Under the pieces are notes generated by a model. That model had not been told where the DNA came from. It saw only the letters and a list, made by a program, of their open reading frames with translations, and made no database searches. Below, piece by piece: positions 1-62,336 of a stretch of 62,336 nucleotides of DNA (the first letter of the stretch is position 1; each line of letters starts with the position of its first letter). Location of the stretch: contig JAFSLQ010000015.1 in the NCBI GenBank assembly GCA_017448355.1, positions 1 to 62,336 of the forward strand, read 5' to 3'. The stretch is from Clostridia bacterium (lineage in GTDB: Bacteria > Bacillota > Clostridia > Christensenellales > Borkfalkiaceae). Position numbers and translations under genes: made by a program.

Positions 1-340
1 AATGAAATTTGGTGTAGTAGGCTACACCCTTTTTCGCTTACTTTCATTTTGCTTGACTTTTGCTTCCCTTAAAAAGGTCATTTTGCTATCGCTTCCACAA
101 GCGTTTAATGACCGCTTGTAAGTCGGTTAATAGGTCATAATAATCACCGCCTTTGTTATTATCCCTTCACTTAAAAGGGCGATTTTGGGGTAAAAGTCAA
201 GGTTAAACTTGAAATTTTTTTTGCCACAAAAAGAGCGCAAAAAAGCCGCCGATAGTTCCTACCGCCGACTGCTGAATTGTTCTATTCGGTTTTCTCTTGT
301 TCTCTTTAACTGCTGTTCATAATGCCTCCTCCCGAAACAA

Positions 341-399
341 AAAGTCCGTACGATTTTCACCGTCACCTTATGGCGCAATTACACTCGTACGGACCTTTG
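341..399 (-). terminator. hairpin repeat copy A, likely terminator
   Basis: The arms AAAGTCCGTACG (341-352) and CGTACGGACCTTT (387-399) pair around a conserved loop. Read on the minus strand, the hairpin ends in GGAC followed by TTTTTGTTT, as in a factor-independent terminator. It lies about 300 nt downstream of a good minus-strand promoter (696-724). A near copy, with about six differences over 57 nt, lies at 9801-9858 in the same orientation. Conservation of the loop as well as the stem suggests more than a simple terminator, for example a mobile-element end or a structured RNA. Confidence 0.55.
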
Positions 400-689
400 A
401 TTCCGCTATTATATTTAGTTTGTTTTACTCGTAGTATCAAAAAATGGTATGACAAAAAGAACCATCAACGCCACCTTCAAAAAACTTGAAAATGACTCCG
501 GCTTACCTCGCTTATTGCCATAAAACCGTATGACAATAAAAACCCATCGTCGCAATCTCTTAAAACCCTTACTTACACATAGAGGATCGCTCCGGGCAGG
601 CGCGGGAACACTTTCTCCCAAGCAAGACGAAACTTGTTCGTCAAAACCCCTTAAAAAGGGTACACCAAAAAATACGATACTACTCGTAT
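341..689 (-). ncRNA. candidate non-coding transcript
   Basis: The minus strand carries a consensus promoter at 696-724 and a hairpin terminator at 341-399, which bracket about 350 nt. No convincing protein reads through this span. The longest minus-strand frame (68 codons, 415-621) has no ribosome binding site and no recognisable family. I do not recognise a known RNA class: the RNase P and tmRNA signatures I looked for are absent. It could equally be the remnant of an SOS-regulated gene. Confidence 0.3.
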
Positions 690-695
690 GGTATT

Positions 696-746
696 ATTAT
701 ACTGCAAGGATTTCCCTTTGTCAATACTTTTCCGAACATTTGTTCG
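696..746 (-). promoter_or_regulatory. sigma-A promoter with LexA-like box, minus strand
   Basis: On the minus strand TTGACA (719-724) and TATAAT (696-701) are separated by exactly 17 nt. Immediately upstream is the perfect palindrome CGAACATTTGTTCG (733-746), one base off the Gram-positive LexA consensus CGAACRNRYGTTCG. This suggests damage-inducible transcription leftward. No gene is evident downstream. Confidence 0.6.
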
Positions 747-865
747 AGATTTTTTTTGAAAAGATTAGGGCAGCGCATCATTGCAACGCCCTGGCCATTG
801 GTATTTCTTTTGTTAAAAATGAGTATCTGTTAATATTGCTTATAGTGTTATCCGTTTCTTTATCC

Positions 866-1732
866 TTATAATTTTCCTCCAAATACGGGGAAGAAGGAAG
901 AATCACCGTAATTTTTTATCTTTTCGATATTTTTCAAAATGGTCATATCTTCTTCGCTGATTTCAAAGTCGAGTTCGCCGTTGGATTTCATGTGCGCGAG
1001 GTTCGCCGTCTTAGGCAAAACTATCAAACCGAGTTGAATATCGTATCGGATACATAGTTGCGGAACGGTCACGCCGTACTTTGCCGCCATTTTCACTATT
1101 TTCTCATTCTTCATCGCTTCGCCGTGCGCCACGGGAGAATACGCTTCCACCGCAATACCTTTGCTTTTACAATACTCTATGACGTCAAACGGCGTATTGG
1201 AGATGTGCGCAAGCACCTGATTTACCATCGGTTTCACTTTGCAAGCGGACAAAATATTGTCGAGATCGCCTTGTAAAAAATTGGATACGCCGATGGCTCT
1301 GATTTTCCCCGCGGCATAGGCGTCCTCGAGAGCGCGCCAAACTTCACGGTTCTCGGCATAATAGCGATTGTCCGATTGATTGACTTCCATCCACGGTTGC
1401 GGGCTGTGAATAATCATCATATCAACGTAATCAAGTCCCATCTTGCGCAGAGTTTCGTCGATAGATTTTGCCGCTGATCCGTAACTCTTGCATTCCGCCG
1501 CGACTTTCGATGTGATAAAAATTTCGTTTCGTGCGATCCCGCTTTCCCTTACGCCTTTACCCACGCCGCGTTCGTTGCCGTAGGCTTGCGCCGTATCTAT
1601 ATGGCGGTATCCTAAACTGATAGCCGCTTTAACGGCATCCGCCGCTTTGACGTCGTCAATCAGCCAAGTTCCCAAAGCAAGGACGGGAATTCCCACACCG
1701 TTATTGAGTTTTATTTTTTTATCGTAAATCAT
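866..1732 (-). CDS. aldo/keto reductase
   Basis: A 288-residue NAD(P)H-dependent carbonyl reductase of the AKR (beta/alpha)8 barrel fold, of normal length and predicted cytosolic. The catalytic tetrad is visible: Asp46 and Tyr51 in DTAQAY, Lys76 after IFITS, and His109 in MMIIH. The start is supported by GAGG upstream of the ATG. It is the most promoter-distal gene of the minus-strand cluster, 10 nt after the CMD-cupin gene, so it is probably cotranscribed with it. The substrate cannot be told from the sequence. It is one of four AKRs in this cluster; they differ clearly from each other, so they are paralogues with separate substrates rather than recent duplicates. Confidence 0.9.
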   Translation of the reverse strand: MIYDKKIKLNNGVGIPVLALGTWLIDDVKAADAVKAAISLGYRHIDTAQAYGNERGVGKGVRESGIARNEIFITSKVAAECKSYGSAAKSIDETLRKMGLDYVDMMIIHSPQPWMEVNQSDNRYYAENREVWRALEDAYAAGKIRAIGVSNFLQGDLDNILSACKVKPMVNQVLAHISNTPFDVIEYCKSKGIAVEAYSPVAHGEAMKNEKIVKMAAKYGVTVPQLCIRYDIQLGLIVLPKTANLAHMKSNGELDFEISEEDMTILKNIEKIKNYGDSSFFPVFGGKL

Positions 1733-1742
1733 TTTAATTGCC

Positions 1743-2507
1743 TCATTTATCTTTATTTGCCGCTTCGTATTCTTCGTCGGTCACTTCTTCGCGCCATTCT
1801 GTTAAAGGTTCAGTTCCGGGAATCTCCATAGCAAGATGAGCGAACCAACTGTCCTTTGCCGCGCCGTGCCAGTGCTTGACGTCGGCAGGTATTTCAATGA
1901 TCGTCCCCTCGGTCATCTCCACGGCAGGCTTGCCGTATTCTTGATAATAACCTCTCCCTCCGACGCACACTAAAAGTTGTCCGCCGCCCGTTTTAGCGTG
2001 ATGAATATGCCAATTATTACGGCAGCCCGGCTCGAAAGTCACGTTGCACATACCCGTTTTGGGCGAGAGTAACGATAGGTACGACTGCCCTTTGAAGTAT
2101 TTTGCGTAAGCCTCGTTTTTCTCTCCGATGGGAAACATGATATTCTGCTGAAATCCGTCCTTTTCGTCAACGGCGGTTTCTTCCGTCCAGACTTCTTTCG
2201 CCAAACGAAACGCCGCCCACGCTTTGGGCCAACCTGCGTAAAAGGCGATATGGGATATGATCGCCGCGATCTCTTCTCTCGTAACGCCGCTTCCTTTTGC
2301 GTTTATGAGATGATATTTCAGTGATGAATCGACGATACCCGAAGAAATGAGACTCGTCATCGTCACGATACATTTCGTTTTCGTAGAGATGCTTTCATCG
2401 TTCCATTGTTCACCGAACAGAATGTCGTCGTTAAAGTGGGCAAAGTTCGGGGCGAAATCACCGAGCCCATCTCTTCCTGCCGTTTGAGTTATTTTTTTGT
2501 TTTCCAT
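1743..2507 (-). CDS. carboxymuconolactone decarboxylase-cupin fusion protein
   Basis: A 254-residue two-domain protein. Roughly residues 20-110 match the CMD/AhpD-like family (helical, with the stretch TKCIVTMTSLISSG and a second helix pair at IAAIISHIAFYAGWP). Residues 150-235 form a cupin barrel, with metal-site histidines in NNWHIHH and a later histidine in VKHWHG. In this family such fusions sit with aldo/keto reductases and flavodoxins. The typical AhpD CxxC pair is not evident; one cysteine (KCIV) lies near the CMD core, so a peroxidase role is doubtful. Likely role: a cytosolic metal-dependent enzyme acting on a small redox substrate. 10 nt separate it from the AKR downstream. Confidence 0.85.
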   Translation of the reverse strand: MENKKITQTAGRDGLGDFAPNFAHFNDDILFGEQWNDESISTKTKCIVTMTSLISSGIVDSSLKYHLINAKGSGVTREEIAAIISHIAFYAGWPKAWAAFRLAKEVWTEETAVDEKDGFQQNIMFPIGEKNEAYAKYFKGQSYLSLLSPKTGMCNVTFEPGCRNNWHIHHAKTGGGQLLVCVGGRGYYQEYGKPAVEMTEGTIIEIPADVKHWHGAAKDSWFAHLAMEIPGTEPLTEWREEVTDEEYEAANKDK

Positions 2508-2522
2508 CCAACGTTACCTCTG

Positions 2523-3236
2523 TTATTCGTTGTTATATGTTTTTTCGTTTACTTTGCATTTTAATGCAGTATAAGTATAACATTTTTTTGCATAAAAAGC
2601 AATTGCAATAAACATTGCCGACAATGAAAACGTTTCGAAAAGATACGCGGGTATGTTTTTGCCATAATCATAGAATTTGAATGCCGTCAGCAAAAACATC
2701 TCTTCATAAAATCGCCTTGTTATGAAAACGTATATTCCGAACGCAACAAGCGCAAGGGTGACCGCACGAAGTAGCCAAACAAGAACGATTTTCGCCGTTT
2801 GATTGATTATTATCCGTTTGCCGATGGCAACGAAAGAGGACCAATGCAAGCCCAAATGCAGACTCATCAGGATAAACGTCCATGCGGTGGAGATAAGATG
2901 GATCTCCCGTCCGACGCCTGCCCCCGAAAGATTCATCCACTTGAAAACGGTTCCGGAGATCATCATTGAACTTGCGATGCAGAGAAGCATTGCTGTAAGC
3001 AATAGCAAATTGATAATTGTTTGCACGATGCGGATAACCGAATATTTCCCTTTGAACAATGTCGTATAAAACCGGTAATTGAGTACGTTATGCGTGATAA
3101 ACAAGACAAAGAGAGAAATTCCAAGCCACTCGTGAACGGCGCCCGATAAAAGGTGTTGCCCCATAAGCAACAGGAAGATCGCATACATCGCTGTATCGAC
3201 GATAATTTTCAGGGCTTTTGGTATTTTTGTTGCCAT
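2523..3236 (-). CDS. DUF4405 cytochrome-b-like membrane protein
   Basis: A 237-residue integral membrane protein with about six hydrophobic helices. It resembles the DUF4405 family, which is related to di-heme cytochrome b subunits. Histidines are placed one helical face apart in two helices: HEWLGISLFVLFITH near residue 31, and REIHLIS...LHLGLHW near residues 110-130. These could hold heme across the membrane. It lies 2 nt from the flavodoxin lipoprotein gene upstream, so translation is probably coupled. I infer that it passes electrons between the cytosolic side and the lipoprotein redox proteins of this cluster. Heme binding is not proven by sequence. Confidence 0.75.
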   Translation of the reverse strand: MATKIPKALKIIVDTAMYAIFLLLMGQHLLSGAVHEWLGISLFVLFITHNVLNYRFYTTLFKGKYSVIRIVQTIINLLLLTAMLLCIASSMMISGTVFKWMNLSGAGVGREIHLISTAWTFILMSLHLGLHWSSFVAIGKRIIINQTAKIVLVWLLRAVTLALVAFGIYVFITRRFYEEMFLLTAFKFYDYGKNIPAYLFETFSLSAMFIAIAFYAKKCYTYTALKCKVNEKTYNNE

Positions 3237-3238
3237 AT

Positions 3239-4123
3239 TTATTTTTCTGAACCGAGGTTAAAGTCGTCCAGCCAGGATACAACCGCCTGACGAGCGGAAT
3301 CCCTGCTGTTTTGTGCCGTTGCGCCACGAACGGCAAGACCGTCTTTGACAGCCGCACCAACAAGTTTACTTTTGAGCGTAGATACCGTTCCGGATAGTCC
3401 GCTACCTTCATGGGTAACGAAAGGATATACAACTTTTCCACTCCAATCGTGATTTTCGATGAAAGAATACATAGGCATCGGCAAATCTCCCCACCAAATC
3501 GGATAACCGAGAAAAATGATGTCATAATCTTCTATATTCACATCCGCTTTTATAGCGGGACGGGCTTTTGCGTTTTGTTCCGCTTTAGCTTCGTCTGTGC
3601 AATCTTTGTATGTTGCGGGATACGCCGTAGCTCTCTCGATATGAAAGAGCGTTCCGCCCACGTTTTCCTTTATTATTTCCGCAATGATTTCCGTGTTGCC
3701 TTTTTCAATAATTCCGACGCTGTAATTTTCGTCCGCACGCGAAAAATAAACGACGAGAATTTTTGTCTCGCTCGGCGTTTCATCCGCATTGTCCGAAACG
3801 GAAGAATTTTTTTCTTTCCAACGTGCGTAAAGCGTAATGTTGCTTGTCACAGCGTCGGTTGCAAACTTCCATTCTTCGGCGTTTTCTTCCGTTGATTTAT
3901 ACCAACCGATAAAATAATATCCTTCTCTTGTAGGATTGCCGGGATTAATTACTATGTTACCGGAATAAACGGTCTTGCTTTCTATTGCCGAACCGCCTTG
4001 ACTATCGAATGTTACCATGTAAGTAGCATCGTCGAATCTCGTGGCGCTGTTGCCGCAGGCGGTAAGCGTGATTGCCGCGAATATCAATAATATCGCTATC
4101 AATACAGACGTTATCCTTTTCAT
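3239..4123 (-). CDS. lipoprotein with InlB-type repeat and flavodoxin domain
   Basis: A 294-residue predicted lipoprotein. An N-terminal hydrophobic signal ends in the lipobox LTAC (Cys about 23). Residues about 33-103 form one Listeria-Bacteroides (InlB B-type) repeat, with VTFDSQGG, GYYFIGWY and ITLYARW. Residues about 120-290 form a flavodoxin domain (KILVVYFSRADENY, the FMN phosphate-loop region; YDIIFLGYPIWWGDLP). The flavodoxin part closely resembles the cytosolic flavodoxin encoded at 8232-8753. An extracytoplasmic flavodoxin tethered by an adhesin-type repeat is unusual. Neighbours are the DUF4405 membrane protein (2 nt away) and an AKR. Confidence 0.85.
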   Translation of the reverse strand: MKRITSVLIAILLIFAAITLTACGNSATRFDDATYMVTFDSQGGSAIESKTVYSGNIVINPGNPTREGYYFIGWYKSTEENAEEWKFATDAVTSNITLYARWKEKNSSVSDNADETPSETKILVVYFSRADENYSVGIIEKGNTEIIAEIIKENVGGTLFHIERATAYPATYKDCTDEAKAEQNAKARPAIKADVNIEDYDIIFLGYPIWWGDLPMPMYSFIENHDWSGKVVYPFVTHEGSGLSGTVSTLKSKLVGAAVKDGLAVRGATAQNSRDSARQAVVSWLDDFNLGSEK

Positions 4124-4156
4124 ATTTTGACTCCTTTATTTATTATTTCTCGTGGA

Positions 4157-5119
4157 TCAAAATCCGCCGAGTCCGCGATGCCCGTAGACTTTCAGTCCGT
4201 TCAGCGCGTTTTCCAGTTCAGTGAATTCATTTTCTGTCAAATCAACGTTTGACGAACCGAGATTCTCAATAATCCGTTCTTTGTTCTTTGATCCGGGGAT
4301 CGGTACCACGTTCGGATACTTGTGAAGCATCCACGCGAGGCTGATCTGTGCCGGAGTCGCGTTTTTCTTTGCGGCAAAGTCCTTGAGCATTTCGACGATA
4401 GGCTGATTTCCTTTAATGTTCGCACGGGAGAGTTGCGGTACCCAGTTGCGTACGTCATCGTTCTCCTCAAACTGCGTTTGAGGCGTTATCTTTCCGGAAA
4501 GCAGACCGCTCGCAATGGGTGAGAACGGTACGAAGCCGATATTGTTTTCTATGCAGTACGGAATGATTTTCGCTTCGCTGTCGCGCTCCACCATTGAATA
4601 GATATTCTGTATCGCGGTAAGCGGCGTTACCTTTTGTGCGCGGTCGATGACGTCAACATCCACCTGCGAAAGTCCCCATCCGCGGATAAGTCCATCGTTA
4701 ATTAGTCGTCCCATCGCTTCAGCGACCTTTTCAACCGGTGCGGAACCCATACGGTGAAGATAATACAGATCAACATAGTCTGTCTGCAAGCGTTTCATCG
4801 AACCTTCCAAATGCTCGCGCACGCTTTTATACACATCGCCGAACGGACCGACACGCAAAAACAGTTTGGTTGCGATGGCGACATTATTACGCACACTTTT
4901 AAGTGATTTGCCGACAATTCTCTCGTTATGACCGATACCGGAAAGATTCGGGCTGTATATCTCGGCGGTATCGAAAAAGGTACATCCGTGATCATACGCG
5001 TTCCGAATTGCCTCAATACTGTACTGCTCCGAAGGAATCTGTCCGTATCCGTGAGAAAACGCCATGCAGCCCATTCCGACTTCGGAGACTTCAATATCCC
5101 TTAGAATTCTTGTTTTCAT
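4157..5119 (-). CDS. aldo/keto reductase
   Basis: A 320-residue AKR of the longer, AKR13-like type, cytosolic, using NADP(H) by family. The tetrad residues are visible in DTAEIYSP (Asp, Tyr), VAIATKLF (Lys) and YYLHRMG (His). The C-terminal cofactor motif region reads VPIPGSKNKERIIEN, typical of NADPH-binding AKRs. The start ATG follows a run with AAGGAAGAAAA spacing. It sits between the flavodoxin lipoprotein gene and another AKR on the same strand. The gap to the upstream AKR (about 93 nt) is larger than elsewhere, so an internal promoter is possible. Confidence 0.9.
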   Translation of the reverse strand: MKTRILRDIEVSEVGMGCMAFSHGYGQIPSEQYSIEAIRNAYDHGCTFFDTAEIYSPNLSGIGHNERIVGKSLKSVRNNVAIATKLFLRVGPFGDVYKSVREHLEGSMKRLQTDYVDLYYLHRMGSAPVEKVAEAMGRLINDGLIRGWGLSQVDVDVIDRAQKVTPLTAIQNIYSMVERDSEAKIIPYCIENNIGFVPFSPIASGLLSGKITPQTQFEENDDVRNWVPQLSRANIKGNQPIVEMLKDFAAKKNATPAQISLAWMLHKYPNVVPIPGSKNKERIIENLGSSNVDLTENEFTELENALNGLKVYGHRGLGGF

Positions 5120-5212
5120 AGTTTTTCTTCCTTATAAAAATACGTTATCCACGGTTAAACTCTATAAACGCAAGGCAGGTAACAAATGACGGCTCGCGCT
5201 GTGTTAAGATTA

Positions 5213-6043
5213 TTATCTTTCAAAATCGGGACGCCATAAAGAAAATTGTTCGAGTTGAGCCTCTGTTCTGTTATAATATCTCTTTCCGCTGTTCAAAAGG
5301 GCGATTTTTCCCATTTCTTCCGGCGTCAGGGAGAAGTCGAGTATATCGAAGTTGTCTGCGATATGTTTCGGATTTTTACTTCCCGGTATTACGATAAAGC
5401 CCATATCGATGTGCCAACGCAGGTAAATCTGCGCGGGCGTCTTATTATATTTTTTTGAAAGTTCCGCGAAAATAGGCTCTGCAATAAGCGATTTATCTCC
5501 GTGCCCCAACGGATACCAACTCATAAGTTTAATATCATATTTGTCCAACGTTTTACGCAATGTATCCTGCGGATAATAAGGATGCGCTTCGACCTGAATG
5601 ACCTGCGGCACGATCTCGCATTCTTTGAGAAGATTTTCAATATACTCTCCTTCAAAGTTGGATATGCCTATGGCTTTGATCTTACCTTCTTTATACGCCT
5701 TTTCAAGGTTCTTATAGGCGTGCATATAATTCTTGCAGGGCTGATGCAGGAATAAAAGGTCGATATAATCGACTCCGAGCCGGGAGAGCGTTTCGTCCAC
5801 GGCGTTGTCGTTGAGATATTCGCTTGCCCAAATCTTCGTCGAAAGAAAAATATCTTCGCGATTTAAGCCGCTGTCTTTCATCGCTCTGCCGACGGCTTTT
5901 TCGTTGACGTAAGCGTTTGCCGTGTCGATAAGGCGATAACCGAGTTTCAACGCTTCCGTTACCGAGTTATACGCCTCTTCGGGCGAAAGCATAAACGTTC
6001 CGATCCCCACGGAAGGGATTTCTACTTTGTTGTTCAATTTCAT
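5213..6043 (-). CDS. aldo/keto reductase
   Basis: A 276-residue AKR of the 2,5-diketo-gluconate reductase / prostaglandin F synthase type. The tetrad is Asp40, Tyr45 (DTANAY), Lys70 (LSTKIW) and His100 (LLFLH). I chose the ATG at 6043 because AGGAG lies 8 nt upstream; the frame is open for nine more codons with no ribosome site. It is 36 nt downstream of the lipoprotein AKR. It shares the VIPGSKNPKHI cofactor motif with its neighbours. Substrate unknown. Confidence 0.9.
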   Translation of the reverse strand: MKLNNKVEIPSVGIGTFMLSPEEAYNSVTEALKLGYRLIDTANAYVNEKAVGRAMKDSGLNREDIFLSTKIWASEYLNDNAVDETLSRLGVDYIDLLFLHQPCKNYMHAYKNLEKAYKEGKIKAIGISNFEGEYIENLLKECEIVPQVIQVEAHPYYPQDTLRKTLDKYDIKLMSWYPLGHGDKSLIAEPIFAELSKKYNKTPAQIYLRWHIDMGFIVIPGSKNPKHIADNFDILDFSLTPEEMGKIALLNSGKRYYNRTEAQLEQFSLWRPDFER

Positions 6044-6079
6044 TTTTATGTCTCCTTTTGTTTTTATCAATATTTTTTA

Positions 6080-7078
6080 TCAATAATCGGCGAACCGTTC
6101 GTCTTTCTCAAGCGCGGTCATGCGTGCCATTTCTTCATCCGTCAATTCAAAGTCCCAAACGTCGTAATCTTCTATGATATGATTTTCATTTGAAGAACCG
6201 GGGATACAAATATTTCCTGCTTGCAAATGCCAACGAATAATTACCTGCGCCGATGATATGCTGTGTGATTGTGCAATCGCGCTGATCGTCGGATTGTTAA
6301 ACAAAGTCTGCGTGTTACCGCGCCCGCCGAGTGGGAACCAACTCTCCATAACCGTCCCGTACTTTGCAATATGATTTTTCATCGTTCCGCTTTGATGATA
6401 GGGATGTGTTTCATTCTGCAAAAGCGCGGGGCGTATAGTAGTTGCTTTGACCACTCTGTCGAAATCCGAAGGCTCATAATAGTTGGATAATCCGATACTT
6501 TTCAGTTTGCCTGTCGCTACGGCTCTTTCCATTGCCTGATATGCCTTGACGTCATTTCTCGGTTGGCTGTGATGCAGGATCATAAGGTCGATATACGAAA
6601 CATCGAGCCGCTGCAACGACGCGTCTATCGCGGCGTCGCCGTTGTCAAAATCGCTCGTCCACATTTTTGTGGTGATAAAAACGTCTGCACGAGTGACGAT
6701 CCCTTCTTCGATCGCTTTCTTAAGTCCTCTGCCTACACCTGCCTCGTTACCGTATATTCTTGCCGTATCAATCAGTCGAAAGCCCGCTTTCAAAGCCCAA
6801 TAAGTCGAGTTTTCCGCTTGTGAATCCGAAAGAGCGTATGTGCCGATACCGAGGATCGGCATTTCGTATCCGCTATTTAATTTTACAGTCTTTTCAGAAA
6901 AATCAAACACAGGATAACCCTCCGTTTCCGTTTTATTTTCCACAGAATTTTCTTCCGTTTTGATTGTCGTTCGACCATCGTCATCACTCATAGAAACTGA
7001 CGTACCGTTTCCGGCACAACCCGATATCGATAGCAAACAAAGAGCAGATATAAATATAACAATTAATAATCGTTTCAT
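6080..7078 (-). CDS. aldo/keto reductase with lipoprotein signal
   Basis: A 332-residue AKR preceded by an export signal: hydrophobic LLIVIFISALCLLSI, then lipobox SGCAG (Cys about 21), then a charged linker to about residue 62. The AKR barrel is complete, with DTARIYGN (Asp, Tyr), ITTKMW (Lys), LMILHH (His) and IPGSSNENHI. AKRs normally work with cytosolic NADPH, so a surface-anchored member needs an external cofactor source, a tightly bound cofactor, or a non-enzymatic role. I chose the ATG at 7078 because the signal begins there; the open frame upstream lacks a ribosome site and overlaps the preceding gene. It lies 11 nt after the NTF2-like lipoprotein gene. Confidence 0.88.
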   Translation of the reverse strand: MKRLLIVIFISALCLLSISGCAGNGTSVSMSDDDGRTTIKTEENSVENKTETEGYPVFDFSEKTVKLNSGYEMPILGIGTYALSDSQAENSTYWALKAGFRLIDTARIYGNEAGVGRGLKKAIEEGIVTRADVFITTKMWTSDFDNGDAAIDASLQRLDVSYIDLMILHHSQPRNDVKAYQAMERAVATGKLKSIGLSNYYEPSDFDRVVKATTIRPALLQNETHPYHQSGTMKNHIAKYGTVMESWFPLGGRGNTQTLFNNPTISAIAQSHSISSAQVIIRWHLQAGNICIPGSSNENHIIEDYDVWDFELTDEEMARMTALEKDERFADY

Positions 7079-7089
7079 ACCATTCTCTC

Positions 7090-7635
7090 TTATCTGTTCA
7101 CCGCTATCCATTCGCCGTTGCGTTTTTCATATTTGTGGGTCCCTTTCATACGATAAACGCCCTTTGCTCCGTACGCATTTGCATTTAATACCGAAGTAAA
7201 ACTTATCGTTGCCGTATTACCATCCGCTTGTATTACAGGATTTTCGATTCCGATTGTAAAATAATCGAGTTTCCCGTCCGCTATGTCCGTAAAATATTCT
7301 TCTCTCGTTTGTTGCCGACCGCTCAAGTGCGTGAATATCATATTCTCCGATACGATCTCCCGCATGGTTTGAATATCCGCGTCGGTCATGGCTTGGCAAT
7401 ACCGCGCTTGTTGGTATAACACGGACAACTCTTCTTCCGGCATTGCGGAAATGTCGATACCCGTTATATTTACGTTTTTGAAACTTGAAAAATTGTATGT
7501 CATATCATTGTTTTCCGTTTTTTCAGGTGTATTTTTTGAAATTTGCAGATCGGTTTTATCGATTATGCCGCACGAGCATAAAGACACTGTCATTATCGTC
7601 ACCGAGAACAGAAAAAGGCACAAGCGATTTCGCAT
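7090..7635 (-). CDS. NTF2/SnoaL-like lipoprotein
   Basis: A 181-residue predicted lipoprotein with a hydrophobic segment LCLFLFSVTIMTVSL and lipobox CSCG. From about residue 65 it resembles the NTF2-like/SnoaL (DUF4440-type) fold, a cone-shaped binding domain: YCQAMTDADIQTMREIVSENMIF, then strands ending WIAVNR. The ATG at 7635 is 2 nt after the acetyltransferase stop, which suggests translational coupling. The frame is open further upstream, but that part overlaps the acetyltransferase gene and is not real. Related NTF2-like proteins often sit with AKRs and flavodoxins; the bound ligand is unknown. Confidence 0.75.
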   Translation of the reverse strand: MRNRLCLFLFSVTIMTVSLCSCGIIDKTDLQISKNTPEKTENNDMTYNFSSFKNVNITGIDISAMPEEELSVLYQQARYCQAMTDADIQTMREIVSENMIFTHLSGRQQTREEYFTDIADGKLDYFTIGIENPVIQADGNTATISFTSVLNANAYGAKGVYRMKGTHKYEKRNGEWIAVNR

Positions 7636-7637
7636 GA

Positions 7638-8222
7638 TTATTCTTTTTGCTCGTTCGGAACGAGCATACGAATGACTTTTGCGGGCACGCCTCCGACTAC
7701 CGCATAAGCGGGAACGTCTTTCGTTACGACCGCGCCTGCGGCTACCACAGCATATTCTCCGATCGTAACGCCGGGACAAATGGTCGCACCCATGCCAATC
7801 CAAGCATTCTTTTTTACCGCGACCTTACCATATGTGTATTTTGTATGGCGTTCGTTTACGTCGTGATTGATTGTTGCTATGCGTACGCTTGGCGCCAACA
7901 TTACGCCGTCCTCAAATTCGATACCGCCCGATGCGGAGAAAACGGCGGAGTGATTGATAAACACGTTTTTACCGAATTTAACACGATTTCCGAAATCGCA
8001 GATAAAAGGCGTAAGTATGCGGACATCGTCAAGTTTTCTCCCAAACAGTTCTTCTAAATAGGCGACGTAAGACGGATCGTCGGGCAAAACGGCATTTGCT
8101 TTTGCGCAAAGCGTTCTTGCGCGCATCATTTCGCTGACTGCTTCTTTGAAATAAGGTTCTCTCACATCTGTCGGGCCGCCCAGATCCATCTGCTCATAAA
8201 CGTATCCTTTTTTATATTCCAT
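7638..8222 (-). CDS. hexapeptide-repeat sugar O-acetyltransferase
   Basis: A 194-residue acetyl-CoA-dependent acetyltransferase of the maltose/galactoside acetyltransferase type. The N-terminal helical cap (about 1-55) is followed by left-handed beta-helix repeats: NVFINHSAVFSASGG, IGMGATICPGVTIG, VVAAGAVVTKDVPA and VVGGVPAKVIR. The catalytic histidine region is seen in ATINHDVNERH. It is cytosolic and active as a trimer by family. It lies 9 nt from the flavodoxin gene upstream and 2 nt from the NTF2-like gene downstream. Its link to the redox genes is by position only. Confidence 0.9.
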   Translation of the reverse strand: MEYKKGYVYEQMDLGGPTDVREPYFKEAVSEMMRARTLCAKANAVLPDDPSYVAYLEELFGRKLDDVRILTPFICDFGNRVKFGKNVFINHSAVFSASGGIEFEDGVMLAPSVRIATINHDVNERHTKYTYGKVAVKKNAWIGMGATICPGVTIGEYAVVAAGAVVTKDVPAYAVVGGVPAKVIRMLVPNEQKE

Positions 8223-8231
8223 TTTGTTACC

Positions 8232-8753
8232 TCACATTAAACCGTTAGCGGTAAGCCAACGCTTAATGTTATTGCCGGAGTTGGCGGCGTCACTGCCTGT
8301 AATCGGCAATCCTTTTTTTATAACCGCGCCCGGTGCGCATTGGCCGATTGTTCTCTCGCTACCGCCCATTCCGCTTCCTTCGTTGGTGCAAAGCGGCAGA
8401 ATCGTCTTGCCGGTGAAGTCATATCTTTCAAGGAAAGTCGCTACCGCCATAGGGATTGTACCCCAATAATTCGGATATGCGAGAATGATCGTCTCATATT
8501 CTTCTATGCTATCCAAATACCCGACAAGTTCCGGCCGTGCCTTTTCTCTCAAATCTTTTTTAGCCTCATCGATACAAGTCATATAAACGGGCGAATACGG
8601 CTGTTTCATTTCTATCTTGAACATATCGGCGGGGATTATATCCTTTATAAGGTTACAAACGATTTCGGTATTTCCCACTTTCACATACCGCATGGCCCCC
8701 GCAAAATAGTTTTCATCTGCCCTCGAAAAGAATGCAATGAGTGTCTTTGCCAT
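8232..8753 (-). CDS. flavodoxin
   Basis: A 173-residue FMN-binding electron-transfer protein, cytosolic, and the first gene of the minus-strand cluster. The phosphate-binding loop region is TLIAFFSRADENYF, followed by YETIILAYPNYWGTIPM and LCTNEGSGMGG. It is of the long-chain flavodoxin type that occurs with AKRs. The flavodoxin part of the lipoprotein at 3239-4123 is clearly related. Transcription probably starts in the 8754-8885 gap shared with the LysR gene. Confidence 0.9.
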   Translation of the reverse strand: MAKTLIAFFSRADENYFAGAMRYVKVGNTEIVCNLIKDIIPADMFKIEMKQPYSPVYMTCIDEAKKDLREKARPELVGYLDSIEEYETIILAYPNYWGTIPMAVATFLERYDFTGKTILPLCTNEGSGMGGSERTIGQCAPGAVIKKGLPITGSDAANSGNNIKRWLTANGLM

Positions 8754-8803
8754 AATTTTTACCTCCGAAAATTAATTTTCATAAATATTTTACCACAAAT
8801 CTA

Positions 8804-8869
8804 TTGAAAAGTCCAATTCAAATGTGCTATAATTGATTTAATAATTAAATAGCCGTTTTGATTATTAAA
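8804..8869 (+). promoter_or_regulatory. LysR gene promoter and inverted repeat operator
   Basis: TTGAAA (8804-8809) and TATAAT (8828-8833) are 18 nt apart and read into the LysR gene. Just downstream the perfect 9-bp arms TTTAATAAT (8837-8845) and ATTATTAAA (8861-8869) form an inverted repeat, a plausible LysR operator. It would control the regulator itself and, through the divergent gap, the flavodoxin/AKR cluster. Confidence 0.55.
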
Positions 8870-8885
8870 TAATGAGGTAACGATC

Positions 8886-9773
8886 ATGACTACAAAACAA
8901 ATAGAATACTGTATAGAACTTGCCCGAACGTTGAATTTTTCGCGTGCCGCAGAAAATTCTTTCGTCAGTCAGCCGACTTTTTCTTATCAAATCAAACTTC
9001 TGGAAGAAGAAGTCGGATTCAGTATATTCGATAGAAACGGTAAGGGCGTGGCTTTGACTCCCGCAGGCGCTCAATTCGTGAATTTTCTTACAGGGATGCA
9101 GGCGGATCTGAAACGCGCTATTGAACAAGGGCAGAATTTCAGTGCAAAATATAAAGATAGCATTTCGATAAGCCTTATGGTAAGGCAAGCATTATATTTT
9201 TTGCCGGAAGCGATAAGAGTATTTGAAAAAGAGTACCCCGACGTACAGATTACTCCTAAATTTCAATATGAGAACGGAATAGATGATTTTTTAAGAAACG
9301 AAACCGATATTCTGTTCGCACTGAAAGAACAAACGAACCAGATCCCGGGTATAACGGTCCGTCATCTATTCGATAGTCATATTTATCTGATTACGAATAA
9401 GACCGATCCGCTTGCCAGAAAAAACTTGATCAACGAAAGCGATCTGTACGGGAAAACGCTTATGGTCGGCGGCGGTTCGCCGGCGCAGCTTCGCGCCGTA
9501 CAACATAGGCTTGTTTCAACAGGCAAATTAAACTATTTCAACAGCGCAGACCACGATACTACGCTAACGAATATCGCGGCTGAAAAGGGCGTCTGTCTCG
9601 CTCCCGGTTTTTTGAATGACCACAGCGGACAATTTGCTTGGATTCCTTTCGACTGCGAAGAAACCTTTTCTTGCGTACTGTGTACCCATAAGGATGATAA
9701 AAGAGAAGCGTTGGACGCGTTTGTATCGATCCTCAAAAAATTATACCGTGAAACCATTGCTTTCCCTTTGTAA
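8886..9773 (+). CDS. LysR-family transcriptional regulator
   Basis: A 295-residue cytosolic DNA-binding regulator. The winged helix-turn-helix is at about residues 1-60 (FSRAAENSFVSQPTFSYQIK), followed by a linker helix and the two-lobed effector-binding domain (about 90-290) with the usual ISLMVRQALYFLPEAI opening. The start follows GAGG. It is divergent from the ten-gene redox cluster with 132 nt between starts, the classical LysR arrangement, so it probably activates that cluster in response to a redox or carbonyl metabolite. Confidence 0.93.
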   Translation: MTTKQIEYCIELARTLNFSRAAENSFVSQPTFSYQIKLLEEEVGFSIFDRNGKGVALTPAGAQFVNFLTGMQADLKRAIEQGQNFSAKYKDSISISLMVRQALYFLPEAIRVFEKEYPDVQITPKFQYENGIDDFLRNETDILFALKEQTNQIPGITVRHLFDSHIYLITNKTDPLARKNLINESDLYGKTLMVGGGSPAQLRAVQHRLVSTGKLNYFNSADHDTTLTNIAAEKGVCLAPGFLNDHSGQFAWIPFDCEETFSCVLCTHKDDKREALDAFVSILKKLYRETIAFPL

Positions 9774-9800
9774 AAAAAGACAGTTTCTTCTTTGACGCGA

Positions 9801-9858
9801 AAAGTCCGTACGTTTTTCACCGTCGCCTTGTGGCGCAATTACATTCGTACGGGCTTTA
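9801..9858. repeat. hairpin repeat copy B
   Basis: Second copy of the 59-nt element at 341-399, in the same orientation. Arms AAAGTCCGTACG (9801-9812) and CGTACGGGCTT (9847-9857) flank the conserved inner segment with CCTTNTGGCGCAATTACA. It lies 28 nt after the LysR stop and so could end that transcript. The T-run is better on the opposite strand. The two copies bracket the whole redox cluster and its regulator. Confidence 0.6.
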
Positions 9859-9943
9859 CGCATCCGAATAGATAAATGAACAAAAGAGGGCTTGATTTAT
9901 TATTCTTCTTCAAATTCTTTTTTAATTAAATATATAAATTGTA

Positions 9944-9972
9944 TTGACAAACATACAAAAGCAGTATATAAT
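9944..9972 (+). promoter_or_regulatory. sigma-A promoter of the XRE-recombinase operon
   Basis: TTGACA (9944-9949), 17-nt spacer, TATAAT (9967-9972). It reads directly into the XRE regulator gene about 25 nt downstream. Confidence 0.75.
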
Positions 9973-10001
9973 ATTTATATAAATCAAATATGGTGGATTA
10001 T

Positions 10002-10370
10002 ATGAAATCAAAACCTGTTATTGTTGCACAACGCTTGACAGCACTTCGTGAAGGAATTCGTTTATCTCAAGCTAAACTTGCCGCTCAATTCGATATTGAT
10101 CAACCTGCAATTTTTCGTTATGAGAATGCGCAATCGTTCCCGCCTTACGACGTGTTGATGCAATACGCCGACTTTTTCGACGTGTCGCTCGATTATATTT
10201 TCGGCAGGACGGATAAACCGCAAGGAAAACTCTACGATTTTCAACCGAAAATAATGAGAAACAATGAGCAAATGCGCGAACTGATTGAAATGTGTTTTGA
10301 TCCAAATTCTCCCGCAAACGCAAAACTGAAAGAAACGTTGCTGAAAATGATGGAGGAACAGAATCAATGA
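10002..10370 (+). CDS. XRE-family regulator
   Basis: A 122-residue DNA-binding protein. The helix-turn-helix spans about residues 6-65 (LREGIRLSQAKLAAQFDIDQ, then SLDYIFGRTD). The rest is a helical tail. I chose the ATG at 10002 because GGTGG lies 5 nt upstream; another ATG at 9990 is possible. Its last four bases (ATGA) overlap the recombinase start, so the two are translationally coupled. It likely represses or times the recombinase, as in other serine-recombinase elements. Confidence 0.85.
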   Translation: MKSKPVIVAQRLTALREGIRLSQAKLAAQFDIDQPAIFRYENAQSFPPYDVLMQYADFFDVSLDYIFGRTDKPQGKLYDFQPKIMRNNEQMRELIEMCFDPNSPANAKLKETLLKMMEEQNQ

Positions 10371-11911
10371 GAGCCGTAATTTATGCCCGTTATAGTTCGG
10401 ACAATCAAAGAGAAGAAAGTATCGAAGGGCAACTCCGCGAATGCAAAGAATACGCGGACTATAACGATATAACCGTCGTTGATACATATATCGACCGCGC
10501 TCTTTCCGCTAAAACGGATAATCGTCCTGCCTTTCAACAGATGATTAAAGACAGCAACCGTCATCTGTTTGATATTGTTCTCGTGTGGAAGTTAGACCGT
10601 TTCGCTCGTAACCGTTACGATTCGGCTTATTATAAAGCCATATTGAAGAAGAATAACGTGAGAGTGTTGTCGGCAAAGGAAGTTATCTCGCAAGGCGCGG
10701 AAGGCATTCTGCTTGAATCGCTGCTTGAAGGCTATGCCGAATTCTACTCCGTCGAACTTGCGGAAAAAGTAAAGCGCGGATTAACCGAAAACGCATTGAA
10801 AGCAAAAGCCAACGGCGGCACGAGGACTTTCGGTTATACGGTAGATAAGGACAGACATTATCAGATAGATCCGCCTGCGGCGCAAATTGTCCGTGAAGTT
10901 TTCGAGATGTATGCGGACGGCAAAAAGATGAAAGAAATCAAAGACAATCTGATTGCCCGCGGCATCAACACGAATTACAGTAAGTCCATATCGTATAACT
11001 TTATTCAAAGGATGCTTTCTAACCGCAAATACATAGGCGAATACCGTTTCGGAGAGGTTGCTATTCCCGATGCTATGCCTGCCATCGTTGATCAAGAAAC
11101 TTTTGAAAAGGTACAGGCCTTACTTGTAAAAAACAAACGTGCGCCGTCAAGACATAAAGCGGAGGATGATTATATTTTAACCACGAAACTCTTTTGCGGG
11201 CATTGCGGCGCCATTATGAACGGCGAGAGCGGAACGAGTAAAACGGGGCGCAAGCATTACTACTATAAATGCGTTAATTCTCGCAGGCACAAATGCAAGA
11301 AAAAGCCCGTTAAAAAGAACGTAATAGAAAATGTGGTTATCAATGCGATAATAGAATTCTTGGAAGATAACAATAAAATCGAATTATTGGCAAAACGGCT
11401 GTATGAGGCGCAGTTGAAAGAGAGTTCGATGGTGCCGAGAATAAAGGAACAGATCAACGAAACGCAAAAGCGGATCGACAATCTGATAAAAGCGGCTGAA
11501 CAAGGCTTTGTATCGGAATCTTCCACGAAACGCTTACAGGAACTTGAAGAAACAAAAAAGCAACAAGAAGTCAAATTGTTACAGGAACAGATAAAAAAGC
11601 CCTTGCTTACGCAGGAGCAAATAGAGTTCGGAATATACAAGTTCAAGAGGTTGGATTTGTCCACGAGAGAAGGCAAACAGAAATTGATAGACGGTTTTGT
11701 AAACGCCATTTTCGTATATGACGACCACGCAGAACTGTACTTGAATTACACGGAAAATAAGAAAACCATATCGTTTTCGGCGTTAAAAAGTTCGGATGGT
11801 AATTGCGTTACTCCGCCAAAAATGGCGAACACCAACAGGTGTTCGCCATTTTTGATGGAAAGAGTACCGATTTGGTTCATGGTTCGTTCGCCATATGACG
11901 GGCAATCCTGA
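10367..11911 (+). CDS. large serine recombinase
   Basis: A 514-residue site-specific recombinase. The N-terminal resolvase domain (about 1-150) has the catalytic serine in YARYSSDNQREES and arginines in LDRFARNR. A recombinase domain follows (about 160-265), then a zinc ribbon (FCGHCG...YYKC...HKC, about 282-315), then a coiled coil (about 340-410). It would integrate or excise the element that carries it. Oddly, the frame runs through a strong terminator hairpin (11817-11852), and the last 30 or so residues look like read-through sequence. The 3' end may have been altered by an insertion or deletion. Confidence 0.9.
   Translation: MRAVIYARYSSDNQREESIEGQLRECKEYADYNDITVVDTYIDRALSAKTDNRPAFQQMIKDSNRHLFDIVLVWKLDRFARNRYDSAYYKAILKKNNVRVLSAKEVISQGAEGILLESLLEGYAEFYSVELAEKVKRGLTENALKAKANGGTRTFGYTVDKDRHYQIDPPAAQIVREVFEMYADGKKMKEIKDNLIARGINTNYSKSISYNFIQRMLSNRKYIGEYRFGEVAIPDAMPAIVDQETFEKVQALLVKNKRAPSRHKAEDDYILTTKLFCGHCGAIMNGESGTSKTGRKHYYYKCVNSRRHKCKKKPVKKNVIENVVINAIIEFLEDNNKIELLAKRLYEAQLKESSMVPRIKEQINETQKRIDNLIKAAEQGFVSESSTKRLQELEETKKQQEVKLLQEQIKKPLLTQEQIEFGIYKFKRLDLSTREGKQKLIDGFVNAIFVYDDHAELYLNYTENKKTISFSALKSSDGNCVTPPKMANTNRCSPFLMERVPIWFMVRSPYDGQS
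11817..11853 (+). terminator. terminator inside the recombinase frame
   Basis: Arms of about 16 bp (AAAAATGGCGAACACC and GGTGTTCGCCATTTTT) around the loop AACA. It has the form of a strong bidirectional terminator but lies before the recombinase stop codon at 11911. Confidence 0.7.
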
Positions 11912-12083
11912 CGGGCTAAGTTCTGCCAGGGGCCCCTTTTATGGGGTGTGGCAGTATCCCGAACAAGGTTTTAAAACTTGATGATGGGATACTGCTCCGC
12001 TATCGCTCCGCAGGGCTTTGACCGAACGGTCATAGTTTTTACTAACTGTAAAAACGTAGACGTTCTCAACAATTCTTTTCATC

Positions 12084-12119
12084 AAAAACTGCGAGCACCC
12101 GTGGATGCTCGCAGTTTTT
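12084..12119 (-). terminator. terminator of tRNA-Ser
   Basis: Perfect arms AAAAACTGCGAGCA (12084-12097) and TGCTCGCAGTTTTT (12106-12119) directly abut the tRNA 3' end. It acts on the minus strand and possibly on both. Confidence 0.8.
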
Positions 12120-12209
12120 GGCGGAAAGGATGGGATTCGAACCCATGTGCCGGGTTACCGACAACCGCATTTCGAGTGCGGCTCGTTACGACCACTTCGA
12201 TACCTTTCC
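12119..12209 (-). tRNA. tRNA-Ser (anticodon CGA)
   Basis: A 91-nt tRNA on the minus strand. Acceptor stem GGAAAGG pairs with CCTTTCC. The anticodon stem CCGCA/TGCGG holds the loop CTCGAAA, giving anticodon CGA. It has a long class II variable arm, T-arm TGGGTTCGAATCCCA, and an encoded CCA end (12119-12121). The first 12 nt of the gene (GGAAAGGTATCG) recur on the same strand at 12340-12329 next to a palindrome. Confidence 0.95.
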
Positions 12210-12314
12210 GTACTATTGTTAAACTATTAAACTCGTATTATCTCGGTACGTTATTTTAGCGGGCTCGTGCTGCACCGCTATTCGCTACGTAGGTCTCGTC
12301 CGTCTCCGCAAGTC

Positions 12315-12340
12315 CGTCATATGACGACCGATACCTTTCC
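12315..12340. repeat. partial tRNA-Ser 5' repeat next to a palindrome
   Basis: CGATACCTTTCC (12329-12340) repeats the 5' end of tRNA-Ser, and CGTCATATGACG (12315-12326) is a perfect 12-bp palindrome. CATATGACG also occurs at about 11892 at the end of the recombinase frame. These could be footprints of recombination at the tRNA. The remainder of the 12210-12513 gap shows nothing else I can support. Confidence 0.35.
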
Positions 12341-12513
12341 AAAATATCAAACGAACGGTTTTTATTATACATTAAAAAGCCGTAAAAAGCAAGCGTTAAA
12401 ATGTAAAATTTTATCTTAATATAAAAACCGCAAAGATTGCACCTTTTATTTCTCTTTTTTCATAGGATATATTACGTATATTTGTATGCGGAATTTTAAC
12501 TAAGGAGAAATAA

Positions 12514-13056
12514 ATGGCAAATTATAACGTACAAATCACTAACGGCAGTGGCTCACAAATTATGCAAAGCGGGAATTATTCCGTAGGGGTTGTGGCTAGC
12601 GGCTATGAAGCGAATACTTTATCGCCCACTTCCTACACGGTAACGGGTTCTGCGGGTACGGGCAACTTTACGGTATCTGCGTGCGGCGTTTTAACCATCG
12701 TTTTCAACGAAACGGGGGCGGCTGGCGGCGCGCCGATAACTTCGGGTTCGGTCGTTATGACCGACAGTACGGGGCAAATAGAGTACGGCTCGCCCGTATC
12801 CATTAACGCAAACGGCGAAGCGGTATTCGACAAAGTGCCGTTTGATATGGAAAATCCGTATCACTTATACTTTAAGCAACTTGCGTCCGATGGGAATCAC
12901 GCGCCCTATCCCGAAGTATTCGACGTGGGTATGGGGCTTGAAAATCAGACCGAGTACGTTTTAAACGCACCCATCTGCGAACAGAATTTCACGCTTATCG
13001 ACGAAAATTACGGTTTTCCCGTGGCAGACGCGATTTTGAGTTTTGTGGGTGAATAA
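12514..13056 (+). CDS. unknown beta-rich protein
   Basis: A 180-residue protein I do not recognise. It is rich in Gly, Ser, Thr, Val and Asn, with alternating hydrophobic residues that suggest beta strands. Two or three carboxypeptidase-regulatory or Ig-like segments are plausible (for example GSVVMTDSTGQIEYGSPVS then ANGEAVFDKVPF, a pattern common in collagen-binding B-type and prealbumin-like domains). It has no signal peptide or membrane segment. The start is well supported by AAGGAG 7 nt upstream. Its stop overlaps the next start by one base (TAATG), so the pair is coupled. Confidence 0.7.
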   Translation: MANYNVQITNGSGSQIMQSGNYSVGVVASGYEANTLSPTSYTVTGSAGTGNFTVSACGVLTIVFNETGAAGGAPITSGSVVMTDSTGQIEYGSPVSINANGEAVFDKVPFDMENPYHLYFKQLASDGNHAPYPEVFDVGMGLENQTEYVLNAPICEQNFTLIDENYGFPVADAILSFVGE

Positions 13057-13406
13057 TGAAAGTACGGCTTGATTTTTCGGTATCCGAAAACTCTTTGCCC
13101 GCCCTTCTCATAATCAGGGGTTTTGACGGCAGGCTGATTTTGTACAAAAAAGTTTACCAAAGACAAAACACCGTGTGTTTTTGTACTTGCACGAAAAATC
13201 TTATTATCACCGTACGCCCGATGAACGCCGATTTTTACGAGCAGTCGTATTTTATAAAGTTCGGGCGACGCCCTTGCTACAATTTGCGGCTTGACTTTGA
13301 TTTTACGGCGCAAGCAAGAGAGAGTTTACAGACATTTTATCTTTTTGACGAAAAATATTTATTTCCGATAGAAGAAGCAAATCTTCTTTTCAGGCGGCAG
13401 TTATAG
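13056..13406 (+). CDS. unknown protein coupled to the upstream gene
   Basis: A 116-residue protein, translationally coupled to the beta-rich gene (TAATG overlap). No family is recognised. It is basic and rich in aromatic residues (many Phe and Tyr), with no signal or membrane segment. The middle resembles a single beta domain (TKNLIITVRPMNADFYEQSY). Tight coupling suggests the two products form a complex or act in sequence. The order of the pair next to ppdK gives no functional hint. Confidence 0.65.
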   Translation: MKVRLDFSVSENSLPALLIIRGFDGRLILYKKVYQRQNTVCFCTCTKNLIITVRPMNADFYEQSYFIKFGRRPCYNLRLDFDFTAQARESLQTFYLFDEKYLFPIEEANLLFRRQL

Positions 13407-13440
13407 GTTTTTAATTAAAATTCGTTTAATGTGCGTTTCC

Positions 13441-13464
13441 GCGCGGGGCAATATTGCCCCGCGC
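13441..13464 (+). terminator. palindromic terminator
   Basis: A perfect 24-bp palindrome centred at 13452/13453, with arms GCGCGGGGCAAT and ATTGCCCCGCGC. It is followed by GGGTTTAAATTT. It separates the unknown pair from ppdK. A similar GCGCGGGCA-type palindrome ends the gene at 31530-32132. Confidence 0.6.
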
Positions 13465-13597
13465 GGGTTTAAATTTAAAAAGTTTCGGCAAAGATACTAT
13501 TTTAAGTTGAAAAATATTTTAATTTAGTGTAAAATAGATAAGGTTGTTTTTACGACACAAGTATAAGAACGAGTTATAATTTATCGGAGGATATTAA

Positions 13598-16243
13598 ATG
13601 AAGTACGTTTATCTGTTCAGCGAAGGCAACGCGAAGATGCGTGAAATTCTCGGCGGCAAGGGTGCTAACCTTGCGGAAATGACCAACATCGGTCTTCCCG
13701 TTCCGCAGGGCTTTACCATTTCTACCGAAGCCTGCACCAAGTATTACGAAGACGGCAGACAAATCAACGATTCCATACGCGCGGAAATTATGGAATACGT
13801 AGAAAAATTAGAACAAATCGCGGGCAAAAAGTTCGGCGATAAAGAAAATCCGCTTCTCGTGTCCGTGCGCTCCGGCGCGCGTGCGTCTATGCCGGGTATG
13901 ATGGACACCATCTTAAATCTCGGCTTAAATGAAGAAGTCGTCGAAGTCCTTTCCGCAAAATCCGGCAACCCCAGATGGGCGTGGGACTGCTATCGTAGGT
14001 TTATTCAGATGTATTCCGACGTCGTTATGGAAGTCGGCAAAAAATACTTTGAAAAACTTATCGACGAAATGAAAGAGAAAAAGGGCGTAGTTTACGACGT
14101 GGATTTAACCGCCGACGACCTTAAAGAACTCGCTAATCAATTCAAAGCGGAATATAAAAACCAGATAGGCACGGATTTCCCGTCCGACCCCAAAGAACAA
14201 CTTTTCGGCGCGATTAAGGCGGTTTTCCGTTCGTGGGACAACCCGAGAGCCAACATTTACAGAATGGACCACGATATCCCGTACAGTTGGGGAACGGCGG
14301 TCAACGTTCAGATGATGGCGTTCGGCAACATGGGCGACGATTGCGGCACGGGCGTTGCGTTCACGCGTAATCCCGCTACCGGCGAAAAGGGACTTATGGG
14401 CGAATTCCTTATGAACGCGCAGGGCGAAGACGTCGTTGCGGGCGTTCGTACACCTATGCCTATTTCCCAAATGAAAGACGTTTTGCCCGAAGTGTACAAT
14501 CAGTTCCTTAAAGTCTGCGAAACGCTCGAAAACCATTACAGAGATATGCAGGATATGGAATTTACCATCGAAAAGGGCAAACTCTTTATGTTGCAGACCA
14601 GAAACGGCAAGCGTACCGCTGCCGCTGCTATCCGTATCGCCTGCGACCTTATGGACGAAGGTATGATTTCGGAAGAAGAAGCGCTTTTGCAGATTGACGC
14701 GAAAACTCTCGATATGTTATTACACCCCACTTTCGACGTAAAAGACCTTAAAACCGCGGATAAAGAAAACGTGGTCGGCAAGGGCATCGCGGCGTCGCCT
14801 GGTGCTGCTGCGGGTACTATCGTATTCACCAGCGAAGACGCGGTGACGGAAGGTAAAAAAGGCAAGAAAGTTATTCTTGTACGTTTAGAAACTTCGCCCG
14901 AAGATATCGAAGGTATGAAATATGCGCAGGGCATTTTGACCGTTCGCGGCGGACAGACTTCTCACGCGGCGGTTGTTGCGCGCGGTATGGGTACTTGCTG
15001 TGTGTCCGGTTGCGGCGACATTAAGATGCACGAAGAAGAAAAGTATTTTGAACTCGCAGGTAAGACTTTCCGTGAAGGCGACGAACTTTCTTTGGACGGT
15101 TCTACGGGTAAAATCTACGATAAGGCAATTAAGACTGTTCCCGTCGACCCCAACAGCGGCTATTTCGGCAGAATTATGAAACTTGCCGATAAATATAAGG
15201 CACTCGGCGTAAGAACCAACGCGGACACGCCCGAAGACGCACAGCGCGCGGCTGACCTTGGCGCACAGGGCATCGGGCTTTGCCGTACCGAACACATGTT
15301 CTTCGGTCCCGGCAGAATAGATAAATTCCGCGAAATGATTTGTTCCGAAACCGTCGAAGAGAGAAAGAAAGCACTCGATAACATCGAACCTATGCAACAA
15401 GCCGACTTCGAAGGGCTTATGGAAGCCTTGAAAGGTCAGCCGGTTACTATAAGATTTTTAGACCCGCCGCTTCACGAATTCGTTCCGACTGCGGAAATGG
15501 ATTTGGAAGCGCTTGCGGCGGCAAAGGGTAAATCGGTAGCCGAAATAAAAATACTTTGCGACTCGCTCCACGAATTTAACCCGATGATGGGACACCGTGG
15601 CTGCCGTTTGGCGGTTACCTATCCCGAAATCGCGGAAATGCAGACCAAGGCTATCATTAAAGCGGCGATTAACGTTCAAAAACGTCATAAAGACTGGAAA
15701 GTCGTTCCCGAAATAATGATACCGCTTGTCGGCGAAGTAAAAGAACTTGCTTTCTGCAAAAAGACGGTTGTTGAAACCGCTGACGCACTCATTAAAGAAG
15801 CGGGTGTTGAAATTAAGTATCAAGTCGGTACGATGATAGAAATTCCGAGAGCGGCGTTAACTGCCGACGAAATCGCGAAAGAAGCGGAATTCTTCTGCTT
15901 CGGCACTAACGATTTAACGCAGATGACCTTCGGATTCTCTCGCGACGACGCGGGTAAATTCTTACCGTCTTACTATGAAGCGAAGATTTACGAATTCGAT
16001 CCGTTTGCAAGGCTTGACACGAAAGGCGTCGGCAAACTTATGGAAATGGCGGTGAAAATGGGTAAGCTAGAGAGAAGCAATATTCATTGCGGTATCTGCG
16101 GCGAACACGGCGGCGACCCCTCGTCTATCGAGTTCTGCCACGCTATAGGACTTGACTACGTTTCCTGCTCACCGTTCCGCGTTCCGATTGCGCGCTTAGC
16201 GGCGGCTCAGGCTGCTATTAAACAAAAGAAGGAGAACAAATAA
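13598..16243 (+). CDS. ppdK: pyruvate, phosphate dikinase
   Basis: An 881-residue cytosolic enzyme that interconverts pyruvate + ATP + Pi and phosphoenolpyruvate + AMP + PPi; in anaerobes it often works in glycolysis with PPi. It is the normal full length. The ATP-grasp N-terminal domain starts at GGKGANLAEM. The phosphohistidine swivelling domain has GGQTSHAAVVARGMG (His about 455). The C-terminal PEP/pyruvate barrel includes LCRTEHMFF, the FGTNDLTQM stretch and CGICGEHGGDP (catalytic Cys about 831). The start follows CGGAGG. It is monocistronic, with terminators on both sides. Confidence 0.97.
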   Translation: MKYVYLFSEGNAKMREILGGKGANLAEMTNIGLPVPQGFTISTEACTKYYEDGRQINDSIRAEIMEYVEKLEQIAGKKFGDKENPLLVSVRSGARASMPGMMDTILNLGLNEEVVEVLSAKSGNPRWAWDCYRRFIQMYSDVVMEVGKKYFEKLIDEMKEKKGVVYDVDLTADDLKELANQFKAEYKNQIGTDFPSDPKEQLFGAIKAVFRSWDNPRANIYRMDHDIPYSWGTAVNVQMMAFGNMGDDCGTGVAFTRNPATGEKGLMGEFLMNAQGEDVVAGVRTPMPISQMKDVLPEVYNQFLKVCETLENHYRDMQDMEFTIEKGKLFMLQTRNGKRTAAAAIRIACDLMDEGMISEEEALLQIDAKTLDMLLHPTFDVKDLKTADKENVVGKGIAASPGAAAGTIVFTSEDAVTEGKKGKKVILVRLETSPEDIEGMKYAQGILTVRGGQTSHAAVVARGMGTCCVSGCGDIKMHEEEKYFELAGKTFREGDELSLDGSTGKIYDKAIKTVPVDPNSGYFGRIMKLADKYKALGVRTNADTPEDAQRAADLGAQGIGLCRTEHMFFGPGRIDKFREMICSETVEERKKALDNIEPMQQADFEGLMEALKGQPVTIRFLDPPLHEFVPTAEMDLEALAAAKGKSVAEIKILCDSLHEFNPMMGHRGCRLAVTYPEIAEMQTKAIIKAAINVQKRHKDWKVVPEIMIPLVGEVKELAFCKKTVVETADALIKEAGVEIKYQVGTMIEIPRAALTADEIAKEAEFFCFGTNDLTQMTFGFSRDDAGKFLPSYYEAKIYEFDPFARLDTKGVGKLMEMAVKMGKLERSNIHCGICGEHGGDPSSIEFCHAIGLDYVSCSPFRVPIARLAAAQAAIKQKKENK

Positions 16244-16466
16244 AACGCCGTTTTGGTCGTTTTCGATTTCTTTTGAAGAAGCCAAGCGGTATCGCCGTCA
16301 ATTTCTTAATCTTTTAACACGCGAATCACAGTGGGAAGAGATTATTGTCGACGTATATCTATAATAAGAAATAGAGCCGTCATATCGGAATTGATATGGC
16401 GGCTTTGCTTTACTTTTATTATTTATAATGATATAATGATTAAAAATTATTTAAGCGAACAATGTT

Positions 16467-16616
16467 ATGGAAAACGGGGACAAGAAAATAGACAACAAAT
16501 ATTTACTCGAAAAGCAGTTAGAAACGTTAAAAATCTTTTATGATAGAAAACTTTTAACAAAAGAACAATACGAGTTTGAAATAAAAACGTTAAAAGATAA
16601 AATACGATTAAAGTAA
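16467..16616 (+). CDS. small SHOCT-like protein
   Basis: A 49-residue peptide. Its second half (LETLKIFYDRKLLTKEQYEF then KTLKDKI) matches the helical SHOCT pattern, in which a short L-x-x-L-x-x-G/K-x-L/I-T-x-E-E-F motif ends many proteins. The ribosome binding site is weak, so expression is uncertain. It may be the C-terminal remnant of a larger gene. A terminator-like hairpin follows at about 16645-16680. Confidence 0.4.
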   Translation: MENGDKKIDNKYLLEKQLETLKIFYDRKLLTKEQYEFEIKTLKDKIRLK

Positions 16617-16644
16617 TTGTTAATTAAAAATTTTAGGGAATCAG

Positions 16645-16685
16645 GGAATACGGGGAGTTATATCAAGACTCTCCGCATTTTCTTT
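16645..16685 (+). terminator. terminator
   Basis: Imperfect arms around ATACGGGGAGT and ACTCTCCGCAT, followed by TTTTCTTTTT. Confidence 0.6.
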
Positions 16686-16818
16686 TTATAGTGGCATTGA
16701 CTGTTTAGGTGGTTGATTTTTGACCAAAAATAATATATAATATTAATGTCACAGTCTGGGAAATTTTCCCACCCATATTACAATTTAATATTATTTATAC
16801 CTTGGGTATAATTCTTGA

Positions 16819-16950
16819 TAGGATTGTGCCTTCTTTTCGGTTTACAAAAATATCCAAGGTATATTGGTTGTTTTATGGGAACCAGACGTGTGACAACGAT
16901 GAGTTGGTACGTTCTATAGGTGCTGACTCGAAAGGGTTGGCACTTTTTTT
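16819..16950 (+). ncRNA. candidate small RNA
   Basis: TATAAT at 16807-16812 precedes about 130 nt without a reading frame, which ends in a clean terminator hairpin (GTGCTGAC 16920-16927 with GTTGGCAC 16936-16943, then seven T). Internal pairings include CCAA/TTGG near 16850-16870. The -35 box is poor and I recognise no RNA family. The terminator is more certain than the RNA. Confidence 0.3.
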
Positions 16951-17535
16951 ATGAGTTTAATAGAGTAGACTTGTTGTTTTACAGGGCATCGGATAATTGC
17001 AAACGAAAAGAAAAAAGCTATTTTCGATAAGACGAGAGAAGTCGTTATCTCTTTGATTGAAAAAGGCGTAAGGTTTTTCGGTGTCGGCGGAGCAATCGGA
17101 TACGATACGATTGCCGCACACGTTATATTGTCATTAAAAGAGCAATATCCCTTTATAAAACTTATCGTAGTTTGTCCGTGTAAAAATCAAGACTTAAAAT
17201 GGAACGAAGTCGATAAACAGGTATATAGAGATATTTTAAATTCAGCCGATAAAGTTGTCGTTTTGGCAGATACTTATTATGGCGGCTGTATGCAGGCAAG
17301 AAACAAGCATTTAGTCGATAACAGCAAATATTGCGTTTGCTATTTAGAACGCAAGCGGGGAGGAACGTATAACACCGTTCAATATGCGCAACGGCAAAAA
17401 AAAGATATTAAGTATATAAATAAGACATTCTATTCTCGATATTTAATGGATGCGTTTTGTTTGCGATACTGTAAAGGCGTTAGAGTTGTCGGTCATTATA
17501 AAAAGCGATTACTTTTAGGAATATTTGGATGGTAG
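16951..17535 (+). pseudogene. SLOG-family (DUF1273/YpsA-like) gene with N-terminal stop
   Basis: The frame encodes a Rossmann-like SLOG domain: FTGHR at about 16975, GVGGAIGYDTIAA (nucleotide-binding loop), ADKVVVLADTYYGGCMQARN and YLERKRGGTYNTVQYA. The nearest start in frame (ATG 16951) is followed after five codons by TAG (16966-16968). The conserved FTGHR start therefore can be read only past a stop, or translation begins inside the domain at TTG 17053 with no ribosome site. Family members are about 170-190 aa. I judge the gene damaged; a sequencing error or recoding would be the alternative. Confidence 0.6.
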
Positions 17536-17657
17536 ATAATAGTGATGTGTTGATTTGTTATGTTGAGCTAGGGCATAATAGTGATGCAAATTTTTGTTTA
17601 AAATACGCAATAAGTAAAAATTTACCGATAATTAATGTATTTGAATTTATAGAATAA
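17529..17657 (+). pseudogene. C-terminal remnant of a second SLOG gene
   Basis: A 42-codon frame overlapping the end of the previous gene. Its sequence (NSDVLICYVELGHNSDANFC, then KNLPIINVFEF) matches the last third of SLOG/DUF1273 proteins, where an aspartate-containing strand is followed by a loop and a conserved I-I-N strand. The N-terminal two thirds are missing. It suggests that two tandem SLOG genes have decayed here. Confidence 0.4.
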
Positions 17658-17696
17658 TACCATTATTATATAATTAATGAGTTATGATTATCAATG

Positions 17697-18539
17697 TCAT
17701 TTTTTGTTATTCATATTTCTATATTCAGTAGGAGTCATAAGTCGATATTTTTTAAAAATTTTACAAAAATAATACACATCACCGTAACCGACGGCATTGC
17801 TTATACTTTGCAGGGTATAGTCAGTTTCTATTAAAAGTGTAGATGCCTTTTTAATTCTTTCGTTGTTGATATAAGAAGAAAAATGAAGATTCATGTTTTT
17901 CTTAAATATTCTTGAGAGTCGCTCTGGGGTAATGTAAAATTTATCGCATATAAATTTTGCGTTTAAGTTTGAATTAAATAAATTATTGTTAATTGCAGAT
18001 AATATATCATTGAAATCTGAAGACTTTTTTCCCCGAATTACATTTTTGTAGATATTTGCGTTTAAAATAAAATATTTAAAAATTAAATTTAATAATTGGC
18101 AGCACACTATATTTTGAATATTTTCATTTTTGCAAAGTTCGAGTGTTTCCTTAAAATCAATTAAAATGTTATTAAATTGTTTTATGGGCAGTTTTTCAAT
18201 ATCGGATTTGCTGAAATTTGTTAAGTTGACGATGTCTTTGCAGTTTTCTCCATAAAAATTTATCCAATACACCTCTACGGGTTCATCATTTCTTTTGTTG
18301 TAATAATGTACAGGGGTGTTTGGTGGAATAAGGAAAAATTTTTTTGGATTAACTGTTACCTTTTGCTCGTTTTTAATTATAATTGTCGTTCCGGAAACAA
18401 GTAAATTAAGAGAATAATATGGATAATTTTCAGTAATATCCCAACTTGTGTCTTTTGCATGACCAATGTCGATTGCCGTGAATTTATAGGAATTGTTTAA
18501 ATGAAAGTATTCTTTTTCAATGTTAAAACTTTGCGACAT
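17697..18539 (-). CDS. AraC-family regulator
   Basis: A 280-residue regulator. The N-terminal cupin-like sensing domain (about 1-160) has PKKFFLIPPNTPVHYY. The C-terminal double helix-turn-helix (about 175-280) has LSRIFKKNMNLHFSSYINNE and ISNAVGYGDVYYFCKIFKKY. I prefer the ATG at 18539 because GAAGG lies 9 nt upstream; an ATG at 18548 is also possible. It is divergent from the secreted repeat protein and the glycoside hydrolase module, which it probably controls in response to a sugar. Confidence 0.92.
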   Translation of the reverse strand: MSQSFNIEKEYFHLNNSYKFTAIDIGHAKDTSWDITENYPYYSLNLLVSGTTIIIKNEQKVTVNPKKFFLIPPNTPVHYYNKRNDEPVEVYWINFYGENCKDIVNLTNFSKSDIEKLPIKQFNNILIDFKETLELCKNENIQNIVCCQLLNLIFKYFILNANIYKNVIRGKKSSDFNDILSAINNNLFNSNLNAKFICDKFYITPERLSRIFKKNMNLHFSSYINNERIKKASTLLIETDYTLQSISNAVGYGDVYYFCKIFKKYRLMTPTEYRNMNNKK

Positions 18540-18690
18540 ATTATTCATCCTTCATATTAGATAATATTTATTAAAATCCATTATACGTCAAAACACAAAA
18601 AAAGACAATAAAAAATCAATAAATTACATTGATTATTTTTTAAAATAAATGTAAAATATTCGTAGAATCAAAAATTGGGGGTAAAGTTGT

Positions 18691-21600
18691 ATGAAAAATG
18701 TAAACGTTGAAAGAGTTAAGATTGCTTTCTTATCTCTTGTGATGTTACTTTTTTGTATGTTTGGGATTGTCGGATTTAGTAATAATCCGGCGAGTGGAAC
18801 TGTTTTGGCAGACTCGTCAACGCAAATAGGCATAGGTTACGATAATGGAGACGGTGCCTATATGACAAGAGAGTCGAGTGTGGGACGTTTTCGCTTGGCG
18901 TTTACATCGCCAATATGTGACAAGAATTCCGGAACCGCTTCAAGTTTTCAAGCAGGAGGATTGTCGGATTTACACGGTTTGCAAGATAAATTGTTAATTG
19001 CTGGTAAAACACCGAAGGAATGGAGTGAACTTGATGTTGGTTTCTCTATTTCGTTTAGAACGAATATGGTTCCGGTTTTCAATTTTGATAAAACGAAACT
19101 TACCAACTTTGGCTTAAACTTTTTTGATGATGAAAAGTATTTTGTTTCTTTGAATGAAGATTGCGTTCTTGATAATGGCTACGGAACCGTAAAAGCGTTT
19201 TCAATTTATTCAACAGGAAACGATGGGGCTCAACAAAATAGTTGTGGAACCGATACTCTAATGATGAGAACTTTATCAACGAGACCAGAGGGACCTATTT
19301 TATATGAAGGAGGTTCTCCTTTACAGATAAAGTTTTGGTTTGAGTCGGCTGTAATTGAAAAAAATGGCAGTTCTGATGTTAATATCAACTTAAATCAATT
19401 AGAAGGTTTGCAATATTCTTTCTATTTCAATGGAAAAACTCTTGCTGAATGGAGTAAAGAAGGTGCTTTAGGTGTTATTACGGCAAGAGCAGGGGGCGGA
19501 TTTATTTTACGTTTTGACACGTCAAAATTTAGTACTGCTAATGAATATTATGTTGGTATTGATAAACCAATTGCTACAACAAAAGGCACAATTGAACCGT
19601 TTAAACTTTATATTAAGCCAAATTTAACAAGTGGTAACATAAAGGATGCAGATGGAAAAGATACTGGAAACGGTTACATTTGTTCGGACAATTTAGTTCT
19701 TGCTGATAGTACTTATCGTAAAGAAGGTCCTTTCTATTATGCAGGCGTCGTAGACAACAATCTAAGGTTCCAAATGTGGTTTAATCAAGCGGTTATAACC
19801 AGTAATATGAAGAGTGAACCAACGATTACTGCAGATGAGATGGAAGGTTTGCAAAATGCATTATATATTAATGGTAAAACTATCGCTCAATGGGAAACTG
19901 CAGGTGTTTTGAAACAAATAACAGCAAGAAGTCAGGGTGGATTTATTTTCCTTTTTGACAATGCAACTTTTGTCGATGATGATAACTACTTAATAGAAAT
20001 AAAAGAGTCTACTACAACAAAACTTGGAACTGTTCAACCGTTCTGTTATTGGATTAAAGCTGGATATACTTTCGGTAATATTAAGTCAAATGATGGAACG
20101 AGTTATAACGGAAACGGTTATCCTTATGAAAATTTGGGGGATATAGGTTTATCAAACAGAACGGAAGGCCCATTCTATTTTGAAAAGACTACAAATACAG
20201 TCTTACCTATGAAAATGTGGTTCGCAAACAATGTTATTCAAGCAAACGGAAGTTCTGACGTTTCTATCACGGTTGATAAGATGGAAGGTTTGCAAAATGC
20301 CTTGTATGTAAACGGAAAATCTCTTGCTACATGGGCAAATGAAGGTATACTTACCGGAATAACGGCAAGAGCAAACGGTGGATTTATATTCAATTTTGCA
20401 CTCGGCGAAGGAAAATTTGATTATTCTGACAACTACTTGTTTGAATTGAAAAACGACGTTATGACAAGTAAGGGTGTAGTAAAAGCATTTAGTTATTGGA
20501 TTAAAGCTGGATATACTTTCGGTAATATTAAGTCAAATGATGGAACGAGTTATAACGGAAACGGTTATCCTTATGAAAATTTGGGGGATATAGGTTTATC
20601 AAACAGAACTGAAGGACCTTTCCGTTTTGAAAAGACTAATGCTACGGTTTTACCTATGAAGATGTGGTTTGCAAACAATGTTATTCAAGCAAACGGAAGT
20701 TCTGACGTTTCTATCACGGTTGATAAGATGGAAGGTTTGCAAAATGCATTGTATGTAAACGGAAAATCTCTTGCTACATGGGCAAATGAAGGTATACTTA
20801 CCGGAATAACGGCAAGAACAAACGGTGGATTTATATTCAATTTTGCTCTTGGTGAAAATAAATTTGATTATTCAAAAGATTATACTATTGAATTAACGAA
20901 AGATGTTTTGACAAGCAAAGGAATTGTAAAAACTTTCAAGTGGTGGATTAAGAATAATTATACTCTCGGAAATGTTTTAAGTGATTCTGGAGAATATGAA
21001 GGAAATGCATTTGATTACAACGATTTGCCTGAAATAACAATTGAATATAATGCAAATGGCGGTGAGGGAACGATGACCGGCACGACGTTGAGTTATGGTT
21101 CTGCTTATACAGTTTTGACAAATTTATTTACAAAAGAAGGGTTTGATTTCTTGGGCTTTTCAAAAACCTTAAACGGAACGGTTGATTATAATTCCGATGA
21201 TGTTTTGTATTTATATAAAGGTCAAGACTTAGAAACATTGGAAGACGAAACCATTACGTTATATGCGGTATGGAAAGAACAAGTTGAATTTACTCTTTCA
21301 ACTGCAACGTTTGAAATTCGTAAAGATGGAACGACCAACACTTTGAAATTTATGTTCAGCAACGGAACTTCTACTGCTCCAATTATAGCAACGGATTCCG
21401 GAGAGAATATCAATTTATCAATTAGCAAATTGGAAGGTGGTTTAGAAAATTACTTATCAATTGACGGAAAATCCTTATCGGATTGGGGTGTATTGCTTGG
21501 TAATGATTTGACAGTAGGAAACCGTGCGACACAAAATGGTGTAACAAATGGTAGATTTGCTATTAGATTCCCTGTTTCTGCTCTTGGCAATAACGATTTT

Positions 21601-21711
21601 GGTGGTAAAAACTTTGTTGTTGAATTATCACAAGATGTTGAAACATCTCAAGGAACTGTTAAAGCATTCAAGGCACTTTTAGGTTATGTGAAAAAAACAA
21701 TTGTTTTATGA
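18691..21711 (+). CDS. large secreted repeat protein
   Basis: A 1006-residue exported protein. The signal peptide spans about residues 1-40 (hydrophobic IAFLSLVMLLFCMFGIVG, then ALAD-like LAD). The body has about five related units of about 150 residues, each with EGP(F/I) ... MEGLQNALY(V/I)NGK ... GGFIF. The third and fourth units are nearly identical at the DNA level with an offset of 447 bp. An InlB/Listeria-Bacteroides repeat follows at about residues 785-870 (ITIEYNANGGEGTM ... ITLYAVWKE), then a last diverged unit. No sortase signal or membrane anchor is seen. It is likely a surface or released adhesin or glycan-binding protein of the carbohydrate module. The start follows GGGGG. Confidence 0.85.
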   Translation: MKNVNVERVKIAFLSLVMLLFCMFGIVGFSNNPASGTVLADSSTQIGIGYDNGDGAYMTRESSVGRFRLAFTSPICDKNSGTASSFQAGGLSDLHGLQDKLLIAGKTPKEWSELDVGFSISFRTNMVPVFNFDKTKLTNFGLNFFDDEKYFVSLNEDCVLDNGYGTVKAFSIYSTGNDGAQQNSCGTDTLMMRTLSTRPEGPILYEGGSPLQIKFWFESAVIEKNGSSDVNINLNQLEGLQYSFYFNGKTLAEWSKEGALGVITARAGGGFILRFDTSKFSTANEYYVGIDKPIATTKGTIEPFKLYIKPNLTSGNIKDADGKDTGNGYICSDNLVLADSTYRKEGPFYYAGVVDNNLRFQMWFNQAVITSNMKSEPTITADEMEGLQNALYINGKTIAQWETAGVLKQITARSQGGFIFLFDNATFVDDDNYLIEIKESTTTKLGTVQPFCYWIKAGYTFGNIKSNDGTSYNGNGYPYENLGDIGLSNRTEGPFYFEKTTNTVLPMKMWFANNVIQANGSSDVSITVDKMEGLQNALYVNGKSLATWANEGILTGITARANGGFIFNFALGEGKFDYSDNYLFELKNDVMTSKGVVKAFSYWIKAGYTFGNIKSNDGTSYNGNGYPYENLGDIGLSNRTEGPFRFEKTNATVLPMKMWFANNVIQANGSSDVSITVDKMEGLQNALYVNGKSLATWANEGILTGITARTNGGFIFNFALGENKFDYSKDYTIELTKDVLTSKGIVKTFKWWIKNNYTLGNVLSDSGEYEGNAFDYNDLPEITIEYNANGGEGTMTGTTLSYGSAYTVLTNLFTKEGFDFLGFSKTLNGTVDYNSDDVLYLYKGQDLETLEDETITLYAVWKEQVEFTLSTATFEIRKDGTTNTLKFMFSNGTSTAPIIATDSGENINLSISKLEGGLENYLSIDGKSLSDWGVLLGNDLTVGNRATQNGVTNGRFAIRFPVSALGNNDFGGKNFVVELSQDVETSQGTVKAFKALLGYVKKTIVL
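20046..20847 (+). repeat. 447-bp near-identical tandem repeat in the secreted gene
   Basis: The segment from 20046 recurs from 20493. The first 116 nt match exactly as far as I can read, and the following stretch to about 20847 has only scattered differences. The unit is 149 codons. It marks recent duplication by unequal recombination or slippage and makes copy-number variation likely. Confidence 0.85.
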
Positions 21712-22031
21712 ATAAAGTGCATCCATTTAGGGATGGAGAAAATTGTGGGAATCCTCAATTTATGCATGGGGCAGAATCTTTCAATGGACATTCTCATCAT
21801 AACAACCATAATGATATGGCAAAAATATTTTGTATAGAGAATCATTTAATTGAAATGTCGGGAACTGACACGCATTGTTTTGATCAGCCGATTAATGCTG
21901 GAATATACGTTCCGAATTCAGTTGACAATATGGAACAATTTGTCTATTATATTTTTACGGGCAAACAAGAATTAATCTGTAATTATGATTTATATCATAA
22001 GGCATATATGGATTATAAAAATAAGCAATAA
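21708..22031 (+). pseudogene. PHP-domain phosphoesterase fragment (C-terminal part)
   Basis: A 107-codon frame overlapping the previous stop by ATGA. It contains HPFRDG, HGAESFNGHSHHNNHN and MSGTDTHCFDQ, the pattern of the C-terminal half of PHP metal-dependent phosphoesterases (AHPFR, G-E-x-F/Y-N, GSD-x-H). The N-terminal HxH metal motif and about half the domain are missing, so catalysis is unlikely. It may be a remnant kept by its position, or a repurposed small protein. Confidence 0.55.
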
Positions 22032-22054
22032 ATAAATTTTAGGAAGTGATACAC

Positions 22055-23470
22055 ATGAAACAATATATTTTACCTAAAAAAATAGTTTTAGAAGAACAAA
22101 TGGATAATTCATCAAATCTATTTATTAAAAAACATTTACAAATAGAATTAAACGAACAGTTTTATTCTGTATTAAATGCGAATGGATATATTGTTTTGGA
22201 TTTTGGTAAAGAATTGTGTGGAGGCGTTCGCTTACTGACTTTCTGGACAGGGAATAGCCGTCAAATTAAATTACATATTAGATTTGGAGAAAGTCTAACA
22301 GAATGTTGTTCTAATATTGGTGATAAAAATGCCACAAATGACCATTCTCCAAGAGATTTTTTTGTAAATGTTCCTTTTCTTTCCGATTTAACGTTTGGGC
22401 AAACAGGATTTAGATTCGTTAGAATTGATAACGTTTCTAATGAGTATATTCAATTCAAAAGTATCCTTGCTGAAAATAATATTTTTTATCGGAAAACGAT
22501 TTACAATTATAATGGTAAAGATGTAGTTATTAAAAAAATATTTAATACGGCAAAAAGAACAATAAATTTATGTGCGAGTGGTAATTTTATATGGGATGGT
22601 ATAAAAAGAGATAGGATTGTATGGATAGGAGATATGCATCCCGAAATGTTGGCACTTGTAACACTATATGGAGAATTAAAAATAATTGAAGATTCTTTAG
22701 ATTTTGTCAAAGAACAAACTCCATTACCAAATTGGATGAATAATTTTCCAACATATTCTATGTGGTGGATAATTATTGTTGCAGATTATTTTATCAGAAC
22801 AAATAATAGAAAATTTGCCTTTAATCAATTAGAGTATATGAAAGGATTAATTAAGCAAATGAATGATTGTGTACAAGATGATGGAACAATTAATTATCCT
22901 CACTATTTTGTTGATTGGCAAACATCGGGAAGTATAGACGAAAAGCAGGGAGTTAGATGTATAAATATAATTGCCTGTAAAAAAGCGATTGGATTTTTAG
23001 AAGGTTTTAATGAAGATGCGGTTGTCGCAAAAGAAATGCTATCAAAACTTTTAAAAAAAGAAATTGTCGTGGAAAGACAAAAACAGGTTATAGGATTAAA
23101 ATATTTTGCAGTAGGGTTAAATGAAAAAGATAAGAAAAAACTTTTAGAAAACGGAGTAAATGGATTTTCTACCTTTATGAGTTATTATATCTTAAAAGCG
23201 ATAGCGTCTTTTGATAAAGAAAAAGCCGTAGAAATGCTTAAAGAGTATTACGGCGCGATGCTAAATAAAGGCGCTACTACTTTTTGGGAAGATTTCGATA
23301 TAAGGTGGACGGAGAACTCTTGTCGAATAGACGAATTCCCGAAGGCGGGCGAGAAAGACATACACGGCGATTTTGGGGCGCATTGTTATATAGGATTTAG
23401 ACACAGTCTTTGCCACGGGTGGTCCGCGGGAATAATAAAGTTTATTAAAGAGATAGATAATGGCGTTTAA
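22055..23470 (+). CDS. alpha-L-rhamnosidase-like glycoside hydrolase (GH78-like)
   Basis: A 471-residue protein resembling the (alpha/alpha)6 barrel of family GH78, with an N-terminal beta domain. Signature region: WDGIKRDRIVWIGDMHPE (about residues 182-200), the part of GH78 that carries the general acid region (D/E-x-x-K-R-D-R-x-x-W-x-G-D). Further conserved parts are TFWEDFDIRW and LCHGWSAGIIKF. It is shorter than classical GH78 enzymes (700-1000 aa), lacking extra N-terminal domains. No signal peptide, so it is cytosolic and would act on imported oligosaccharides. I chose ATG 22055 because AGGA is better placed for it than for GTG 22046. Confidence 0.8.
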   Translation: MKQYILPKKIVLEEQMDNSSNLFIKKHLQIELNEQFYSVLNANGYIVLDFGKELCGGVRLLTFWTGNSRQIKLHIRFGESLTECCSNIGDKNATNDHSPRDFFVNVPFLSDLTFGQTGFRFVRIDNVSNEYIQFKSILAENNIFYRKTIYNYNGKDVVIKKIFNTAKRTINLCASGNFIWDGIKRDRIVWIGDMHPEMLALVTLYGELKIIEDSLDFVKEQTPLPNWMNNFPTYSMWWIIIVADYFIRTNNRKFAFNQLEYMKGLIKQMNDCVQDDGTINYPHYFVDWQTSGSIDEKQGVRCINIIACKKAIGFLEGFNEDAVVAKEMLSKLLKKEIVVERQKQVIGLKYFAVGLNEKDKKKLLENGVNGFSTFMSYYILKAIASFDKEKAVEMLKEYYGAMLNKGATTFWEDFDIRWTENSCRIDEFPKAGEKDIHGDFGAHCYIGFRHSLCHGWSAGIIKFIKEIDNGV

Positions 23471-23540
23471 GGTCAACAAACTTGGCGATTACGATTTAAT
23501 GCTTGATTTCTATAACAAACGGTGGATAAAAATTAAATGA
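23460..23540 (+). CDS. small frame coupling rhamnosidase and mutarotase genes
   Basis: A 26-codon frame whose ATG overlaps the rhamnosidase stop and whose TGA overlaps the mutarotase start (ATGA). Nothing is recognised in the peptide (LGDYDLMLDFYNKRW). It could be a translational relay that couples the neighbours, or the leftover end of a deleted gene. Confidence 0.3.
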   Translation: MAFKVNKLGDYDLMLDFYNKRWIKIK

Positions 23541-24502
23541 AAACATATACAATAACAAACGGAGACATAAGTTTGACGGTTTCCGACTATGGCGTAACGA
23601 TATTATCGTTAAAGTATAAGGGTAAAGAGATGACTTTGGGCTACGATGATATAGACGAATATAAAAAACAGGACGGGTATTTGGGCGCTACCATAGGAAG
23701 ATTTGCGAACAGAATTGCAAACGGCAGTTTTACTTTTAACGGTGTAAAATACGATTTGTATAAAAACTTTGGCAACAGTTCTCTGCACGGCGGTAAAGTC
23801 GGATTTAATTCGGTAATATGGGACGTAAAAGCAAAAGATAATATTATAACTGCAGTATATAATTCCAAGGATATGGAAGAAGGTTATCCGGGTAATTTAA
23901 GAGTACAGGTAGAATTTTGCGTAAATACCGACGGTATTGTATTATCGTATACAGTCCAAAGCGATAAAGACACCGTAATAAATCTTACGAATCATACTTA
24001 TTTTAACCTTTCAGAAGGTAAAGAGAGTGTAGAAAATCATTATTTAACGTTAAACGCCGATTATTTTACCCCGATTGATAACGAATATATTCCTACGGGT
24101 GAAATTCGTGATGTGGCGAACACACCGTTTGATTTTAGAAAGGCAAAAATGATAGGCGAAAGAATAAACGATACTGACGAGCAGTTGCGTTTTGCGGGCG
24201 GGTACGACCATAATTTTGTAATAAACGGCAATGGGTTCAGAAAGTTTGCGGAAGTTTGTTCTGAAACGAGCGGAATAACCATGACCTGTTATACAGATAT
24301 GCCGGGAGTACAGTTTTATAGCGGAAATTTTCTGACTGATAGAAATGGACGCAATGGGCAGACAATTAAATGGAGAGACGGTTTGTGTTTAGAAACACAG
24401 TTTTTTCCGAATTCAGTCAACGAACCAAAATTTCCTTTATATGTGCTAAAAGCAGGGGAAAAATTCCAAAGTAAAACTGAATATAGGTTTAAGCAAAAAT
24501 AA
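23537..24502 (+). CDS. aldose 1-epimerase (galactose mutarotase)
   Basis: A 321-residue cytosolic enzyme that interconverts the alpha and beta anomers of aldoses. The substrate-site motifs are present: GRFANRIANGSF, NFGNSSLHGG, VINLTNHTYFNL (catalytic His) and LCLETQFFPNSVNEPKFP (catalytic Glu, near residue 287). It is full length. It follows the rhamnosidase gene and would process the released sugar. The AraC-secreted protein-GH78-mutarotase set therefore reads as a small glycan-use module. Confidence 0.93.
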   Translation: MKTYTITNGDISLTVSDYGVTILSLKYKGKEMTLGYDDIDEYKKQDGYLGATIGRFANRIANGSFTFNGVKYDLYKNFGNSSLHGGKVGFNSVIWDVKAKDNIITAVYNSKDMEEGYPGNLRVQVEFCVNTDGIVLSYTVQSDKDTVINLTNHTYFNLSEGKESVENHYLTLNADYFTPIDNEYIPTGEIRDVANTPFDFRKAKMIGERINDTDEQLRFAGGYDHNFVINGNGFRKFAEVCSETSGITMTCYTDMPGVQFYSGNFLTDRNGRNGQTIKWRDGLCLETQFFPNSVNEPKFPLYVLKAGEKFQSKTEYRFKQK

Positions 24503-24630
24503 ATTATTTATAATGATATTAAAAATTCAAATAGAAGAAGAGAAGTTTGAAATTGATGTTTCTGACACTTTGGTTTTATTTTTCTGTTTTGAATAAATTA
24601 AACAATGGCAAAGGATGAATATAATAAATA

Positions 24631-24885
24631 ATGTTTTTATTTTTTGTCAGGCACGGGTTGCCTGATTATGAACACGATTGTTTAACAAGCGAAGGTGTAA
24701 AACAGGCAAAAGTGCTTGCGGACAGATTTGCGATTTTGGGGCTTGATAAAATTTATTCTTCTACTATGGGTAGGGCGATTGAAACTGCAGGCTATACCGC
24801 CGATGCCTTGAAACTTGCGGTTGAAGGCGTAGATTTTGCGAGAGAAGATTTGATCGGCGAAGAGCAAAAAACACGCAATTTTTAG
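24631..24885 (+). pseudogene. truncated histidine phosphatase
   Basis: The 84 codons hold only the start of a histidine phosphatase/phosphoglycerate mutase-type protein: FVRHGLPDYEHD (RHG phosphohistidine motif), LTSEGVKQAKVLADRF, and YSSTMGRAIETA. Family members run about 190-230 aa, with a second catalytic histidine in the missing part. The last residues (EEQKTRNF) diverge, so the gene was cut at about residue 78. Confidence 0.7.
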
Positions 24886-24908
24886 GAGCGATAAGAGTAA
24901 AATAATCT

Positions 24909-25373
24909 ATGTTATTAAGGAATTTTACTGATGCAGATTTTGAATATATAAAACACAATTGGACAAGTACTGAAAGAATTATAGGTACAACTTTTCCTAA
25001 TAGTTTTAAAGATTATCAAGCCCTTATACGCAAATGGGGTACGCGTGAGTATAACGGAAAGTATTTTGAGCAGTTTATTATAATTGACAATTTAATACCG
25101 GTTGGACTATGTTCGTTGATGGAACAGACTAAAGGGTCTGTAAGTATCGGTGTTATAATTGATAAAAATTTTTGGAGAAAAGGGTATTGCACGCGTGCTT
25201 GTTCAGAACTTGTAAAAATAGCAAAAGAAAAAGGTTATAAAAAAGCGATTGCAGGTGTCGGAGAGTTTAATACCCCAAGCATAGAGTTTTGTAAAAAGTT
25301 TGGATTTACTTATAAAGAAACGAATATTAATAAAAAAGATAGAAAGCAATTAAACTTTGAAATGAATATTTGA
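24909..25373 (+). CDS. GNAT-family N-acetyltransferase
   Basis: A 154-residue acetyl-CoA-dependent acetyltransferase of the RimJ/RimL-like GNAT type. The typical start LLRNFTDADFEYI is followed by the acetyl-CoA loop region IGVIIDKNFWRKGYCTRACS and the end strand SIEFCKKFGFTYKET. It is cytosolic. No clear operon partner; the truncated phosphatase gene lies 23 nt upstream. The acceptor is unknown. Confidence 0.85.
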   Translation: MLLRNFTDADFEYIKHNWTSTERIIGTTFPNSFKDYQALIRKWGTREYNGKYFEQFIIIDNLIPVGLCSLMEQTKGSVSIGVIIDKNFWRKGYCTRACSELVKIAKEKGYKKAIAGVGEFNTPSIEFCKKFGFTYKETNINKKDRKQLNFEMNI

Positions 25374-25510
25374 AGGATAGAATAAGTTATAAAAGAAACA
25401 AAAGATAAAGCCCTTAGTAAAGGGTATTGCGTACGAAAGAGATATAAAACTTAACCAAAGCAATACTCTTTATAGATAAAACGACGGACATTATTTTTTT
25501 AACCTACTAC

Positions 25511-25546
25511 GACTGTAAGGAGTAAAAACTCTTTACAGTCTTTTTT
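25511..25546 (+). terminator. terminator
   Basis: Arms GACTGTAAGGAGT and ACTCTTTACAGTC around AAAA, then six T. The 25374-25510 stretch upstream shows no gene. Confidence 0.8.
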
Positions 25547-25576
25547 ATATTATAAAAAACTCGAAAAACTTTTTTT

Positions 25577-25613
25577 GCACTGACAGGCATTGTCAGTGCA
25601 GAAGTAATAAAAT
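25577..25613 (+). promoter_or_regulatory. palindromic operator and -10 box upstream of the HTH gene
   Basis: Perfect inverted repeat GCACTGACA (25577-25585) and TGTCAGTGC (25591-25599) with 5-nt centre GGCAT. Twelve nt after TGTCA comes TAAAAT (25608-25613). The same TGACA-N5-TGTCA-N12-(-10 box) layout occurs at 48916-48948 and 54348-54380. It probably binds a dimeric repressor or activator. Confidence 0.55.
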
Positions 25614-25632
25614 ATAAGAAACCAAGGGGAAA

Positions 25633-25965
25633 ATGAGAAGTAGATTTATTCAAAATGAGATATTGGTTTTACTTTCGGATAAAAATGTGCATACGGCGCA
25701 AGAAATAGCAGATACGCTTGAGATAAGTGTAGGGACAGTTTACAGACATATCAACGATTTATCGGGATCGTACCCTATAACTACGGGGTGTTCGAGTTCT
25801 TTTAGAGGGATCAGGTTGTTATACAACAATCCCGACGAACAAATTTTCAGCGAATGGGAAATAAGTTTTTTAATATCTATTTTCCCGACGGATAAAAACG
25901 AGTCAAAGGCAAAAAGTCTTTTGAAAAAATTATACGATTTAAAACAAGCGAGTTGTTTTGAATAA
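25633..25965 (+). CDS. small HTH regulator
   Basis: A 110-residue protein with a winged helix-turn-helix (about 5-50: EILVLLSDKNVHTAQEIADT, then LEISVGTVYRHINDL), of the HTH_11/DeoR type. The rest is a short helical tail. The longer WYL or sugar-binding domains of that family are missing. The start follows AAGGGG. Because the palindrome lies directly in its promoter, autoregulation is likely. Confidence 0.7.
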   Translation: MRSRFIQNEILVLLSDKNVHTAQEIADTLEISVGTVYRHINDLSGSYPITTGCSSSFRGIRLLYNNPDEQIFSEWEISFLISIFPTDKNESKAKSLLKKLYDLKQASCFE

Positions 25966-25989
25966 AAATAAGAAAGGAGAATAGGCGGG

Positions 25990-26136
25990 ATGAAATACGC
26001 AATGTGTCCTAAGTGCGGAAGAAAACTTTGCAGAGGCGGCATGGGGTCGGAAATAGAAATAGAGTGCCCTAAATGCCATAAAGTTTTCCACGTTCATATA
26101 GAGGAAAACGATATACATATAAGAATAAACCACTAA
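25990..26136 (+). CDS. 48-residue zinc-ribbon protein
   Basis: A small protein with two cysteine pairs, CPKCGRKL and CPKCHKVFHVH, forming a zinc ribbon like phage Mu Com or the translation-coupled Com family. Its start lies about 25 nt after the HTH gene, with AAAGGAG upstream, so the two are probably cotranscribed. It could be an adaptor that binds nucleic acid or another protein. Confidence 0.6.
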   Translation: MKYAMCPKCGRKLCRGGMGSEIEIECPKCHKVFHVHIEENDIHIRINH

Positions 26137-26227
26137 AAAACTAATAACTGAATAATTTTGGCATAAGGTTCCGTTGAACGCTTATGCTAACGCTTTGTAG
26201 AGATTGAACTTAAAAATTGTTAAGAGG

Positions 26228-26313
26228 AGTCTGGCAAGCAGATAAAATCCTTTACGGGACGAGTCTGTCTTGCCGGACTTTTTTCTGTCACGCTCGACTG
26301 TATGGATTTTATC
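26228..26313 (+). terminator. terminator with an alternative pairing segment
   Basis: AGTCTGGCAAG (26228-26238) pairs with CTTGCCGGACT (26269-26279), followed by TTTTTT. GATAAAATCC (26241-26250), inside that loop, can pair with GGATTTTATC (26304-26313) downstream. The two pairings cross, which could form a pseudoknot or an attenuator-type switch for the gene at 26397. Confidence 0.5.
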
Positions 26314-26396
26314 CATCGCATTCGGGCTTTTTTATTTTAAAACAATCGTCCGATTGCGATTAAAAAAACAGAAATCAAAAATCGGAGGATTTAAAA

Positions 26397-26696
26397 ATGA
26401 AAAAAATGTATGCAACCCTAACTTTACACGACGGAAAGAGTAAAGAAGTTTACGTTCACGTTGACGAACAAACGGCAGAGATGCTTGAACAGCTTGAAGA
26501 CAAAGAACTTGTCAATCAATATCTTATAGACGAGTTTAAAATGGCGATGGACGATTATTCCTATCGTCGCCACACAATTTCGTTCGAGCAAGCAAAAGAA
26601 AAAGGCTTTGACCTTGCTGCACCGACGGATTTATTAGAAGAAACAATTAAAGCGGAAAGTGAAGATAAAGTACGGCAGAGGAAACGAATAACATAA
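26397..26696 (+). CDS. sigma-factor-like N-terminal fragment protein
   Basis: A 99-residue protein with a strong start (TCGGAGG). The N-terminal beta part (YATLTLHDGKSKEVYVHV) and the helical DEFKMAMDDYSYRRHTISFE resemble the first portion of small sigma-70-like proteins found on clostridial mobile elements. The region-4 helix-turn-helix is absent, so I treat it as a truncated or divergent member. It is followed 8 nt later by a fragment of a repeat protein. Confidence 0.45.
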   Translation: MKKMYATLTLHDGKSKEVYVHVDEQTAEMLEQLEDKELVNQYLIDEFKMAMDDYSYRRHTISFEQAKEKGFDLAAPTDLLEETIKAESEDKVRQRKRIT

Positions 26697-26704
26697 TAAA
26701 CGCA

Positions 26705-27214
26705 TTGTCAAGCAATAAGTCCGGCGCCGTAATACTTAAATTTTACGACGAAGAGGGCGAAGAGATAACCAAGTATACGCTTTCGTTAGACGTAACGGCG
26801 ATAAAGAATCAGTTAAGGGTAACGGGCTTGTCGCTTGATAGAAACACGCTCGTATTCGGAGAGAATAAGACCTATACCATAACTTACCGCAGGGCAGGAA
26901 TGACAACGGGACTTACGCTCTTTGAAGTCGGTTCCGAATACGGTTTAAGTAAACTTGACGGCGGCGCTTATCCGGAAAGTTATAAAGCGGGGACGAGCGT
27001 AACGGTGAGCAACTTAAAGACAAATTTTTCCTGTAGCGGCAGCGATGGAATATACCATTCGGGGAGCGGCAGCGGAAGAGCGTCGTATAAATTCAACGGC
27101 TGGTATTGGGACAATGCAAAGACAAAACCGTTCGACGGAACGATACCTGCCGGAATGATCGGGGACATAGTTCTATATGCTGACATAACTTCGGTTTATA
27201 CGCACAACTATTAA
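26705..27214 (+). CDS. fragment of an InlB-repeat surface protein
   Basis: A 169-residue frame starting at TTG without a good ribosome site; the frame is open further upstream to about 26670, overlapping the previous gene. The C-terminal part, with YKFNGWYWDNAKTKPFD and GDIVLYADIT, is an InlB/Listeria-Bacteroides repeat. The upstream part has strand-rich Ig-like character (LSLDRNTLVFGENKTYTITY). No signal peptide, so it is likely the 3' remnant of a secreted protein gene. Confidence 0.45.
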   Translation: MSSNKSGAVILKFYDEEGEEITKYTLSLDVTAIKNQLRVTGLSLDRNTLVFGENKTYTITYRRAGMTTGLTLFEVGSEYGLSKLDGGAYPESYKAGTSVTVSNLKTNFSCSGSDGIYHSGSGSGRASYKFNGWYWDNAKTKPFDGTIPAGMIGDIVLYADITSVYTHNY

Positions 27215-27299
27215 TTTGTAGGGCAAAGCAAAAAGTATAGATAAGATAGAGATAGAAAAAGGCGTCTGTAACGAAAATCCGTAACAGCCGCCGAAAAGA

Positions 27300-28658
27300 T
27301 TATAGCAAGAATGTCATATATGATGGTAAACAAATCACATTGTCCTTAATTGCAAAATTTTTAGTGTGAATTATGAACGATTCACCAATGCGTTGATGGT
27401 AAACACCTATAAACTTTGTTAAAGATTTTGTTTCGTAGCGTTTACCGGATTTTACTTCGATGGGGAAGATTTTAGGTTTGGTCTTACTTCCGTTAGAGAT
27501 TATAAAGTCAATTTCCATATCATTTCGATGATTTTCTTCATTGTAATGAGTGTAGAAATACAGTTTATAACCGTTTGCGGTAAGGCATTGGGCAATGGCG
27601 TTCTCGAACAACATACCTTCGTTTATAGAAAGGTTGTCGCGTAGAATTTGACGGTATAGTTCGCCGTTTGCGATTTCTTTTTCGTTAAATGCGTGGCTAA
27701 CCAAAAGTCCTGTGTCGTTCAAATAACACTTAATATATGCTCGGTCTTCATTAAACGAAAGCCCGACGTTAGGATCGTCACAGCAGAAACACTCGTTGCA
27801 TATCATTGAATCGCCGAGCCAATAAAACGTTTCTTCATATAAAGGATAAGAAGCGTTGCCGTCGATATTTGAAAGTCTTACGCGCTTTTCATGTTTGGAT
27901 AAAAATGCAGGTATCTGTTCAAAAATGGCTGCGATTTTGGCACGGTAAGACTTATCCGCTTTTTCGATGTCGTTTCTGTAAAGAGTAAGAATATCTCTTT
28001 TTTCGGCATCTGCGGCAGCAAAACTGCGATTGTTTTCAAGATATTTTGCGAGCGGCATCGGCATTCCGCCAACGAGCATATATTGCTTGAATAATAGCAT
28101 TGCCTTGTGATGCAGACCTTCTTCAAGCGGAATACGTTTTTTGAAACAGAGTTTGATATAGTCAATCATCTTTTCTTCGTTAAGCGCCCAACAGAATTCT
28201 TCAAAATCCATAGGATACATTTTTATCGGACGTTCTTCCGATGGTACGGTGATGTCTTGTATGTTTTCTTTTATAGAAATAAGAGAACCCGTTTCAATAT
28301 AATCGTATCTTCCGTCCTTAACGAGTTTTTTTATCGACTGACGGGCTTTGGGGAACTTTTGTATTTCATCAAAGATTATAAGGCTTTCTTTCGGATATAA
28401 CGTTTTATTGTATTCGGTGGAAAGTATAAGGAAGAAAGTATCGAGATCGTTAAGATAGTTATCAAAAGCGTCGAGAACAACTTTAGACACATCGTTGAAA
28501 TCAATAAGGATATAACTTTTATATTCCGCTTTGGCAAATTCTTCGACGATAGTGGACTTACCGATTCGTCTTGCGCCTTCAACAAGCAATGCTTTTTCAC
28601 TTGAAGAATGGTTTTTCCAATCGAGAAGTTTGTCGTATATTTTACGTTTAAAAATCAT
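27300..28658 (-). CDS. DUF4143 AAA ATPase
   Basis: A 452-residue cytosolic ATPase. Walker A is VEGARRIGKST (about residue 27) and Walker B is SLIIFDEIQKFP (about residue 95). The C-terminal DUF4143 half carries the nuclease-like IEVKSGKRYETKSL motif (E-x-K). Such proteins are often strain-variable and have been proposed as toxin- or defence-like, but their role is not settled. It is monocistronic on the minus strand, flanked by decayed genes. Confidence 0.9.
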   Translation of the reverse strand: MIFKRKIYDKLLDWKNHSSSEKALLVEGARRIGKSTIVEEFAKAEYKSYILIDFNDVSKVVLDAFDNYLNDLDTFFLILSTEYNKTLYPKESLIIFDEIQKFPKARQSIKKLVKDGRYDYIETGSLISIKENIQDITVPSEERPIKMYPMDFEEFCWALNEEKMIDYIKLCFKKRIPLEEGLHHKAMLLFKQYMLVGGMPMPLAKYLENNRSFAAADAEKRDILTLYRNDIEKADKSYRAKIAAIFEQIPAFLSKHEKRVRLSNIDGNASYPLYEETFYWLGDSMICNECFCCDDPNVGLSFNEDRAYIKCYLNDTGLLVSHAFNEKEIANGELYRQILRDNLSINEGMLFENAIAQCLTANGYKLYFYTHYNEENHRNDMEIDFIISNGSKTKPKIFPIEVKSGKRYETKSLTKFIGVYHQRIGESFIIHTKNFAIKDNVICLPSYMTFLL

Positions 28659-28771
28659 ATTTACACCGCCATTTTAGTTTCTTTGAGTATATTATAGCAA
28701 ACGATTAGAAAAAACGCAAGATAAAAGTGGTAAAAAATAGGGAAAAACGCAAGATAAATTTTTAACAATAT

Positions 28772-29281
28772 ACGGTAATACGCAGTTTAACGTGTGAACT
28801 GAAAGAATTTGCGGTAGAAGGAAAAATTGAGCGAACAAAAAACAGATTAAAAAATCTGACTTGCATGAGAGCCGATGGAGAAATTGGCAAAGAAGAATAC
28901 TTGAGCCTTAAAGAAAAATGTGAAAGCGAGATTAAGTCATTGCAAAATGAATTGACACCATCAGTGCAAAGTGATACAATAGAAACACGAAAAATTGTTG
29001 ATTTGGAAAAAATAGAAGAGCGGCTTAATCAACTAATAGATTTTCCGGACGGAAAAGTCCCAAACGAGATTATAGAGGAATTTGTTGCGGCAATTGTTCC
29101 CGAAGAAGACGGAAAACATTTTAATTGGTATTTACCGCTTGACGACGAAGAATATCACCAAAGTTTTTGTACATTGGACGGAAGGAAAAACACTTTATCG
29201 TTGGACGTAAAATTGTTCAAGATGATGAGGGATTACCTACTTTTTTTCACAATCAGTACTTCGCAGAAGTTGATGAGATAG
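28772..29281 (+). pseudogene. C-terminal remnant of a serine recombinase
   Basis: From about 28798 the frame reads ELKEFAVEGKIERTKNRLKN, then MRADGEIGKEEYLSLKEK and the final beta part, as in the coiled coil and C-terminal end of large serine recombinases. The catalytic and zinc-ribbon parts are absent. It is not a duplicate of the complete recombinase at 10367-11911, which is clearly different in this part. It shows a second, decayed element in this region. Confidence 0.6.
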
Positions 29282-29374
29282 GCAAAAATCCCTATCAACG
29301 CGGAGTGCTGCACAAGCTAATATCAAAAATCCGAGAAAATAGCGTTTTGCAAATTCTAATAAGTTTTGTGAGCA

Positions 29375-29405
29375 TTTTGCCCCGCCGAATTTCGGCGGGG
29401 CAAAA
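29375..29405. terminator. bidirectional terminator
   Basis: Perfect 15-bp arms TTTTGCCCCGCCGAA and TTCGGCGGGGCAAAA with a one-base centre. It ends the minus-strand radical SAM pair. Confidence 0.85.
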
Positions 29406-29408
29406 TTA

Positions 29409-30149
29409 TTATTCGTAAGTTTCAGGCAAAAATTTGCGGTATCTTCTGGGCATTAAATTGTCTTGCTGACGTGTGTTCTTTCGTTCTTTTATAGTTACCG
29501 CTTTATAGTAGTTTTTCCAAAGGTTTTCCCACGCTTTTTCGTCTTCCGAAAGGTTCAGCGCGGCTTTATTTTCGGTTTCCATAATTTTGTACTCTTTTCC
29601 GTTTGAAACGCCCGCTTTGTTCCTTTTTACGTCGTGGATTATAAACGGAACGCAGGATAGCCGTTTTATAAAATGCGGGCAAAGTAGTTCCGTTATATCG
29701 TTGTCGGGCGAATACGCCGCGTAAAGTACGCCGCTCGCCGTTTCCTTAAACCTTATTAATCCGAAAAATCTGTGTCTTTCATTAAATACTTTTTTTATCG
29801 TATAATAAAAAATTGATACGGCACGGTTTGCTAAAAATCCCGAAACGTCACGCCTTTCGGATAAAGTAAGATAGGCAAAATCGAACGCGATTTTAAGCGC
29901 GTTTTCGTCGCCCGATAAAAGACAGATTTCAATGTAAAGCGCGGCGCTTTTTCCGCCGTACTTTTTTATTGCCGTTAAAACACGTCGCGACTTTTCTTTC
30001 TCGGTCATTATCTCTATATACTTATCGGTGAAGTTGTTGCAAATATTCCCGCGTTCAAAGACGGCGTCAGGCATGGTTTTTTGTTCAAAGGCGTAAAACA
30101 GCGCAGAGTATAATCCGTCAATGGATTTTTCAATTAAAAACACCGTCAT
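29409..30149 (-). CDS. TIGR03915-type putative DNA repair partner protein
   Basis: A 246-residue protein of the family that always accompanies the radical SAM protein encoded upstream. Visible: the start VFLIEKSIDGLYSALFYAF and the end part AWENLWKNYYKAVTIKERKN followed by RQQDNLMPRRYRKFLPE. Its start overlaps the radical SAM stop (ATGA), so the pair is translationally coupled. Family notes name it a putative DNA metabolism protein; no reaction has been shown as far as I know. Confidence 0.85.
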   Translation of the reverse strand: MTVFLIEKSIDGLYSALFYAFEQKTMPDAVFERGNICNNFTDKYIEIMTEKEKSRRVLTAIKKYGGKSAALYIEICLLSGDENALKIAFDFAYLTLSERRDVSGFLANRAVSIFYYTIKKVFNERHRFFGLIRFKETASGVLYAAYSPDNDITELLCPHFIKRLSCVPFIIHDVKRNKAGVSNGKEYKIMETENKAALNLSEDEKAWENLWKNYYKAVTIKERKNTRQQDNLMPRRYRKFLPETYE

Positions 30150-31396
30150 AATTCACCGTTAAGCGCGGAAAGCGCGGTGTCGAATTCAAACATAGAAAGT
30201 TGCGTCATATTCTGCCCGTCACCGCCCGCCAAAAGTCGCGATAAATCGTACTCGCTTTTAGAACCGATGAATTTTCCGCCGCAGGTTATAAAGTGCATAG
30301 CGCGCTTTAATACTACCCGCAACCTTTTAAGCGCGTCGAAATCGAGTTTTGCGTGTTTTCGCGCAATCAGTATCCGAGACGCCGTCCTTACGCCTATCCC
30401 CGGCACGCGAAGCAGCATATCGAGCGGCGCGGTATTGACTTCGACGGGGAAAAGTTCCATATGTCTTATCGCCCACGCGCATTTAGGGTCGTATTCAAGC
30501 GATAAATTGCCGTCTTTGCCCGTAATCTCGTCCGCGGTAAACCCGTAGTAACGAAGTAGCCAGTCGGCTTGGTATAGCCTGTGTTCGCGTATTTTAGGCG
30601 CAGGAGAATAGGGGAGTAGCGAAGTCTCAAAATTTGTCGGAATATACGACGAGTAATATACGCGCTTTAAGCGGTAATAAGAGTACATATACTCGGTAAG
30701 TTTAAGTATATGCGCGTCGCTTTCGGGCGAAGCGCCGATTATCATTTGCGTGGTTTGCCCCGCGGGTAAAAAATCGCGACGGCGCTTATAAGGGCTTTCG
30801 TAATATTTATCGAGCGCAAGCGTTTTCATCGGCGACACAATCGCAGTTTTGTTTTTTTGCGGTGCGAGAAGTTTAAGACTTGTCTCCGACGGCAGTTCGA
30901 TATTAAAACTCATACGGTCAACTATAAGCCCCGCCGCTTCGATAAGCGCGCTGTCCGCACCGGGGATACCTTTTAAATGAATATATCCGTTAAAGTGGTA
31001 GTTTTTACGCAATTTATATGCGGTAAGGTACAGCATCTCCATAGTATGGTTAGGGCTTTTGACGATAGCCGAAGATAAAAACAGCCCTTCTATATAGTTG
31101 CGCCTGTAAAAGGAAATAACGAGTTCGCAAATTTCGTCGGGGGTGGCGGTGGCGCGCGCTACGTCGTTCGTCGCACGGTTTATGCAGTACTTACAGTCGT
31201 AAATACAGTCGTTTGACATAAGCATTTTAAGCAGGGAAATGCATCGCCCGTCTTGCGTATAAGAGTGGCAAATCCCCGCAAAACACGCGTTTCCTATCTC
31301 GCCGTACTTGTTTTTGCGCCTTGACCCCGAAGAAGAACACGATACGTCGTACTTTGCGCCTTCGGTTAATATCACGAGTTTCTTTTCGTCTATCAT
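30146..31396 (-). CDS. TIGR03916-type radical SAM protein, putative DNA repair/modification
   Basis: A 416-residue protein. The iron-sulfur/SAM motif is CIYDCKYC (CxxxCxxC, about residue 60-67). The C-terminus has a helix-hairpin-helix DNA-binding motif (LRVPGIGVRTASRILIARK). This combination suggests DNA binding with radical chemistry, hence the family name. I start it at ATG 31396, with AAGG upstream; the frame is open for 93 more codons but runs over the divergent membrane-protein gene. It is coupled to the partner gene by a 4-base overlap. Confidence 0.88.
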   Translation of the reverse strand: MIDEKKLVILTEGAKYDVSCSSSGSRRKNKYGEIGNACFAGICHSYTQDGRCISLLKMLMSNDCIYDCKYCINRATNDVARATATPDEICELVISFYRRNYIEGLFLSSAIVKSPNHTMEMLYLTAYKLRKNYHFNGYIHLKGIPGADSALIEAAGLIVDRMSFNIELPSETSLKLLAPQKNKTAIVSPMKTLALDKYYESPYKRRRDFLPAGQTTQMIIGASPESDAHILKLTEYMYSYYRLKRVYYSSYIPTNFETSLLPYSPAPKIREHRLYQADWLLRYYGFTADEITGKDGNLSLEYDPKCAWAIRHMELFPVEVNTAPLDMLLRVPGIGVRTASRILIARKHAKLDFDALKRLRVVLKRAMHFITCGGKFIGSKSEYDLSRLLAGGDGQNMTQLSMFEFDTALSALNGEL

Positions 31397-31474
31397 AATG
31401 TGCCTTACGATAGTATTATAATACGTCGCCGCAAAAAAGTCAAACAAATGTTCGGATTTTGAAATAAAAACTTC

Positions 31475-31503
31475 TTGACAGAGAGCGCATTTTGTTGTAT
31501 ACT
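31475..31503 (+). promoter_or_regulatory. sigma-A promoter
   Basis: TTGACA (31475-31480), 17 nt, TATACT (31498-31503). It drives the membrane-protein gene starting at 31530. Confidence 0.7.
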
Positions 31504-31529
31504 GTTTACATATTATTAAACAAGGAGAA

Positions 31530-32132
31530 TTGAAAATGAAAGAAACAAGTGAGTTGACAGTAAAAAAGTTTACCGATTTTATTAAGCCTAATATTTTAAT
31601 CATATTCGGCGCGCTTTTACTTATCATGAATTTAAATGCTTTGTCCGCCGCAGGCACAGCGCTTGCGCTCGGCATAGTTGCGGTTATAATATCCGTATAT
31701 TATTTAGCCGTCGGTATTTTACTCGTGATTATGGGAAATAAGTTTTCGCCGACAATGTTAAAAGTGTTTGAAACGCTTTCGGTTTCGCTGTTTGCAGTCT
31801 TTATGTTTGTGCGTTTTTTACTTACGGCGATTGGCGGCGGTCTGGGGCTGACGGATTGGGTAATCATTATTTTAAGTATGGTATCGTCGCTTGCTTTAGT
31901 CATAGTATATATTATGTTTAAATTTGCCGATGCGCCGAACCTTCTTCGCTTTACATATCTTTTTGCTTTGATTTTCGTTTTAGCGCTTCTCTTGGACGTT
32001 TTATTTAGTGCAGGCGGTACGTTAGGCGGAATAGACGTTTTCTTGGTGGCAATATATGCTGCTTATTCTTTCTACCTTTTCGGTGCGCTTAATAAGGATA
32101 AAGAAGTTGCGGCACAAGAAACACAAGAATAA
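31530..32132 (+). CDS. six-helix membrane protein
   Basis: A 200-residue integral membrane protein with about six hydrophobic helices (for example IVAVIISVYYLAVGILLVIM and FTYLFALIFVLALLLDVLF) and a short acidic/glutamine C-terminal tail (EVAAQETQE). No family recognised. It starts ATG 31530 (32-35 nt after the promoter); ribosome site AAGGAG is at 31520-31525. A palindromic terminator follows. Confidence 0.75.
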   Translation: MKMKETSELTVKKFTDFIKPNILIIFGALLLIMNLNALSAAGTALALGIVAVIISVYYLAVGILLVIMGNKFSPTMLKVFETLSVSLFAVFMFVRFLLTAIGGGLGLTDWVIIILSMVSSLALVIVYIMFKFADAPNLLRFTYLFALIFVLALLLDVLFSAGGTLGGIDVFLVAIYAAYSFYLFGALNKDKEVAAQETQE

Positions 32133-32157
32133 ATTAAAAAAGTTTAATAAAAAATTA

Positions 32158-32190
32158 TATTTGCGCGGGCATATTGCCCGCGCAAATAAC
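32158..32190 (+). terminator. palindromic terminator
   Basis: Arms TATTTGCGCGGGCA and TGCCCGCGCAAATA around TAT. It lies after the membrane-protein gene and just before the PPC-domain gene. Confidence 0.75.
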
Positions 32191-32206
32191 TTGTAAGGAT
32201 ATTGAA

Positions 32207-32626
32207 ATGGAGTATAAAAAGTATCAAAATTTTATCGCGTTAAGGCTTGATAAGGGCGACGATATTGCGGAAAGTATAAATAAGGTTGCAACTATCGAAC
32301 GTGTAAAAACCGCCAAAGTGTCTGGGATAGGCGCGACTGATAAATTTACCGTCGGCGTATTCGATATGTCGAAAAAAGAATACGAAAAATTTGAATTTTG
32401 CGGCAATCACGAGATTAACGCCTTAGATGGTAACATTACCGAAAAAGACGGAAAACCTTATATTCACTTGCATATTACGGCAACGGGCAGCGGCGGCAAG
32501 GTTGTCGGCGGGCATTTAATAAAGGGCGTAATTTCCTTAACGGGTGAAATAATTATTACGGTAATAGGCGGCGATATTACGAGAAAATTTGACGAAAATC
32601 TCGGCATCAACCGCTGGAAATTTTAA
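32207..32626 (+). CDS. PPC/DUF296 domain protein
   Basis: A 139-residue single-domain protein of the PPC (plant and prokaryote conserved) fold, a trimer by family. Visible: YQNFIALRLDKGDDIAESIN, the metal-site-like histidines GNHEINALDG and PYIHLHITATG, and GGHLIKGVISLTGEIIITV. I chose ATG 32207 because AAGGA lies just upstream; the longer frame reads through the terminator. Function in bacteria is not established (putative DNA-binding by name only). Confidence 0.85.
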   Translation: MEYKKYQNFIALRLDKGDDIAESINKVATIERVKTAKVSGIGATDKFTVGVFDMSKKEYEKFEFCGNHEINALDGNITEKDGKPYIHLHITATGSGGKVVGGHLIKGVISLTGEIIITVIGGDITRKFDENLGINRWKF

Positions 32627-32628
32627 GT

Positions 32629-33345
32629 TTATTTCTTAGGTACAAAGTTTTCAAAAATATAGTTTTTAACAAAGGGCGGCAGACTTTGCCGTTCTTTTTC
32701 ATTTAAAATAGTCCAAGCGATAACGGGTGTTTTTTTCGATTTTCTTTTAACGTATTTTAAGCCCTTTTTGTTGTAACTTATAAATTCGGGCTTAATAATA
32801 AAATTAAAGCACAGACGCTTTAACACGAAATTCGTTATGTTGCCGCGTTCCTTTTCGTTCGTGCCGAGTATTCCGCAGATAAATGCGGGCGCAAGCCGCT
32901 TTACCTTTTTTATATAGAACGGGTTAAAGGACTGGACGGCGAACTCCCCGTTATAAGCCTTTAATATTTCCACCGTTTTATCCACGATTAAGTCGTTCGG
33001 CTGGTCCTTTATCTCTATAAGTAGCGGCACTTTGCCGCAAACTAAATCTAAAACTTCCCGCAGAGTCGGTATTTTTTCCGCCGTGCCTTTTAAGGATAAC
33101 GCTTTTAATTTAGCAAGCGTTCTATCGTAAATTTTAATGTTCTTTCCCGTCATACGGTAAAGGTTTTCGTCGTGAAAGCATACTATTTCGCCGTCGGACG
33201 ATAAATAAAGGTCGATTTCGATAGGATAATTTTTATCCATAGCCGCTTGATAGGCTGTCAAAGAATTTTCAATTACTTCGCCGCCCCAAAGCCCCCTGTG
33301 GGCGATAGGACGTGTAAAAAGCCAGAAATCGGTCGGTAAAGCCAT
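32629..33345 (-). CDS. glycerophosphodiester phosphodiesterase
   Basis: A 238-residue enzyme that hydrolyses glycerophosphodiesters to glycerol-3-phosphate and an alcohol. The TIM-barrel motifs are IAHRGLWGG (general base His, then Arg), EIDLYLSSDGEIVCFHDENL (metal-binding Glu/Asp and the second His) and LLIEIKDQ. It is cytosolic; no signal. ATG 33345 is preceded by GGGAG. It is convergent with the PPC gene, 2 nt apart, and divergent from lepA. Confidence 0.92.
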   Translation of the reverse strand: MALPTDFWLFTRPIAHRGLWGGEVIENSLTAYQAAMDKNYPIEIDLYLSSDGEIVCFHDENLYRMTGKNIKIYDRTLAKLKALSLKGTAEKIPTLREVLDLVCGKVPLLIEIKDQPNDLIVDKTVEILKAYNGEFAVQSFNPFYIKKVKRLAPAFICGILGTNEKERGNITNFVLKRLCFNFIIKPEFISYNKKGLKYVKRKSKKTPVIAWTILNEKERQSLPPFVKNYIFENFVPKK

Positions 33346-33439
33346 ATATATTCTCCCGTAAAACAAATTGCTTGCAAAAAATCCGTAAATATTATATACT
33401 TATCTATGCATCTAAAATTATAAGATAAATAGGTAAAGT

Positions 33440-35254
33440 ATGTCAACGACAGAACAGAAAAATATTCGCAATTTTTGCATAGTGGCGCATATCGACCACG
33501 GCAAAAGCACGCTTGCCGACCGCTTAATGGAAATGACGGGACAGGTGTCGGAGCGCGAAAGCAAAGAACAACTTCTTGATTCTATGGACTTAGAACGGGA
33601 GCGCGGTATTACCATAAAACTCACGCCCGTGCGTATGTTCTATAAAGCGAAAGACGGCAACGAGTACGTTTTTAATTTAATCGATACGCCGGGGCATGTT
33701 GACTTTTCTTACGAAGTTTCGCGTTCTTTAAAGGCGTGCGAAGGCGCGATTTTAATCGTTGACGCGACGCAGGGCGTTCAGGCGCAAACGCTTGCTAACG
33801 CGTATCTTGCAATCGACAACGACCTTGAAATTATGCCCGTCATAAACAAAATGGATTTGGCGTCCGCGCGACCTGACGAGGCGGCGGAAGAACTTGAAAA
33901 TATTTTGGGCGTGGACGCGTCTGACGCGCCGCGAATTTCCGCTAAAAGCGGGCTTAACGTCGGGGAAGTTTTAGAACAGATTGTAAAGAAAATTCCCGCC
34001 CCGAAAGGCGATAAAGACGCACCCTTAAAAGCGCTTATTTTCGACAGTTATTACGACAATTTTAAGGGTGTAATATGTTTTGTACGTATAATGGACGGAA
34101 CAGTGAAGGTTGGCACAGAAATTAAAACTTTTATGTCGGACAAGCAGTTCACGGTTACCGAAGTGGGTGTTTTTGCGCCTAAAATGCTGGCAAAAGACAG
34201 CCTTTCGGCGGGCGAAGTCGGTTATATCGCGGCAAGCGTAAAGAGTATAGAAGATACGCAGGTCGGCGACACGATTACCGAAGTCAATAATCCCGCAAAA
34301 CAGCCTTTGCCGGGTTATAAAAAGGCGCTGCCTATGGTCTTTTCGGGCGTGTTCCCGCTTGACGGCAGTAAATATAACGACTTAAAAGACGCACTGTTAA
34401 AACTTAAACTTAACGACGCCGCGCTGTCTATCGAACCCGACAACTCCGTGGCTTTGGGCTTCGGATTCCGTTGCGGATTTTTGGGGCTACTGCATATGGA
34501 CGTTATTCAGGAACGCATCGAGCGGGAGTTCGACTTAGAAATAATTACCACCGCGCCGTCAGTTTCTTATAAAGTGTATAAAACCGACGGAAGTATGCTT
34601 ATCGTCGAAAACCCGACGCACCTTCCGCCCACAACCGAGATAGCGCATATGGAAGAACCTGTGATTTCGGCAAGCATCTTTACGCCGCCCGATTTTGTCG
34701 GTCCTATTATGGAACTTTGCCAGCAAAAGCGCGGCGTGTATAAAGATATGACCTATCTTGACAAGACGCGCGTTGAAATGAAATATATTCTGCCATTAAA
34801 CGAGATAATTTACGACTTTTTCGATAGTTTAAAGTCGCGAACAAAGGGCTACGCGTCGTTCGATTACGAGATAGCGGGGTATCAGAAGAGTGAACTCGTA
34901 AAACTCGATATGCTATTAAACGGCGAAGTGTGCGACGCGCTTTCAATAATCGTGCATAAGGATAAAGCATATGAGCGCGGAAGACAAATCGCCGAAAAAT
35001 TAAAGGATATAATCCCGCGCCAGATGTTTGAAATTCCCATACAGGCGGCGGTCGGCGGCAAGGTTATTGCGAGAGAAACGGTTAAAGCATACCGTAAAGA
35101 CGTTCTTGCAAAGTGTTACGGCGGGGACGTAACGCGAAAGAAAAAACTTCTCGAAAAGCAAAAAGAAGGCAAAAAGAAAATGCGTTCTATCGGCACGGTG
35201 GAAATTCCGTCCGAAGCGTTTATTTCTATCCTTAAAACCGATAACGATAAGTAA
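33440..35254 (+). CDS. lepA: elongation factor 4 (LepA)
   Basis: A 604-residue ribosome-associated GTPase of full family length. G-domain motifs: HIDHGKST (P loop), RERGITIK (switch I), DTPGH, NKMD, SAKSG. Domains II, III, V and the LepA-specific C-terminal domain follow ([20 protein letters not shown], then [19 protein letters not shown]). By family it back-translocates or remodels stalled ribosomes. It is in its common clostridial neighbourhood with hemW downstream. Confidence 0.97.
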
Positions 35255-35258
35255 TCTA

Positions 35259-35290
35259 ATCCCGTGTTTTTTGCCAAAAAACACGGGATT
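35259..35290 (+). terminator. terminator of lepA
   Basis: Arms AATCCCGTGTTTT and AAAACACGGGATT around TTTGCCA, 5 nt after the lepA stop. Confidence 0.85.
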
Positions 35291-35384
35291 ACTATGAAAC
35301 TTTATCTTTTTGTTGCGTTTTTGTATATAGTATGATATACTTGCGGTATAAAATTTTTACATAAAGGAAAAAATAAAGGTCAGT

Positions 35385-36236
35385 ATGTTAAATTTATTGT
35401 CAGCGCCTACCGCGCCGAATACCTTTGAAAAGATAGTCATCTTTTTACAGTACTCCGCGCCGCGCCCCGGTAATTACGGTTGGTTTCACCTTATGTTCGT
35501 CGCACTAGCGATAATCGCTGTCGTGCTTTTATGCGTGTTTTTCAGGGACGCAAGCGATAAGAAGTTCAGACGCATACTTTTGATATCGTGGTTAGTTATA
35601 CTTTTATTCGAAATCTATAAACAAGTAGTTTTCTCGTATAATTACAATGCCGAAACGGGGCTTGGCTCGTGGCATTACGGCTGGGGCTCGTTCCCGTACC
35701 AACTCTGCTCTACGTCAATGTATCTTTTGCCGTTTGCGGTATGGCTTAAAGACGGTAAACTTCGCGATAGCGTGTTATCGTTCCTTGCGCTTTTCTCGTT
35801 TTTTGGCGGGCTTTGCGTTTACGTGTTCCCGAACGACGTCTTTCATACCGACATTCTCGGCGTGCAGATACAAACGATGGTGCATCACGGCTTGCAAATA
35901 GTTATCGCTATTTATATCGTTGCGCACGAAAGAAAGAAGTTTAATTTTATGTTCTTTTTAAGGAGTATTCCTACTTTTATTGTAATGCTCGCTATCGCTA
36001 TGACGCTGAATTTAGTGGGGCATCACTTTATTGAAGGCACGTTCAATATGTTTTATATCAGTCCTTACTATCCTTGCCCGCTCGTTATACTTGACAATAT
36101 ATATGCAACACAGCCTTACGCGCTTTTCCTTATCATATACGCCGTCGGGTTTGTTGTTTGCGCTTTAATTATGTTCCTTATACAGTTCGGCATATTGAAA
36201 CTTTGCCAAGCGATTTATGGAAATACGCGTAAGTAA
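35385..36236 (+). CDS. YwaF-like membrane protein
   Basis: A 283-residue membrane protein with about seven helices, of the YwaF/TIGR02206 type. Visible hallmarks are FHLMFVALAIIAVVLL near the start, EIYKQVVFSYN, the conserved PYQLCSTSMYLLPFAVW, and HHGLQIVIAIYIV. Its function is unknown. The 3' end overlaps the next gene by 20 nt, and a promoter-like pair (TTGCGT, 17 nt, TATACT) lies upstream at about 35313-35341. Confidence 0.8.
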   Translation: MLNLLSAPTAPNTFEKIVIFLQYSAPRPGNYGWFHLMFVALAIIAVVLLCVFFRDASDKKFRRILLISWLVILLFEIYKQVVFSYNYNAETGLGSWHYGWGSFPYQLCSTSMYLLPFAVWLKDGKLRDSVLSFLALFSFFGGLCVYVFPNDVFHTDILGVQIQTMVHHGLQIVIAIYIVAHERKKFNFMFFLRSIPTFIVMLAIAMTLNLVGHHFIEGTFNMFYISPYYPCPLVILDNIYATQPYALFLIIYAVGFVVCALIMFLIQFGILKLCQAIYGNTRK

Positions 36237-36951
36237 ACTTTATAAAAGTCCGCTGCGGCAAATTTATGCCGCAGCGTTTTCTGCGATAGAGTTCACGCTC
36301 GTTTCTCTGATACTCTTTTCGGCGCTGCCGAAAACGGAACTTTGCTACTCGGCGGTAGCCGTCGCTTTTATCTTCGCTCTGCCGTTTTTAAATGAGAATA
36401 TCCGCGAAAACGCCTATATACTCGCCGCGCTGTTTTTTACCCTTATTGCGGACTTTTTTCTCGTTATAAAGTACGGCGCCACGCACGAATACGTCTATCA
36501 ATGCTTAGGTGTAAGCGCGTTTTTCGCGGTGCAGTTTTGCTATTTTTTATACCTTTATAAAATAAGGGCAAAGGGGCGGTTTTTTCTTCGCCTTTTTATA
36601 AGACTTGCCATATCTCTCGCGGCGGCGGTTGTATCTGTTATCGTCTTACAAAACGACAGCAACTATCTGTCCGCCGCGTCTATCGTTTATTATTCGTGGC
36701 TTATTATGAATATCGTCGTTTCGGGGTTAAGTTTCAAACGGATGCGGCTGTTATTTTTGGGGTTTTTGTTCTTTGCGCTTTGCGACCTTTGGGTGGGACT
36801 GCAAAACGCAAACGGCGTGTTTTTTACTATTCCCGAAGGAATTATTTACAGCATAGTTTTTCCGCCGTTTAACGCGGTGTGGCTTTGCTACGGACTTTCG
36901 CAAATGTTTATCGTTTTGCATATGATATTAAAATCTATAAGGTCAAAATAA
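36217..36951 (+). CDS. polytopic membrane protein, possibly YhhN-like
   Basis: A 244-residue protein with about eight hydrophobic helices. YILAALFFTLIADFFLVI and the final WLCYGLSQMFIVLHM recall the YhhN/TMEM86 lysoplasmalogenase-like fold, but the match is weak. It overlaps the YwaF-like gene by 20 nt and lies 3 nt before hemW, so the three are probably cotranscribed. Confidence 0.6.
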   Translation: MEIRVSKLYKSPLRQIYAAAFSAIEFTLVSLILFSALPKTELCYSAVAVAFIFALPFLNENIRENAYILAALFFTLIADFFLVIKYGATHEYVYQCLGVSAFFAVQFCYFLYLYKIRAKGRFFLRLFIRLAISLAAAVVSVIVLQNDSNYLSAASIVYYSWLIMNIVVSGLSFKRMRLLFLGFLFFALCDLWVGLQNANGVFFTIPEGIIYSIVFPPFNAVWLCYGLSQMFIVLHMILKSIRSK

Positions 36952-36954
36952 ATT

Positions 36955-38064
36955 ATGGCTGGGATTTACGTTCACATACCTTTTTGCAAAAGTAAATGCA
37001 CATATTGCGACTTTGCGTCTTTCCCTAACGAGATAGGTAAGACCGAAAGTTATTTTGCCTGTCTTTATCGCGAAACAAAGGGCAGGGGCTTACAGTTAAA
37101 AGGCAAAAAATTCGACACGGTGTATATCGGCGGGGGAACGCCGTCGATTGTTCCCGCAAAGTTTATCGCGGGCGAATTAAAACAGATACGGCAGTATTTT
37201 GACCTTGATAAAAATGCGGAAATCACTATCGAGTTAAACCCCGGCACGGTAGACGCGGAAAAAATCGCCGCATATAAAGCCGCGGGAATAAACCGCTTTT
37301 CGATAGGACTTCAATCGGGTTTTGACAGCGAATTAAAGCGGCTTAACCGTGTGCATTCCGCGAAAGACTTTTTAATGACCTGTAATCTTTTAAAGGGCGA
37401 AAATATTTCGGCGGATATTTTAATAGGGCTTTGGGAACAAAAAGCCGAAGACGTTAAAAAGACTATTGACCTTGCGCTTGCGGGCGGGATAAAGCATATT
37501 TCTATGTACGCGTTAACGCCCGAAGTGGGAACGCCCATTTATACCGACTATTTAAATGGGGAACTACTCTCTGACGACGAGACGGCGGAAATTTACGACA
37601 GCGCGCGCGCATACTTAAAAGAAAAGGGCTTTTACCGCTACGAAGTGAGTAATTTTGCCGTAAAGGGCTACGAGAGCCGCCACAACTTAAATTACTGGCG
37701 TCGCGGCGAATACATAGGGCTTGGCGTTGCGGCGGCGTCTTTTATAGACGGCAGACGGTGGACTAACACTTATTCAATAGACGAGTACTGTAATGATATA
37801 ATCTTTAACCGCCCAGCGGAAGCAAACAGCACTCAGATAGAAGGTAAGGACAATAATTTCGAGTATATAATGCTTGCCCTTCGGACGACTGACGGTATAA
37901 GCGTAGAAGATTATAAAAAGACTTTCGGAACGGATATCTTTAAAGATTACGAAAAGGCGATAAAAAAGAACGCAAAGTATTTGGATATTACTAGAGACCG
38001 CATAGCGGTAAAGGACGAATATTTATACGTTGAAAACGGAATACTTACCGATTTTATGGAATAA
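36955..38064 (+). CDS. hemW: radical SAM heme chaperone HemW
   Basis: A 369-residue protein of the HemN-like family. The radical SAM motif is CKSKCTYCDF (CxxxCxxC) near residue 12, followed by YIGGGTPS and IELNPGTVD, GINRFSIGLQSG. The HemW-type start (VHIPFCKSKC) lacks the extra N-terminal region of true coproporphyrinogen dehydrogenase HemN, so heme chaperone is the better call. It sits downstream of lepA as in many Firmicutes, though two membrane-protein genes intervene. Confidence 0.92.
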   Translation: MAGIYVHIPFCKSKCTYCDFASFPNEIGKTESYFACLYRETKGRGLQLKGKKFDTVYIGGGTPSIVPAKFIAGELKQIRQYFDLDKNAEITIELNPGTVDAEKIAAYKAAGINRFSIGLQSGFDSELKRLNRVHSAKDFLMTCNLLKGENISADILIGLWEQKAEDVKKTIDLALAGGIKHISMYALTPEVGTPIYTDYLNGELLSDDETAEIYDSARAYLKEKGFYRYEVSNFAVKGYESRHNLNYWRRGEYIGLGVAAASFIDGRRWTNTYSIDEYCNDIIFNRPAEANSTQIEGKDNNFEYIMLALRTTDGISVEDYKKTFGTDIFKDYEKAIKKNAKYLDITRDRIAVKDEYLYVENGILTDFME

Positions 38065-38083
38065 CAAAATAAAAACGTGCATG

Positions 38084-38115
38084 CGCCCCCGAGACAAAAT
38101 GTCTCGGGGGCGTTT
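38084..38115 (+). terminator. terminator of hemW
   Basis: Arms CGCCCCCGAGAC and GTCTCGGGGGCG around AAAAT, then TTT. Confidence 0.8.
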
Positions 38116-38195
38116 CGGCAAAATAAAGCAATATCTTTTAAAATCTTTTTTTAATCTTTTTACGGATTATGCTACGCTTTTTACGGGTGGCGAAA

Positions 38196-39002
38196 ATGCA
38201 GGTCTACGTGGAATACGTACTTATTGATAATTTCTTTATAGACCTTATGCTGTTTACGGCGGCGTTTAAAGTCGTCGGTAAAACCGTTCCGCGCGGGCGG
38301 ATTATAATTTGTTCTTTTATCGGCGCAATTTTTGCGCTGCTTTATCCACTTATCACCGATAACGTTGTAATAATCTCCGTCGTAAAGGTGCTGTTCGGAC
38401 TTTTTTTAACTTTTATCGCGGCAAAGTTTAATTCCGTTAAAGAATACCTGTCTTTTACCGCCGTATTTTTAGGACTTACGTTTTTTACGGGCGGCGTCAT
38501 AATGGGCGCGTTTTCGCTTTTAGGACTTAACGTTTATTCGGAGTTTTCGGTGGCGCTTATGTGTTTGCCCGTATTTTTGACCGTAAAATTTATTATTTTA
38601 CTCGTAAGATATTTTTACCGCAAAAAAGACTTGTCGCATTTAATCGTAAAGGCGGAAATAGTTTGCGGCGAAAAATCGGTAATATTAAACGGGTTTTTCG
38701 ATACGGGGAATTCTTTATACAACGGACTTTCGCCCGTTATCGTCGCATCAAAAAACGCCGTTATGCCGCTACTTGACTTAAAACTTTTAAGCGGCGCGAA
38801 AAATATCACGGTGGGAACGGCGACGGGCGCGGAAAAGAAATTTTCTTTTAAACCCGACAGGCTGGTGATATATTCGGGTGAAACCAAGAATATATTTTAT
38901 AACGTAAGGGTGTGCGTCGTAAATAAAAATTTCGACGGCTACGACGCAATTTTGCACCCCGCGTTTATGGAGAAGAAAAATGACCGAAAAATGGCTGTGT
39001 AA
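38196..39002 (+). CDS. spoIIGA: sporulation sigma-E processing peptidase SpoIIGA
   Basis: A 268-residue protein. About five N-terminal membrane helices ([20 protein letters not shown] onward) are followed by a cytoplasmic aspartic protease domain with the catalytic motif FDTGNSLY (about residue 175). By family it cleaves pro-sigma-E in the mother cell after septation. I start it at ATG 38196, with GGGTGG 6 nt upstream. Its end overlaps sigE by 23 nt, the usual pairing. Confidence 0.93.
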
Positions 39003-39690
39003 AATTAAAAAATTACTTAATATTTTTAATATCGACGAAAATCTTCTGCATTACATAAACGGCGGGGACGTTTTGCCGTCGCCATATTCCGCCGAAGAAG
39101 AAACGGCGCTTGTCGAAAAGTTGGAGCGCGGCGAAGACGGCGTTAAAGATATGCTTGTCGAACATAATCTTCGGCTTGTGGTGTACATTGCGCGGAGATT
39201 TCAAAACACCGGCGTCGATATGGACGACCTTATTTCCGTCGGCACAATCGGGCTTATAAAGGCTGTGGGGTCTTTTTCTTCGGACAAGAACGTCAAACTT
39301 GCAACGTTTGCCTCGCGGTGCATTGAAAATGAAATTTTAATGTATCTACGGCGGGCGTCGAAACTTAAAAACGAAGTGTCCTTCGACGAACCCTTAAACA
39401 CCGATTACGAAGGCAACGAGTTGGTACTGTCCGACGTTATGGGGACTGACGGCGACTGCGTTTATAAGACGATAGAAAACGGCGTGGAGAACGATATTTT
39501 AAAGGAAGCGCTTTCAAAACTTAATTCGAGAGAAAAGGAAATAATGGAACTGCGTTACGGCTTAAACGGTACGGAAGAAAAGACGCAAAAAGAAGTCGCG
39601 GACATGTTCGGAATATCGCAAAGTTATATATCGCGCTTAGAAAAAAAGATAATCGGGCGGTTAAAAAAAGAGTTTGCGAAAATGATATAA
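38980..39690 (+). CDS. sigE: RNA polymerase sporulation sigma factor SigE
   Basis: A 236-residue sigma-70-family factor. A pro-peptide of about 25 residues is followed by region 2 ([20 protein letters not shown], then [14 protein letters not shown]) and region 4 ([13 protein letters not shown] and the helix-turn-helix [20 protein letters not shown]). It directs mother-cell sporulation genes. It is next to spoIIGA as expected. sigG is not downstream here, unlike Bacillus. Confidence 0.95.
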
Positions 39691-39718
39691 AAAAATTTAT
39701 TTTTCCTTTTGCAAAACC

Positions 39719-39747
39719 TTGACAAACGCGCAAAATTGTAATAAAAT
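39719..39747 (+). promoter_or_regulatory. sigma-A promoter of rpsU
   Basis: TTGACA (39719-39724), 17 nt, TAAAAT (39742-39747). Confidence 0.7.
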
Positions 39748-39798
39748 CATAATACGCGATTAAAAATAACCGCCGTGGGGCAAAGGAAGGTGAAAACA

Positions 39799-39978
39799 AT
39801 GAGTATCGTCAGAGTCGGTGAAAACGAGAATCTCGACAGCGCTTTAAGACGTTTCAAAAGAAAATGTTCGAGAGACGGCATTATCGGCGATCTTCGTAAA
39901 AAAGAATTTTACGAAAGTCCTTCCGTAAAGAGAAAGAAAAAGTCCGAAGCGGCTAGAAAGAGAAGCATTAAAAACTAA
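39799..39978 (+). CDS. rpsU: 30S ribosomal protein S21
   Basis: A 59-residue basic protein of the small subunit. Visible hallmarks are [39 protein letters not shown] and the arginine/lysine tail. ATG 39799 is preceded by GGAAGG. The frame is open 8 codons further upstream without a ribosome site. Its own promoter and terminator make it monocistronic. Confidence 0.97.
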
Positions 39979-39985
39979 CAAAAGA

Positions 39986-40018
39986 AACCTATCGAGAATA
40001 CTCGGTAGGTTTTATTTT
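39986..40018 (+). terminator. terminator of rpsU
   Basis: AACCTATCGAG pairs with CTCGGTAGGTT around AATA, then TTATTTTAT. Confidence 0.85.
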
Positions 40019-40069
40019 ATCCGCGCAAAATTTGTCGGATTAAGGCATAAATTGTTGGGAGAGTTTATT

Positions 40070-40468
40070 ATGGAAGAGGGGAAAACTTTAAAACAGTACG
40101 CCAAAGAAGCAAAAAAACGTCTTAAAAGCGGGTTCTGGCAAGATTATTTGAAGAACCTTGGCGAGAAAATAGAAAAAGCGAGTGAAGCGGGCGTCGCACC
40201 GTCGAAAGTTAAAGAATACTATACCTACGTCGTTTCGGAAAATATTAAAAACCGCAAGGACGACGAAGAAGAGTTCTATTTAAAAGTAAAAAAGATTTTG
40301 GACGAAGAAGGCGAAATATCGGACGCTATCGGCAGGCTTACCGATAGAAAGGTGTTCGATACTTTGTCATATAACGAAAAACAAAAATACACTCTTACGC
40401 TGTCCGAACGCTATCTTAAAGCGGTGGCGCGCTATAACGAAGAAAAAAGTCTTTCGTTTGTAAATTAG
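40070..40468 (+). CDS. conserved charged helical protein
   Basis: A 132-residue, highly charged, all-helical protein with no family I recognise. Segments such as TLKQYAKEAKKRLKSGFWQD and VKEYYTYVVSENIKNRKDDE are rich in Lys, Glu and Tyr; a coiled coil is likely. Start ATG 40070 follows GGGAG. It stands alone after rpsU in the place where yqeY often is, but it does not look like YqeY. Confidence 0.7.
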   Translation: MEEGKTLKQYAKEAKKRLKSGFWQDYLKNLGEKIEKASEAGVAPSKVKEYYTYVVSENIKNRKDDEEEFYLKVKKILDEEGEISDAIGRLTDRKVFDTLSYNEKQKYTLTLSERYLKAVARYNEEKSLSFVN

Positions 40469-40520
40469 GCGTTTTTAACGTTTTTGCCCGCAAAACGCAT
40501 AATTTTACGGAAAATATCGA

Positions 40521-40571
40521 AACGTGCCTTTTCGTTTGCAATCTGTCGCAAAGTAAAAGGTGCGTTTTTTT
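40521..40571 (+). terminator. long terminator hairpin
   Basis: Outer arms AACGTGCCTTTT and AAAAGGTGCGTT, inner arms TTTGC and GCAAA, then TTTTT. Confidence 0.8.
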
Positions 40572-40668
40572 ACGGGTTTATTTTTCGTCTTAATTGACTA
40601 AAATATCCGATTATGATATTATATTTCTAACGGCAAAAACCGTTTTTAATTTAAGTTTGGGGTAAATA

Positions 40669-41256
40669 ATGATAACTGCGGACGTAATAGCCTTAATAAC
40701 GATAATATTTTGTTTTGTCGGCGGTTCGGCGCTTGGTTTCGGCAGATGGCTGAAAATTTTGACGGGCGGCATCGTCGGCAAAATAATTTCCGTTATCGTG
40801 TGTTATTTCCTTTTCGGCATAGTACTCGACTGGTACTTTGTCAGGGCGTTTATGCAAAAAATTACCGACGCGCTTACCGATAACGGTAGTTGGATTTGTC
40901 AGGTTTTGCTTAAAATCAGGCTGGATTTAATCGTGTTCGCCGCGGTGCTTTTCGTTCTCGTCCAGATTTTAAGGAAATTCGTGGTGTATCTTATCGCCAA
41001 CGTTATGCAGGTGGATAACAAAGTTATAAGCGTTACAAACAGAATTTTAGGGGTGATACTTCTCACAGTATTCATCGCGATTTTAACGCTTGTCGTCTTT
41101 CAGGTCGTCGCTTGGGTTATGGGAACGAACGGCGGCTTTTATCAGAGTTTACAGGGCAGCGTGTTCGGACTTGATAAGATTTTTACCGACAATCCGTTGC
41201 AATCCATAATAGAAAGCATTAGATTACCGTATATCAACGCAGAACCACCCGTATAA
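40669..41256 (+). CDS. CvpA-like membrane protein
   Basis: A 195-residue protein with about four membrane helices in the order typical of the CvpA/colicin V production family (start VIALITIIFCFVGGSALGFG, then the KILTGGIVGKIISVI stretch; last helix ILGVILLTVFIAILTLVVF). The family's function in Gram-positives is not clear. The start follows TTGGGG. The thioesterase gene begins 20 nt downstream. Confidence 0.6.
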   Translation: MITADVIALITIIFCFVGGSALGFGRWLKILTGGIVGKIISVIVCYFLFGIVLDWYFVRAFMQKITDALTDNGSWICQVLLKIRLDLIVFAAVLFVLVQILRKFVVYLIANVMQVDNKVISVTNRILGVILLTVFIAILTLVVFQVVAWVMGTNGGFYQSLQGSVFGLDKIFTDNPLQSIIESIRLPYINAEPPV

Positions 41257-41276
41257 ATAGTGTTTAAGGATTTATT

Positions 41277-42005
41277 ATGAAATACGTTCATAAAACGCGC
41301 GTTCCGTTTTCTCAAACGGGCGCGGGCGAAGGATTATCAGTTATCGGTGCGGCGCAGATTGTGGAAGACAGCGTCTGTGCGTTTTTTGCGTCTTTCGGAA
41401 AAGATAATGTTTCTCTTTCGACTAATTATAATGCGGTCTGGGTGTTTGTGAAAAATAAGTTTCAAATGCGTGCCGTTGCGCGTTGGAACGAAGAAATCAC
41501 CGTGGAAACCTATTTTACCGAGATAACGAAGGTTACCGCCGTGGTCGATACCGTAATAAAAAAGGCAAGCGGCGAGATTGCGGTTTTTGCGCGGTCAGAA
41601 TCGTGCGTTGTCGATTTTTCGTCCTTTAAAATCCGCCGTATTTCTTCGGTGGAGTTTCCGGAGAATATGGCGGTTTATCCTTCGGCGGCGGGGTTTGATT
41701 TTACACGGTTTAGCGGAGAGAATTTATCAAAAATCTATAAATTCACCGTGCCGTCTACGTCTATTGACGGCTGTCGGCATTTAAATAACGTCGAATATCT
41801 GCGGTTTATACTTAATACTTTTTCGGTATCGCAAGAACTTGAAAATCCCGTCTTTGAAACAGAGATTCATTACGTAAATCAGGCACTTGAAAGCGAAGAA
41901 ATCACGATTTTTTGCGATAAAGGCGATAGCGGGATATTTGAACTTAAAAATGGTGAAAAACTTGTTGCTAAATGCAAAATCACACGTAAACAAAACAAGC
42001 GTTGA
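41277..42005 (+). CDS. acyl-ACP thioesterase
   Basis: A 242-residue double hot-dog enzyme that releases fatty acids from acyl carrier protein. Visible parts include WVFVKNKFQMRAVARWNEEI and VDGCRHLNNVEYLRFILNTF-type residues (SIDGCRHLNNVEYLRF), the active-site region of the FatA-like family with Asn and His. It is cytosolic and probably adjusts membrane fatty-acid pools. 20 nt from the CvpA-like gene. Confidence 0.85.
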   Translation: MKYVHKTRVPFSQTGAGEGLSVIGAAQIVEDSVCAFFASFGKDNVSLSTNYNAVWVFVKNKFQMRAVARWNEEITVETYFTEITKVTAVVDTVIKKASGEIAVFARSESCVVDFSSFKIRRISSVEFPENMAVYPSAAGFDFTRFSGENLSKIYKFTVPSTSIDGCRHLNNVEYLRFILNTFSVSQELENPVFETEIHYVNQALESEEITIFCDKGDSGIFELKNGEKLVAKCKITRKQNKR

Positions 42006-42058
42006 ACTCAAAAGCACCATATACGGTCGCTTTTTGTTTTTTTCACGTTTATACGTAA

Positions 42059-42087
42059 TTGACAATATTATTGTAATTTATTATAAT
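42059..42087 (+). promoter_or_regulatory. consensus promoter of a nearly leaderless mRNA
   Basis: TTGACA (42059-42064), 17 nt, TATAAT (42082-42087). The ATG of the phosphatase gene lies only 9 nt after the -10 box, so the mRNA would start at or within two bases of the start codon, and no ribosome site exists. Confidence 0.75.
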
Positions 42088-42095
42088 TGAAACTA

Positions 42096-44162
42096 ATGAG
42101 AAAATTCAAATCTTTTACTCGCAGTTTAACATTTAACGTTATCGCGTCGATAACCTTGCTGCTATTCGTTTTCTGTATGGTGGTGAGTACCATCGGCTAT
42201 TTTAAATTTACCGATTCACTTACGAGAGAATACACCGATTCGGCGCACCGCACGGCGGACACCGCCGCCACACTCGTCAAAGCGGACAGAATAGACGAGT
42301 ATCTTCTAAATGCGGAAAGCATTAATAATAACGAAGATTCCGCACTCGTCAAAGAATATCAGACAAGTCTTGATTACCTTAATACGCTTTGCGATAAACA
42401 GTACGTCACCGTAATTTACGTTATTGCGGTCAATACTACCGATTACGAAAGTTACGTTTCAGTGTTTAACTGCCCCCACAAAACCAGTCCCTACACGGCT
42501 TGGGAAATAGGTAAAGTGGTAGCCACTTCTAAAACTTCCGACAATACGTACCAGAAAATTTATAAAGGTATGTACGAAAACGGTTCTAAAAGCGCTACCG
42601 TTATGCGTACTACAAATTTAAACGGTGCGCCGCCGCACGTAACTTCGCTTATTCCGCTTTACAAAACGGACGGAACTGTTGCAGCGATTATGTGCGTTCA
42701 GCGTCCGATGTCTGAACTCTCTAACGGGCGCAGAAGTTATATGGCGATGGTCGCCGTTTTCACTATAATACTCGGCATATTGTTTATACTGACTTCCACT
42801 TGGTTTATGAAAAAACAGTTCATAAACCCCATTAAAACGATAAACGCGGAAGCGGCACGCTTTGCCAAATCCAACAGCGCGCCCGAAAAACCCGTTTTAA
42901 ACAATATCAGCAAAATAAACGAAATTGCTTCGCTCGCCGCGTCGCTTGGCAAAATGGAGACGGAAACTCTTAAATATATCGAAAATCTTTCCGTCGTCAT
43001 CTCCGAAAAACAGCGTATGGGTACGGAACTTAATATCGCCAGCCAGATACAGTCAGGTTCGCTTCCGTCGGAATTTCCCGCGTTTCCTTCCCGCACGGAA
43101 TTTGACCTTTACGCGTCTATGGACCCCGCGAAGGAAGTCGGCGGCGATTTTTACGACTTTTTCCTTGTTGACGACGACCACCTGGCACTCGTTATTGCGG
43201 ACGTGTCGGGTAAAGGTATTCCCGCGGCGCTGTTTATGATGGTAACTAAAATTCTCATCAACGACCGTGCGCGTATGGGCGGTACTCCCGCAGAAATTCT
43301 CTCGTTTATAAACGACGGGATTTGTGAACACAACAAAGCGGAAATGTTCGTTACCGTCTGGCTGGGGATACTTGAAATTTCTACCGGTAAACTTACCTTT
43401 TCTAACGCCGGTCACGATGACCCCGCGTACGCGCTTTCGGACGGAGACTTTGAACTCATAAAGCATAAGCACGGGCTTGTTATCGGCGCGATGAGCGGCA
43501 TTAAATACAGAGATGAACAAATAACGTTAAATAAAGGCGACAAAATTTTCCTGTATACCGACGGTGTGCCGGAAGCAACGGATAACAACAACCGACTGTT
43601 TACGCTTAATAAAATGCTTGACGCGTTAAATGCAGCGAAATCTCTTGACGTGAAAAGTATAATCGGTGCGGTTCGTAAAAACGTAGACGAATTCGTAGGC
43701 GAAGCGCCGCAGTTCGACGATATAACGATGCTGTGTGTTGAATATAAAGGAAAAGAAGAAAGCGGGATAACGCTTTCGGCAACTGACGAAAATCTTTCCG
43801 CCGCGACGGCGTATATAATAAACTACGTAAAAGGCGCGGGTGTGTCGGAGAAATTTATAAGGCAGGTAGAACTTGTCGTTGAAGAGATTTTCGTAAATAT
43901 TGCACATTATGCTTACGCACCACAAACGGGCTACGTAAGAATTTCTGCGGAGATTAAAGGCGATATGCTTAAAATTACCTTTACAGACGAAGGTAAGCCC
44001 TATAATCCGCTTGAAAAACCCGACCCCGATACTACGCTTGACGCAACCGAGCGCGAAATAGGGGGACTCGGGATATTTATGACGAAAAAATTGACCGATA
44101 ACGTAGAGTACGAATACGCGAACGGGAAAAATATTCTTATTTTGGAGAAGAAACTTGGATAA
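42096..44162 (+). CDS. PP2C-type (RsbU/SpoIIE-like) phosphatase with HATPase domain
   Basis: A 688-residue membrane protein. Order: helix at about 13-35; an extracellular sensor (about 36-215); a second helix (about 220-243, TIILGILFILTSTWF); HAMP (about 245-300); a PP2C-type serine phosphatase (about 325-550: MDPAKEVGGDFYDFF, VIADVSGKGIPAALFM, VWLGILEISTGKLTFSNAGH, FLYTDGVPEA); a C-terminal RsbW-like HATPase (about 565-688: RQVELVVEEIFVNIAHYAY with the ATP-site Asn, then GLGIFMTKKL). One protein thus carries both a STAS-dephosphorylating and a STAS-phosphorylating activity. I start at ATG 42096 rather than TTG 42087 because the latter lies in the -10 box. It overlaps the next gene. Confidence 0.92.
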   Translation: MRKFKSFTRSLTFNVIASITLLLFVFCMVVSTIGYFKFTDSLTREYTDSAHRTADTAATLVKADRIDEYLLNAESINNNEDSALVKEYQTSLDYLNTLCDKQYVTVIYVIAVNTTDYESYVSVFNCPHKTSPYTAWEIGKVVATSKTSDNTYQKIYKGMYENGSKSATVMRTTNLNGAPPHVTSLIPLYKTDGTVAAIMCVQRPMSELSNGRRSYMAMVAVFTIILGILFILTSTWFMKKQFINPIKTINAEAARFAKSNSAPEKPVLNNISKINEIASLAASLGKMETETLKYIENLSVVISEKQRMGTELNIASQIQSGSLPSEFPAFPSRTEFDLYASMDPAKEVGGDFYDFFLVDDDHLALVIADVSGKGIPAALFMMVTKILINDRARMGGTPAEILSFINDGICEHNKAEMFVTVWLGILEISTGKLTFSNAGHDDPAYALSDGDFELIKHKHGLVIGAMSGIKYRDEQITLNKGDKIFLYTDGVPEATDNNNRLFTLNKMLDALNAAKSLDVKSIIGAVRKNVDEFVGEAPQFDDITMLCVEYKGKEESGITLSATDENLSAATAYIINYVKGAGVSEKFIRQVELVVEEIFVNIAHYAYAPQTGYVRISAEIKGDMLKITFTDEGKPYNPLEKPDPDTTLDATEREIGGLGIFMTKKLTDNVEYEYANGKNILILEKKLG

Positions 44163-44730
44163 ACTTGATGAAGCGATACGCTTTGCAACGGACGCGCATA
44201 AAGGACAAAAACGCAAAATGACAGGGATACCGTCTATCCTTCACTCTTTGGAAGCGGCGACCATCGTTTCCAATTTGACAAGTGACGAAGACGTTATATG
44301 CGCCGCGGTTTTGCACGACGTCGTCGAAGACACGAAGTGGGAAATAGGCGATATCGAGGCGCGATTCGGCGCAAGGGTAGCGGGGCTTGTGGGCGCGGAA
44401 ACGGAAAACAAACGGTTCGGGTTACCGCCTTCCGCCACTTGGAGAATAAGGAAGGAAGAATCGCTTGCGCATTTAAAGCGAGTGCCGGATATCAACGTAA
44501 AATATCTGTGGCTTGGGGATAAACTTTCAAATATGCGCGCTATCTACGTGGAATATATGAAAGACGGCGACGAGATTTGGAAGAATTTTAACGAACGCGA
44601 TAAAGCGAAACAACAATGGTATTACGAAAGCGTAGTCGAAGTGCTTAGGTCGGATTTGAAGGATTCGCCGATTTTTTGGGAGTACGAACGGCTTGTGAAT
44701 ACGGTTTTTAAAAAGGGAGAAACAAAATGA
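44155..44730 (+). CDS. HD-domain (p)ppGpp hydrolase-like protein
   Basis: A 191-residue metal-dependent phosphohydrolase resembling the HD half of RelA/SpoT (Mesh1-like small hydrolases). Visible: RFATDAHKGQKRKMTGIPSI, the HD pair LHDVVEDTKW, and the ED/LWLGDKLSNMR metal motif. It lacks the synthetase domain. The start is TTG, chosen because GGAGAAG lies 6-12 nt upstream. It overlaps the phosphatase gene by 8 nt and the STAS-kinase gene by 4 nt, so the three form one translational unit. Confidence 0.85.
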   Translation: MDKLDEAIRFATDAHKGQKRKMTGIPSILHSLEAATIVSNLTSDEDVICAAVLHDVVEDTKWEIGDIEARFGARVAGLVGAETENKRFGLPPSATWRIRKEESLAHLKRVPDINVKYLWLGDKLSNMRAIYVEYMKDGDEIWKNFNERDKAKQQWYYESVVEVLRSDLKDSPIFWEYERLVNTVFKKGETK

Positions 44731-45899
44731 ACTACCAAAATGAAGACAAAACGTTGACTGTACTTTTAAGCGGCAGAATAGATTCTTCGAACGCCGACGC
44801 GGTTGAAAAGGAAATATCGGAAATACGCGAACAAAATGCGCACGATATTATGATTTTGGACGCCGACGGGTTGGAGTACATATCTTCTGCGGGGCTTCGC
44901 GTGGTGTTAAGGCTTAAAAAGTCCGAACCGTCCCTGTGTCTTATAAACGTTAATTCCGAAGTGTACGAAATTTTCGAGATGACAGGCTTTACCGAGATGA
45001 TGGATATTAAAAAAGCCTTTCGCCGCATTTCGCTTGAAGGCGCGGAACTTATCGGACAGGGCGCAAACGGTAAGGTTTACAGAGTAAACGACGATACTAT
45101 AGTAAAAGTATACATTAATCCCGACAGTTTCGGCGACATACAAAGGGAAAGAGACCTTGCCAAAAAAGCGTTTGTTTTAGGTATTCCGACGGCAATTTCT
45201 TACGATATTGCGCGCGTTGGGGATAGTTACGGCACGGTGTTTGAAATGCTGACCGCCAAGTCATTTGCAAAACTTATTTTTGCCGAACCTGAAAAACTTG
45301 ATTATTATATAGGTCTTTACGTCGATTTGTTGAAAAAGATACACAAAACGCTGGTAAAGGAAGGCGATATGCCCGATATGAAGGAAGTCGCGCTGAGTTG
45401 GGCGAAATTCGATATGGATTATCTTCCCAAGGAAATCGGCGAAAAACTTTTTGCTTTGGTGAACGCGATTCCGAAAGACAACCATATGTTGCACGGCGAT
45501 TATCACGTTAAAAACGTTATGATGCAGGACGGGGAAACGCTTTTAATCGATATGGATACCTTGTGCGTTGGTAATCCCGTATTTGAACTCGGTTCTATGT
45601 TTAACGCTTACGAAGGTTTTTCCGCGTTAGACCCGAGTGTTTCATCGGCGTTTTTGGGAATATCGCACGAACTTGCCGTTAAAATTTGGGAAAAATCGCT
45701 TTCAGCGTATTTGGGTACTACCGATAAAGTTAAACTTGAAGAAGCCGAAAATAAAGCAAAGATTATCGGGTTTATGCGCTTGTTGCGCAGAAGTATCCGC
45801 CGCGGCGGGCTTTCCGACGCGACGATGAAATCGGAAATTGATTTTTATATCGAACAACTCGTATCACTCGTCGGCAAAACGGATACTCTTATAATTTAG
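44727..45899 (+). CDS. STAS domain fused to an APH-like kinase
   Basis: A 390-residue fusion. Residues about 1-98 are a STAS anti-sigma antagonist domain with the phosphorylatable serine region LEYISSAGLRVVLRL. Residues about 105-385 are an aminoglycoside phosphotransferase/choline-kinase-like domain: GQGANGKVYRV, MLHGDYHVKNVM (catalytic loop, Asp) and LLIDMDTLCVGNPVFELGSM (DxD metal motif). I would call it the output of the partner switch: phosphorylation of the STAS serine by the upstream protein may control the fused kinase. Substrate unknown. It follows the HD gene with ATGA overlap. Confidence 0.88.
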   Translation: MNYQNEDKTLTVLLSGRIDSSNADAVEKEISEIREQNAHDIMILDADGLEYISSAGLRVVLRLKKSEPSLCLINVNSEVYEIFEMTGFTEMMDIKKAFRRISLEGAELIGQGANGKVYRVNDDTIVKVYINPDSFGDIQRERDLAKKAFVLGIPTAISYDIARVGDSYGTVFEMLTAKSFAKLIFAEPEKLDYYIGLYVDLLKKIHKTLVKEGDMPDMKEVALSWAKFDMDYLPKEIGEKLFALVNAIPKDNHMLHGDYHVKNVMMQDGETLLIDMDTLCVGNPVFELGSMFNAYEGFSALDPSVSSAFLGISHELAVKIWEKSLSAYLGTTDKVKLEEAENKAKIIGFMRLLRRSIRRGGLSDATMKSEIDFYIEQLVSLVGKTDTLII

Positions 45900-45913
45900 T
45901 TAATGAAAAGCAC

Positions 45914-45940
45914 AAAAGCGACGGCAAAAGCCGTCGTTTT
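45914..45940. terminator. terminator between the STAS-kinase gene and the tRNA-Arg fragment
   Basis: Arms AAAAGCGACGGC and GCCGTCGTTTT around AAAA, followed by G ATTGTTT on the plus strand. It could also end a minus-strand tRNA transcript. Confidence 0.8.
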
Positions 45941-45947
45941 GATTGTT

Positions 45948-45991
45948 TGGTACTCCCGACGGGAATCGAACCCATAACTAACCCTTAGGAG
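45948..45991 (-). other. 3' half of tRNA-Arg(CCU), probable element attachment site
   Basis: On the minus strand the 44 nt run from the anticodon loop CTCCTAA through stem GGGTT, variable loop, T-arm (ATGGG TTCGATT CCCGT), acceptor strand and CCA (45948-45950). The 5' half of the tRNA does not follow: upstream of CTCCTAA the sequence is TATATTCA, not a stem partner. tRNA-Arg(CCU) genes are classical tyrosine-integrase targets. I read this as the left attachment site of the element that begins at about 45990. An intact tRNA-Arg would be expected beyond the right end of the window. Confidence 0.75.
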
Positions 45992-46136
45992 TGAATATAT
46001 CTCACCCTGACGTAGGGTTATATAGTGCGTAAAATACATAATTTGCGTAATTTTCGCCGTTTACTCGCCGTATTTTGCGTAGTTTTCATAACGACTGAAA
46101 ACTTTTATAACGCTTAATAAAAGTAAGTCACCAAAA

Positions 46137-46158
46137 AGGTCACCATTTCTGGTGACCT
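46137..46158 (-). terminator. GGTCACC inverted repeat
   Basis: AGGTCACC and GGTGACCT around ATTTCT, with another GTCACC 13 nt further left at 46127-46132. It lies 28 nt after the stop of the minus-strand gene at 46187 and could terminate it; the extra copy also allows an integrase or repressor site. Confidence 0.45.
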
Positions 46159-46186
46159 AAATATAACTAGTTAATATATGGAATTA

Positions 46187-47386
46187 TCAAAACGCTTCCA
46201 GTAAATCAGAAATTATTGTAGGAAGTTTGTTTTTCATATAATTGTCAATTTGTATTCCTATAGTATCTTCCAAAAACTCATCTTTAATATCAAGATTATT
46301 GTCTTTAACAAGATTTGTCGAAGAAATTGTTTTCCATTTATTTTTTAAAGTTTTACCTTTCATTTTATAATTATGTTTGACGGCAACATCAAATAATTTT
46401 TGTCTATAATTTTCAAATTGGCTATCGGCAGGTCCGATAATTACAGCAAGATTGACGCCGTATCCTTCAAAGGTTTGAAACTCAAAACCTATTAAATTCG
46501 TTTGATTTGCAACCCAACCATTTCCCATATGTCCACAAACTTTAACAAGTTGATTCGGTGTAAAACGTACGTAATGCTTTGTATGATTATCCCATACACA
46601 AATGTCATACTTATCGGCAATATCCAGTAAGTAATTATATATGTAATCTGAAAATCGACTTGCTACATCCGGTCTGTTTTCAAAGATTAAATCAAAAGCT
46701 TGTTGATGTTTAAAATATATTTTTTTACAAATATCAATTATTTCTTTGTCTTCCACGACGTTTCTCCTTATCGCATTAATATAATCTTCAATGTATAACT
46801 TTGCTTTATCGGGTATCTTGTAAATACTAATTAGGCTAGTAATTTCTTCTAGTACAAATTCATAACTCATACTAACCCAATTATCTTGATCTGACGATTC
46901 ATCTCCAGCTGGTGACAAATATATTAAGACATAATGAAAGTCTTTCGGATAATCTCTTAATAAACCGACTTTATATTTTTCTAACTGGTTAGAATGTTCT
47001 GTTGAGCCAATTTTATTCTCTATTGCTAAAACCAAACCATTACTTTCTGAAACAATTAAGATATCAATATTATCCTTTTCACGATAGACAATAACATCTT
47101 CTAAATTCATTAAATCAATATCCACAGGCGTTAGTCCATTCATGATGTCGATTTTTGTGCCTTTTGTAGAATAAATCAAAAATTTCTTCAACAGTTTATC
47201 ATATAACCCATGCATTTCGTTAGGGTTTAAGAGCCAAGAGAGCATATTACTATGTCGTATTTCAGCACGATCGAGTTTAAGAAGGCTAAATATATTTAAA
47301 TCGTTAGTCCATTCATGTAACGGCTCTAAACAATCAATATCGGATATTAAATCGTTTATTACGAGCATTTTTTCATCATTTGTCAT
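46187..47386 (-). CDS. PD-(D/E)XK nuclease-family protein
   Basis: A 399-residue protein of the PF14281-like family. The N-terminal stretch NIFSLLKLDRAEIRHSNMLS leads to the nuclease core NIDILIVSE...LAIENKI (Asp108, Glu123-x-Lys125). The last 150 residues are a separate domain (VANQTNLIGFEFQTFEGYG). Related proteins occur on mobile elements and in defence islands, sometimes acting alone. It is AT-rich, and reads towards the attachment site. Target unknown; nuclease activity is inferred from the motif. Confidence 0.82.
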   Translation of the reverse strand: MTNDEKMLVINDLISDIDCLEPLHEWTNDLNIFSLLKLDRAEIRHSNMLSWLLNPNEMHGLYDKLLKKFLIYSTKGTKIDIMNGLTPVDIDLMNLEDVIVYREKDNIDILIVSESNGLVLAIENKIGSTEHSNQLEKYKVGLLRDYPKDFHYVLIYLSPAGDESSDQDNWVSMSYEFVLEEITSLISIYKIPDKAKLYIEDYINAIRRNVVEDKEIIDICKKIYFKHQQAFDLIFENRPDVASRFSDYIYNYLLDIADKYDICVWDNHTKHYVRFTPNQLVKVCGHMGNGWVANQTNLIGFEFQTFEGYGVNLAVIIGPADSQFENYRQKLFDVAVKHNYKMKGKTLKNKWKTISSTNLVKDNNLDIKDEFLEDTIGIQIDNYMKNKLPTIISDLLEAF

Positions 47387-47752
47387 AAAAACACCGTTTA
47401 GTATACTATTTCTTAAAATTTATTGAGAATTGTTTTCTAAGTATATTGTATATTATGTGTCTGTAAATTGCAATTATTTTTAGCTGTTCACTTGAAATGC
47501 TTTAAAATAAAAATCTTTGGCAGATATTGTAAATTTATGTTAATTAGCCTAAGATTTTACTTTCTGTAATATATAACAAACTTTACTAGAAATCTAAAGT
47601 CTGACTTTATTTTACTCGTAATTTTATAAACAGTTTTTATAATTTTTGTAGTGCCAAAAAAACAGATATTAGTTGACTTTTTTAACACAATTTCTCTGGG
47701 CTCTTGCCACGGTTTACGGTATACTTTGGTTGCAAACGAAGGAGATACATCC

Positions 47753-47941
47753 ATGACAAAATCCTATGCACAGAGAAAACTAGCACTACTTATAAAAGAC
47801 CATAACCACTACGTAAAGGTTGGATACGCCGACGCAGTCAAAGATTACCGCACGGCGATTGATATGCTGATAAGCGTAGCAAGTCGCCAAGGCATAAAGA
47901 TGCACTACACCGTTTCGGCTGACGGATATATAAATAAGTAA
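47753..47941 (+). CDS. small accessory-element protein
   Basis: A 62-residue protein with ATG 47753 and GGAG 8 nt upstream. Basic and helical (QRKLALLIKDHNHYVKVGYA); no family known to me. The open frame before the ATG is not coding. The 47387-47752 stretch before it shows nothing beyond AT-rich sequence and probable divergent promoters. Confidence 0.6.
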   Translation: MTKSYAQRKLALLIKDHNHYVKVGYADAVKDYRTAIDMLISVASRQGIKMHYTVSADGYINK

Positions 47942-48079
47942 AAACAGATACGCTATCGAAAGTCGTCAAACTAGATAATTGCCGCTGCAGACACAATTCT
48001 GTGGCGACAATTATTTGATTTAAAATTATATTTTTATATTTATATAACAAAACGAGTAGATATAAAAATTCATTTACGG

Positions 48080-48085
48080 TATAAT
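48080..48085 (+). promoter_or_regulatory. -10 box of a leaderless mRNA
   Basis: TATAAT at 48080-48085 ends 6 nt before the ATG of the metallophosphoesterase gene, with a 4/6 -35 box (TAGATA, 48057-48062) 17 nt upstream. There is no ribosome site, so the mRNA is probably leaderless. Confidence 0.5.
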
Positions 48086-48091
48086 AGCAGC

Positions 48092-48874
48092 ATGAGATAT
48101 TACGTAGTTGCCGACCCGCATGGGCATTATACCTATCTAGTGGAGGAATTAAGAGAAAAAGGATTTTTTGAAGATGCAGAACCGCATAAACTGATAATCT
48201 GCGGTGATATCTTCGACCGTGGCAACGAAGCCAAGAAAATACAGGAATTCGTTCTTGACTTAATGAAAAAAGACCAAATTATTCTTATAAGAGGCAATCA
48301 CGAAGATTTAGCAATAGAATTTATAAAAAATGCATGGCGATATATTCAATGGGGCTTAAAATCCAGTCACCACTACTCTAACGGCACGGTTGATACTTTT
48401 TGCCAACTGATAGACATGAATTTATACGACATGGCAATCTTTACTAGTAAGGCAGTAGATTTGATGGAAAATACGCCGTATATAAAAAACATTATTCCCA
48501 CTATGGTAGATTATTACGAAACGTCAAATTACATATTTGTTCATGGTTGGATACCGTGCAAAGCGAGTGGTTTTGGTGGGCAAGCATCAAATTTTGAGTA
48601 TGATAAGGAGTGGCGGAAAGCGAGTCCTGAAGAATTTGAACTCGCAAGATGGTACAATGGGATTTTGGCTGCATCACAGGGCGTAATTGAGCCAAATAAA
48701 ACTATAGTATGCGGACATTGGCATTGTTCCTACGGACATTCTAAACTCGAGCATAAAGGTTATGAATTCGGGGAGAACGCAAATTTCTCTCCGTATAAAG
48801 GTAAAGGAATAATCGCTTTAGATGCTTGCACCATTGAATCCCGCAAGATTAACTGTATTATTATAAACGATTGA
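48092..48874 (+). CDS. calcineurin-like metallophosphoesterase
   Basis: A 260-residue cytosolic phosphoesterase. Metal-binding motifs appear in order: VADPHGHYTYL (D-x-H, about residue 8), GDIFDRGNE (GDxxDRG), LIRGNHED (GNHE), HGWIP and CGHWHCSYGH. It resembles bacterial and phage PPP-type protein/diadenosine tetraphosphate phosphatases, which often occur on phages. It is in the left module of the integrated element. Substrate not predictable. Confidence 0.88.
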   Translation: MRYYVVADPHGHYTYLVEELREKGFFEDAEPHKLIICGDIFDRGNEAKKIQEFVLDLMKKDQIILIRGNHEDLAIEFIKNAWRYIQWGLKSSHHYSNGTVDTFCQLIDMNLYDMAIFTSKAVDLMENTPYIKNIIPTMVDYYETSNYIFVHGWIPCKASGFGGQASNFEYDKEWRKASPEEFELARWYNGILAASQGVIEPNKTIVCGHWHCSYGHSKLEHKGYEFGENANFSPYKGKGIIALDACTIESRKINCIIIND

Positions 48875-48915
48875 TAGGATGTTTTTGTAGTAATAATTGA
48901 AAAATTTTTAATAAT

Positions 48916-48948
48916 GACACAAACTGTCATATATCCTGTGCTATAATA
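48916..48948 (+). promoter_or_regulatory. TGACA-N5-TGTCA operator with -10 box
   Basis: ATGACA and TGTCAT (48915-48931) form an inverted repeat with centre CAAAC; 12 nt later TATAAT (48943-48948), preceded by TGTGC. The same layout lies before the methyltransferase gene (54348-54380) and before the HTH gene at 25633. It controls the gene at 48977. Confidence 0.6.
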
Positions 48949-48976
48949 TCTTTATTAAAGCGAAAGGGTTTAAAAT

Positions 48977-49834
48977 ATGGCAACTCAAAAGGAAATTATA
49001 AAGAAATATATACAAGCTTTTAAGGATATTAAAACTTGGACGATTGACGATGTAAACGAAGAAATCGTTAATAATAATTTGAGTGATAACGAAATAATCG
49101 AAGAATATGAAGAAATTATACGTCAAGTTAACCATCTGATTGACGTTGCTTTAGGTCAAGCAGTTTACGATAACTTAGACGAAGAGATTATGGCAGATAT
49201 TGCCGAAAAAGAAAACACACGAAATGTTCCCATTGAACCACTAGCAAGGTCTCAGTACGTTATTTCTAGAATAAAAACAGATGTTGAAAGATATCGCGCT
49301 TGCCGAGATTATAACCTTAAGCATGGTGTCGACATAAAACAGCGAGGAATAAAATATGAATATCGCCTTGCTAAACAGGAGTACCGTGATATTGCCAAAG
49401 ATTATAAATATATAATCGAAAAGCTCAATGGTGAATTAAAAAAGCATAGGCCAGTATTTGAAGAACTAATTATGAAGGGATTAACGCTTGAAGAATACGG
49501 CAGATTGAAAAAAGGACCAAATGGTGATAGAAAATACCTTATTAAATGGGCGTTTAATAAGAAAATGTCGTTTATTAAGGCTTTAGGTAAATGTTATGCA
49601 AACGACATATCAAGCATGAACTACTATAACGGTATCCAAAAAGAAAATGCGGAATACGATGGTAGAGATTACTATATGGTCGAGAGGGAAATTGTTAGTG
49701 ATGCATTATCTCTAGTAGATAAACATCAAAAAGAGTATTTTCTTGCAATGAAAGAAGCCTATGAAGAAATATACGAAACGGTAGAATCAATGCGGAAAGA
49801 AAGTAAAGAGAAACCTGATATTAGTTTCATATAA
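48977..49834 (+). CDS. unknown charged helical protein
   Basis: A 285-residue protein with no recognised family. It is rich in Lys, Glu, Tyr and Asp and almost wholly helical, with long amphipathic stretches (KEIIKKYIQAFKDIKTWT; EYRDIAKDYKYIIEKLNGEL). No membrane segment, signal or cysteine cluster. The start follows AAAGGG. It lies under the shared operator and just before the replication module, so a role in element maintenance or regulation is possible. Confidence 0.7.
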   Translation: MATQKEIIKKYIQAFKDIKTWTIDDVNEEIVNNNLSDNEIIEEYEEIIRQVNHLIDVALGQAVYDNLDEEIMADIAEKENTRNVPIEPLARSQYVISRIKTDVERYRACRDYNLKHGVDIKQRGIKYEYRLAKQEYRDIAKDYKYIIEKLNGELKKHRPVFEELIMKGLTLEEYGRLKKGPNGDRKYLIKWAFNKKMSFIKALGKCYANDISSMNYYNGIQKENAEYDGRDYYMVEREIVSDALSLVDKHQKEYFLAMKEAYEEIYETVESMRKESKEKPDISFI

Positions 49835-49844
49835 AAGGTTGTCT

Positions 49845-49914
49845 CACGCGCGCGTGCGTATTGTGGAACAAAATGGAATATTAAACTAGCGATATTATAT
49901 ATTGGTATCGCTAG
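49845..49914. promoter_or_regulatory. palindrome and inverted repeat before the primase gene
   Basis: CACGCGCGCGTG (49845-49856) is a perfect alternating purine-pyrimidine palindrome. CTAGCGATA (49886-49894) and TATCGCTAG (49906-49914) are perfect 9-bp arms 11 nt apart. They may be operators or parts of an origin. Confidence 0.45.
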
Positions 49915-49920
49915 CAACGG

Positions 49921-49950
49921 AAAGCACCTGTTAGCAAACGGGTGCTTTTA
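49921..49950 (+). terminator. terminator before the primase gene
   Basis: AAAGCACCTGTT pairs with AACGGGTGCTTT (one G-U pair) around AGCA, then TTAGTTTT. Confidence 0.7.
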
Positions 49951-49992
49951 GTTTTCTTAAGGAAACACTCAAAAAATTAGTGGAGAAGAAAA

Positions 49993-51948
49993 ATGAACAT
50001 TTTTGAAAAAGTGAAAGACCAAGTCAAGATTACGGACGTGGTAGAAAGGTACGGCTTACACCTAAATTCAAGTATGAAAGCGTTGTGCCCTTTCCACCAC
50101 GAAAAAACGCCGTCGTTCTCGATTGACCCTAAAAACGGTATATTTACTTGTTTCGGTTGCGGGGAAACGGGAGACGTGATCTCGTTTGTGTCAAAGATCG
50201 AAAACATTGAGCCGTTGGAGGCGGCTAGAAAACTCGCCGATATGTATAACATTGATATAGAAGAGTTCCGTAGCCGTCCTACAATTAAGGAATACCTACA
50301 ACAATGCATACGAGACGTGGATAAAACCGATTATTTCAAAACAAGGGGTTTGACTGACGAGACCGTAAAAAAATACTGTCTCGGCTACGACGTAAAAAAA
50401 GACGCCGTCGTCATCCCTTACTCTTCGGAGTTAAGGTATTATCAAAGGCGGAGTGTAAAAGAAAAGAGATTTTATAAGCCGACCGTGGAAGATGCGGGTA
50501 GCGAACCGCTTTTCAACCAGAACGGATTATACGGCAACACCAAAAGCGTCTTTATAGTCGAATCGCCTATATGCGCGCTGTCTATAATGCAATGCGGAAG
50601 TCCCGCCGTTGCACTATGCGGAGTTCAAGGGAAAAACAAGTTGGTAAAATGCGTTACGGCGAAAAAGCCGTCTGCTACCCTTATATTATGTTTAGACAAC
50701 GACGAAGCGGGAAAAACCGCCACGGACAGCCTTACAAAGAAACTTGACGAGAACGACGTAAAATACGTGGTTTATAACGTCGCAAAAGACTGTAAAGACC
50801 CCAACGAACTGCTTGTTAAAAAAGATAGCCTGTTAAAAGCGAGTATCGAACTTGCCAAAAAGGAAGTCAAGAAAAAATACACCGTGGGTTTCGGTGGTGT
50901 AACGGCAAACGAACTGGTTTTATCAAATATCGAACCGCCTAACTGGATTATCCCGAATATTCTTCCGCAAGGGCTGGCGATACTGTGCGCTAGTTCCAAG
51001 GTAGGTAAGTCCTGGATGGCGCTGCAAATGTGCATTGCAATCACCAGCGGTGAAAAGTTTATGGAATACCCCACGAACAAACACGGCTGTATGTATTTGG
51101 CACTTGAAGACAGTTATTACAGGCTTAAAGACAGATTGTCCAAAATGCGACCGAACTCGTTGTTCAGTAAAGAGTTTTATATGGGGATAAAGGCGCAAAC
51201 TATGGATTCGGGGCTTTTTGACCAACTGCAAGAAGAACTTACCGAACACCCGACCATAAAACTCGTTATAATCGATACCCTGCAAAAAATAAGGGGTCAG
51301 ATGCGGAAAAACGAACTAGCCTATGCTACGGATTATCGGGAACTCGGTAAACTAAAGGAATTCGCCGACAGCCATAAGATATGTATCCTTCTTATCCATC
51401 ACTTACGGAAAATGGCGGACGAGAACGACGTATTCAATATGATAAGCGGGTCAAACGGTATTATGGGTGTCTGCGACTCTATATTCATTATCTATAAGAA
51501 GAAAAGGACGGACGAGATGGCGTCGCTACATATGACGGGGCGTGACGTTAGACAGCAAGATATTGTAATAAACTTCAATGAAAAAACCTATAACTGGGAA
51601 ATCATGCAATCGCCCGAAGAGTTGGCAAAAGAGCGAGAACGCCAAAGACTTGAAGAAGACCCGCTCGTAATAACTTTAAAGCGTTTAATAGAACCGTCGC
51701 CTCACAAATGGGAAGGAACGGCGAGCGACCTTGTGAAGGCAATTTACGACGTGACAGGCAGTGCACATTGTGGCGGATATAGAGAACTCGGCAAAAAAAT
51801 AACCGACATGGATTGCAGTCTCTATTCACTGGGAATACAGCACTCTTCCAAAAGATCGGGAAAAGAGCGTCGGCACATCTTTACAAAGGCAACGAAAAAG
51901 GTCTTTCACGAACAGTTTGATATGTTCGATAAGGACGACGCTCTATGA
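49993..51948 (+). CDS. CHC2-type primase fused to RepA/DnaB-like ATPase
   Basis: A 651-residue replication protein. CHC2 zinc finger: Cys32, His35, Cys53, Cys56 (CPFHHEKTPSF, FTCFGCGETG). A TOPRIM-like part follows (about 170-260: FIVESPICALSIMQCG, LILCLDNDEAGKTA). The RecA-type ATPase has Walker A ASSKVGKSW (about 331) and Walker B KLVIIDTLQK (about 420), then LLIHHLRK. The C-terminal 80 residues are a winged-helix-like tail. Such primase-helicases initiate replication of islands, ICEs and phages. It directly precedes an iteron-like region. The start follows GGAGAAG. Confidence 0.9.
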   Translation: MNIFEKVKDQVKITDVVERYGLHLNSSMKALCPFHHEKTPSFSIDPKNGIFTCFGCGETGDVISFVSKIENIEPLEAARKLADMYNIDIEEFRSRPTIKEYLQQCIRDVDKTDYFKTRGLTDETVKKYCLGYDVKKDAVVIPYSSELRYYQRRSVKEKRFYKPTVEDAGSEPLFNQNGLYGNTKSVFIVESPICALSIMQCGSPAVALCGVQGKNKLVKCVTAKKPSATLILCLDNDEAGKTATDSLTKKLDENDVKYVVYNVAKDCKDPNELLVKKDSLLKASIELAKKEVKKKYTVGFGGVTANELVLSNIEPPNWIIPNILPQGLAILCASSKVGKSWMALQMCIAITSGEKFMEYPTNKHGCMYLALEDSYYRLKDRLSKMRPNSLFSKEFYMGIKAQTMDSGLFDQLQEELTEHPTIKLVIIDTLQKIRGQMRKNELAYATDYRELGKLKEFADSHKICILLIHHLRKMADENDVFNMISGSNGIMGVCDSIFIIYKKKRTDEMASLHMTGRDVRQQDIVINFNEKTYNWEIMQSPEELAKERERQRLEEDPLVITLKRLIEPSPHKWEGTASDLVKAIYDVTGSAHCGGYRELGKKITDMDCSLYSLGIQHSSKRSGKERRHIFTKATKKVFHEQFDMFDKDDAL

Positions 51949-52315
51949 CGTGAGAAAATTCTAGTATAAATAATGCACGTCACTTGCATTTAACGTCACA
52001 GCCTACCATTATTCCCTAAGGCTAATAAAGAAGGGTTTAACGTCATTTAAGACAGATAGCGTTATGACGTGAGTGACGTATAATTCTAGGTTTATAGGGA
52101 TTACCCCCCCTAGGGGGGTCAAATTTCTAGGCGAACGCTTTCTACTGCGGGGCCGCAAAATCGCGCGAATTTTCGCAAAATCAAAAATCAAACGGGAAAA
52201 TCAAAAATCACATATAAATACTGACGATAAATCAATTTTGATTTTCCAAAAAACGGACGAAAAATCAAAATAATTCAAAAAATCAAAACGGTAAAATTAA
52301 GATAAGGAGCAAAAA
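51946..52315. other. putative replication origin of the element (iterons and AT-rich repeats)
   Basis: Six copies of TGACGT or its complement lie within about 135 nt: 51946, 51977, 51993, 52040, 52065, 52074. Three of them extend to TGACGTGA and one to GTGACGTTA. Then come the palindrome CCCCCCTAGGGGGG (52105-52118) and about 130 nt of AT-rich repeats of AAAATCAAAA/AAAATCAA. Repeats for an initiator followed by an AT-rich unwinding region is the usual form of an iteron origin. The primase-ATPase gene ends at the first repeat, and the excisionase gene starts at 52317. Confidence 0.65.
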
Positions 52316-52316
52316 A

Positions 52317-52511
52317 ATGACCATACCGAGAATGAGAACTTTAACAGAAACGATGGCAGAAATAAAGGCACTAGACCCAAAGACTGCTGTCACCCCTAAC
52401 TGCGTTCGCACCCTTTGTAAAAGCGGTAAAATCCGCTGCGTATTCACGGGTAAGAAACTTTTAGTGGACCTAGACGATTTATTTAAATATTTCGGCAGTC
52501 CGGAGCAATAA
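52317..52511 (+). CDS. excisionase-type small DNA-binding protein
   Basis: A 64-residue protein with a MerR/excisionase-like helix-turn-helix: TLTETMAEIKAL, VTPNCVRTLCKSGKIRCVFT and KKLLVDLDDLFKYF. In its place just before the integrase it would direct excision of the element. Start follows AAGGAG. Confidence 0.8.
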   Translation: MTIPRMRTLTETMAEIKALDPKTAVTPNCVRTLCKSGKIRCVFTGKKLLVDLDDLFKYFGSPEQ

Positions 52512-52595
52512 TCTCTGGACTTTAAGCAAAAAATACGCTTTTGTTTTGTTAAGGGGTTTGCTATACCCCAAAACGAAATATAGGAGAAAAGAACA

Positions 52596-53990
52596 ATGGC
52601 ATGCATAAGCAAGCGAGAGACTAAAAGCGGTTTAACCTACCGCGTTCAGGTCAAAGTCAAGGATAAAGGTAGCGGGCGGATTAACGTATATTCTACAACG
52701 TGGAAACCGCAGGCGGGTTCGTCCCCTAAACAGATAGAGCGGGACTTAACCTTATTTGCGGCGGAATACGAGAACTCCGTTAAGATGGCTGCGTCGGCAT
52801 CAGGAGAGCCTACACAATCCCCCGAAAGCACTTTATCGCAATACTCGATTTGGTGGCTTAAACGCCGAAAAGACGAGATTGCAGCGAGTTATTATGTAAA
52901 CTGCGAGTCGGCAATAGAACTTACCGACAAGCACATAGGCGGGTATAAACTTAAAGAACTGACGCCGAACATTATTCAGCAGTATTACGATAAACTTGAC
53001 AGAGCGGAAAAGACGGTAACCGTGGTAACGGCAAAACCCACCCTTCGGGAGAAAATGAAAACGACGGGCGTGGGATACATGAAACTGCGCTACGAAAAAG
53101 GGTTCAGCAGTTGTTCGCTTGCAAACGCACTTTCGGGGCGGCGCATAAGTTACGAATACGCCAAACGCCTTGCCGCCGCCTTTAACGAAAGCGTGGATGC
53201 GCTGTTCGACGTAAAACAGACAAAGCAAAGATACGCCCACGAAACGATAAGCAAAATAAAGCGCACGCTACGGGCTGTACTTGCCACGGCTAAAAAGCAA
53301 AGGCTAATCGCCGACAACTACGCAAGTGCCGACTACATAACCTTCCCTAAGCGCCCGCCAAGGCAGATAGACTATATGGACGACGAAGACGCTAAACGGT
53401 TTTATAAGGCGGCTGACGAGTTCCCCGATATCCGCTACAAAACGGCCATGCTGACGCTATTGCTTACGGGTATGCGCCGTGGCGAACTGTGTGGCTTGGA
53501 GTGGCAGGATATAGACTTTGAAAACGCCACCATCACCATCGCACGGTCGCTTACCGCCGTCCGAAAGGTAGGTTTGGTTCTAAAAGACCCGAAGACCGAA
53601 AGCAGTAAGCGAGTTATCGCCGTGTCGGACAAACTACTCTCCACCCTTAAAGAGTATAAGGAGTGGTACGATAATTATAAAACTACGCTCGGCGATAAAT
53701 GGCAGAACAGCAACCGACTGTTTACAAGCGAGTTCGGTGGCGTTATGTATCCTGGGACGATAAACTTCTGGATGAAAAAGATATGTGTGGCGGCTGGGCT
53801 TGAATATAGAACGGTTCATAGCCTTAGGCACACGAATATAACCATGCAAATCGCCGCAGGCGTGCCTATCGTAACGGTAGCAGGCAGAGCGGGTCACGCA
53901 AGGACAAGCACAACGACGGATATATACAGCCACTTCCTTAAAACCGCCGACCGCACCGCCGCCCAAAAGATAGAAGAAATATTTGAGTAA
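52596..53990 (+). CDS. tyrosine recombinase (integrase) with inserted HTH-like segment
   Basis: A 464-residue site-specific integrase. An arm-binding N-terminus (TYRVQVKVKDKGSGRINVYS) and core-binding domain are followed by the catalytic domain with Arg in LLTGMRRGELCGLEW, HSLRHTNI (His, Arg), AGHARTSTTTDIYSHF (His and Tyr nucleophile). Inside the core-binding domain, about residues 150-205, lies an XRE-like helical segment (LRYEKGFSSCSLANALSGRR, YAKRLAAAFNESVDALFD). It probably inserted the element at tRNA-Arg(CCU). The gene is preceded by ribosome site TAGGAGAAAAG. Confidence 0.92.
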   Translation: MACISKRETKSGLTYRVQVKVKDKGSGRINVYSTTWKPQAGSSPKQIERDLTLFAAEYENSVKMAASASGEPTQSPESTLSQYSIWWLKRRKDEIAASYYVNCESAIELTDKHIGGYKLKELTPNIIQQYYDKLDRAEKTVTVVTAKPTLREKMKTTGVGYMKLRYEKGFSSCSLANALSGRRISYEYAKRLAAAFNESVDALFDVKQTKQRYAHETISKIKRTLRAVLATAKKQRLIADNYASADYITFPKRPPRQIDYMDDEDAKRFYKAADEFPDIRYKTAMLTLLLTGMRRGELCGLEWQDIDFENATITIARSLTAVRKVGLVLKDPKTESSKRVIAVSDKLLSTLKEYKEWYDNYKTTLGDKWQNSNRLFTSEFGGVMYPGTINFWMKKICVAAGLEYRTVHSLRHTNITMQIAAGVPIVTVAGRAGHARTSTTTDIYSHFLKTADRTAAQKIEEIFE

Positions 53991-53997
53991 ATATCGC

Positions 53998-54023
53998 AAC
54001 CTCGACCGTAAAAAGTCGGGGTT
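53998..54023 (+). terminator. terminator of the integrase gene
   Basis: AACCTCGAC pairs with GTCGGGGTT (one G-T pair) around CGTAAAAA, then ATATTTTGTC. Confidence 0.75.
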
Positions 54024-54131
54024 ATATTTTGTCTTTATCTTAAAGAAATTCTTTGAAAAAGCGAACAAGTCGCTTGATAATTCCGACATAATATGATAAA
54101 ATATAAAAAATACCACTTTGGGGGTACTTTT

Positions 54132-54335
54132 ATGGCTGTAAGTTATAACAAATTATGGAAAATGCTTATCGATAAAAAGATGACAAAAAACGCCTTACGC
54201 ATTAAGGCGGATATGTCTTCTTCTACTATGGCTAAAATGAGCAAGAACGAAACTGTATCTATGGACGTAATGCTCCGCATCTGCAAGGTGTTAGATTGTA
54301 ATATCGGCGACATTATGGACGCAGAAAAAGAATAA
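54132..54335 (+). CDS. small XRE-family repressor
   Basis: A 67-residue helix-turn-helix protein of the HTH_26 type (WKMLIDKKMTKNALRIKADM, SSSTMAKMSKNETVSMDVML). ATG 54132 has GGGGG 10-14 nt upstream. The operator TGACA-N5-TGTCA at 54348 lies just after it, before the methyltransferase gene, and another in the element at 48916. A candidate to bind both sites, by position. Confidence 0.8.
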   Translation: MAVSYNKLWKMLIDKKMTKNALRIKADMSSSTMAKMSKNETVSMDVMLRICKVLDCNIGDIMDAEKE

Positions 54336-54347
54336 TTTTTATAAACA

Positions 54348-54380
54348 TGACAGATGTTGTCAAGTTTATTACATTATAAT
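54348..54380 (+). promoter_or_regulatory. TGACA-N5-TGTCA operator with -10 box
   Basis: TGACA (54348-54352), centre GATGT, TGTCA (54358-54362), 12 nt, TATAAT (54375-54380). It drives the methyltransferase run. There is no -35 consensus in the expected place. Confidence 0.6.
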
Positions 54381-54411
54381 GTACTCATCAAAATAAGAAA
54401 GTTAATTAAAA

Positions 54412-56088
54412 ATGACTAAAAATATAGATCTTAAAAAATCAATCAGCGAGATTGTATCGGCACATATTAATTCTATGGATAATAAAATTCATGGAATTAT
54501 TAATAATGCTTTACTGTCCTTGTTAGATGAAAATTCTGCAATATATAATTTCAAAAAAGTTGAAAGAGTTATTTCAAATTTAGAACTTCAAAATAGTTTA
54601 TCTAAAATAAATGAAAAGACAGAAATAAGAAAGAATAATGGTGTATATTATACCCCCGAAGATGTATGTAAATATATGGTTTGGAATTCTATCACCATGA
54701 TGTTAGATCCAAACAATAGTTGTACATTTAAAGAAGAAGATGCCGTTAATACAATACTGCGTTATCCTAAGGAATTAATTGAATCGCTTTTAATTAAAAA
54801 AACATTTTTCGACCCTACCTGTGGAACAGGCGAGTTTTTAATTAATGTTTTCAAAGTTAAATTTAGTATCTTAACGCGCATCAACAACTCCTATACTGAT
54901 ACAGATATTTACTATATATCTAAAACACTTTGCGGGAATGATATTGATTCAATCTCAACTGATATTAGTAAAATACGCCTATTCTTTGAAATTTGTCAAT
55001 ATGTTAAAAATGCGCAGTATTATAGTTTAATTGCAAAAACGCTCAATTCACACTTTAACAACATAGACTATGTAGCCTATTATGGACAATTAAATGATAC
55101 GTTTGATTGTATTATAGGAAATCCGCCGTATGTGGAATATGGCAAATTTGACTGTCCAGAAAAACTGCAAAATGATTACGGCAATATTTATGCGGATGTC
55201 ATAAAAAACAGTATTATGTCATTGAAGAAAGGCGGTACGTTTGCTTTCATTATACCTCTATCCTATATCTCGACTTCCAGAATGGCAAATATACGTAATT
55301 ACGTTATAGAGAATACAAATAGGCAGTTTATACTTAATTTTGCTGATAGACCCGATTGTCTATTCCAAGGTGTACACCAAAAACTAAATATCCTTATTGC
55401 TCGTAAAGGGAAACAGGAGCATAAATTATACACCTCAAATTATAGACACTGGTATAAGGAAGAAAGGAAGAATTTATTAAACGGTTGCTCTATAAAGGAA
55501 AATAGACATGCAAGTAACATGTTTATCCCAAAAATCGGAAACGATATAGAAGAGAGTATTTATCGTAAAACTACAACTTGCACAGCAGACAACTTGTTCG
55601 ACAAGCAGTCTTCTGAAGGTAAAACAATATACTTAAATATGCGAGCATGCTTTTGGATAAAAGCCTTCTCATTTAATCCAGGATCAAAAGAATATAAGGC
55701 TTTTAGTTATGATAAGAATTATCATTTCATTAGTTGTGTCTTAAACTCAAGTTTATTCTGGCTATACTGGACAATCGTGTCTGATTGCTGGCATATCACT
55801 ACAAAAGAGTTAAAGGGGTTTTATCTTCCAGTATTATCGGATAAAGCATATAAAAAATTTGAAATATTATCCGAAAAGCTAGAACAACGTCTAGAGCAAA
55901 CTAAAAAATATATCGGAACTAAACAAGTCAATTACGAATATAAGCATAAAGAATGCAAATCAGAAATTAACGAAATAGACGATTTACTTGCAGAAGTTTA
56001 TGAATTATCGAATGAAGAATTATTGTATATTAAAACTTTTGCATTAAAATACAGGATGGGAAGTGGCGCAGATGATAAAAACGATTGA
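54412..56088 (+). CDS. N6-adenine DNA methyltransferase
   Basis: A 558-residue gamma-type adenine methyltransferase of the Eco57I/TaqI-like kind. Motif I DPTCGTGEFL (residues 134-143), motif IV NPPY (237-240, in CIIGNPPYVEYGKF), then a target-recognition domain to the end. The YYTPEDVCKYMVWNS segment is typical of this class. No nuclease domain is attached, so a partner nuclease is expected downstream. First gene of a packed run; its end overlaps the C5 methyltransferase gene. It is AT-rich compared with the core chromosome. Confidence 0.88.
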   Translation: MTKNIDLKKSISEIVSAHINSMDNKIHGIINNALLSLLDENSAIYNFKKVERVISNLELQNSLSKINEKTEIRKNNGVYYTPEDVCKYMVWNSITMMLDPNNSCTFKEEDAVNTILRYPKELIESLLIKKTFFDPTCGTGEFLINVFKVKFSILTRINNSYTDTDIYYISKTLCGNDIDSISTDISKIRLFFEICQYVKNAQYYSLIAKTLNSHFNNIDYVAYYGQLNDTFDCIIGNPPYVEYGKFDCPEKLQNDYGNIYADVIKNSIMSLKKGGTFAFIIPLSYISTSRMANIRNYVIENTNRQFILNFADRPDCLFQGVHQKLNILIARKGKQEHKLYTSNYRHWYKEERKNLLNGCSIKENRHASNMFIPKIGNDIEESIYRKTTTCTADNLFDKQSSEGKTIYLNMRACFWIKAFSFNPGSKEYKAFSYDKNYHFISCVLNSSLFWLYWTIVSDCWHITTKELKGFYLPVLSDKAYKKFEILSEKLEQRLEQTKKYIGTKQVNYEYKHKECKSEINEIDDLLAEVYELSNEELLYIKTFALKYRMGSGADDKND

Positions 56089-57160
56089 TTTATTTGCAGG
56101 ATGCGGCGGCTTTTCGTGCGGATTTGAAAAGGCAGGATATGAAATTACAACCGCAGTAGAATACGATAAGGCTATAGCCAAATCATACGCATTAAATCAT
56201 AAAAAAACCATTATGTTGGCAGAAGATATTGGTAATGTCGATAACGACAAGGTTTTCTCTCTCCATTGCGCCGAAGTAATAATCGGCGGACCGCCTTGTC
56301 AAGGTTTTTCTATGGCTGGCGCTAGAATAAGAAAAAACGGGTTTCTCGACGATCCTCGTAATTACTTATTTAAGCATTACTTTAATATTGTAAAAATTAT
56401 TCGTCCTAAGGCTTTCGTAATAGAAAATGTTAAGGGCATTCAAACACTTAAAAATGGTGCAATATTTAAGGAAATTATAAAACTTTTTTCTGACCCCAAT
56501 AATTTCGATGGTCAGCCTTACCATATACAATATAAACTTATGAAAGCAAAAGAATATGGTATCCCGCAAGCCAGAGAACGTATGGTAATTGTTGGCGCAC
56601 AGAAAGATTTTAACTTTGAACAACTGCTTGAAAAAGCAAAGTCGAAGATTGACAAACAGTTCCCTGATTTCTTTAAGCCAGTTACCGTTTGGCAAGCAAT
56701 ATCAAATTTACCAGAACCAACGGCGGATGGCTTGGTTAAAAATATAAAACCTGACAATGCTTATCAGGAGTTCTTAAATAATAACGGAACGACGTTTAAT
56801 CATGTAAGTTCACATCATAGTGCGACGGCAACAGCACGAATGGCTCGTGTCGGCATCGATGAAAACTTTACCGTGTTACATGAACAAATACACTCAGTTC
56901 ATAGCGGATCATACGGTAGATTAAATCCGCAAGGTATAGCACCAACAATCACAACAAGATTTGATACTCCTTCCGGTGGTAAATTTATTCATCCATATGC
57001 AAATAGAACCATTACCCCCAGAGAGGCTGCAAGGATACAAAGTTTTCCCGACTCGTTTGAATTTAGCGGTAATAAGACAATAATATGTCGTCAAATTGGC
57101 AATGCGGTGCCTCCCAAACTTGCCTTTGTAATAGCAAATATGGTTAAGGAGTTATTATGA
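56072..57160 (+). CDS. C5-cytosine DNA methyltransferase
   Basis: A 362-residue enzyme. Motif I DLFAGCGGFSCGF; motif IV PPCQGFSMAG (catalytic Cys76); motif VI ENV (about 118-120); motif VIII QARERM; variable target region about 200-270; motif IX/X REAARIQSFP and QIGNAVPPKL. I chose ATG 56072, which begins with the family's usual short start; GTG 56063 is also possible. It overlaps the genes on both sides (17 nt and ATGA), so expression is tightly coupled. Confidence 0.92.
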   Translation: MIKTIDLFAGCGGFSCGFEKAGYEITTAVEYDKAIAKSYALNHKKTIMLAEDIGNVDNDKVFSLHCAEVIIGGPPCQGFSMAGARIRKNGFLDDPRNYLFKHYFNIVKIIRPKAFVIENVKGIQTLKNGAIFKEIIKLFSDPNNFDGQPYHIQYKLMKAKEYGIPQARERMVIVGAQKDFNFEQLLEKAKSKIDKQFPDFFKPVTVWQAISNLPEPTADGLVKNIKPDNAYQEFLNNNGTTFNHVSSHHSATATARMARVGIDENFTVLHEQIHSVHSGSYGRLNPQGIAPTITTRFDTPSGGKFIHPYANRTITPREAARIQSFPDSFEFSGNKTIICRQIGNAVPPKLAFVIANMVKELL

Positions 57161-58524
57161 GAACTTACCAAGAAAAACTAGATAGTTTAGAATCTAATTC
57201 GGTGTGGCTATTCACTAAACAAGATACTGATTTCGATCAGGCTTTTAAAGCGGCGACGCTTTTTTCGGAAATACCTAGTAAAGAAAACACCAACATAGAA
57301 GATTATTTTACCAATAATCATTCCCGCTATGGCATCACTACAGACCGCCACAGGATGCTTGTTATTCCTCAATTATATGGACTAATTACTAAAACTCCTT
57401 TTTTTGTTAGGGGTGGTAATTATGCTGCGGAAAATCCGACTGAGGTTTTTGATAAAAATAAAAATCTCACCATCGGCTCAAAAGAATATAATGTATTTAA
57501 GACAGAACAATTATTAAAAATAAAGATTCATGCTATTATTGACACTTCTAACAATAATAGCGACTATAATATTTTACCGATTGTTTTCATTTTTAATGTC
57601 TTAAAGGTCTTGAAAGATAAATACAATATTGATACAGTATCTTTAGACCAGTTATATACCTATGTAATGACTTGCAAAAGTTATTCCGAGCTTGATGAGG
57701 CTGTTGCTTTTATTAAAGATAATGCGCCCATATCGCCTTATGTCGCTCAGTTTAAGAGCCTTAGCCGCGGGTTGACTTTTATTAAGAATAACATTAAACT
57801 TTTTAATGTTACTTCAACAACGATATCTATTAATCCTGCATTTGAAGACTATTTCAATAAAAATTTTATTGCGAAATATGACTTTGGAGATTTACATAAT
57901 CAGTTAGTACGTAGCGTTGACTACACATATTTTTTGCATAATTCTCAAAATTTCAATATAAACCTTGTAGATGTTCCGGGAGATTTTGCTGTTGAAGAAA
58001 CGACTGAAAAAATTACAGTTTCCTCATTTATAGACGAAAATGAGGACGAAAATGATTACCTAGAAAAAGTAGATAGCATTGACGAACGTAATATAAACGA
58101 AAACGTAGGTAAAGACGCTTATAAAGCTGAACCTGTAGCAGTTATGCAGGCAGGCAAAAAACGTAAATTTAGAACGAACCCACTACTTGGTAAACTCGCT
58201 ATTAAAAAGGCATATTATCAATGTGAGTGCGATTATACGCATGTTTCTTTTGTTTCTAAAAAGACTAAAAAGGCTTACATGGAGGCTCACCATTTAATTC
58301 CTGTTTGTTTTCAAAAGGAGATATGGGATAAATACGGCGTTAATATCGATTGCGTAGAAAACCTTGTTTCCCTTTGTCCTACATGCCACAAAGCATTTCA
58401 CTATGGATCAAATGAAGTAAAGGCAGCGCTAATTGAAAAATTATATACCAAGTGTGCCCCTAAATTTTACGCAATAGGCTTAAATATTTCATTAGAAGAA
58501 ATAAAAAAATTATATAAAGTTTAA
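57157..58524 (+). CDS. HNH endonuclease
   Basis: A 455-residue protein. An N-terminal region of about 330 residues carries no obvious catalytic motif (perhaps target recognition). The C-terminal HNH domain has CECDYTHVSF, MEAHHLIPVC, then CVENLVSLCPTCHKAFHYG (zinc Cys pairs and the HNH histidines). Its place directly after two methyltransferases (ATGA overlap) suggests it is the restriction nuclease of the system. Middle part has an acidic linker (IDENEDENDYLEKV). Confidence 0.85.
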   Translation: MRTYQEKLDSLESNSVWLFTKQDTDFDQAFKAATLFSEIPSKENTNIEDYFTNNHSRYGITTDRHRMLVIPQLYGLITKTPFFVRGGNYAAENPTEVFDKNKNLTIGSKEYNVFKTEQLLKIKIHAIIDTSNNNSDYNILPIVFIFNVLKVLKDKYNIDTVSLDQLYTYVMTCKSYSELDEAVAFIKDNAPISPYVAQFKSLSRGLTFIKNNIKLFNVTSTTISINPAFEDYFNKNFIAKYDFGDLHNQLVRSVDYTYFLHNSQNFNINLVDVPGDFAVEETTEKITVSSFIDENEDENDYLEKVDSIDERNINENVGKDAYKAEPVAVMQAGKKRKFRTNPLLGKLAIKKAYYQCECDYTHVSFVSKKTKKAYMEAHHLIPVCFQKEIWDKYGVNIDCVENLVSLCPTCHKAFHYGSNEVKAALIEKLYTKCAPKFYAIGLNISLEEIKKLYKV

Positions 58525-58538
58525 TTACGGAGAATGCC

Positions 58539-59135
58539 ATGCCTGCTTGGACAAAAATAACCCTATCAAAAGATGATATTATGCTTTGCTGGAATTTTTC
58601 AAACGAAATTATTCGTGGTGAAAACCAGTATGACCGAATGATGAAAAGCGGGTTGTCTCTTAACGATAGGCTGTCTTACCGTGTAAAAAGAACTTTCGTA
58701 GGAAAAATCGGTGAAATGGCATTTTATCGTTTTTTAGAACAAAACGGAATACATCCAGGAAATTTGGATGAAATGTTTGCTATTTTTAAAGGACAAACCA
58801 ACGTTGACCCTTTTGATTTTCAAACCGCTGATGGGGAAAGCGTTGACGTAAAAACAGCCGTCTTTGCAAATCATAAAAAATTAGTTATCCCTATTGACCA
58901 GTTTCGCCATATTCCCAAAGATTATTATGTTGGAATAAAATTAGACTTGCCCATTTCCGTGCGAGATTACGACAACTCCTTTACGCCTGAATGCATAAAA
59001 GGTGTCTACATTTGTGGGTTTGCTAGCCACGAACAAATGCGTCAATGTTACACAACCAATCTCGGAGAATTTGACTGCAAAGCAAAACCGCTGACTGACT
59101 TGCGCGATATTAGAGAACTTGTTGCTTTATTTTAA
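58539..59135 (+). CDS. PD-(D/E)XK-like putative nuclease
   Basis: A 198-residue protein without a named family. It shows a PD-(D/E)XK-like arrangement: GKIGEMAFYRFL (Glu59), DPFDFQT (Asp93) and SVDVKTA (Asp103-x-Lys105). This would be a second restriction nuclease or a partner of the HNH protein. It follows the HNH gene by 14 nt and precedes the membrane-anchored gene by 18 nt. The ribosome site is ACGGAG. Nuclease activity is inferred. Confidence 0.6.
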   Translation: MPAWTKITLSKDDIMLCWNFSNEIIRGENQYDRMMKSGLSLNDRLSYRVKRTFVGKIGEMAFYRFLEQNGIHPGNLDEMFAIFKGQTNVDPFDFQTADGESVDVKTAVFANHKKLVIPIDQFRHIPKDYYVGIKLDLPISVRDYDNSFTPECIKGVYICGFASHEQMRQCYTTNLGEFDCKAKPLTDLRDIRELVALF

Positions 59136-59153
59136 CAAACGGAAGGATGCAAT

Positions 59154-59660
59154 ATGGATATGAATTTATTTTGGACGGCTTTTGGTGCTATTGGCGGTAC
59201 AGTAGGAGCTTTAGCGACAGCCGTAGCAGTAATTGTTGCGCTGTGGCAAACTAAATATAGCCAAAAAAAGAAATTGAAATTATCATTTTCTAGTGGTATT
59301 GCTGCAATGATAGGCAATAAAGATTATTTATTTGTAGGACTTTCTATTGCAAACATTGGAAATCGTGATGTGGTAATCAAGAATTGGGGTTGGTGTCTTG
59401 ATAATAAGGAACTTATGTTGGTATATCCAGTATTAGATTTCCCTTTAAACCAGATGCAAGTTCAATTACCTTATAAATTAAGTATAGAAGAACAAATAAC
59501 ACTGTATATGCCTAAAGATAAGTTCCTAATGAACATATCAGAAAATATTCAGAAGAAAACACTTAAAGCTAATAAACCAATAAAATTTTGGATTCTTGAT
59601 AGTACTGGAAAAAATCACTATGTTTTTTCTCAAGCCACAGCCAACGAAATGATTTCATGA
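59154..59660 (+). CDS. membrane-anchored unknown protein
   Basis: A 168-residue protein with one N-terminal membrane helix (FGAIGGTVGALATAVAVIVAL) followed by a basic KYSQKKK and a beta-rich cytosolic domain. No family recognised. Similar membrane-tethered small proteins occur in defence modules. GGAAGG precedes the ATG; it overlaps the next gene by ATGA. Confidence 0.65.
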   Translation: MDMNLFWTAFGAIGGTVGALATAVAVIVALWQTKYSQKKKLKLSFSSGIAAMIGNKDYLFVGLSIANIGNRDVVIKNWGWCLDNKELMLVYPVLDFPLNQMQVQLPYKLSIEEQITLYMPKDKFLMNISENIQKKTLKANKPIKFWILDSTGKNHYVFSQATANEMIS

Positions 59661-60541
59661 ATACAAACAATACACAAATTCGGAAAAATGTGGCAGAACT
59701 ATTTAGACTTGTCGAACAAGCCTCAAAACCTGACCGTTGCATTTTATGTGGTAAGAAGGATGCCTCTATATGCTACTCACATATAGTACCGCAATTTATT
59801 TTGAAAGGCATCGCCGAAAAAGGTATGGTTTGCTATGGTCAATCGTTATTTGATAAGACAAGCGATTTTATTCAAACAAGAAAGGGCGTTAAAAACGCGT
59901 TTACGTTCCGCCTAATTTGTAGAGATTGCGATAAAAAGCAGTTCTCAAATTATGAGAATCCTGACGCTATTCTTAATTTTGAAACATTGCCCAACGACAA
60001 AAAGAACAGCGTTTTAATCGAAATGGCGCTAAAAACTCATTTAGCTCATATTTACAGTAAGGTTAAGTCCCTAAAATTCAGAGAGGCTGTATACCATGAA
60101 GAATTACAAAAAATACATAATTTAGGACTGCCTACAGCCTTTGAAACCGATATTCAAGAGCATTTTCAGTATGTTAACAGTTTGAAAAAATCACGCAAAT
60201 CGACTTCATTTACGTTTGATGTTTTTTATAATGAACTTTTAAATTATGAAGTCGGCATTGCTACACAAACGATTATTGCCTATCAGTACGATTTAAACGG
60301 CAATCGGCTTTTCGACCCCAAAGATTTTGCAACAACTGATTTAGTAAAATACTTTTATTTGATGATACTTCCTCACAATGGAAAAACGCGCGTTATGTTT
60401 TACATTGAAAGGAAACACCAAAATTTCGTGAAACCAATTGTTGAGCAATTTAATGCGCTTACACAAGAAGAGAAATTACACTTTTTATTTATATCGCTGA
60501 TTGTCTACGACGAACAATTTTACATAAATCCGATTTTGTAA
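59657..60541 (+). CDS. zinc/HNH-like unknown protein
   Basis: A 294-residue protein. The N-terminal third has CILCGKKD, YSHIVPQF and LICRDCDKKQF, a spacing like degenerate HNH/zinc-finger domains (CxxC, H-I-x-P, CxxC). The rest is helical with no motif. It may be a nuclease or a nucleic acid sensor. ATGA overlap with the membrane gene couples their translation. Confidence 0.55.
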   Translation: MNTNNTQIRKNVAELFRLVEQASKPDRCILCGKKDASICYSHIVPQFILKGIAEKGMVCYGQSLFDKTSDFIQTRKGVKNAFTFRLICRDCDKKQFSNYENPDAILNFETLPNDKKNSVLIEMALKTHLAHIYSKVKSLKFREAVYHEELQKIHNLGLPTAFETDIQEHFQYVNSLKKSRKSTSFTFDVFYNELLNYEVGIATQTIIAYQYDLNGNRLFDPKDFATTDLVKYFYLMILPHNGKTRVMFYIERKHQNFVKPIVEQFNALTQEEKLHFLFISLIVYDEQFYINPIL

Positions 60542-60665
60542 GAAAAAATCAAAAAAGACAAAAAGTTGGTAAACCTATATACCACTACTGACCTAGCTAG
60601 TATTAGTGGTGATGCTTGTAGGCAAATAAAAAATTTTAAGAAATATACCAATTATTTGATAAGCA

Positions 60666-61268
60666 ATGAAAAATAAAGCAAAATATTTTTATAATGATGC
60701 AAAAAGTTATTACCTCGCAGCCGAAACTTTAATGATAAGCCCAGAACGTGAAAAAGACGGGCAACTTTTACTTATGCCCATATTATTTCTTTTTCGTCAT
60801 GCTTTAGAATTACTGTTAAAATACCATATCATTGTATTTTTAACTGAACATGGGCAAAAAGACACGCAAAACTATAAATTACATAACCATAAAGGCATTC
60901 AACAAAAACAAAAATTATTAGGGACTCATTCAATTAAAAATTTATTCTCTTGTTTTATTTACTGGAACAAAATGTCGTTATGCCCCAAATTTGATGAAAA
61001 ACACATCAAATTTATAAAAGCACAAATTAAGCACCTTTGCAGTTTGGACGAAAATTCTGATTATTTTAGATATCCCACAGGCAAAAATAACAAATTCCAT
61101 AAAAGGCATTATATAACAAGAATAGATGAATTTGACGTTGCTCCCGAAATTAATTCTAAAATGGAAGTTTTAATAAGTGACGACAACAAAACAATTTTTA
61201 CGACATACAGTTTTGATATTTTATACATGCAAAACGAATTGAGCGAATGTATTCAACTTCTACTATAA
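60666..61268 (+). CDS. HEPN-like helical protein
   Basis: A 200-residue protein with four-helix character and LFLFRHALELLLKYHIIV, a pattern typical of HEPN-related families (R-H-x-x-E-x-x-x-K). HEPN proteins often are RNases or partners of nucleotidyltransferases in toxin-antitoxin and defence systems. The R(x4-6)H catalytic motif is not certain. No ribosome site is obvious; the gene is set 124 nt after the previous one and may have its own promoter. Confidence 0.55.
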   Translation: MKNKAKYFYNDAKSYYLAAETLMISPEREKDGQLLLMPILFLFRHALELLLKYHIIVFLTEHGQKDTQNYKLHNHKGIQQKQKLLGTHSIKNLFSCFIYWNKMSLCPKFDEKHIKFIKAQIKHLCSLDENSDYFRYPTGKNNKFHKRHYITRIDEFDVAPEINSKMEVLISDDNKTIFTTYSFDILYMQNELSECIQLLL

Positions 61269-61491
61269 ATAAAAAGGCCGAGAAAAGGCGAGTACCGATA
61301 GGGATTTTATGAAAAACTAAATTTTTATGGTAATTGCACTTTCAAGCGGTCAACAAACAAGGATTTGGATTGATTTCCGAGTCCTTTTTGTTTTGAGTTC
61401 AAAGGTGTGATAAACTCTGACAATAATCGGTTCGCGGTCGTTCGGTGCTTTGTGAAATTTGCCGAATTTGTTTGAAAGCCCATTGAAACAC

Positions 61492-61520
61492 TTGAAATTT
61501 TTTATAAAAAATAGTATAAT
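61492..61520 (+). promoter_or_regulatory. sigma-A promoter of the surface-protein leader
   Basis: TTGAAA (61492-61497), 17 nt, TATAAT (61515-61520). Transcription from about 61527 gives a leader of about 218 nt before ATG 61745. The 61269-61491 stretch shows nothing else I can support. Confidence 0.7.
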
Positions 61521-61591
61521 ATTAGAGAATGTACATAAAAGGAGTTGACAAGTCCGATGAAGTTTGCGACAATCTCTAACAGACAGACAGA

Positions 61592-61705
61592 CAGACGGCA
61601 TAAGTCTGCCCGTTTTCCGGTTACTCCCAAACTTAATATAGGTAAAACACAGCGTTACGCGTTAGAATGGCATCCTTATGCCGTCTGACAGGTGGCGCTG
61701 TTTTT
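61592..61705 (+). promoter_or_regulatory. structured 5' leader, possible riboswitch or attenuator
   Basis: A 13-bp perfect stem CAGACGGCATAAG (61592-61604) with CTTATGCCGTCTG (61675-61687) encloses about 70 nt. ACAGCG (61649-61654) inside it can pair with CGCTGT (61696-61701), which is followed by TTTTT. The pairings cross, so they form a pseudoknot or compete, as in a regulated terminator. No known riboswitch class recognised. Before it lies a GACA tandem repeat (61582-61597). Confidence 0.5.
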
Positions 61706-61744
61706 ATTGATAGAAACAAAAAACTGAAACAAGGAGTTTTAAGC

Positions 61745-62336
61745 ATGGAACAAACAAGACAAAAAAGAACGGCGAAAGTTCTTCTCGCGACGGTACTGAC
61801 GTTTGTCGTAACGCTTGCGATGGTCGTCGGTCTGATGCCGGGGATGGGGTTGACGGCGTATGCGGATAATACCGAAACACTGCTAACCACCATTACGGCA
61901 ACTGGCGAAGAACAGGCAAACTACAGCACAGAGGGCGTTGCAACCGTTTCGTTCAGTTATACTGCAGGAGTGAGCTCAGCATACCTCGCTAACTGGGGAT
62001 GGTGGGGATACGGTTGGTCGGCCACCGTCAATGCTGCCGAAGGATATACCATCACAAAATGTGTATTCTATGACGATGCCAATCGCACTGCCACAGACAG
62101 TTCGTCTCCCTTTGTAGTTGAAACCACGGAGGAAGATAAGACGCCAAGAATAAATGGCATACCCATTGATGGTGGCAATTATCAAAGTAAGGGTTTAAAA
62201 AAGATTGAGGTGTACGGCTATGCTACGCCAGCGCACACCCACAGCTTCACCTATGCCGCCGACGGCGCGACCATCACGGCGACCTGCAGTGACACGAGTT
62301 GTGCTCTGCATAGCTCTCCCGCAACGCTGACCCTGA
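61745..62336 (+). CDS. secreted surface protein, cut by the window end
   Basis: At least 197 residues; the stop lies beyond the window. The signal peptide is clear (KVLLATVLTFVVTLAMVVGL, then GLTAYAD cleavage). The mature part starts with a strand-rich domain (aromatic NWGWWGYGWSATVNA) and a segment with HTHSFTYAADGATITATCSD, a repeat common in clostridial cell-surface proteins. The ribosome site is AAGGAG. Composition is more GC-rich than the defence run before it. Confidence 0.85.
   Translation, partial: MEQTRQKRTAKVLLATVLTFVVTLAMVVGLMPGMGLTAYADNTETLLTTITATGEEQANYSTEGVATVSFSYTAGVSSAYLANWGWWGYGWSATVNAAEGYTITKCVFYDDANRTATDSSSPFVVETTEEDKTPRINGIPIDGGNYQSKGLKKIEVYGYATPAHTHSFTYAADGATITATCSDTSCALHSSPATLTL

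Follow-up and report, generated by a model that had tools for sequence, protein, structure and literature searches.

A chromosomal WYL-family regulator as the probable reader of two palindromic promoters in a clostridial mobile element

By comparing the palindromic promoters of a 62,336-nucleotide stretch of DNA from a clostridial gut bacterium (the window, meaning the whole stretch that was analysed) with those of related genomes, a reader for two of them may be proposed. These two sites (sites 2 and 3), which lie in front of genes of a mobile element, are probably WYL-type, activator-dependent promoters read by a regulator that the host encodes on contig C50. A dimer of this HTH_11-WYL-WCX protein would bind both TGAC/GTCA arms, which flank the place of the missing -35 box and keep a constant spacing to the -10 box, and the bound dimer would let the housekeeping RNA polymerase start, as with PafBC and DriD. 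The regulator would use the same palindrome in its own intergenic region, where it would turn on a small divergent gene. The mobile element, which carries an integrase, a primase-helicase and methyltransferases, may thus have put two gene runs, one with the orphan gene and the primase and one with the methyltransferases, each presumably co-transcribed, under the host regulator. What the computation shows directly is a motif, how it is spaced and enriched, that it is conserved at the WYL gene, and that a -35 box is missing.

Three palindromes in the window

TGACA-N5-TGTCA palindromes with a -10 box 12 nt downstream and no -35 box number exactly three in the window; all are exact matches on the plus strand, and the number stays at three when up to two mismatches are permitted (Table 1). 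The original prediction placed the outer sites correctly at 25581-25613 and 54348-54380, but its start for the middle site, 48916, was one base too high, the site being found at 48915-48947. The centres (GGCAT, CAAAC and GATGT) are as it gave them, and since both centres and spacers differ between the three sites, plain copying of one promoter is rejected. The absence of a -35 box also held: the hexamers 17 nt upstream of the -10 boxes of sites 1, 2 and 3 match TTGACA at 1/6, 1/6 and 0/6 positions by our own count. Dinucleotide shuffles of the window (n = 100) contained on average 0.13 matches, with a maximum of 1. In 200 windows simulated with a Markov-3 model, the bare palindrome occurred 0.015 times per window (maximum 1), and the palindrome followed by N12 and a -10 box did not occur at all. 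The 1.94 Mb genome holds six palindromes, three of them in the window, and no occurrence of the reversed-pattern control. Of 44 genomes of the same genus, 16 contain the arms with the 12-nt distance, giving 27 matches in total against none for the control, mostly at the promoters of the genes read. In viral contigs, the exact pattern was counted in 40 stretches versus 13 for the reversed control (counts only).

Table 1. Palindromes, -10 boxes and neighbouring genes in the window
Feature	Position	Strand	Evidence
Site 1, class A palindrome, arms extended to 9 bp (GCACTGACA/TGTCAGTGC)	25581..25595	+	
Site 1 -10-like TAAAAT, no -35 (AGGCAT)	25608..25613	+	
Orphan protein with HTH_11 domain, 110 aa, downstream of site 1	25633..25965	+	HTH_11
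Site 2, WYL-type palindrome TGACA-CAAAC-TGTCA	48915..48929	+	Exact match, WYL-promoter score 33.8
Site 2 -10 box TATAAT, extended -10 TGC, no -35 (ACAAAC)	48942..48947	+	
First gene downstream of site 2, an orphan of 285 aa	48977..49834	+	ORF
Primase-helicase of the element	49993..51948	+	CHC2 zinc finger, Toprim, AAA_25; PHROG primase/helicase
Tyrosine integrase of the element	52596..53990	+	Phage_integrase
Small XRE regulator, HTH_26 (originally predicted candidate, disfavoured)	54132..54335	+	Pfam; 29/30 XRE loci without site
Site 3, WYL-type palindrome TGACA-GATGT-TGTCA	54348..54362	+	Exact match, score 33.8
Site 3 -10 box TATAAT, no -35 (AGATGT)	54375..54380	+	
First gene downstream of site 3, an N6-adenine methyltransferase (Eco57I/type IIG-like)	54412..56088	+	
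C5-cytosine methyltransferase	56063..57160	+	
HNH nuclease in the methyltransferase run, possibly its restriction enzyme	57157..58524	+	HNH_2; weak methyl-directed restriction match

Another finding is that the three sites are not one class. Trained on WYL-promoter sites, which themselves have a median score of 32.8, a model assigns 33.8 to each of sites 2 and 3 but only 3.2 to site 1; the next distinct place in the window reaches 7.8 and the maximum over 40 random windows is 22.8. Since the training set was picked by its core, without a hand check, only the flanks and the -10 box carry independent weight in these scores. Because of the distance between 3.2 and 33.8, the single regulator that had been proposed for all three sites is rejected as far as site 1 is concerned; sites 2 and 3 very likely do share one.

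Taking the -10 box as -12 to -7, the palindrome of site 2 covers about -39 to -25. The product of the orphan gene behind it has no match in Pfam, PHROG, PADLOC or phage records and, in the 151 genomes searched, one weak partial match besides itself. The primase-helicase gene follows 158 nt downstream on the same strand. The element had also been described as anchored at a tRNA-Arg; this label was dropped, as ARAGORN and Rfam detect only a tRNA-Ser in the window (about 12119-12209), and no attachment-site repeat was recognised in 44500-62336.

The WYL gene and an order-wide promoter class

The C50 regulator is a chromosomal protein of 308 aa, encoded outside the window next to a gene that reads as murG. 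It contains HTH_11, WYL and WCX domains, and the best solved relative found with its profile is PafBC (positions 6-297). Arg192 and Arg198 of the WYL domain, whose role here is assumed, are invariant in 14 orthologues. The genome has only one other WYL gene, on contig C4, and its product looks unlike the C50 protein. The core GACA-N5/6-TG[TG]C lies divergent from the WYL ortholog at 29/29 loci of the same genus for which the gene start was found, and an unanchored scan of same-genus loci recovers it at 30/30. In a second collection of WYL loci, which partly overlaps the first, the core is present at 20 of 22 loci (the motif is missing at L265 and L268), including 10 of the 11 loci with a protein identity of 39-43%. 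At the C50 gene itself, the site reads TGACA-AACATT-TGTC, with TATAAT 13 nt behind TGTC. The WYL-promoter sites of the genus mostly have a centre of 6 and sites 2 and 3 a centre of 5, which is also present at WYL genes of other genera. Conservation of a site at a gene is no proof that the product of the gene reads it.

Sites 2 and 3 match an order-wide promoter class defined by a centre of 5 or 6 and a spacer of 12. Among the 150 matches listed from 396 genomes, a spacer of 12 is found at 20 distinct sites with centre 5 (sites 2 and 3 included) and 16 with centre 6, a spacer of 11 at 4 and 3 sites, respectively, and a spacer of 13 at none. The other large group among these 150 matches consists of promoters in which TGACA is an ordinary -35 box, 16-18 nt from the -10 box; as the class sites have 22-23 nt at this place, TGACA was rejected as an ordinary -35 box for sites of the kind of sites 2 and 3. 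Only 1 of the 20 centre-5 sites (G005, also L026/L101) and 1 of the 16 centre-6 sites (G369) can also be read as ordinary promoters. The best TTGACA match of the class promoters averages 1.74/6 versus 2.66/6 for random sequence, and none of 46 reaches 5; the poor -35 region is partly due to the palindrome, which occupies that place. Of the 27 order-level sites whose surroundings were read, nine have a C50 homologue as neighbour (phmmer E values of 3.6e-32 or lower). In summary, the features of a WYL-activator promoter are found together: HTH, WYL and WCX domains in the putative regulator, a fixed distance to the -10 box with a GTC half-site at about -26, and no -35 box.

Alternative readers and the possible signal

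Alternatively, the WYL protein might repress sites 2 and 3 until a ligand releases it, in the manner of BrxR and CapW, which are WYL repressors acting on inverted repeats near defence promoters (PMC9122601, PMC9122588). The methyltransferases downstream of site 3 are consistent with such a role, and at five loci (L080, L091, L092, L096 and, for its second palindrome, L106) the palindrome lies, by eye, over an ordinary -35 box in the promoter of the WYL gene itself, so that the protein would repress its own gene. However, the fixed 12-nt spacing and a -35 region poorer than random suit an activator, and the palindromes of CapW overlap the -10 box and R-BOX1 of BrxR lies behind the promoter, unlike sites 2 and 3; repression here is rather unlikely. 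A second box of BrxR, R-BOX2, is located upstream of another promoter. The small XRE protein (54132), which the original prediction had named as a candidate common regulator, has its gene immediately upstream of site 3 and the methyltransferases and might control sites 2 and 3 as a restriction-modification controller protein. With the same strict pattern, however, the motif is found in 29 of 30 WYL loci and in 1 of 30 loci of XRE homologues, the window itself (reversed control, 1 and 0 matches), and at a 99% identical XRE copy on contig C28, whose downstream neighbour follows immediately, no site of this kind lies within 1.5 kb. One XRE homologue outside the 30 loci, G007:C18, does have a site upstream, and in G007 an XRE homologue together with a C5 methyltransferase stands behind such a site. 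In the XRE loci covered, an operator tied to the XRE gene across relatives, as expected of a controller protein, was found at the window and at G007:C18 only; the XRE protein was rejected as the common regulator, and its control of sites 2 and 3 is very unlikely. It is also distinctly unlikely that the class is read by some other regulator, such as an element-encoded sigma-region-4-like protein, with the WYL gene as one of its targets. Nine of 18 high-scoring sites of the genus do lie in front of genes for homologues of two proteins that match Sigma70_r4, but a symmetric palindrome suits a dimer, the WYL-divergent sites precede a different, small gene, and the link to WYL persists across genera.

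Site 1 is part of a different, element-borne repeat family (class A), although its bare core and spacing are the same as in the WYL class. It lacks the flanks of WYL sites, as seen from its score, and the seven class A sites scored (all but the copy on C60) range from 3.2 to 12.7. It is about as likely as not that one of two things holds: site 1 is read by the HTH_11 protein encoded downstream (25633), or its palindrome is no operator and forms a DNA hairpin of a relaxase-type element. This is consistent with a paralogue 64% identical to the HTH protein behind another class A site, on C22, with outer arm pairs that covary, changing on both sides, among the eight class A copies, and with the copy at L071, downstream of which lie a DUF6291 gene and a gene resembling a relaxase, the latter with a Pfam score slightly below the cut-off. 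On the other hand, site 1 has the same GACA-N5-TGTC core and 12-nt distance as the WYL class, and therefore the WYL protein is still a candidate reader of site 1. The HTH regions of the 25633 and C50 proteins show no significant match by BLASTP, so the shared Pfam label HTH_11 is their only link. The HTH protein, also put forward originally as a regulator of all three sites, is a possible reader of site 1 only.

Returning to activation of sites 2 and 3 by the C50 regulator, the element may listen to a stress signal of the host, since WYL relatives switch genes on upon DNA damage. Regulators that respond to DNA damage outside the SOS system have been described, and WYL activators are among them. 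The signal may be single-stranded DNA or DNA damage; no DNA-repair gene was recognised directly behind the sites read, which leaves a damage signal unproven. More tentatively, a chromosomal, single-strand-sensing WYL activator could serve the mobile elements of this order as LexA serves prophages elsewhere: integrative elements and phage-related genes, among them replication, sigma-like and methyltransferase operons, would carry its TGACA-N5/6-TGTCA promoters and might be induced by host DNA damage or incoming single strands, independently of SOS. Being able to predict the DNA site of a clostridial WYL factor, with its spacing, provides a concrete regulon to test in uncultured bacteria of gut and rumen. 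It also suggests that mobile elements there couple their genes for replication and methylation to a sensor of the host. No description of such an arrangement was found in the titles and abstract openings listed from a mostly open-access literature.

Comparison with known WYL systems

The WYL activators of the cited papers come from mycobacteria and Caulobacter and act on repair genes or on an adjacent operon. SiwR of Mycobacterium smegmatis is described as a homodimer that needs the -26 region and binds an imperfect palindrome between its own gene and a neighbouring operon (PMC10693628). A palindrome between regulator gene and neighbour is likewise present at C50; the SiwR palindrome is of another kind, with 19 bp, and the target operon described for it is adjacent. 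BrxR and CapW resemble the proposed system in being WYL regulators on inverted repeats with defence genes as targets (PMC9122601, PMC9122588), but they are encoded with the systems they control, whereas the C50 regulator is a chromosomal one and its presumed site covers about -39 to -25.

A further likeness is to PafBC, the mycobacterial WYL activator with sigma adaptation at the -26 element, in which WYL and WCX domains also follow a winged HTH. The PafBC-type P1 consensus is tTGTCRgtg-8-TannnT, i.e. TGTC-N12-TANNNT (PMC5656591); in the class described here, the distance from TGTC to TANNNT is 12 nt in 31 of 46 sites and 13 nt in 15, and sites 2 and 3, with 13 nt, are one above the consensus. 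PafBC is a heterodimer of which the PafB HTH alone contacts promoter DNA (PMC12340889), in contrast to the near-symmetric palindrome here, and it targets DNA-damage genes, whereas the visible targets here are mobile-element, sigma-like and small unknown genes. The operator of the Caulobacter WYL activator DriD, ATACGAC(X)7GTCGTAT, covers the -35 region at a constant distance from the -10 box (PMC12340889). Its core GAC-N7-GTC is the same as that of the centre-5 sites (GAC-A-N5-T-GTC), although DriD belongs to another phylum, its outer bases (ATAC/GTAT) and targets are different, and many sites here have N8. By analogy, the agreement with PafBC geometry within one base, together with the DriD core, makes activation without a -35 box likely at sites 2 and 3.

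Conserved palindromic promoters in the window and related genomes

The window contains exactly three TGACA-N5-TGTCA palindromes, all on the + strand and each 12 nt ahead of TAAAAT or TATAAT. All three sites of the original prediction are thus real as exact matches, although its start for the second (48916) was one too high. Allowing up to two mismatches yielded no further sites in the window. Shuffled windows averaged 0.13 occurrences of the pattern, and in 200 Markov-3 simulated windows the bare palindrome averaged 0.015 and the full pattern (palindrome, spacer and -10 box) did not occur. Our own genome (1.94 Mb, 60 contigs) holds six such palindromes, against none for the reversed control pattern.

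The search of related genomes that had been proposed showed that the arms and the distance recur: GACA-N5-TGTC-N13-TANAAT gave 27 matches in 16 of the 44 genus genomes, versus none for the control. In an order-wide search (396 genomes; centre free from 2 to 8, spacer from 6 to 18), tallied over the 150 matches listed, the 12-nt spacer gave 20 distinct matches with centre 5, including sites 2 and 3, and 16 with centre 6; spacer 11 gave 4 and 3, respectively, and spacer 13 gave none with either centre. A second large group among the matches listed, with TGACA 16-18 nt ahead of TATAAT, represents an ordinary -35.

Coordinates and properties of the palindromic sites and associated genes
Feature	Location	Strand	Description
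Site 1	25581-25613	+	pattern match
Site 2	48915-48947	+	pattern match
Site 3	54348-54380	+	pattern match
C50 regulator	contig C50		308 aa; HTH_11, WYL and WCX domains; adjoins gene reading as murG
Small gene	L124:756-956 (C50)		67 aa; divergent from WYL regulator; without convincing family
C42 gene	L189:3056-3791		chromosomal, weakly sigma-like; behind WYL-type site

A chromosomal WYL regulator and the site in its divergent promoter

The C50 regulator, a chromosomal protein encoded outside the window, is the product of one of two WYL genes in the genome, and its divergent promoter reads TGACA-AACATT-TGTC with TATAAT 13 nt after TGTC. An orthologue was identified in 89 of 151 genomes; within the genus the count is 37 of 44, and the seven genomes lacking one are 58-79% complete. 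Thirty orthologue loci, every one from the genus, were read. The core GACA-N5/6-TG[TG]C lies in the region divergent from the WYL gene at all 29 loci with a located gene start, and a strict unanchored scan recovered the whole promoter in 29 of the 30, including the locus without a located start; the sole exception (L143) has the core and lacks TANNNT at 12 or 13. The reversed control matched once in these 30 loci. In a second collection, several loci of which probably come from genomes already counted and so overlap with the first set, 20 of 22 loci carried the site, including 10 of the 11 at 39-43% protein identity (L257-L267). The two without it are from Candidatus Coproplasma avicola (L265) and Parapedobacter (L268, 27% identity); most of the others are labelled as uncultured Clostridia or Clostridiales, some of them rumen-derived. 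When the surroundings of 27 order-level sites were read (10, then 17 more; 3 of the 20 loci in the second set were repeats), a homologue of the regulator adjoined nine (G250, G068, G411, G469, G298, G077, G300, G435 and G287:C15; phmmer E 3.6e-32 or better). With a 14-orthologue profile, PafBC was the best solved relative over nearly the whole length. The 67-aa gene is likely the regulator's first target.

Two classes of site and their candidate readers

For a position model, 45 of the 46 WYL loci supplied 46 distinct training strings, the C50 site among them. Because the strings were chosen for having the core at any point of the locus, without hand-checking, the core columns are invariant by design and discrimination comes from the flanks and the -10 alone. 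At 33.8 each, sites 2 and 3 compare with 24.6-39.9 (median 32.8) for the training strings; the next distinct position in the window reaches 7.8, and the maximum over 40 random windows is 22.8. For site 1 the score is 3.2. Among the 27 genus matches, 18 score at least 31, including sites 2 and 3, 7 of a separate palindrome family (class A) score 3-13, and 2 others 13-14. Further high scorers in our genome lie on C42 (32.7), C12 (27.8) and C33 (27.2).

The single regulator proposed for all three sites is likely for sites 2 and 3 and is not supported for site 1, which belongs to class A. The small XRE protein (54132), named together with the HTH protein (25633) as its candidate, fared poorly: in a strict scan of 30 homologue loci only the window itself carries the site (control 0), the contrary case being a homologue beyond those 30, at G007:C18 (L027), with a site upstream. 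The original prediction was right to suspect a shared regulator, but it named the wrong protein and merged two classes. Judging from sequence, sites 2 and 3 are likely read by a PafBC/DriD-type WYL factor encoded by the host. Separately, a 99% identical copy of the XRE gene lies on C28 (L008:1444-2663) behind another integrase-like gene, the module being the same as in the window and the cargo different; the start of the next protein resembles a TIR domain by eye.

Eight class A copies were found: five in our genome, on C8 (site 1), C22, C1, C42 and C60, and single copies in G015, G026 and G032. Common to them are GACAG[GA]CATTGTC, a T-rich stretch upstream and an A-rich -10-like box, and their outer arm pairs vary on both sides (T-A to G-C, C-G to T-A) with the dyad mostly kept. 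The exact pattern GACARGCATTGTC gave six matches in three of 398 family genomes. An HTH_11 gene follows the copies on C8 and C22; at L071 a DUF6291 gene and then a relaxase-like gene (23.5 bits, cut-off 24.6) follow. The long class A palindrome (25550-25620 and seven other copies) could be an operator or a DNA hairpin. Two adjacent palindromes with GACA-N5-TGTC cores in an AT-rich repeat setting (L001:3580-3700; C28:6588-6700) fit none of the classes identified.

Behind site 2 lie an orphan gene and a primase-helicase, and behind site 3 an N6-methyltransferase, a C5-methyltransferase and an HNH nuclease; strand and spacing suggest that the genes downstream of the sites are co-transcribed. A candidate phage-defence nuclease (PADLOC PDC-S26, PDDEXK_4; 46187-47386, - strand) lies near the site 2 operon. 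The window's element carries an integrase between the genes of sites 2 and 3, and a serine recombinase or integrase likewise occurs in four tested site neighbourhoods (L057, L060, L062, L065). The C12 site adjoins a serine recombinase; the serine-recombinase elements at L188:2236-3101 (C12) and L062:7700-10354 (G016) share a WYL-type site and two small proteins, one reading as a zinc ribbon and one HTH_11 protein without a WYL match. Nine of the 18 high-scoring genus sites precede genes homologous to two proteins with Sigma70_r4 matches, and a tenth (G024) precedes a homologue of the C42-site gene (E 1.3e-37), which matches nothing in Pfam or PHROG and shows weaker homology to sigma-like genes in other families of the order. 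The C42 order (large divergent gene, site, weakly sigma-like gene, convergent gene) is similar in G024, and G207, G300, G436, G351, G461 and G135 have a like order with a terminase-like gene beyond.

Promoter architecture and known WYL systems

A -35 is missing from the 46 training sites: on average their closest match to TTGACA reaches 1.74/6, versus 2.66/6 in random sequence, a poor score due partly to the palindrome occupying the -35 place, and no site matches at 5 or more positions. An extended -10 TG is present in 19. TGTC lies 12 nt from TANNNT in 31 of the 46 and 13 nt in 15, with 13 nt at sites 2 and 3, whereas the mycobacterial P1 consensus, tTGTCRgtg-8 nt-TannnT, has 12 nt from TGTC to TA (PMC5656591). 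PafBC is positioned between sigma domain 4 and the promoter, where it recognises a -26 motif, and ssDNA activates it (PMC11804915). SiwR is a WYL homodimer that binds a palindrome and requires the -26 region (PMC10693628). By analogy, ssDNA may be the signal for the WYL factor here. BrxR and CapW are described as repressors of the WYL family. The sites of CapW extend over the -10; of the BrxR boxes, R-BOX1 lies after its promoter and R-BOX2 upstream of another (PMC9122601 and PMC9122588). For the sites studied here, activation by the WYL factor is more likely than repression. The DriD site, ATACGAC(X)7GTCGTAT, is placed over the -35 at a constant distance from the -10 (PMC12340889), and its core, GAC(X)7GTC, is matched by the centre-5 sites, which likewise read GAC-N7-GTC.
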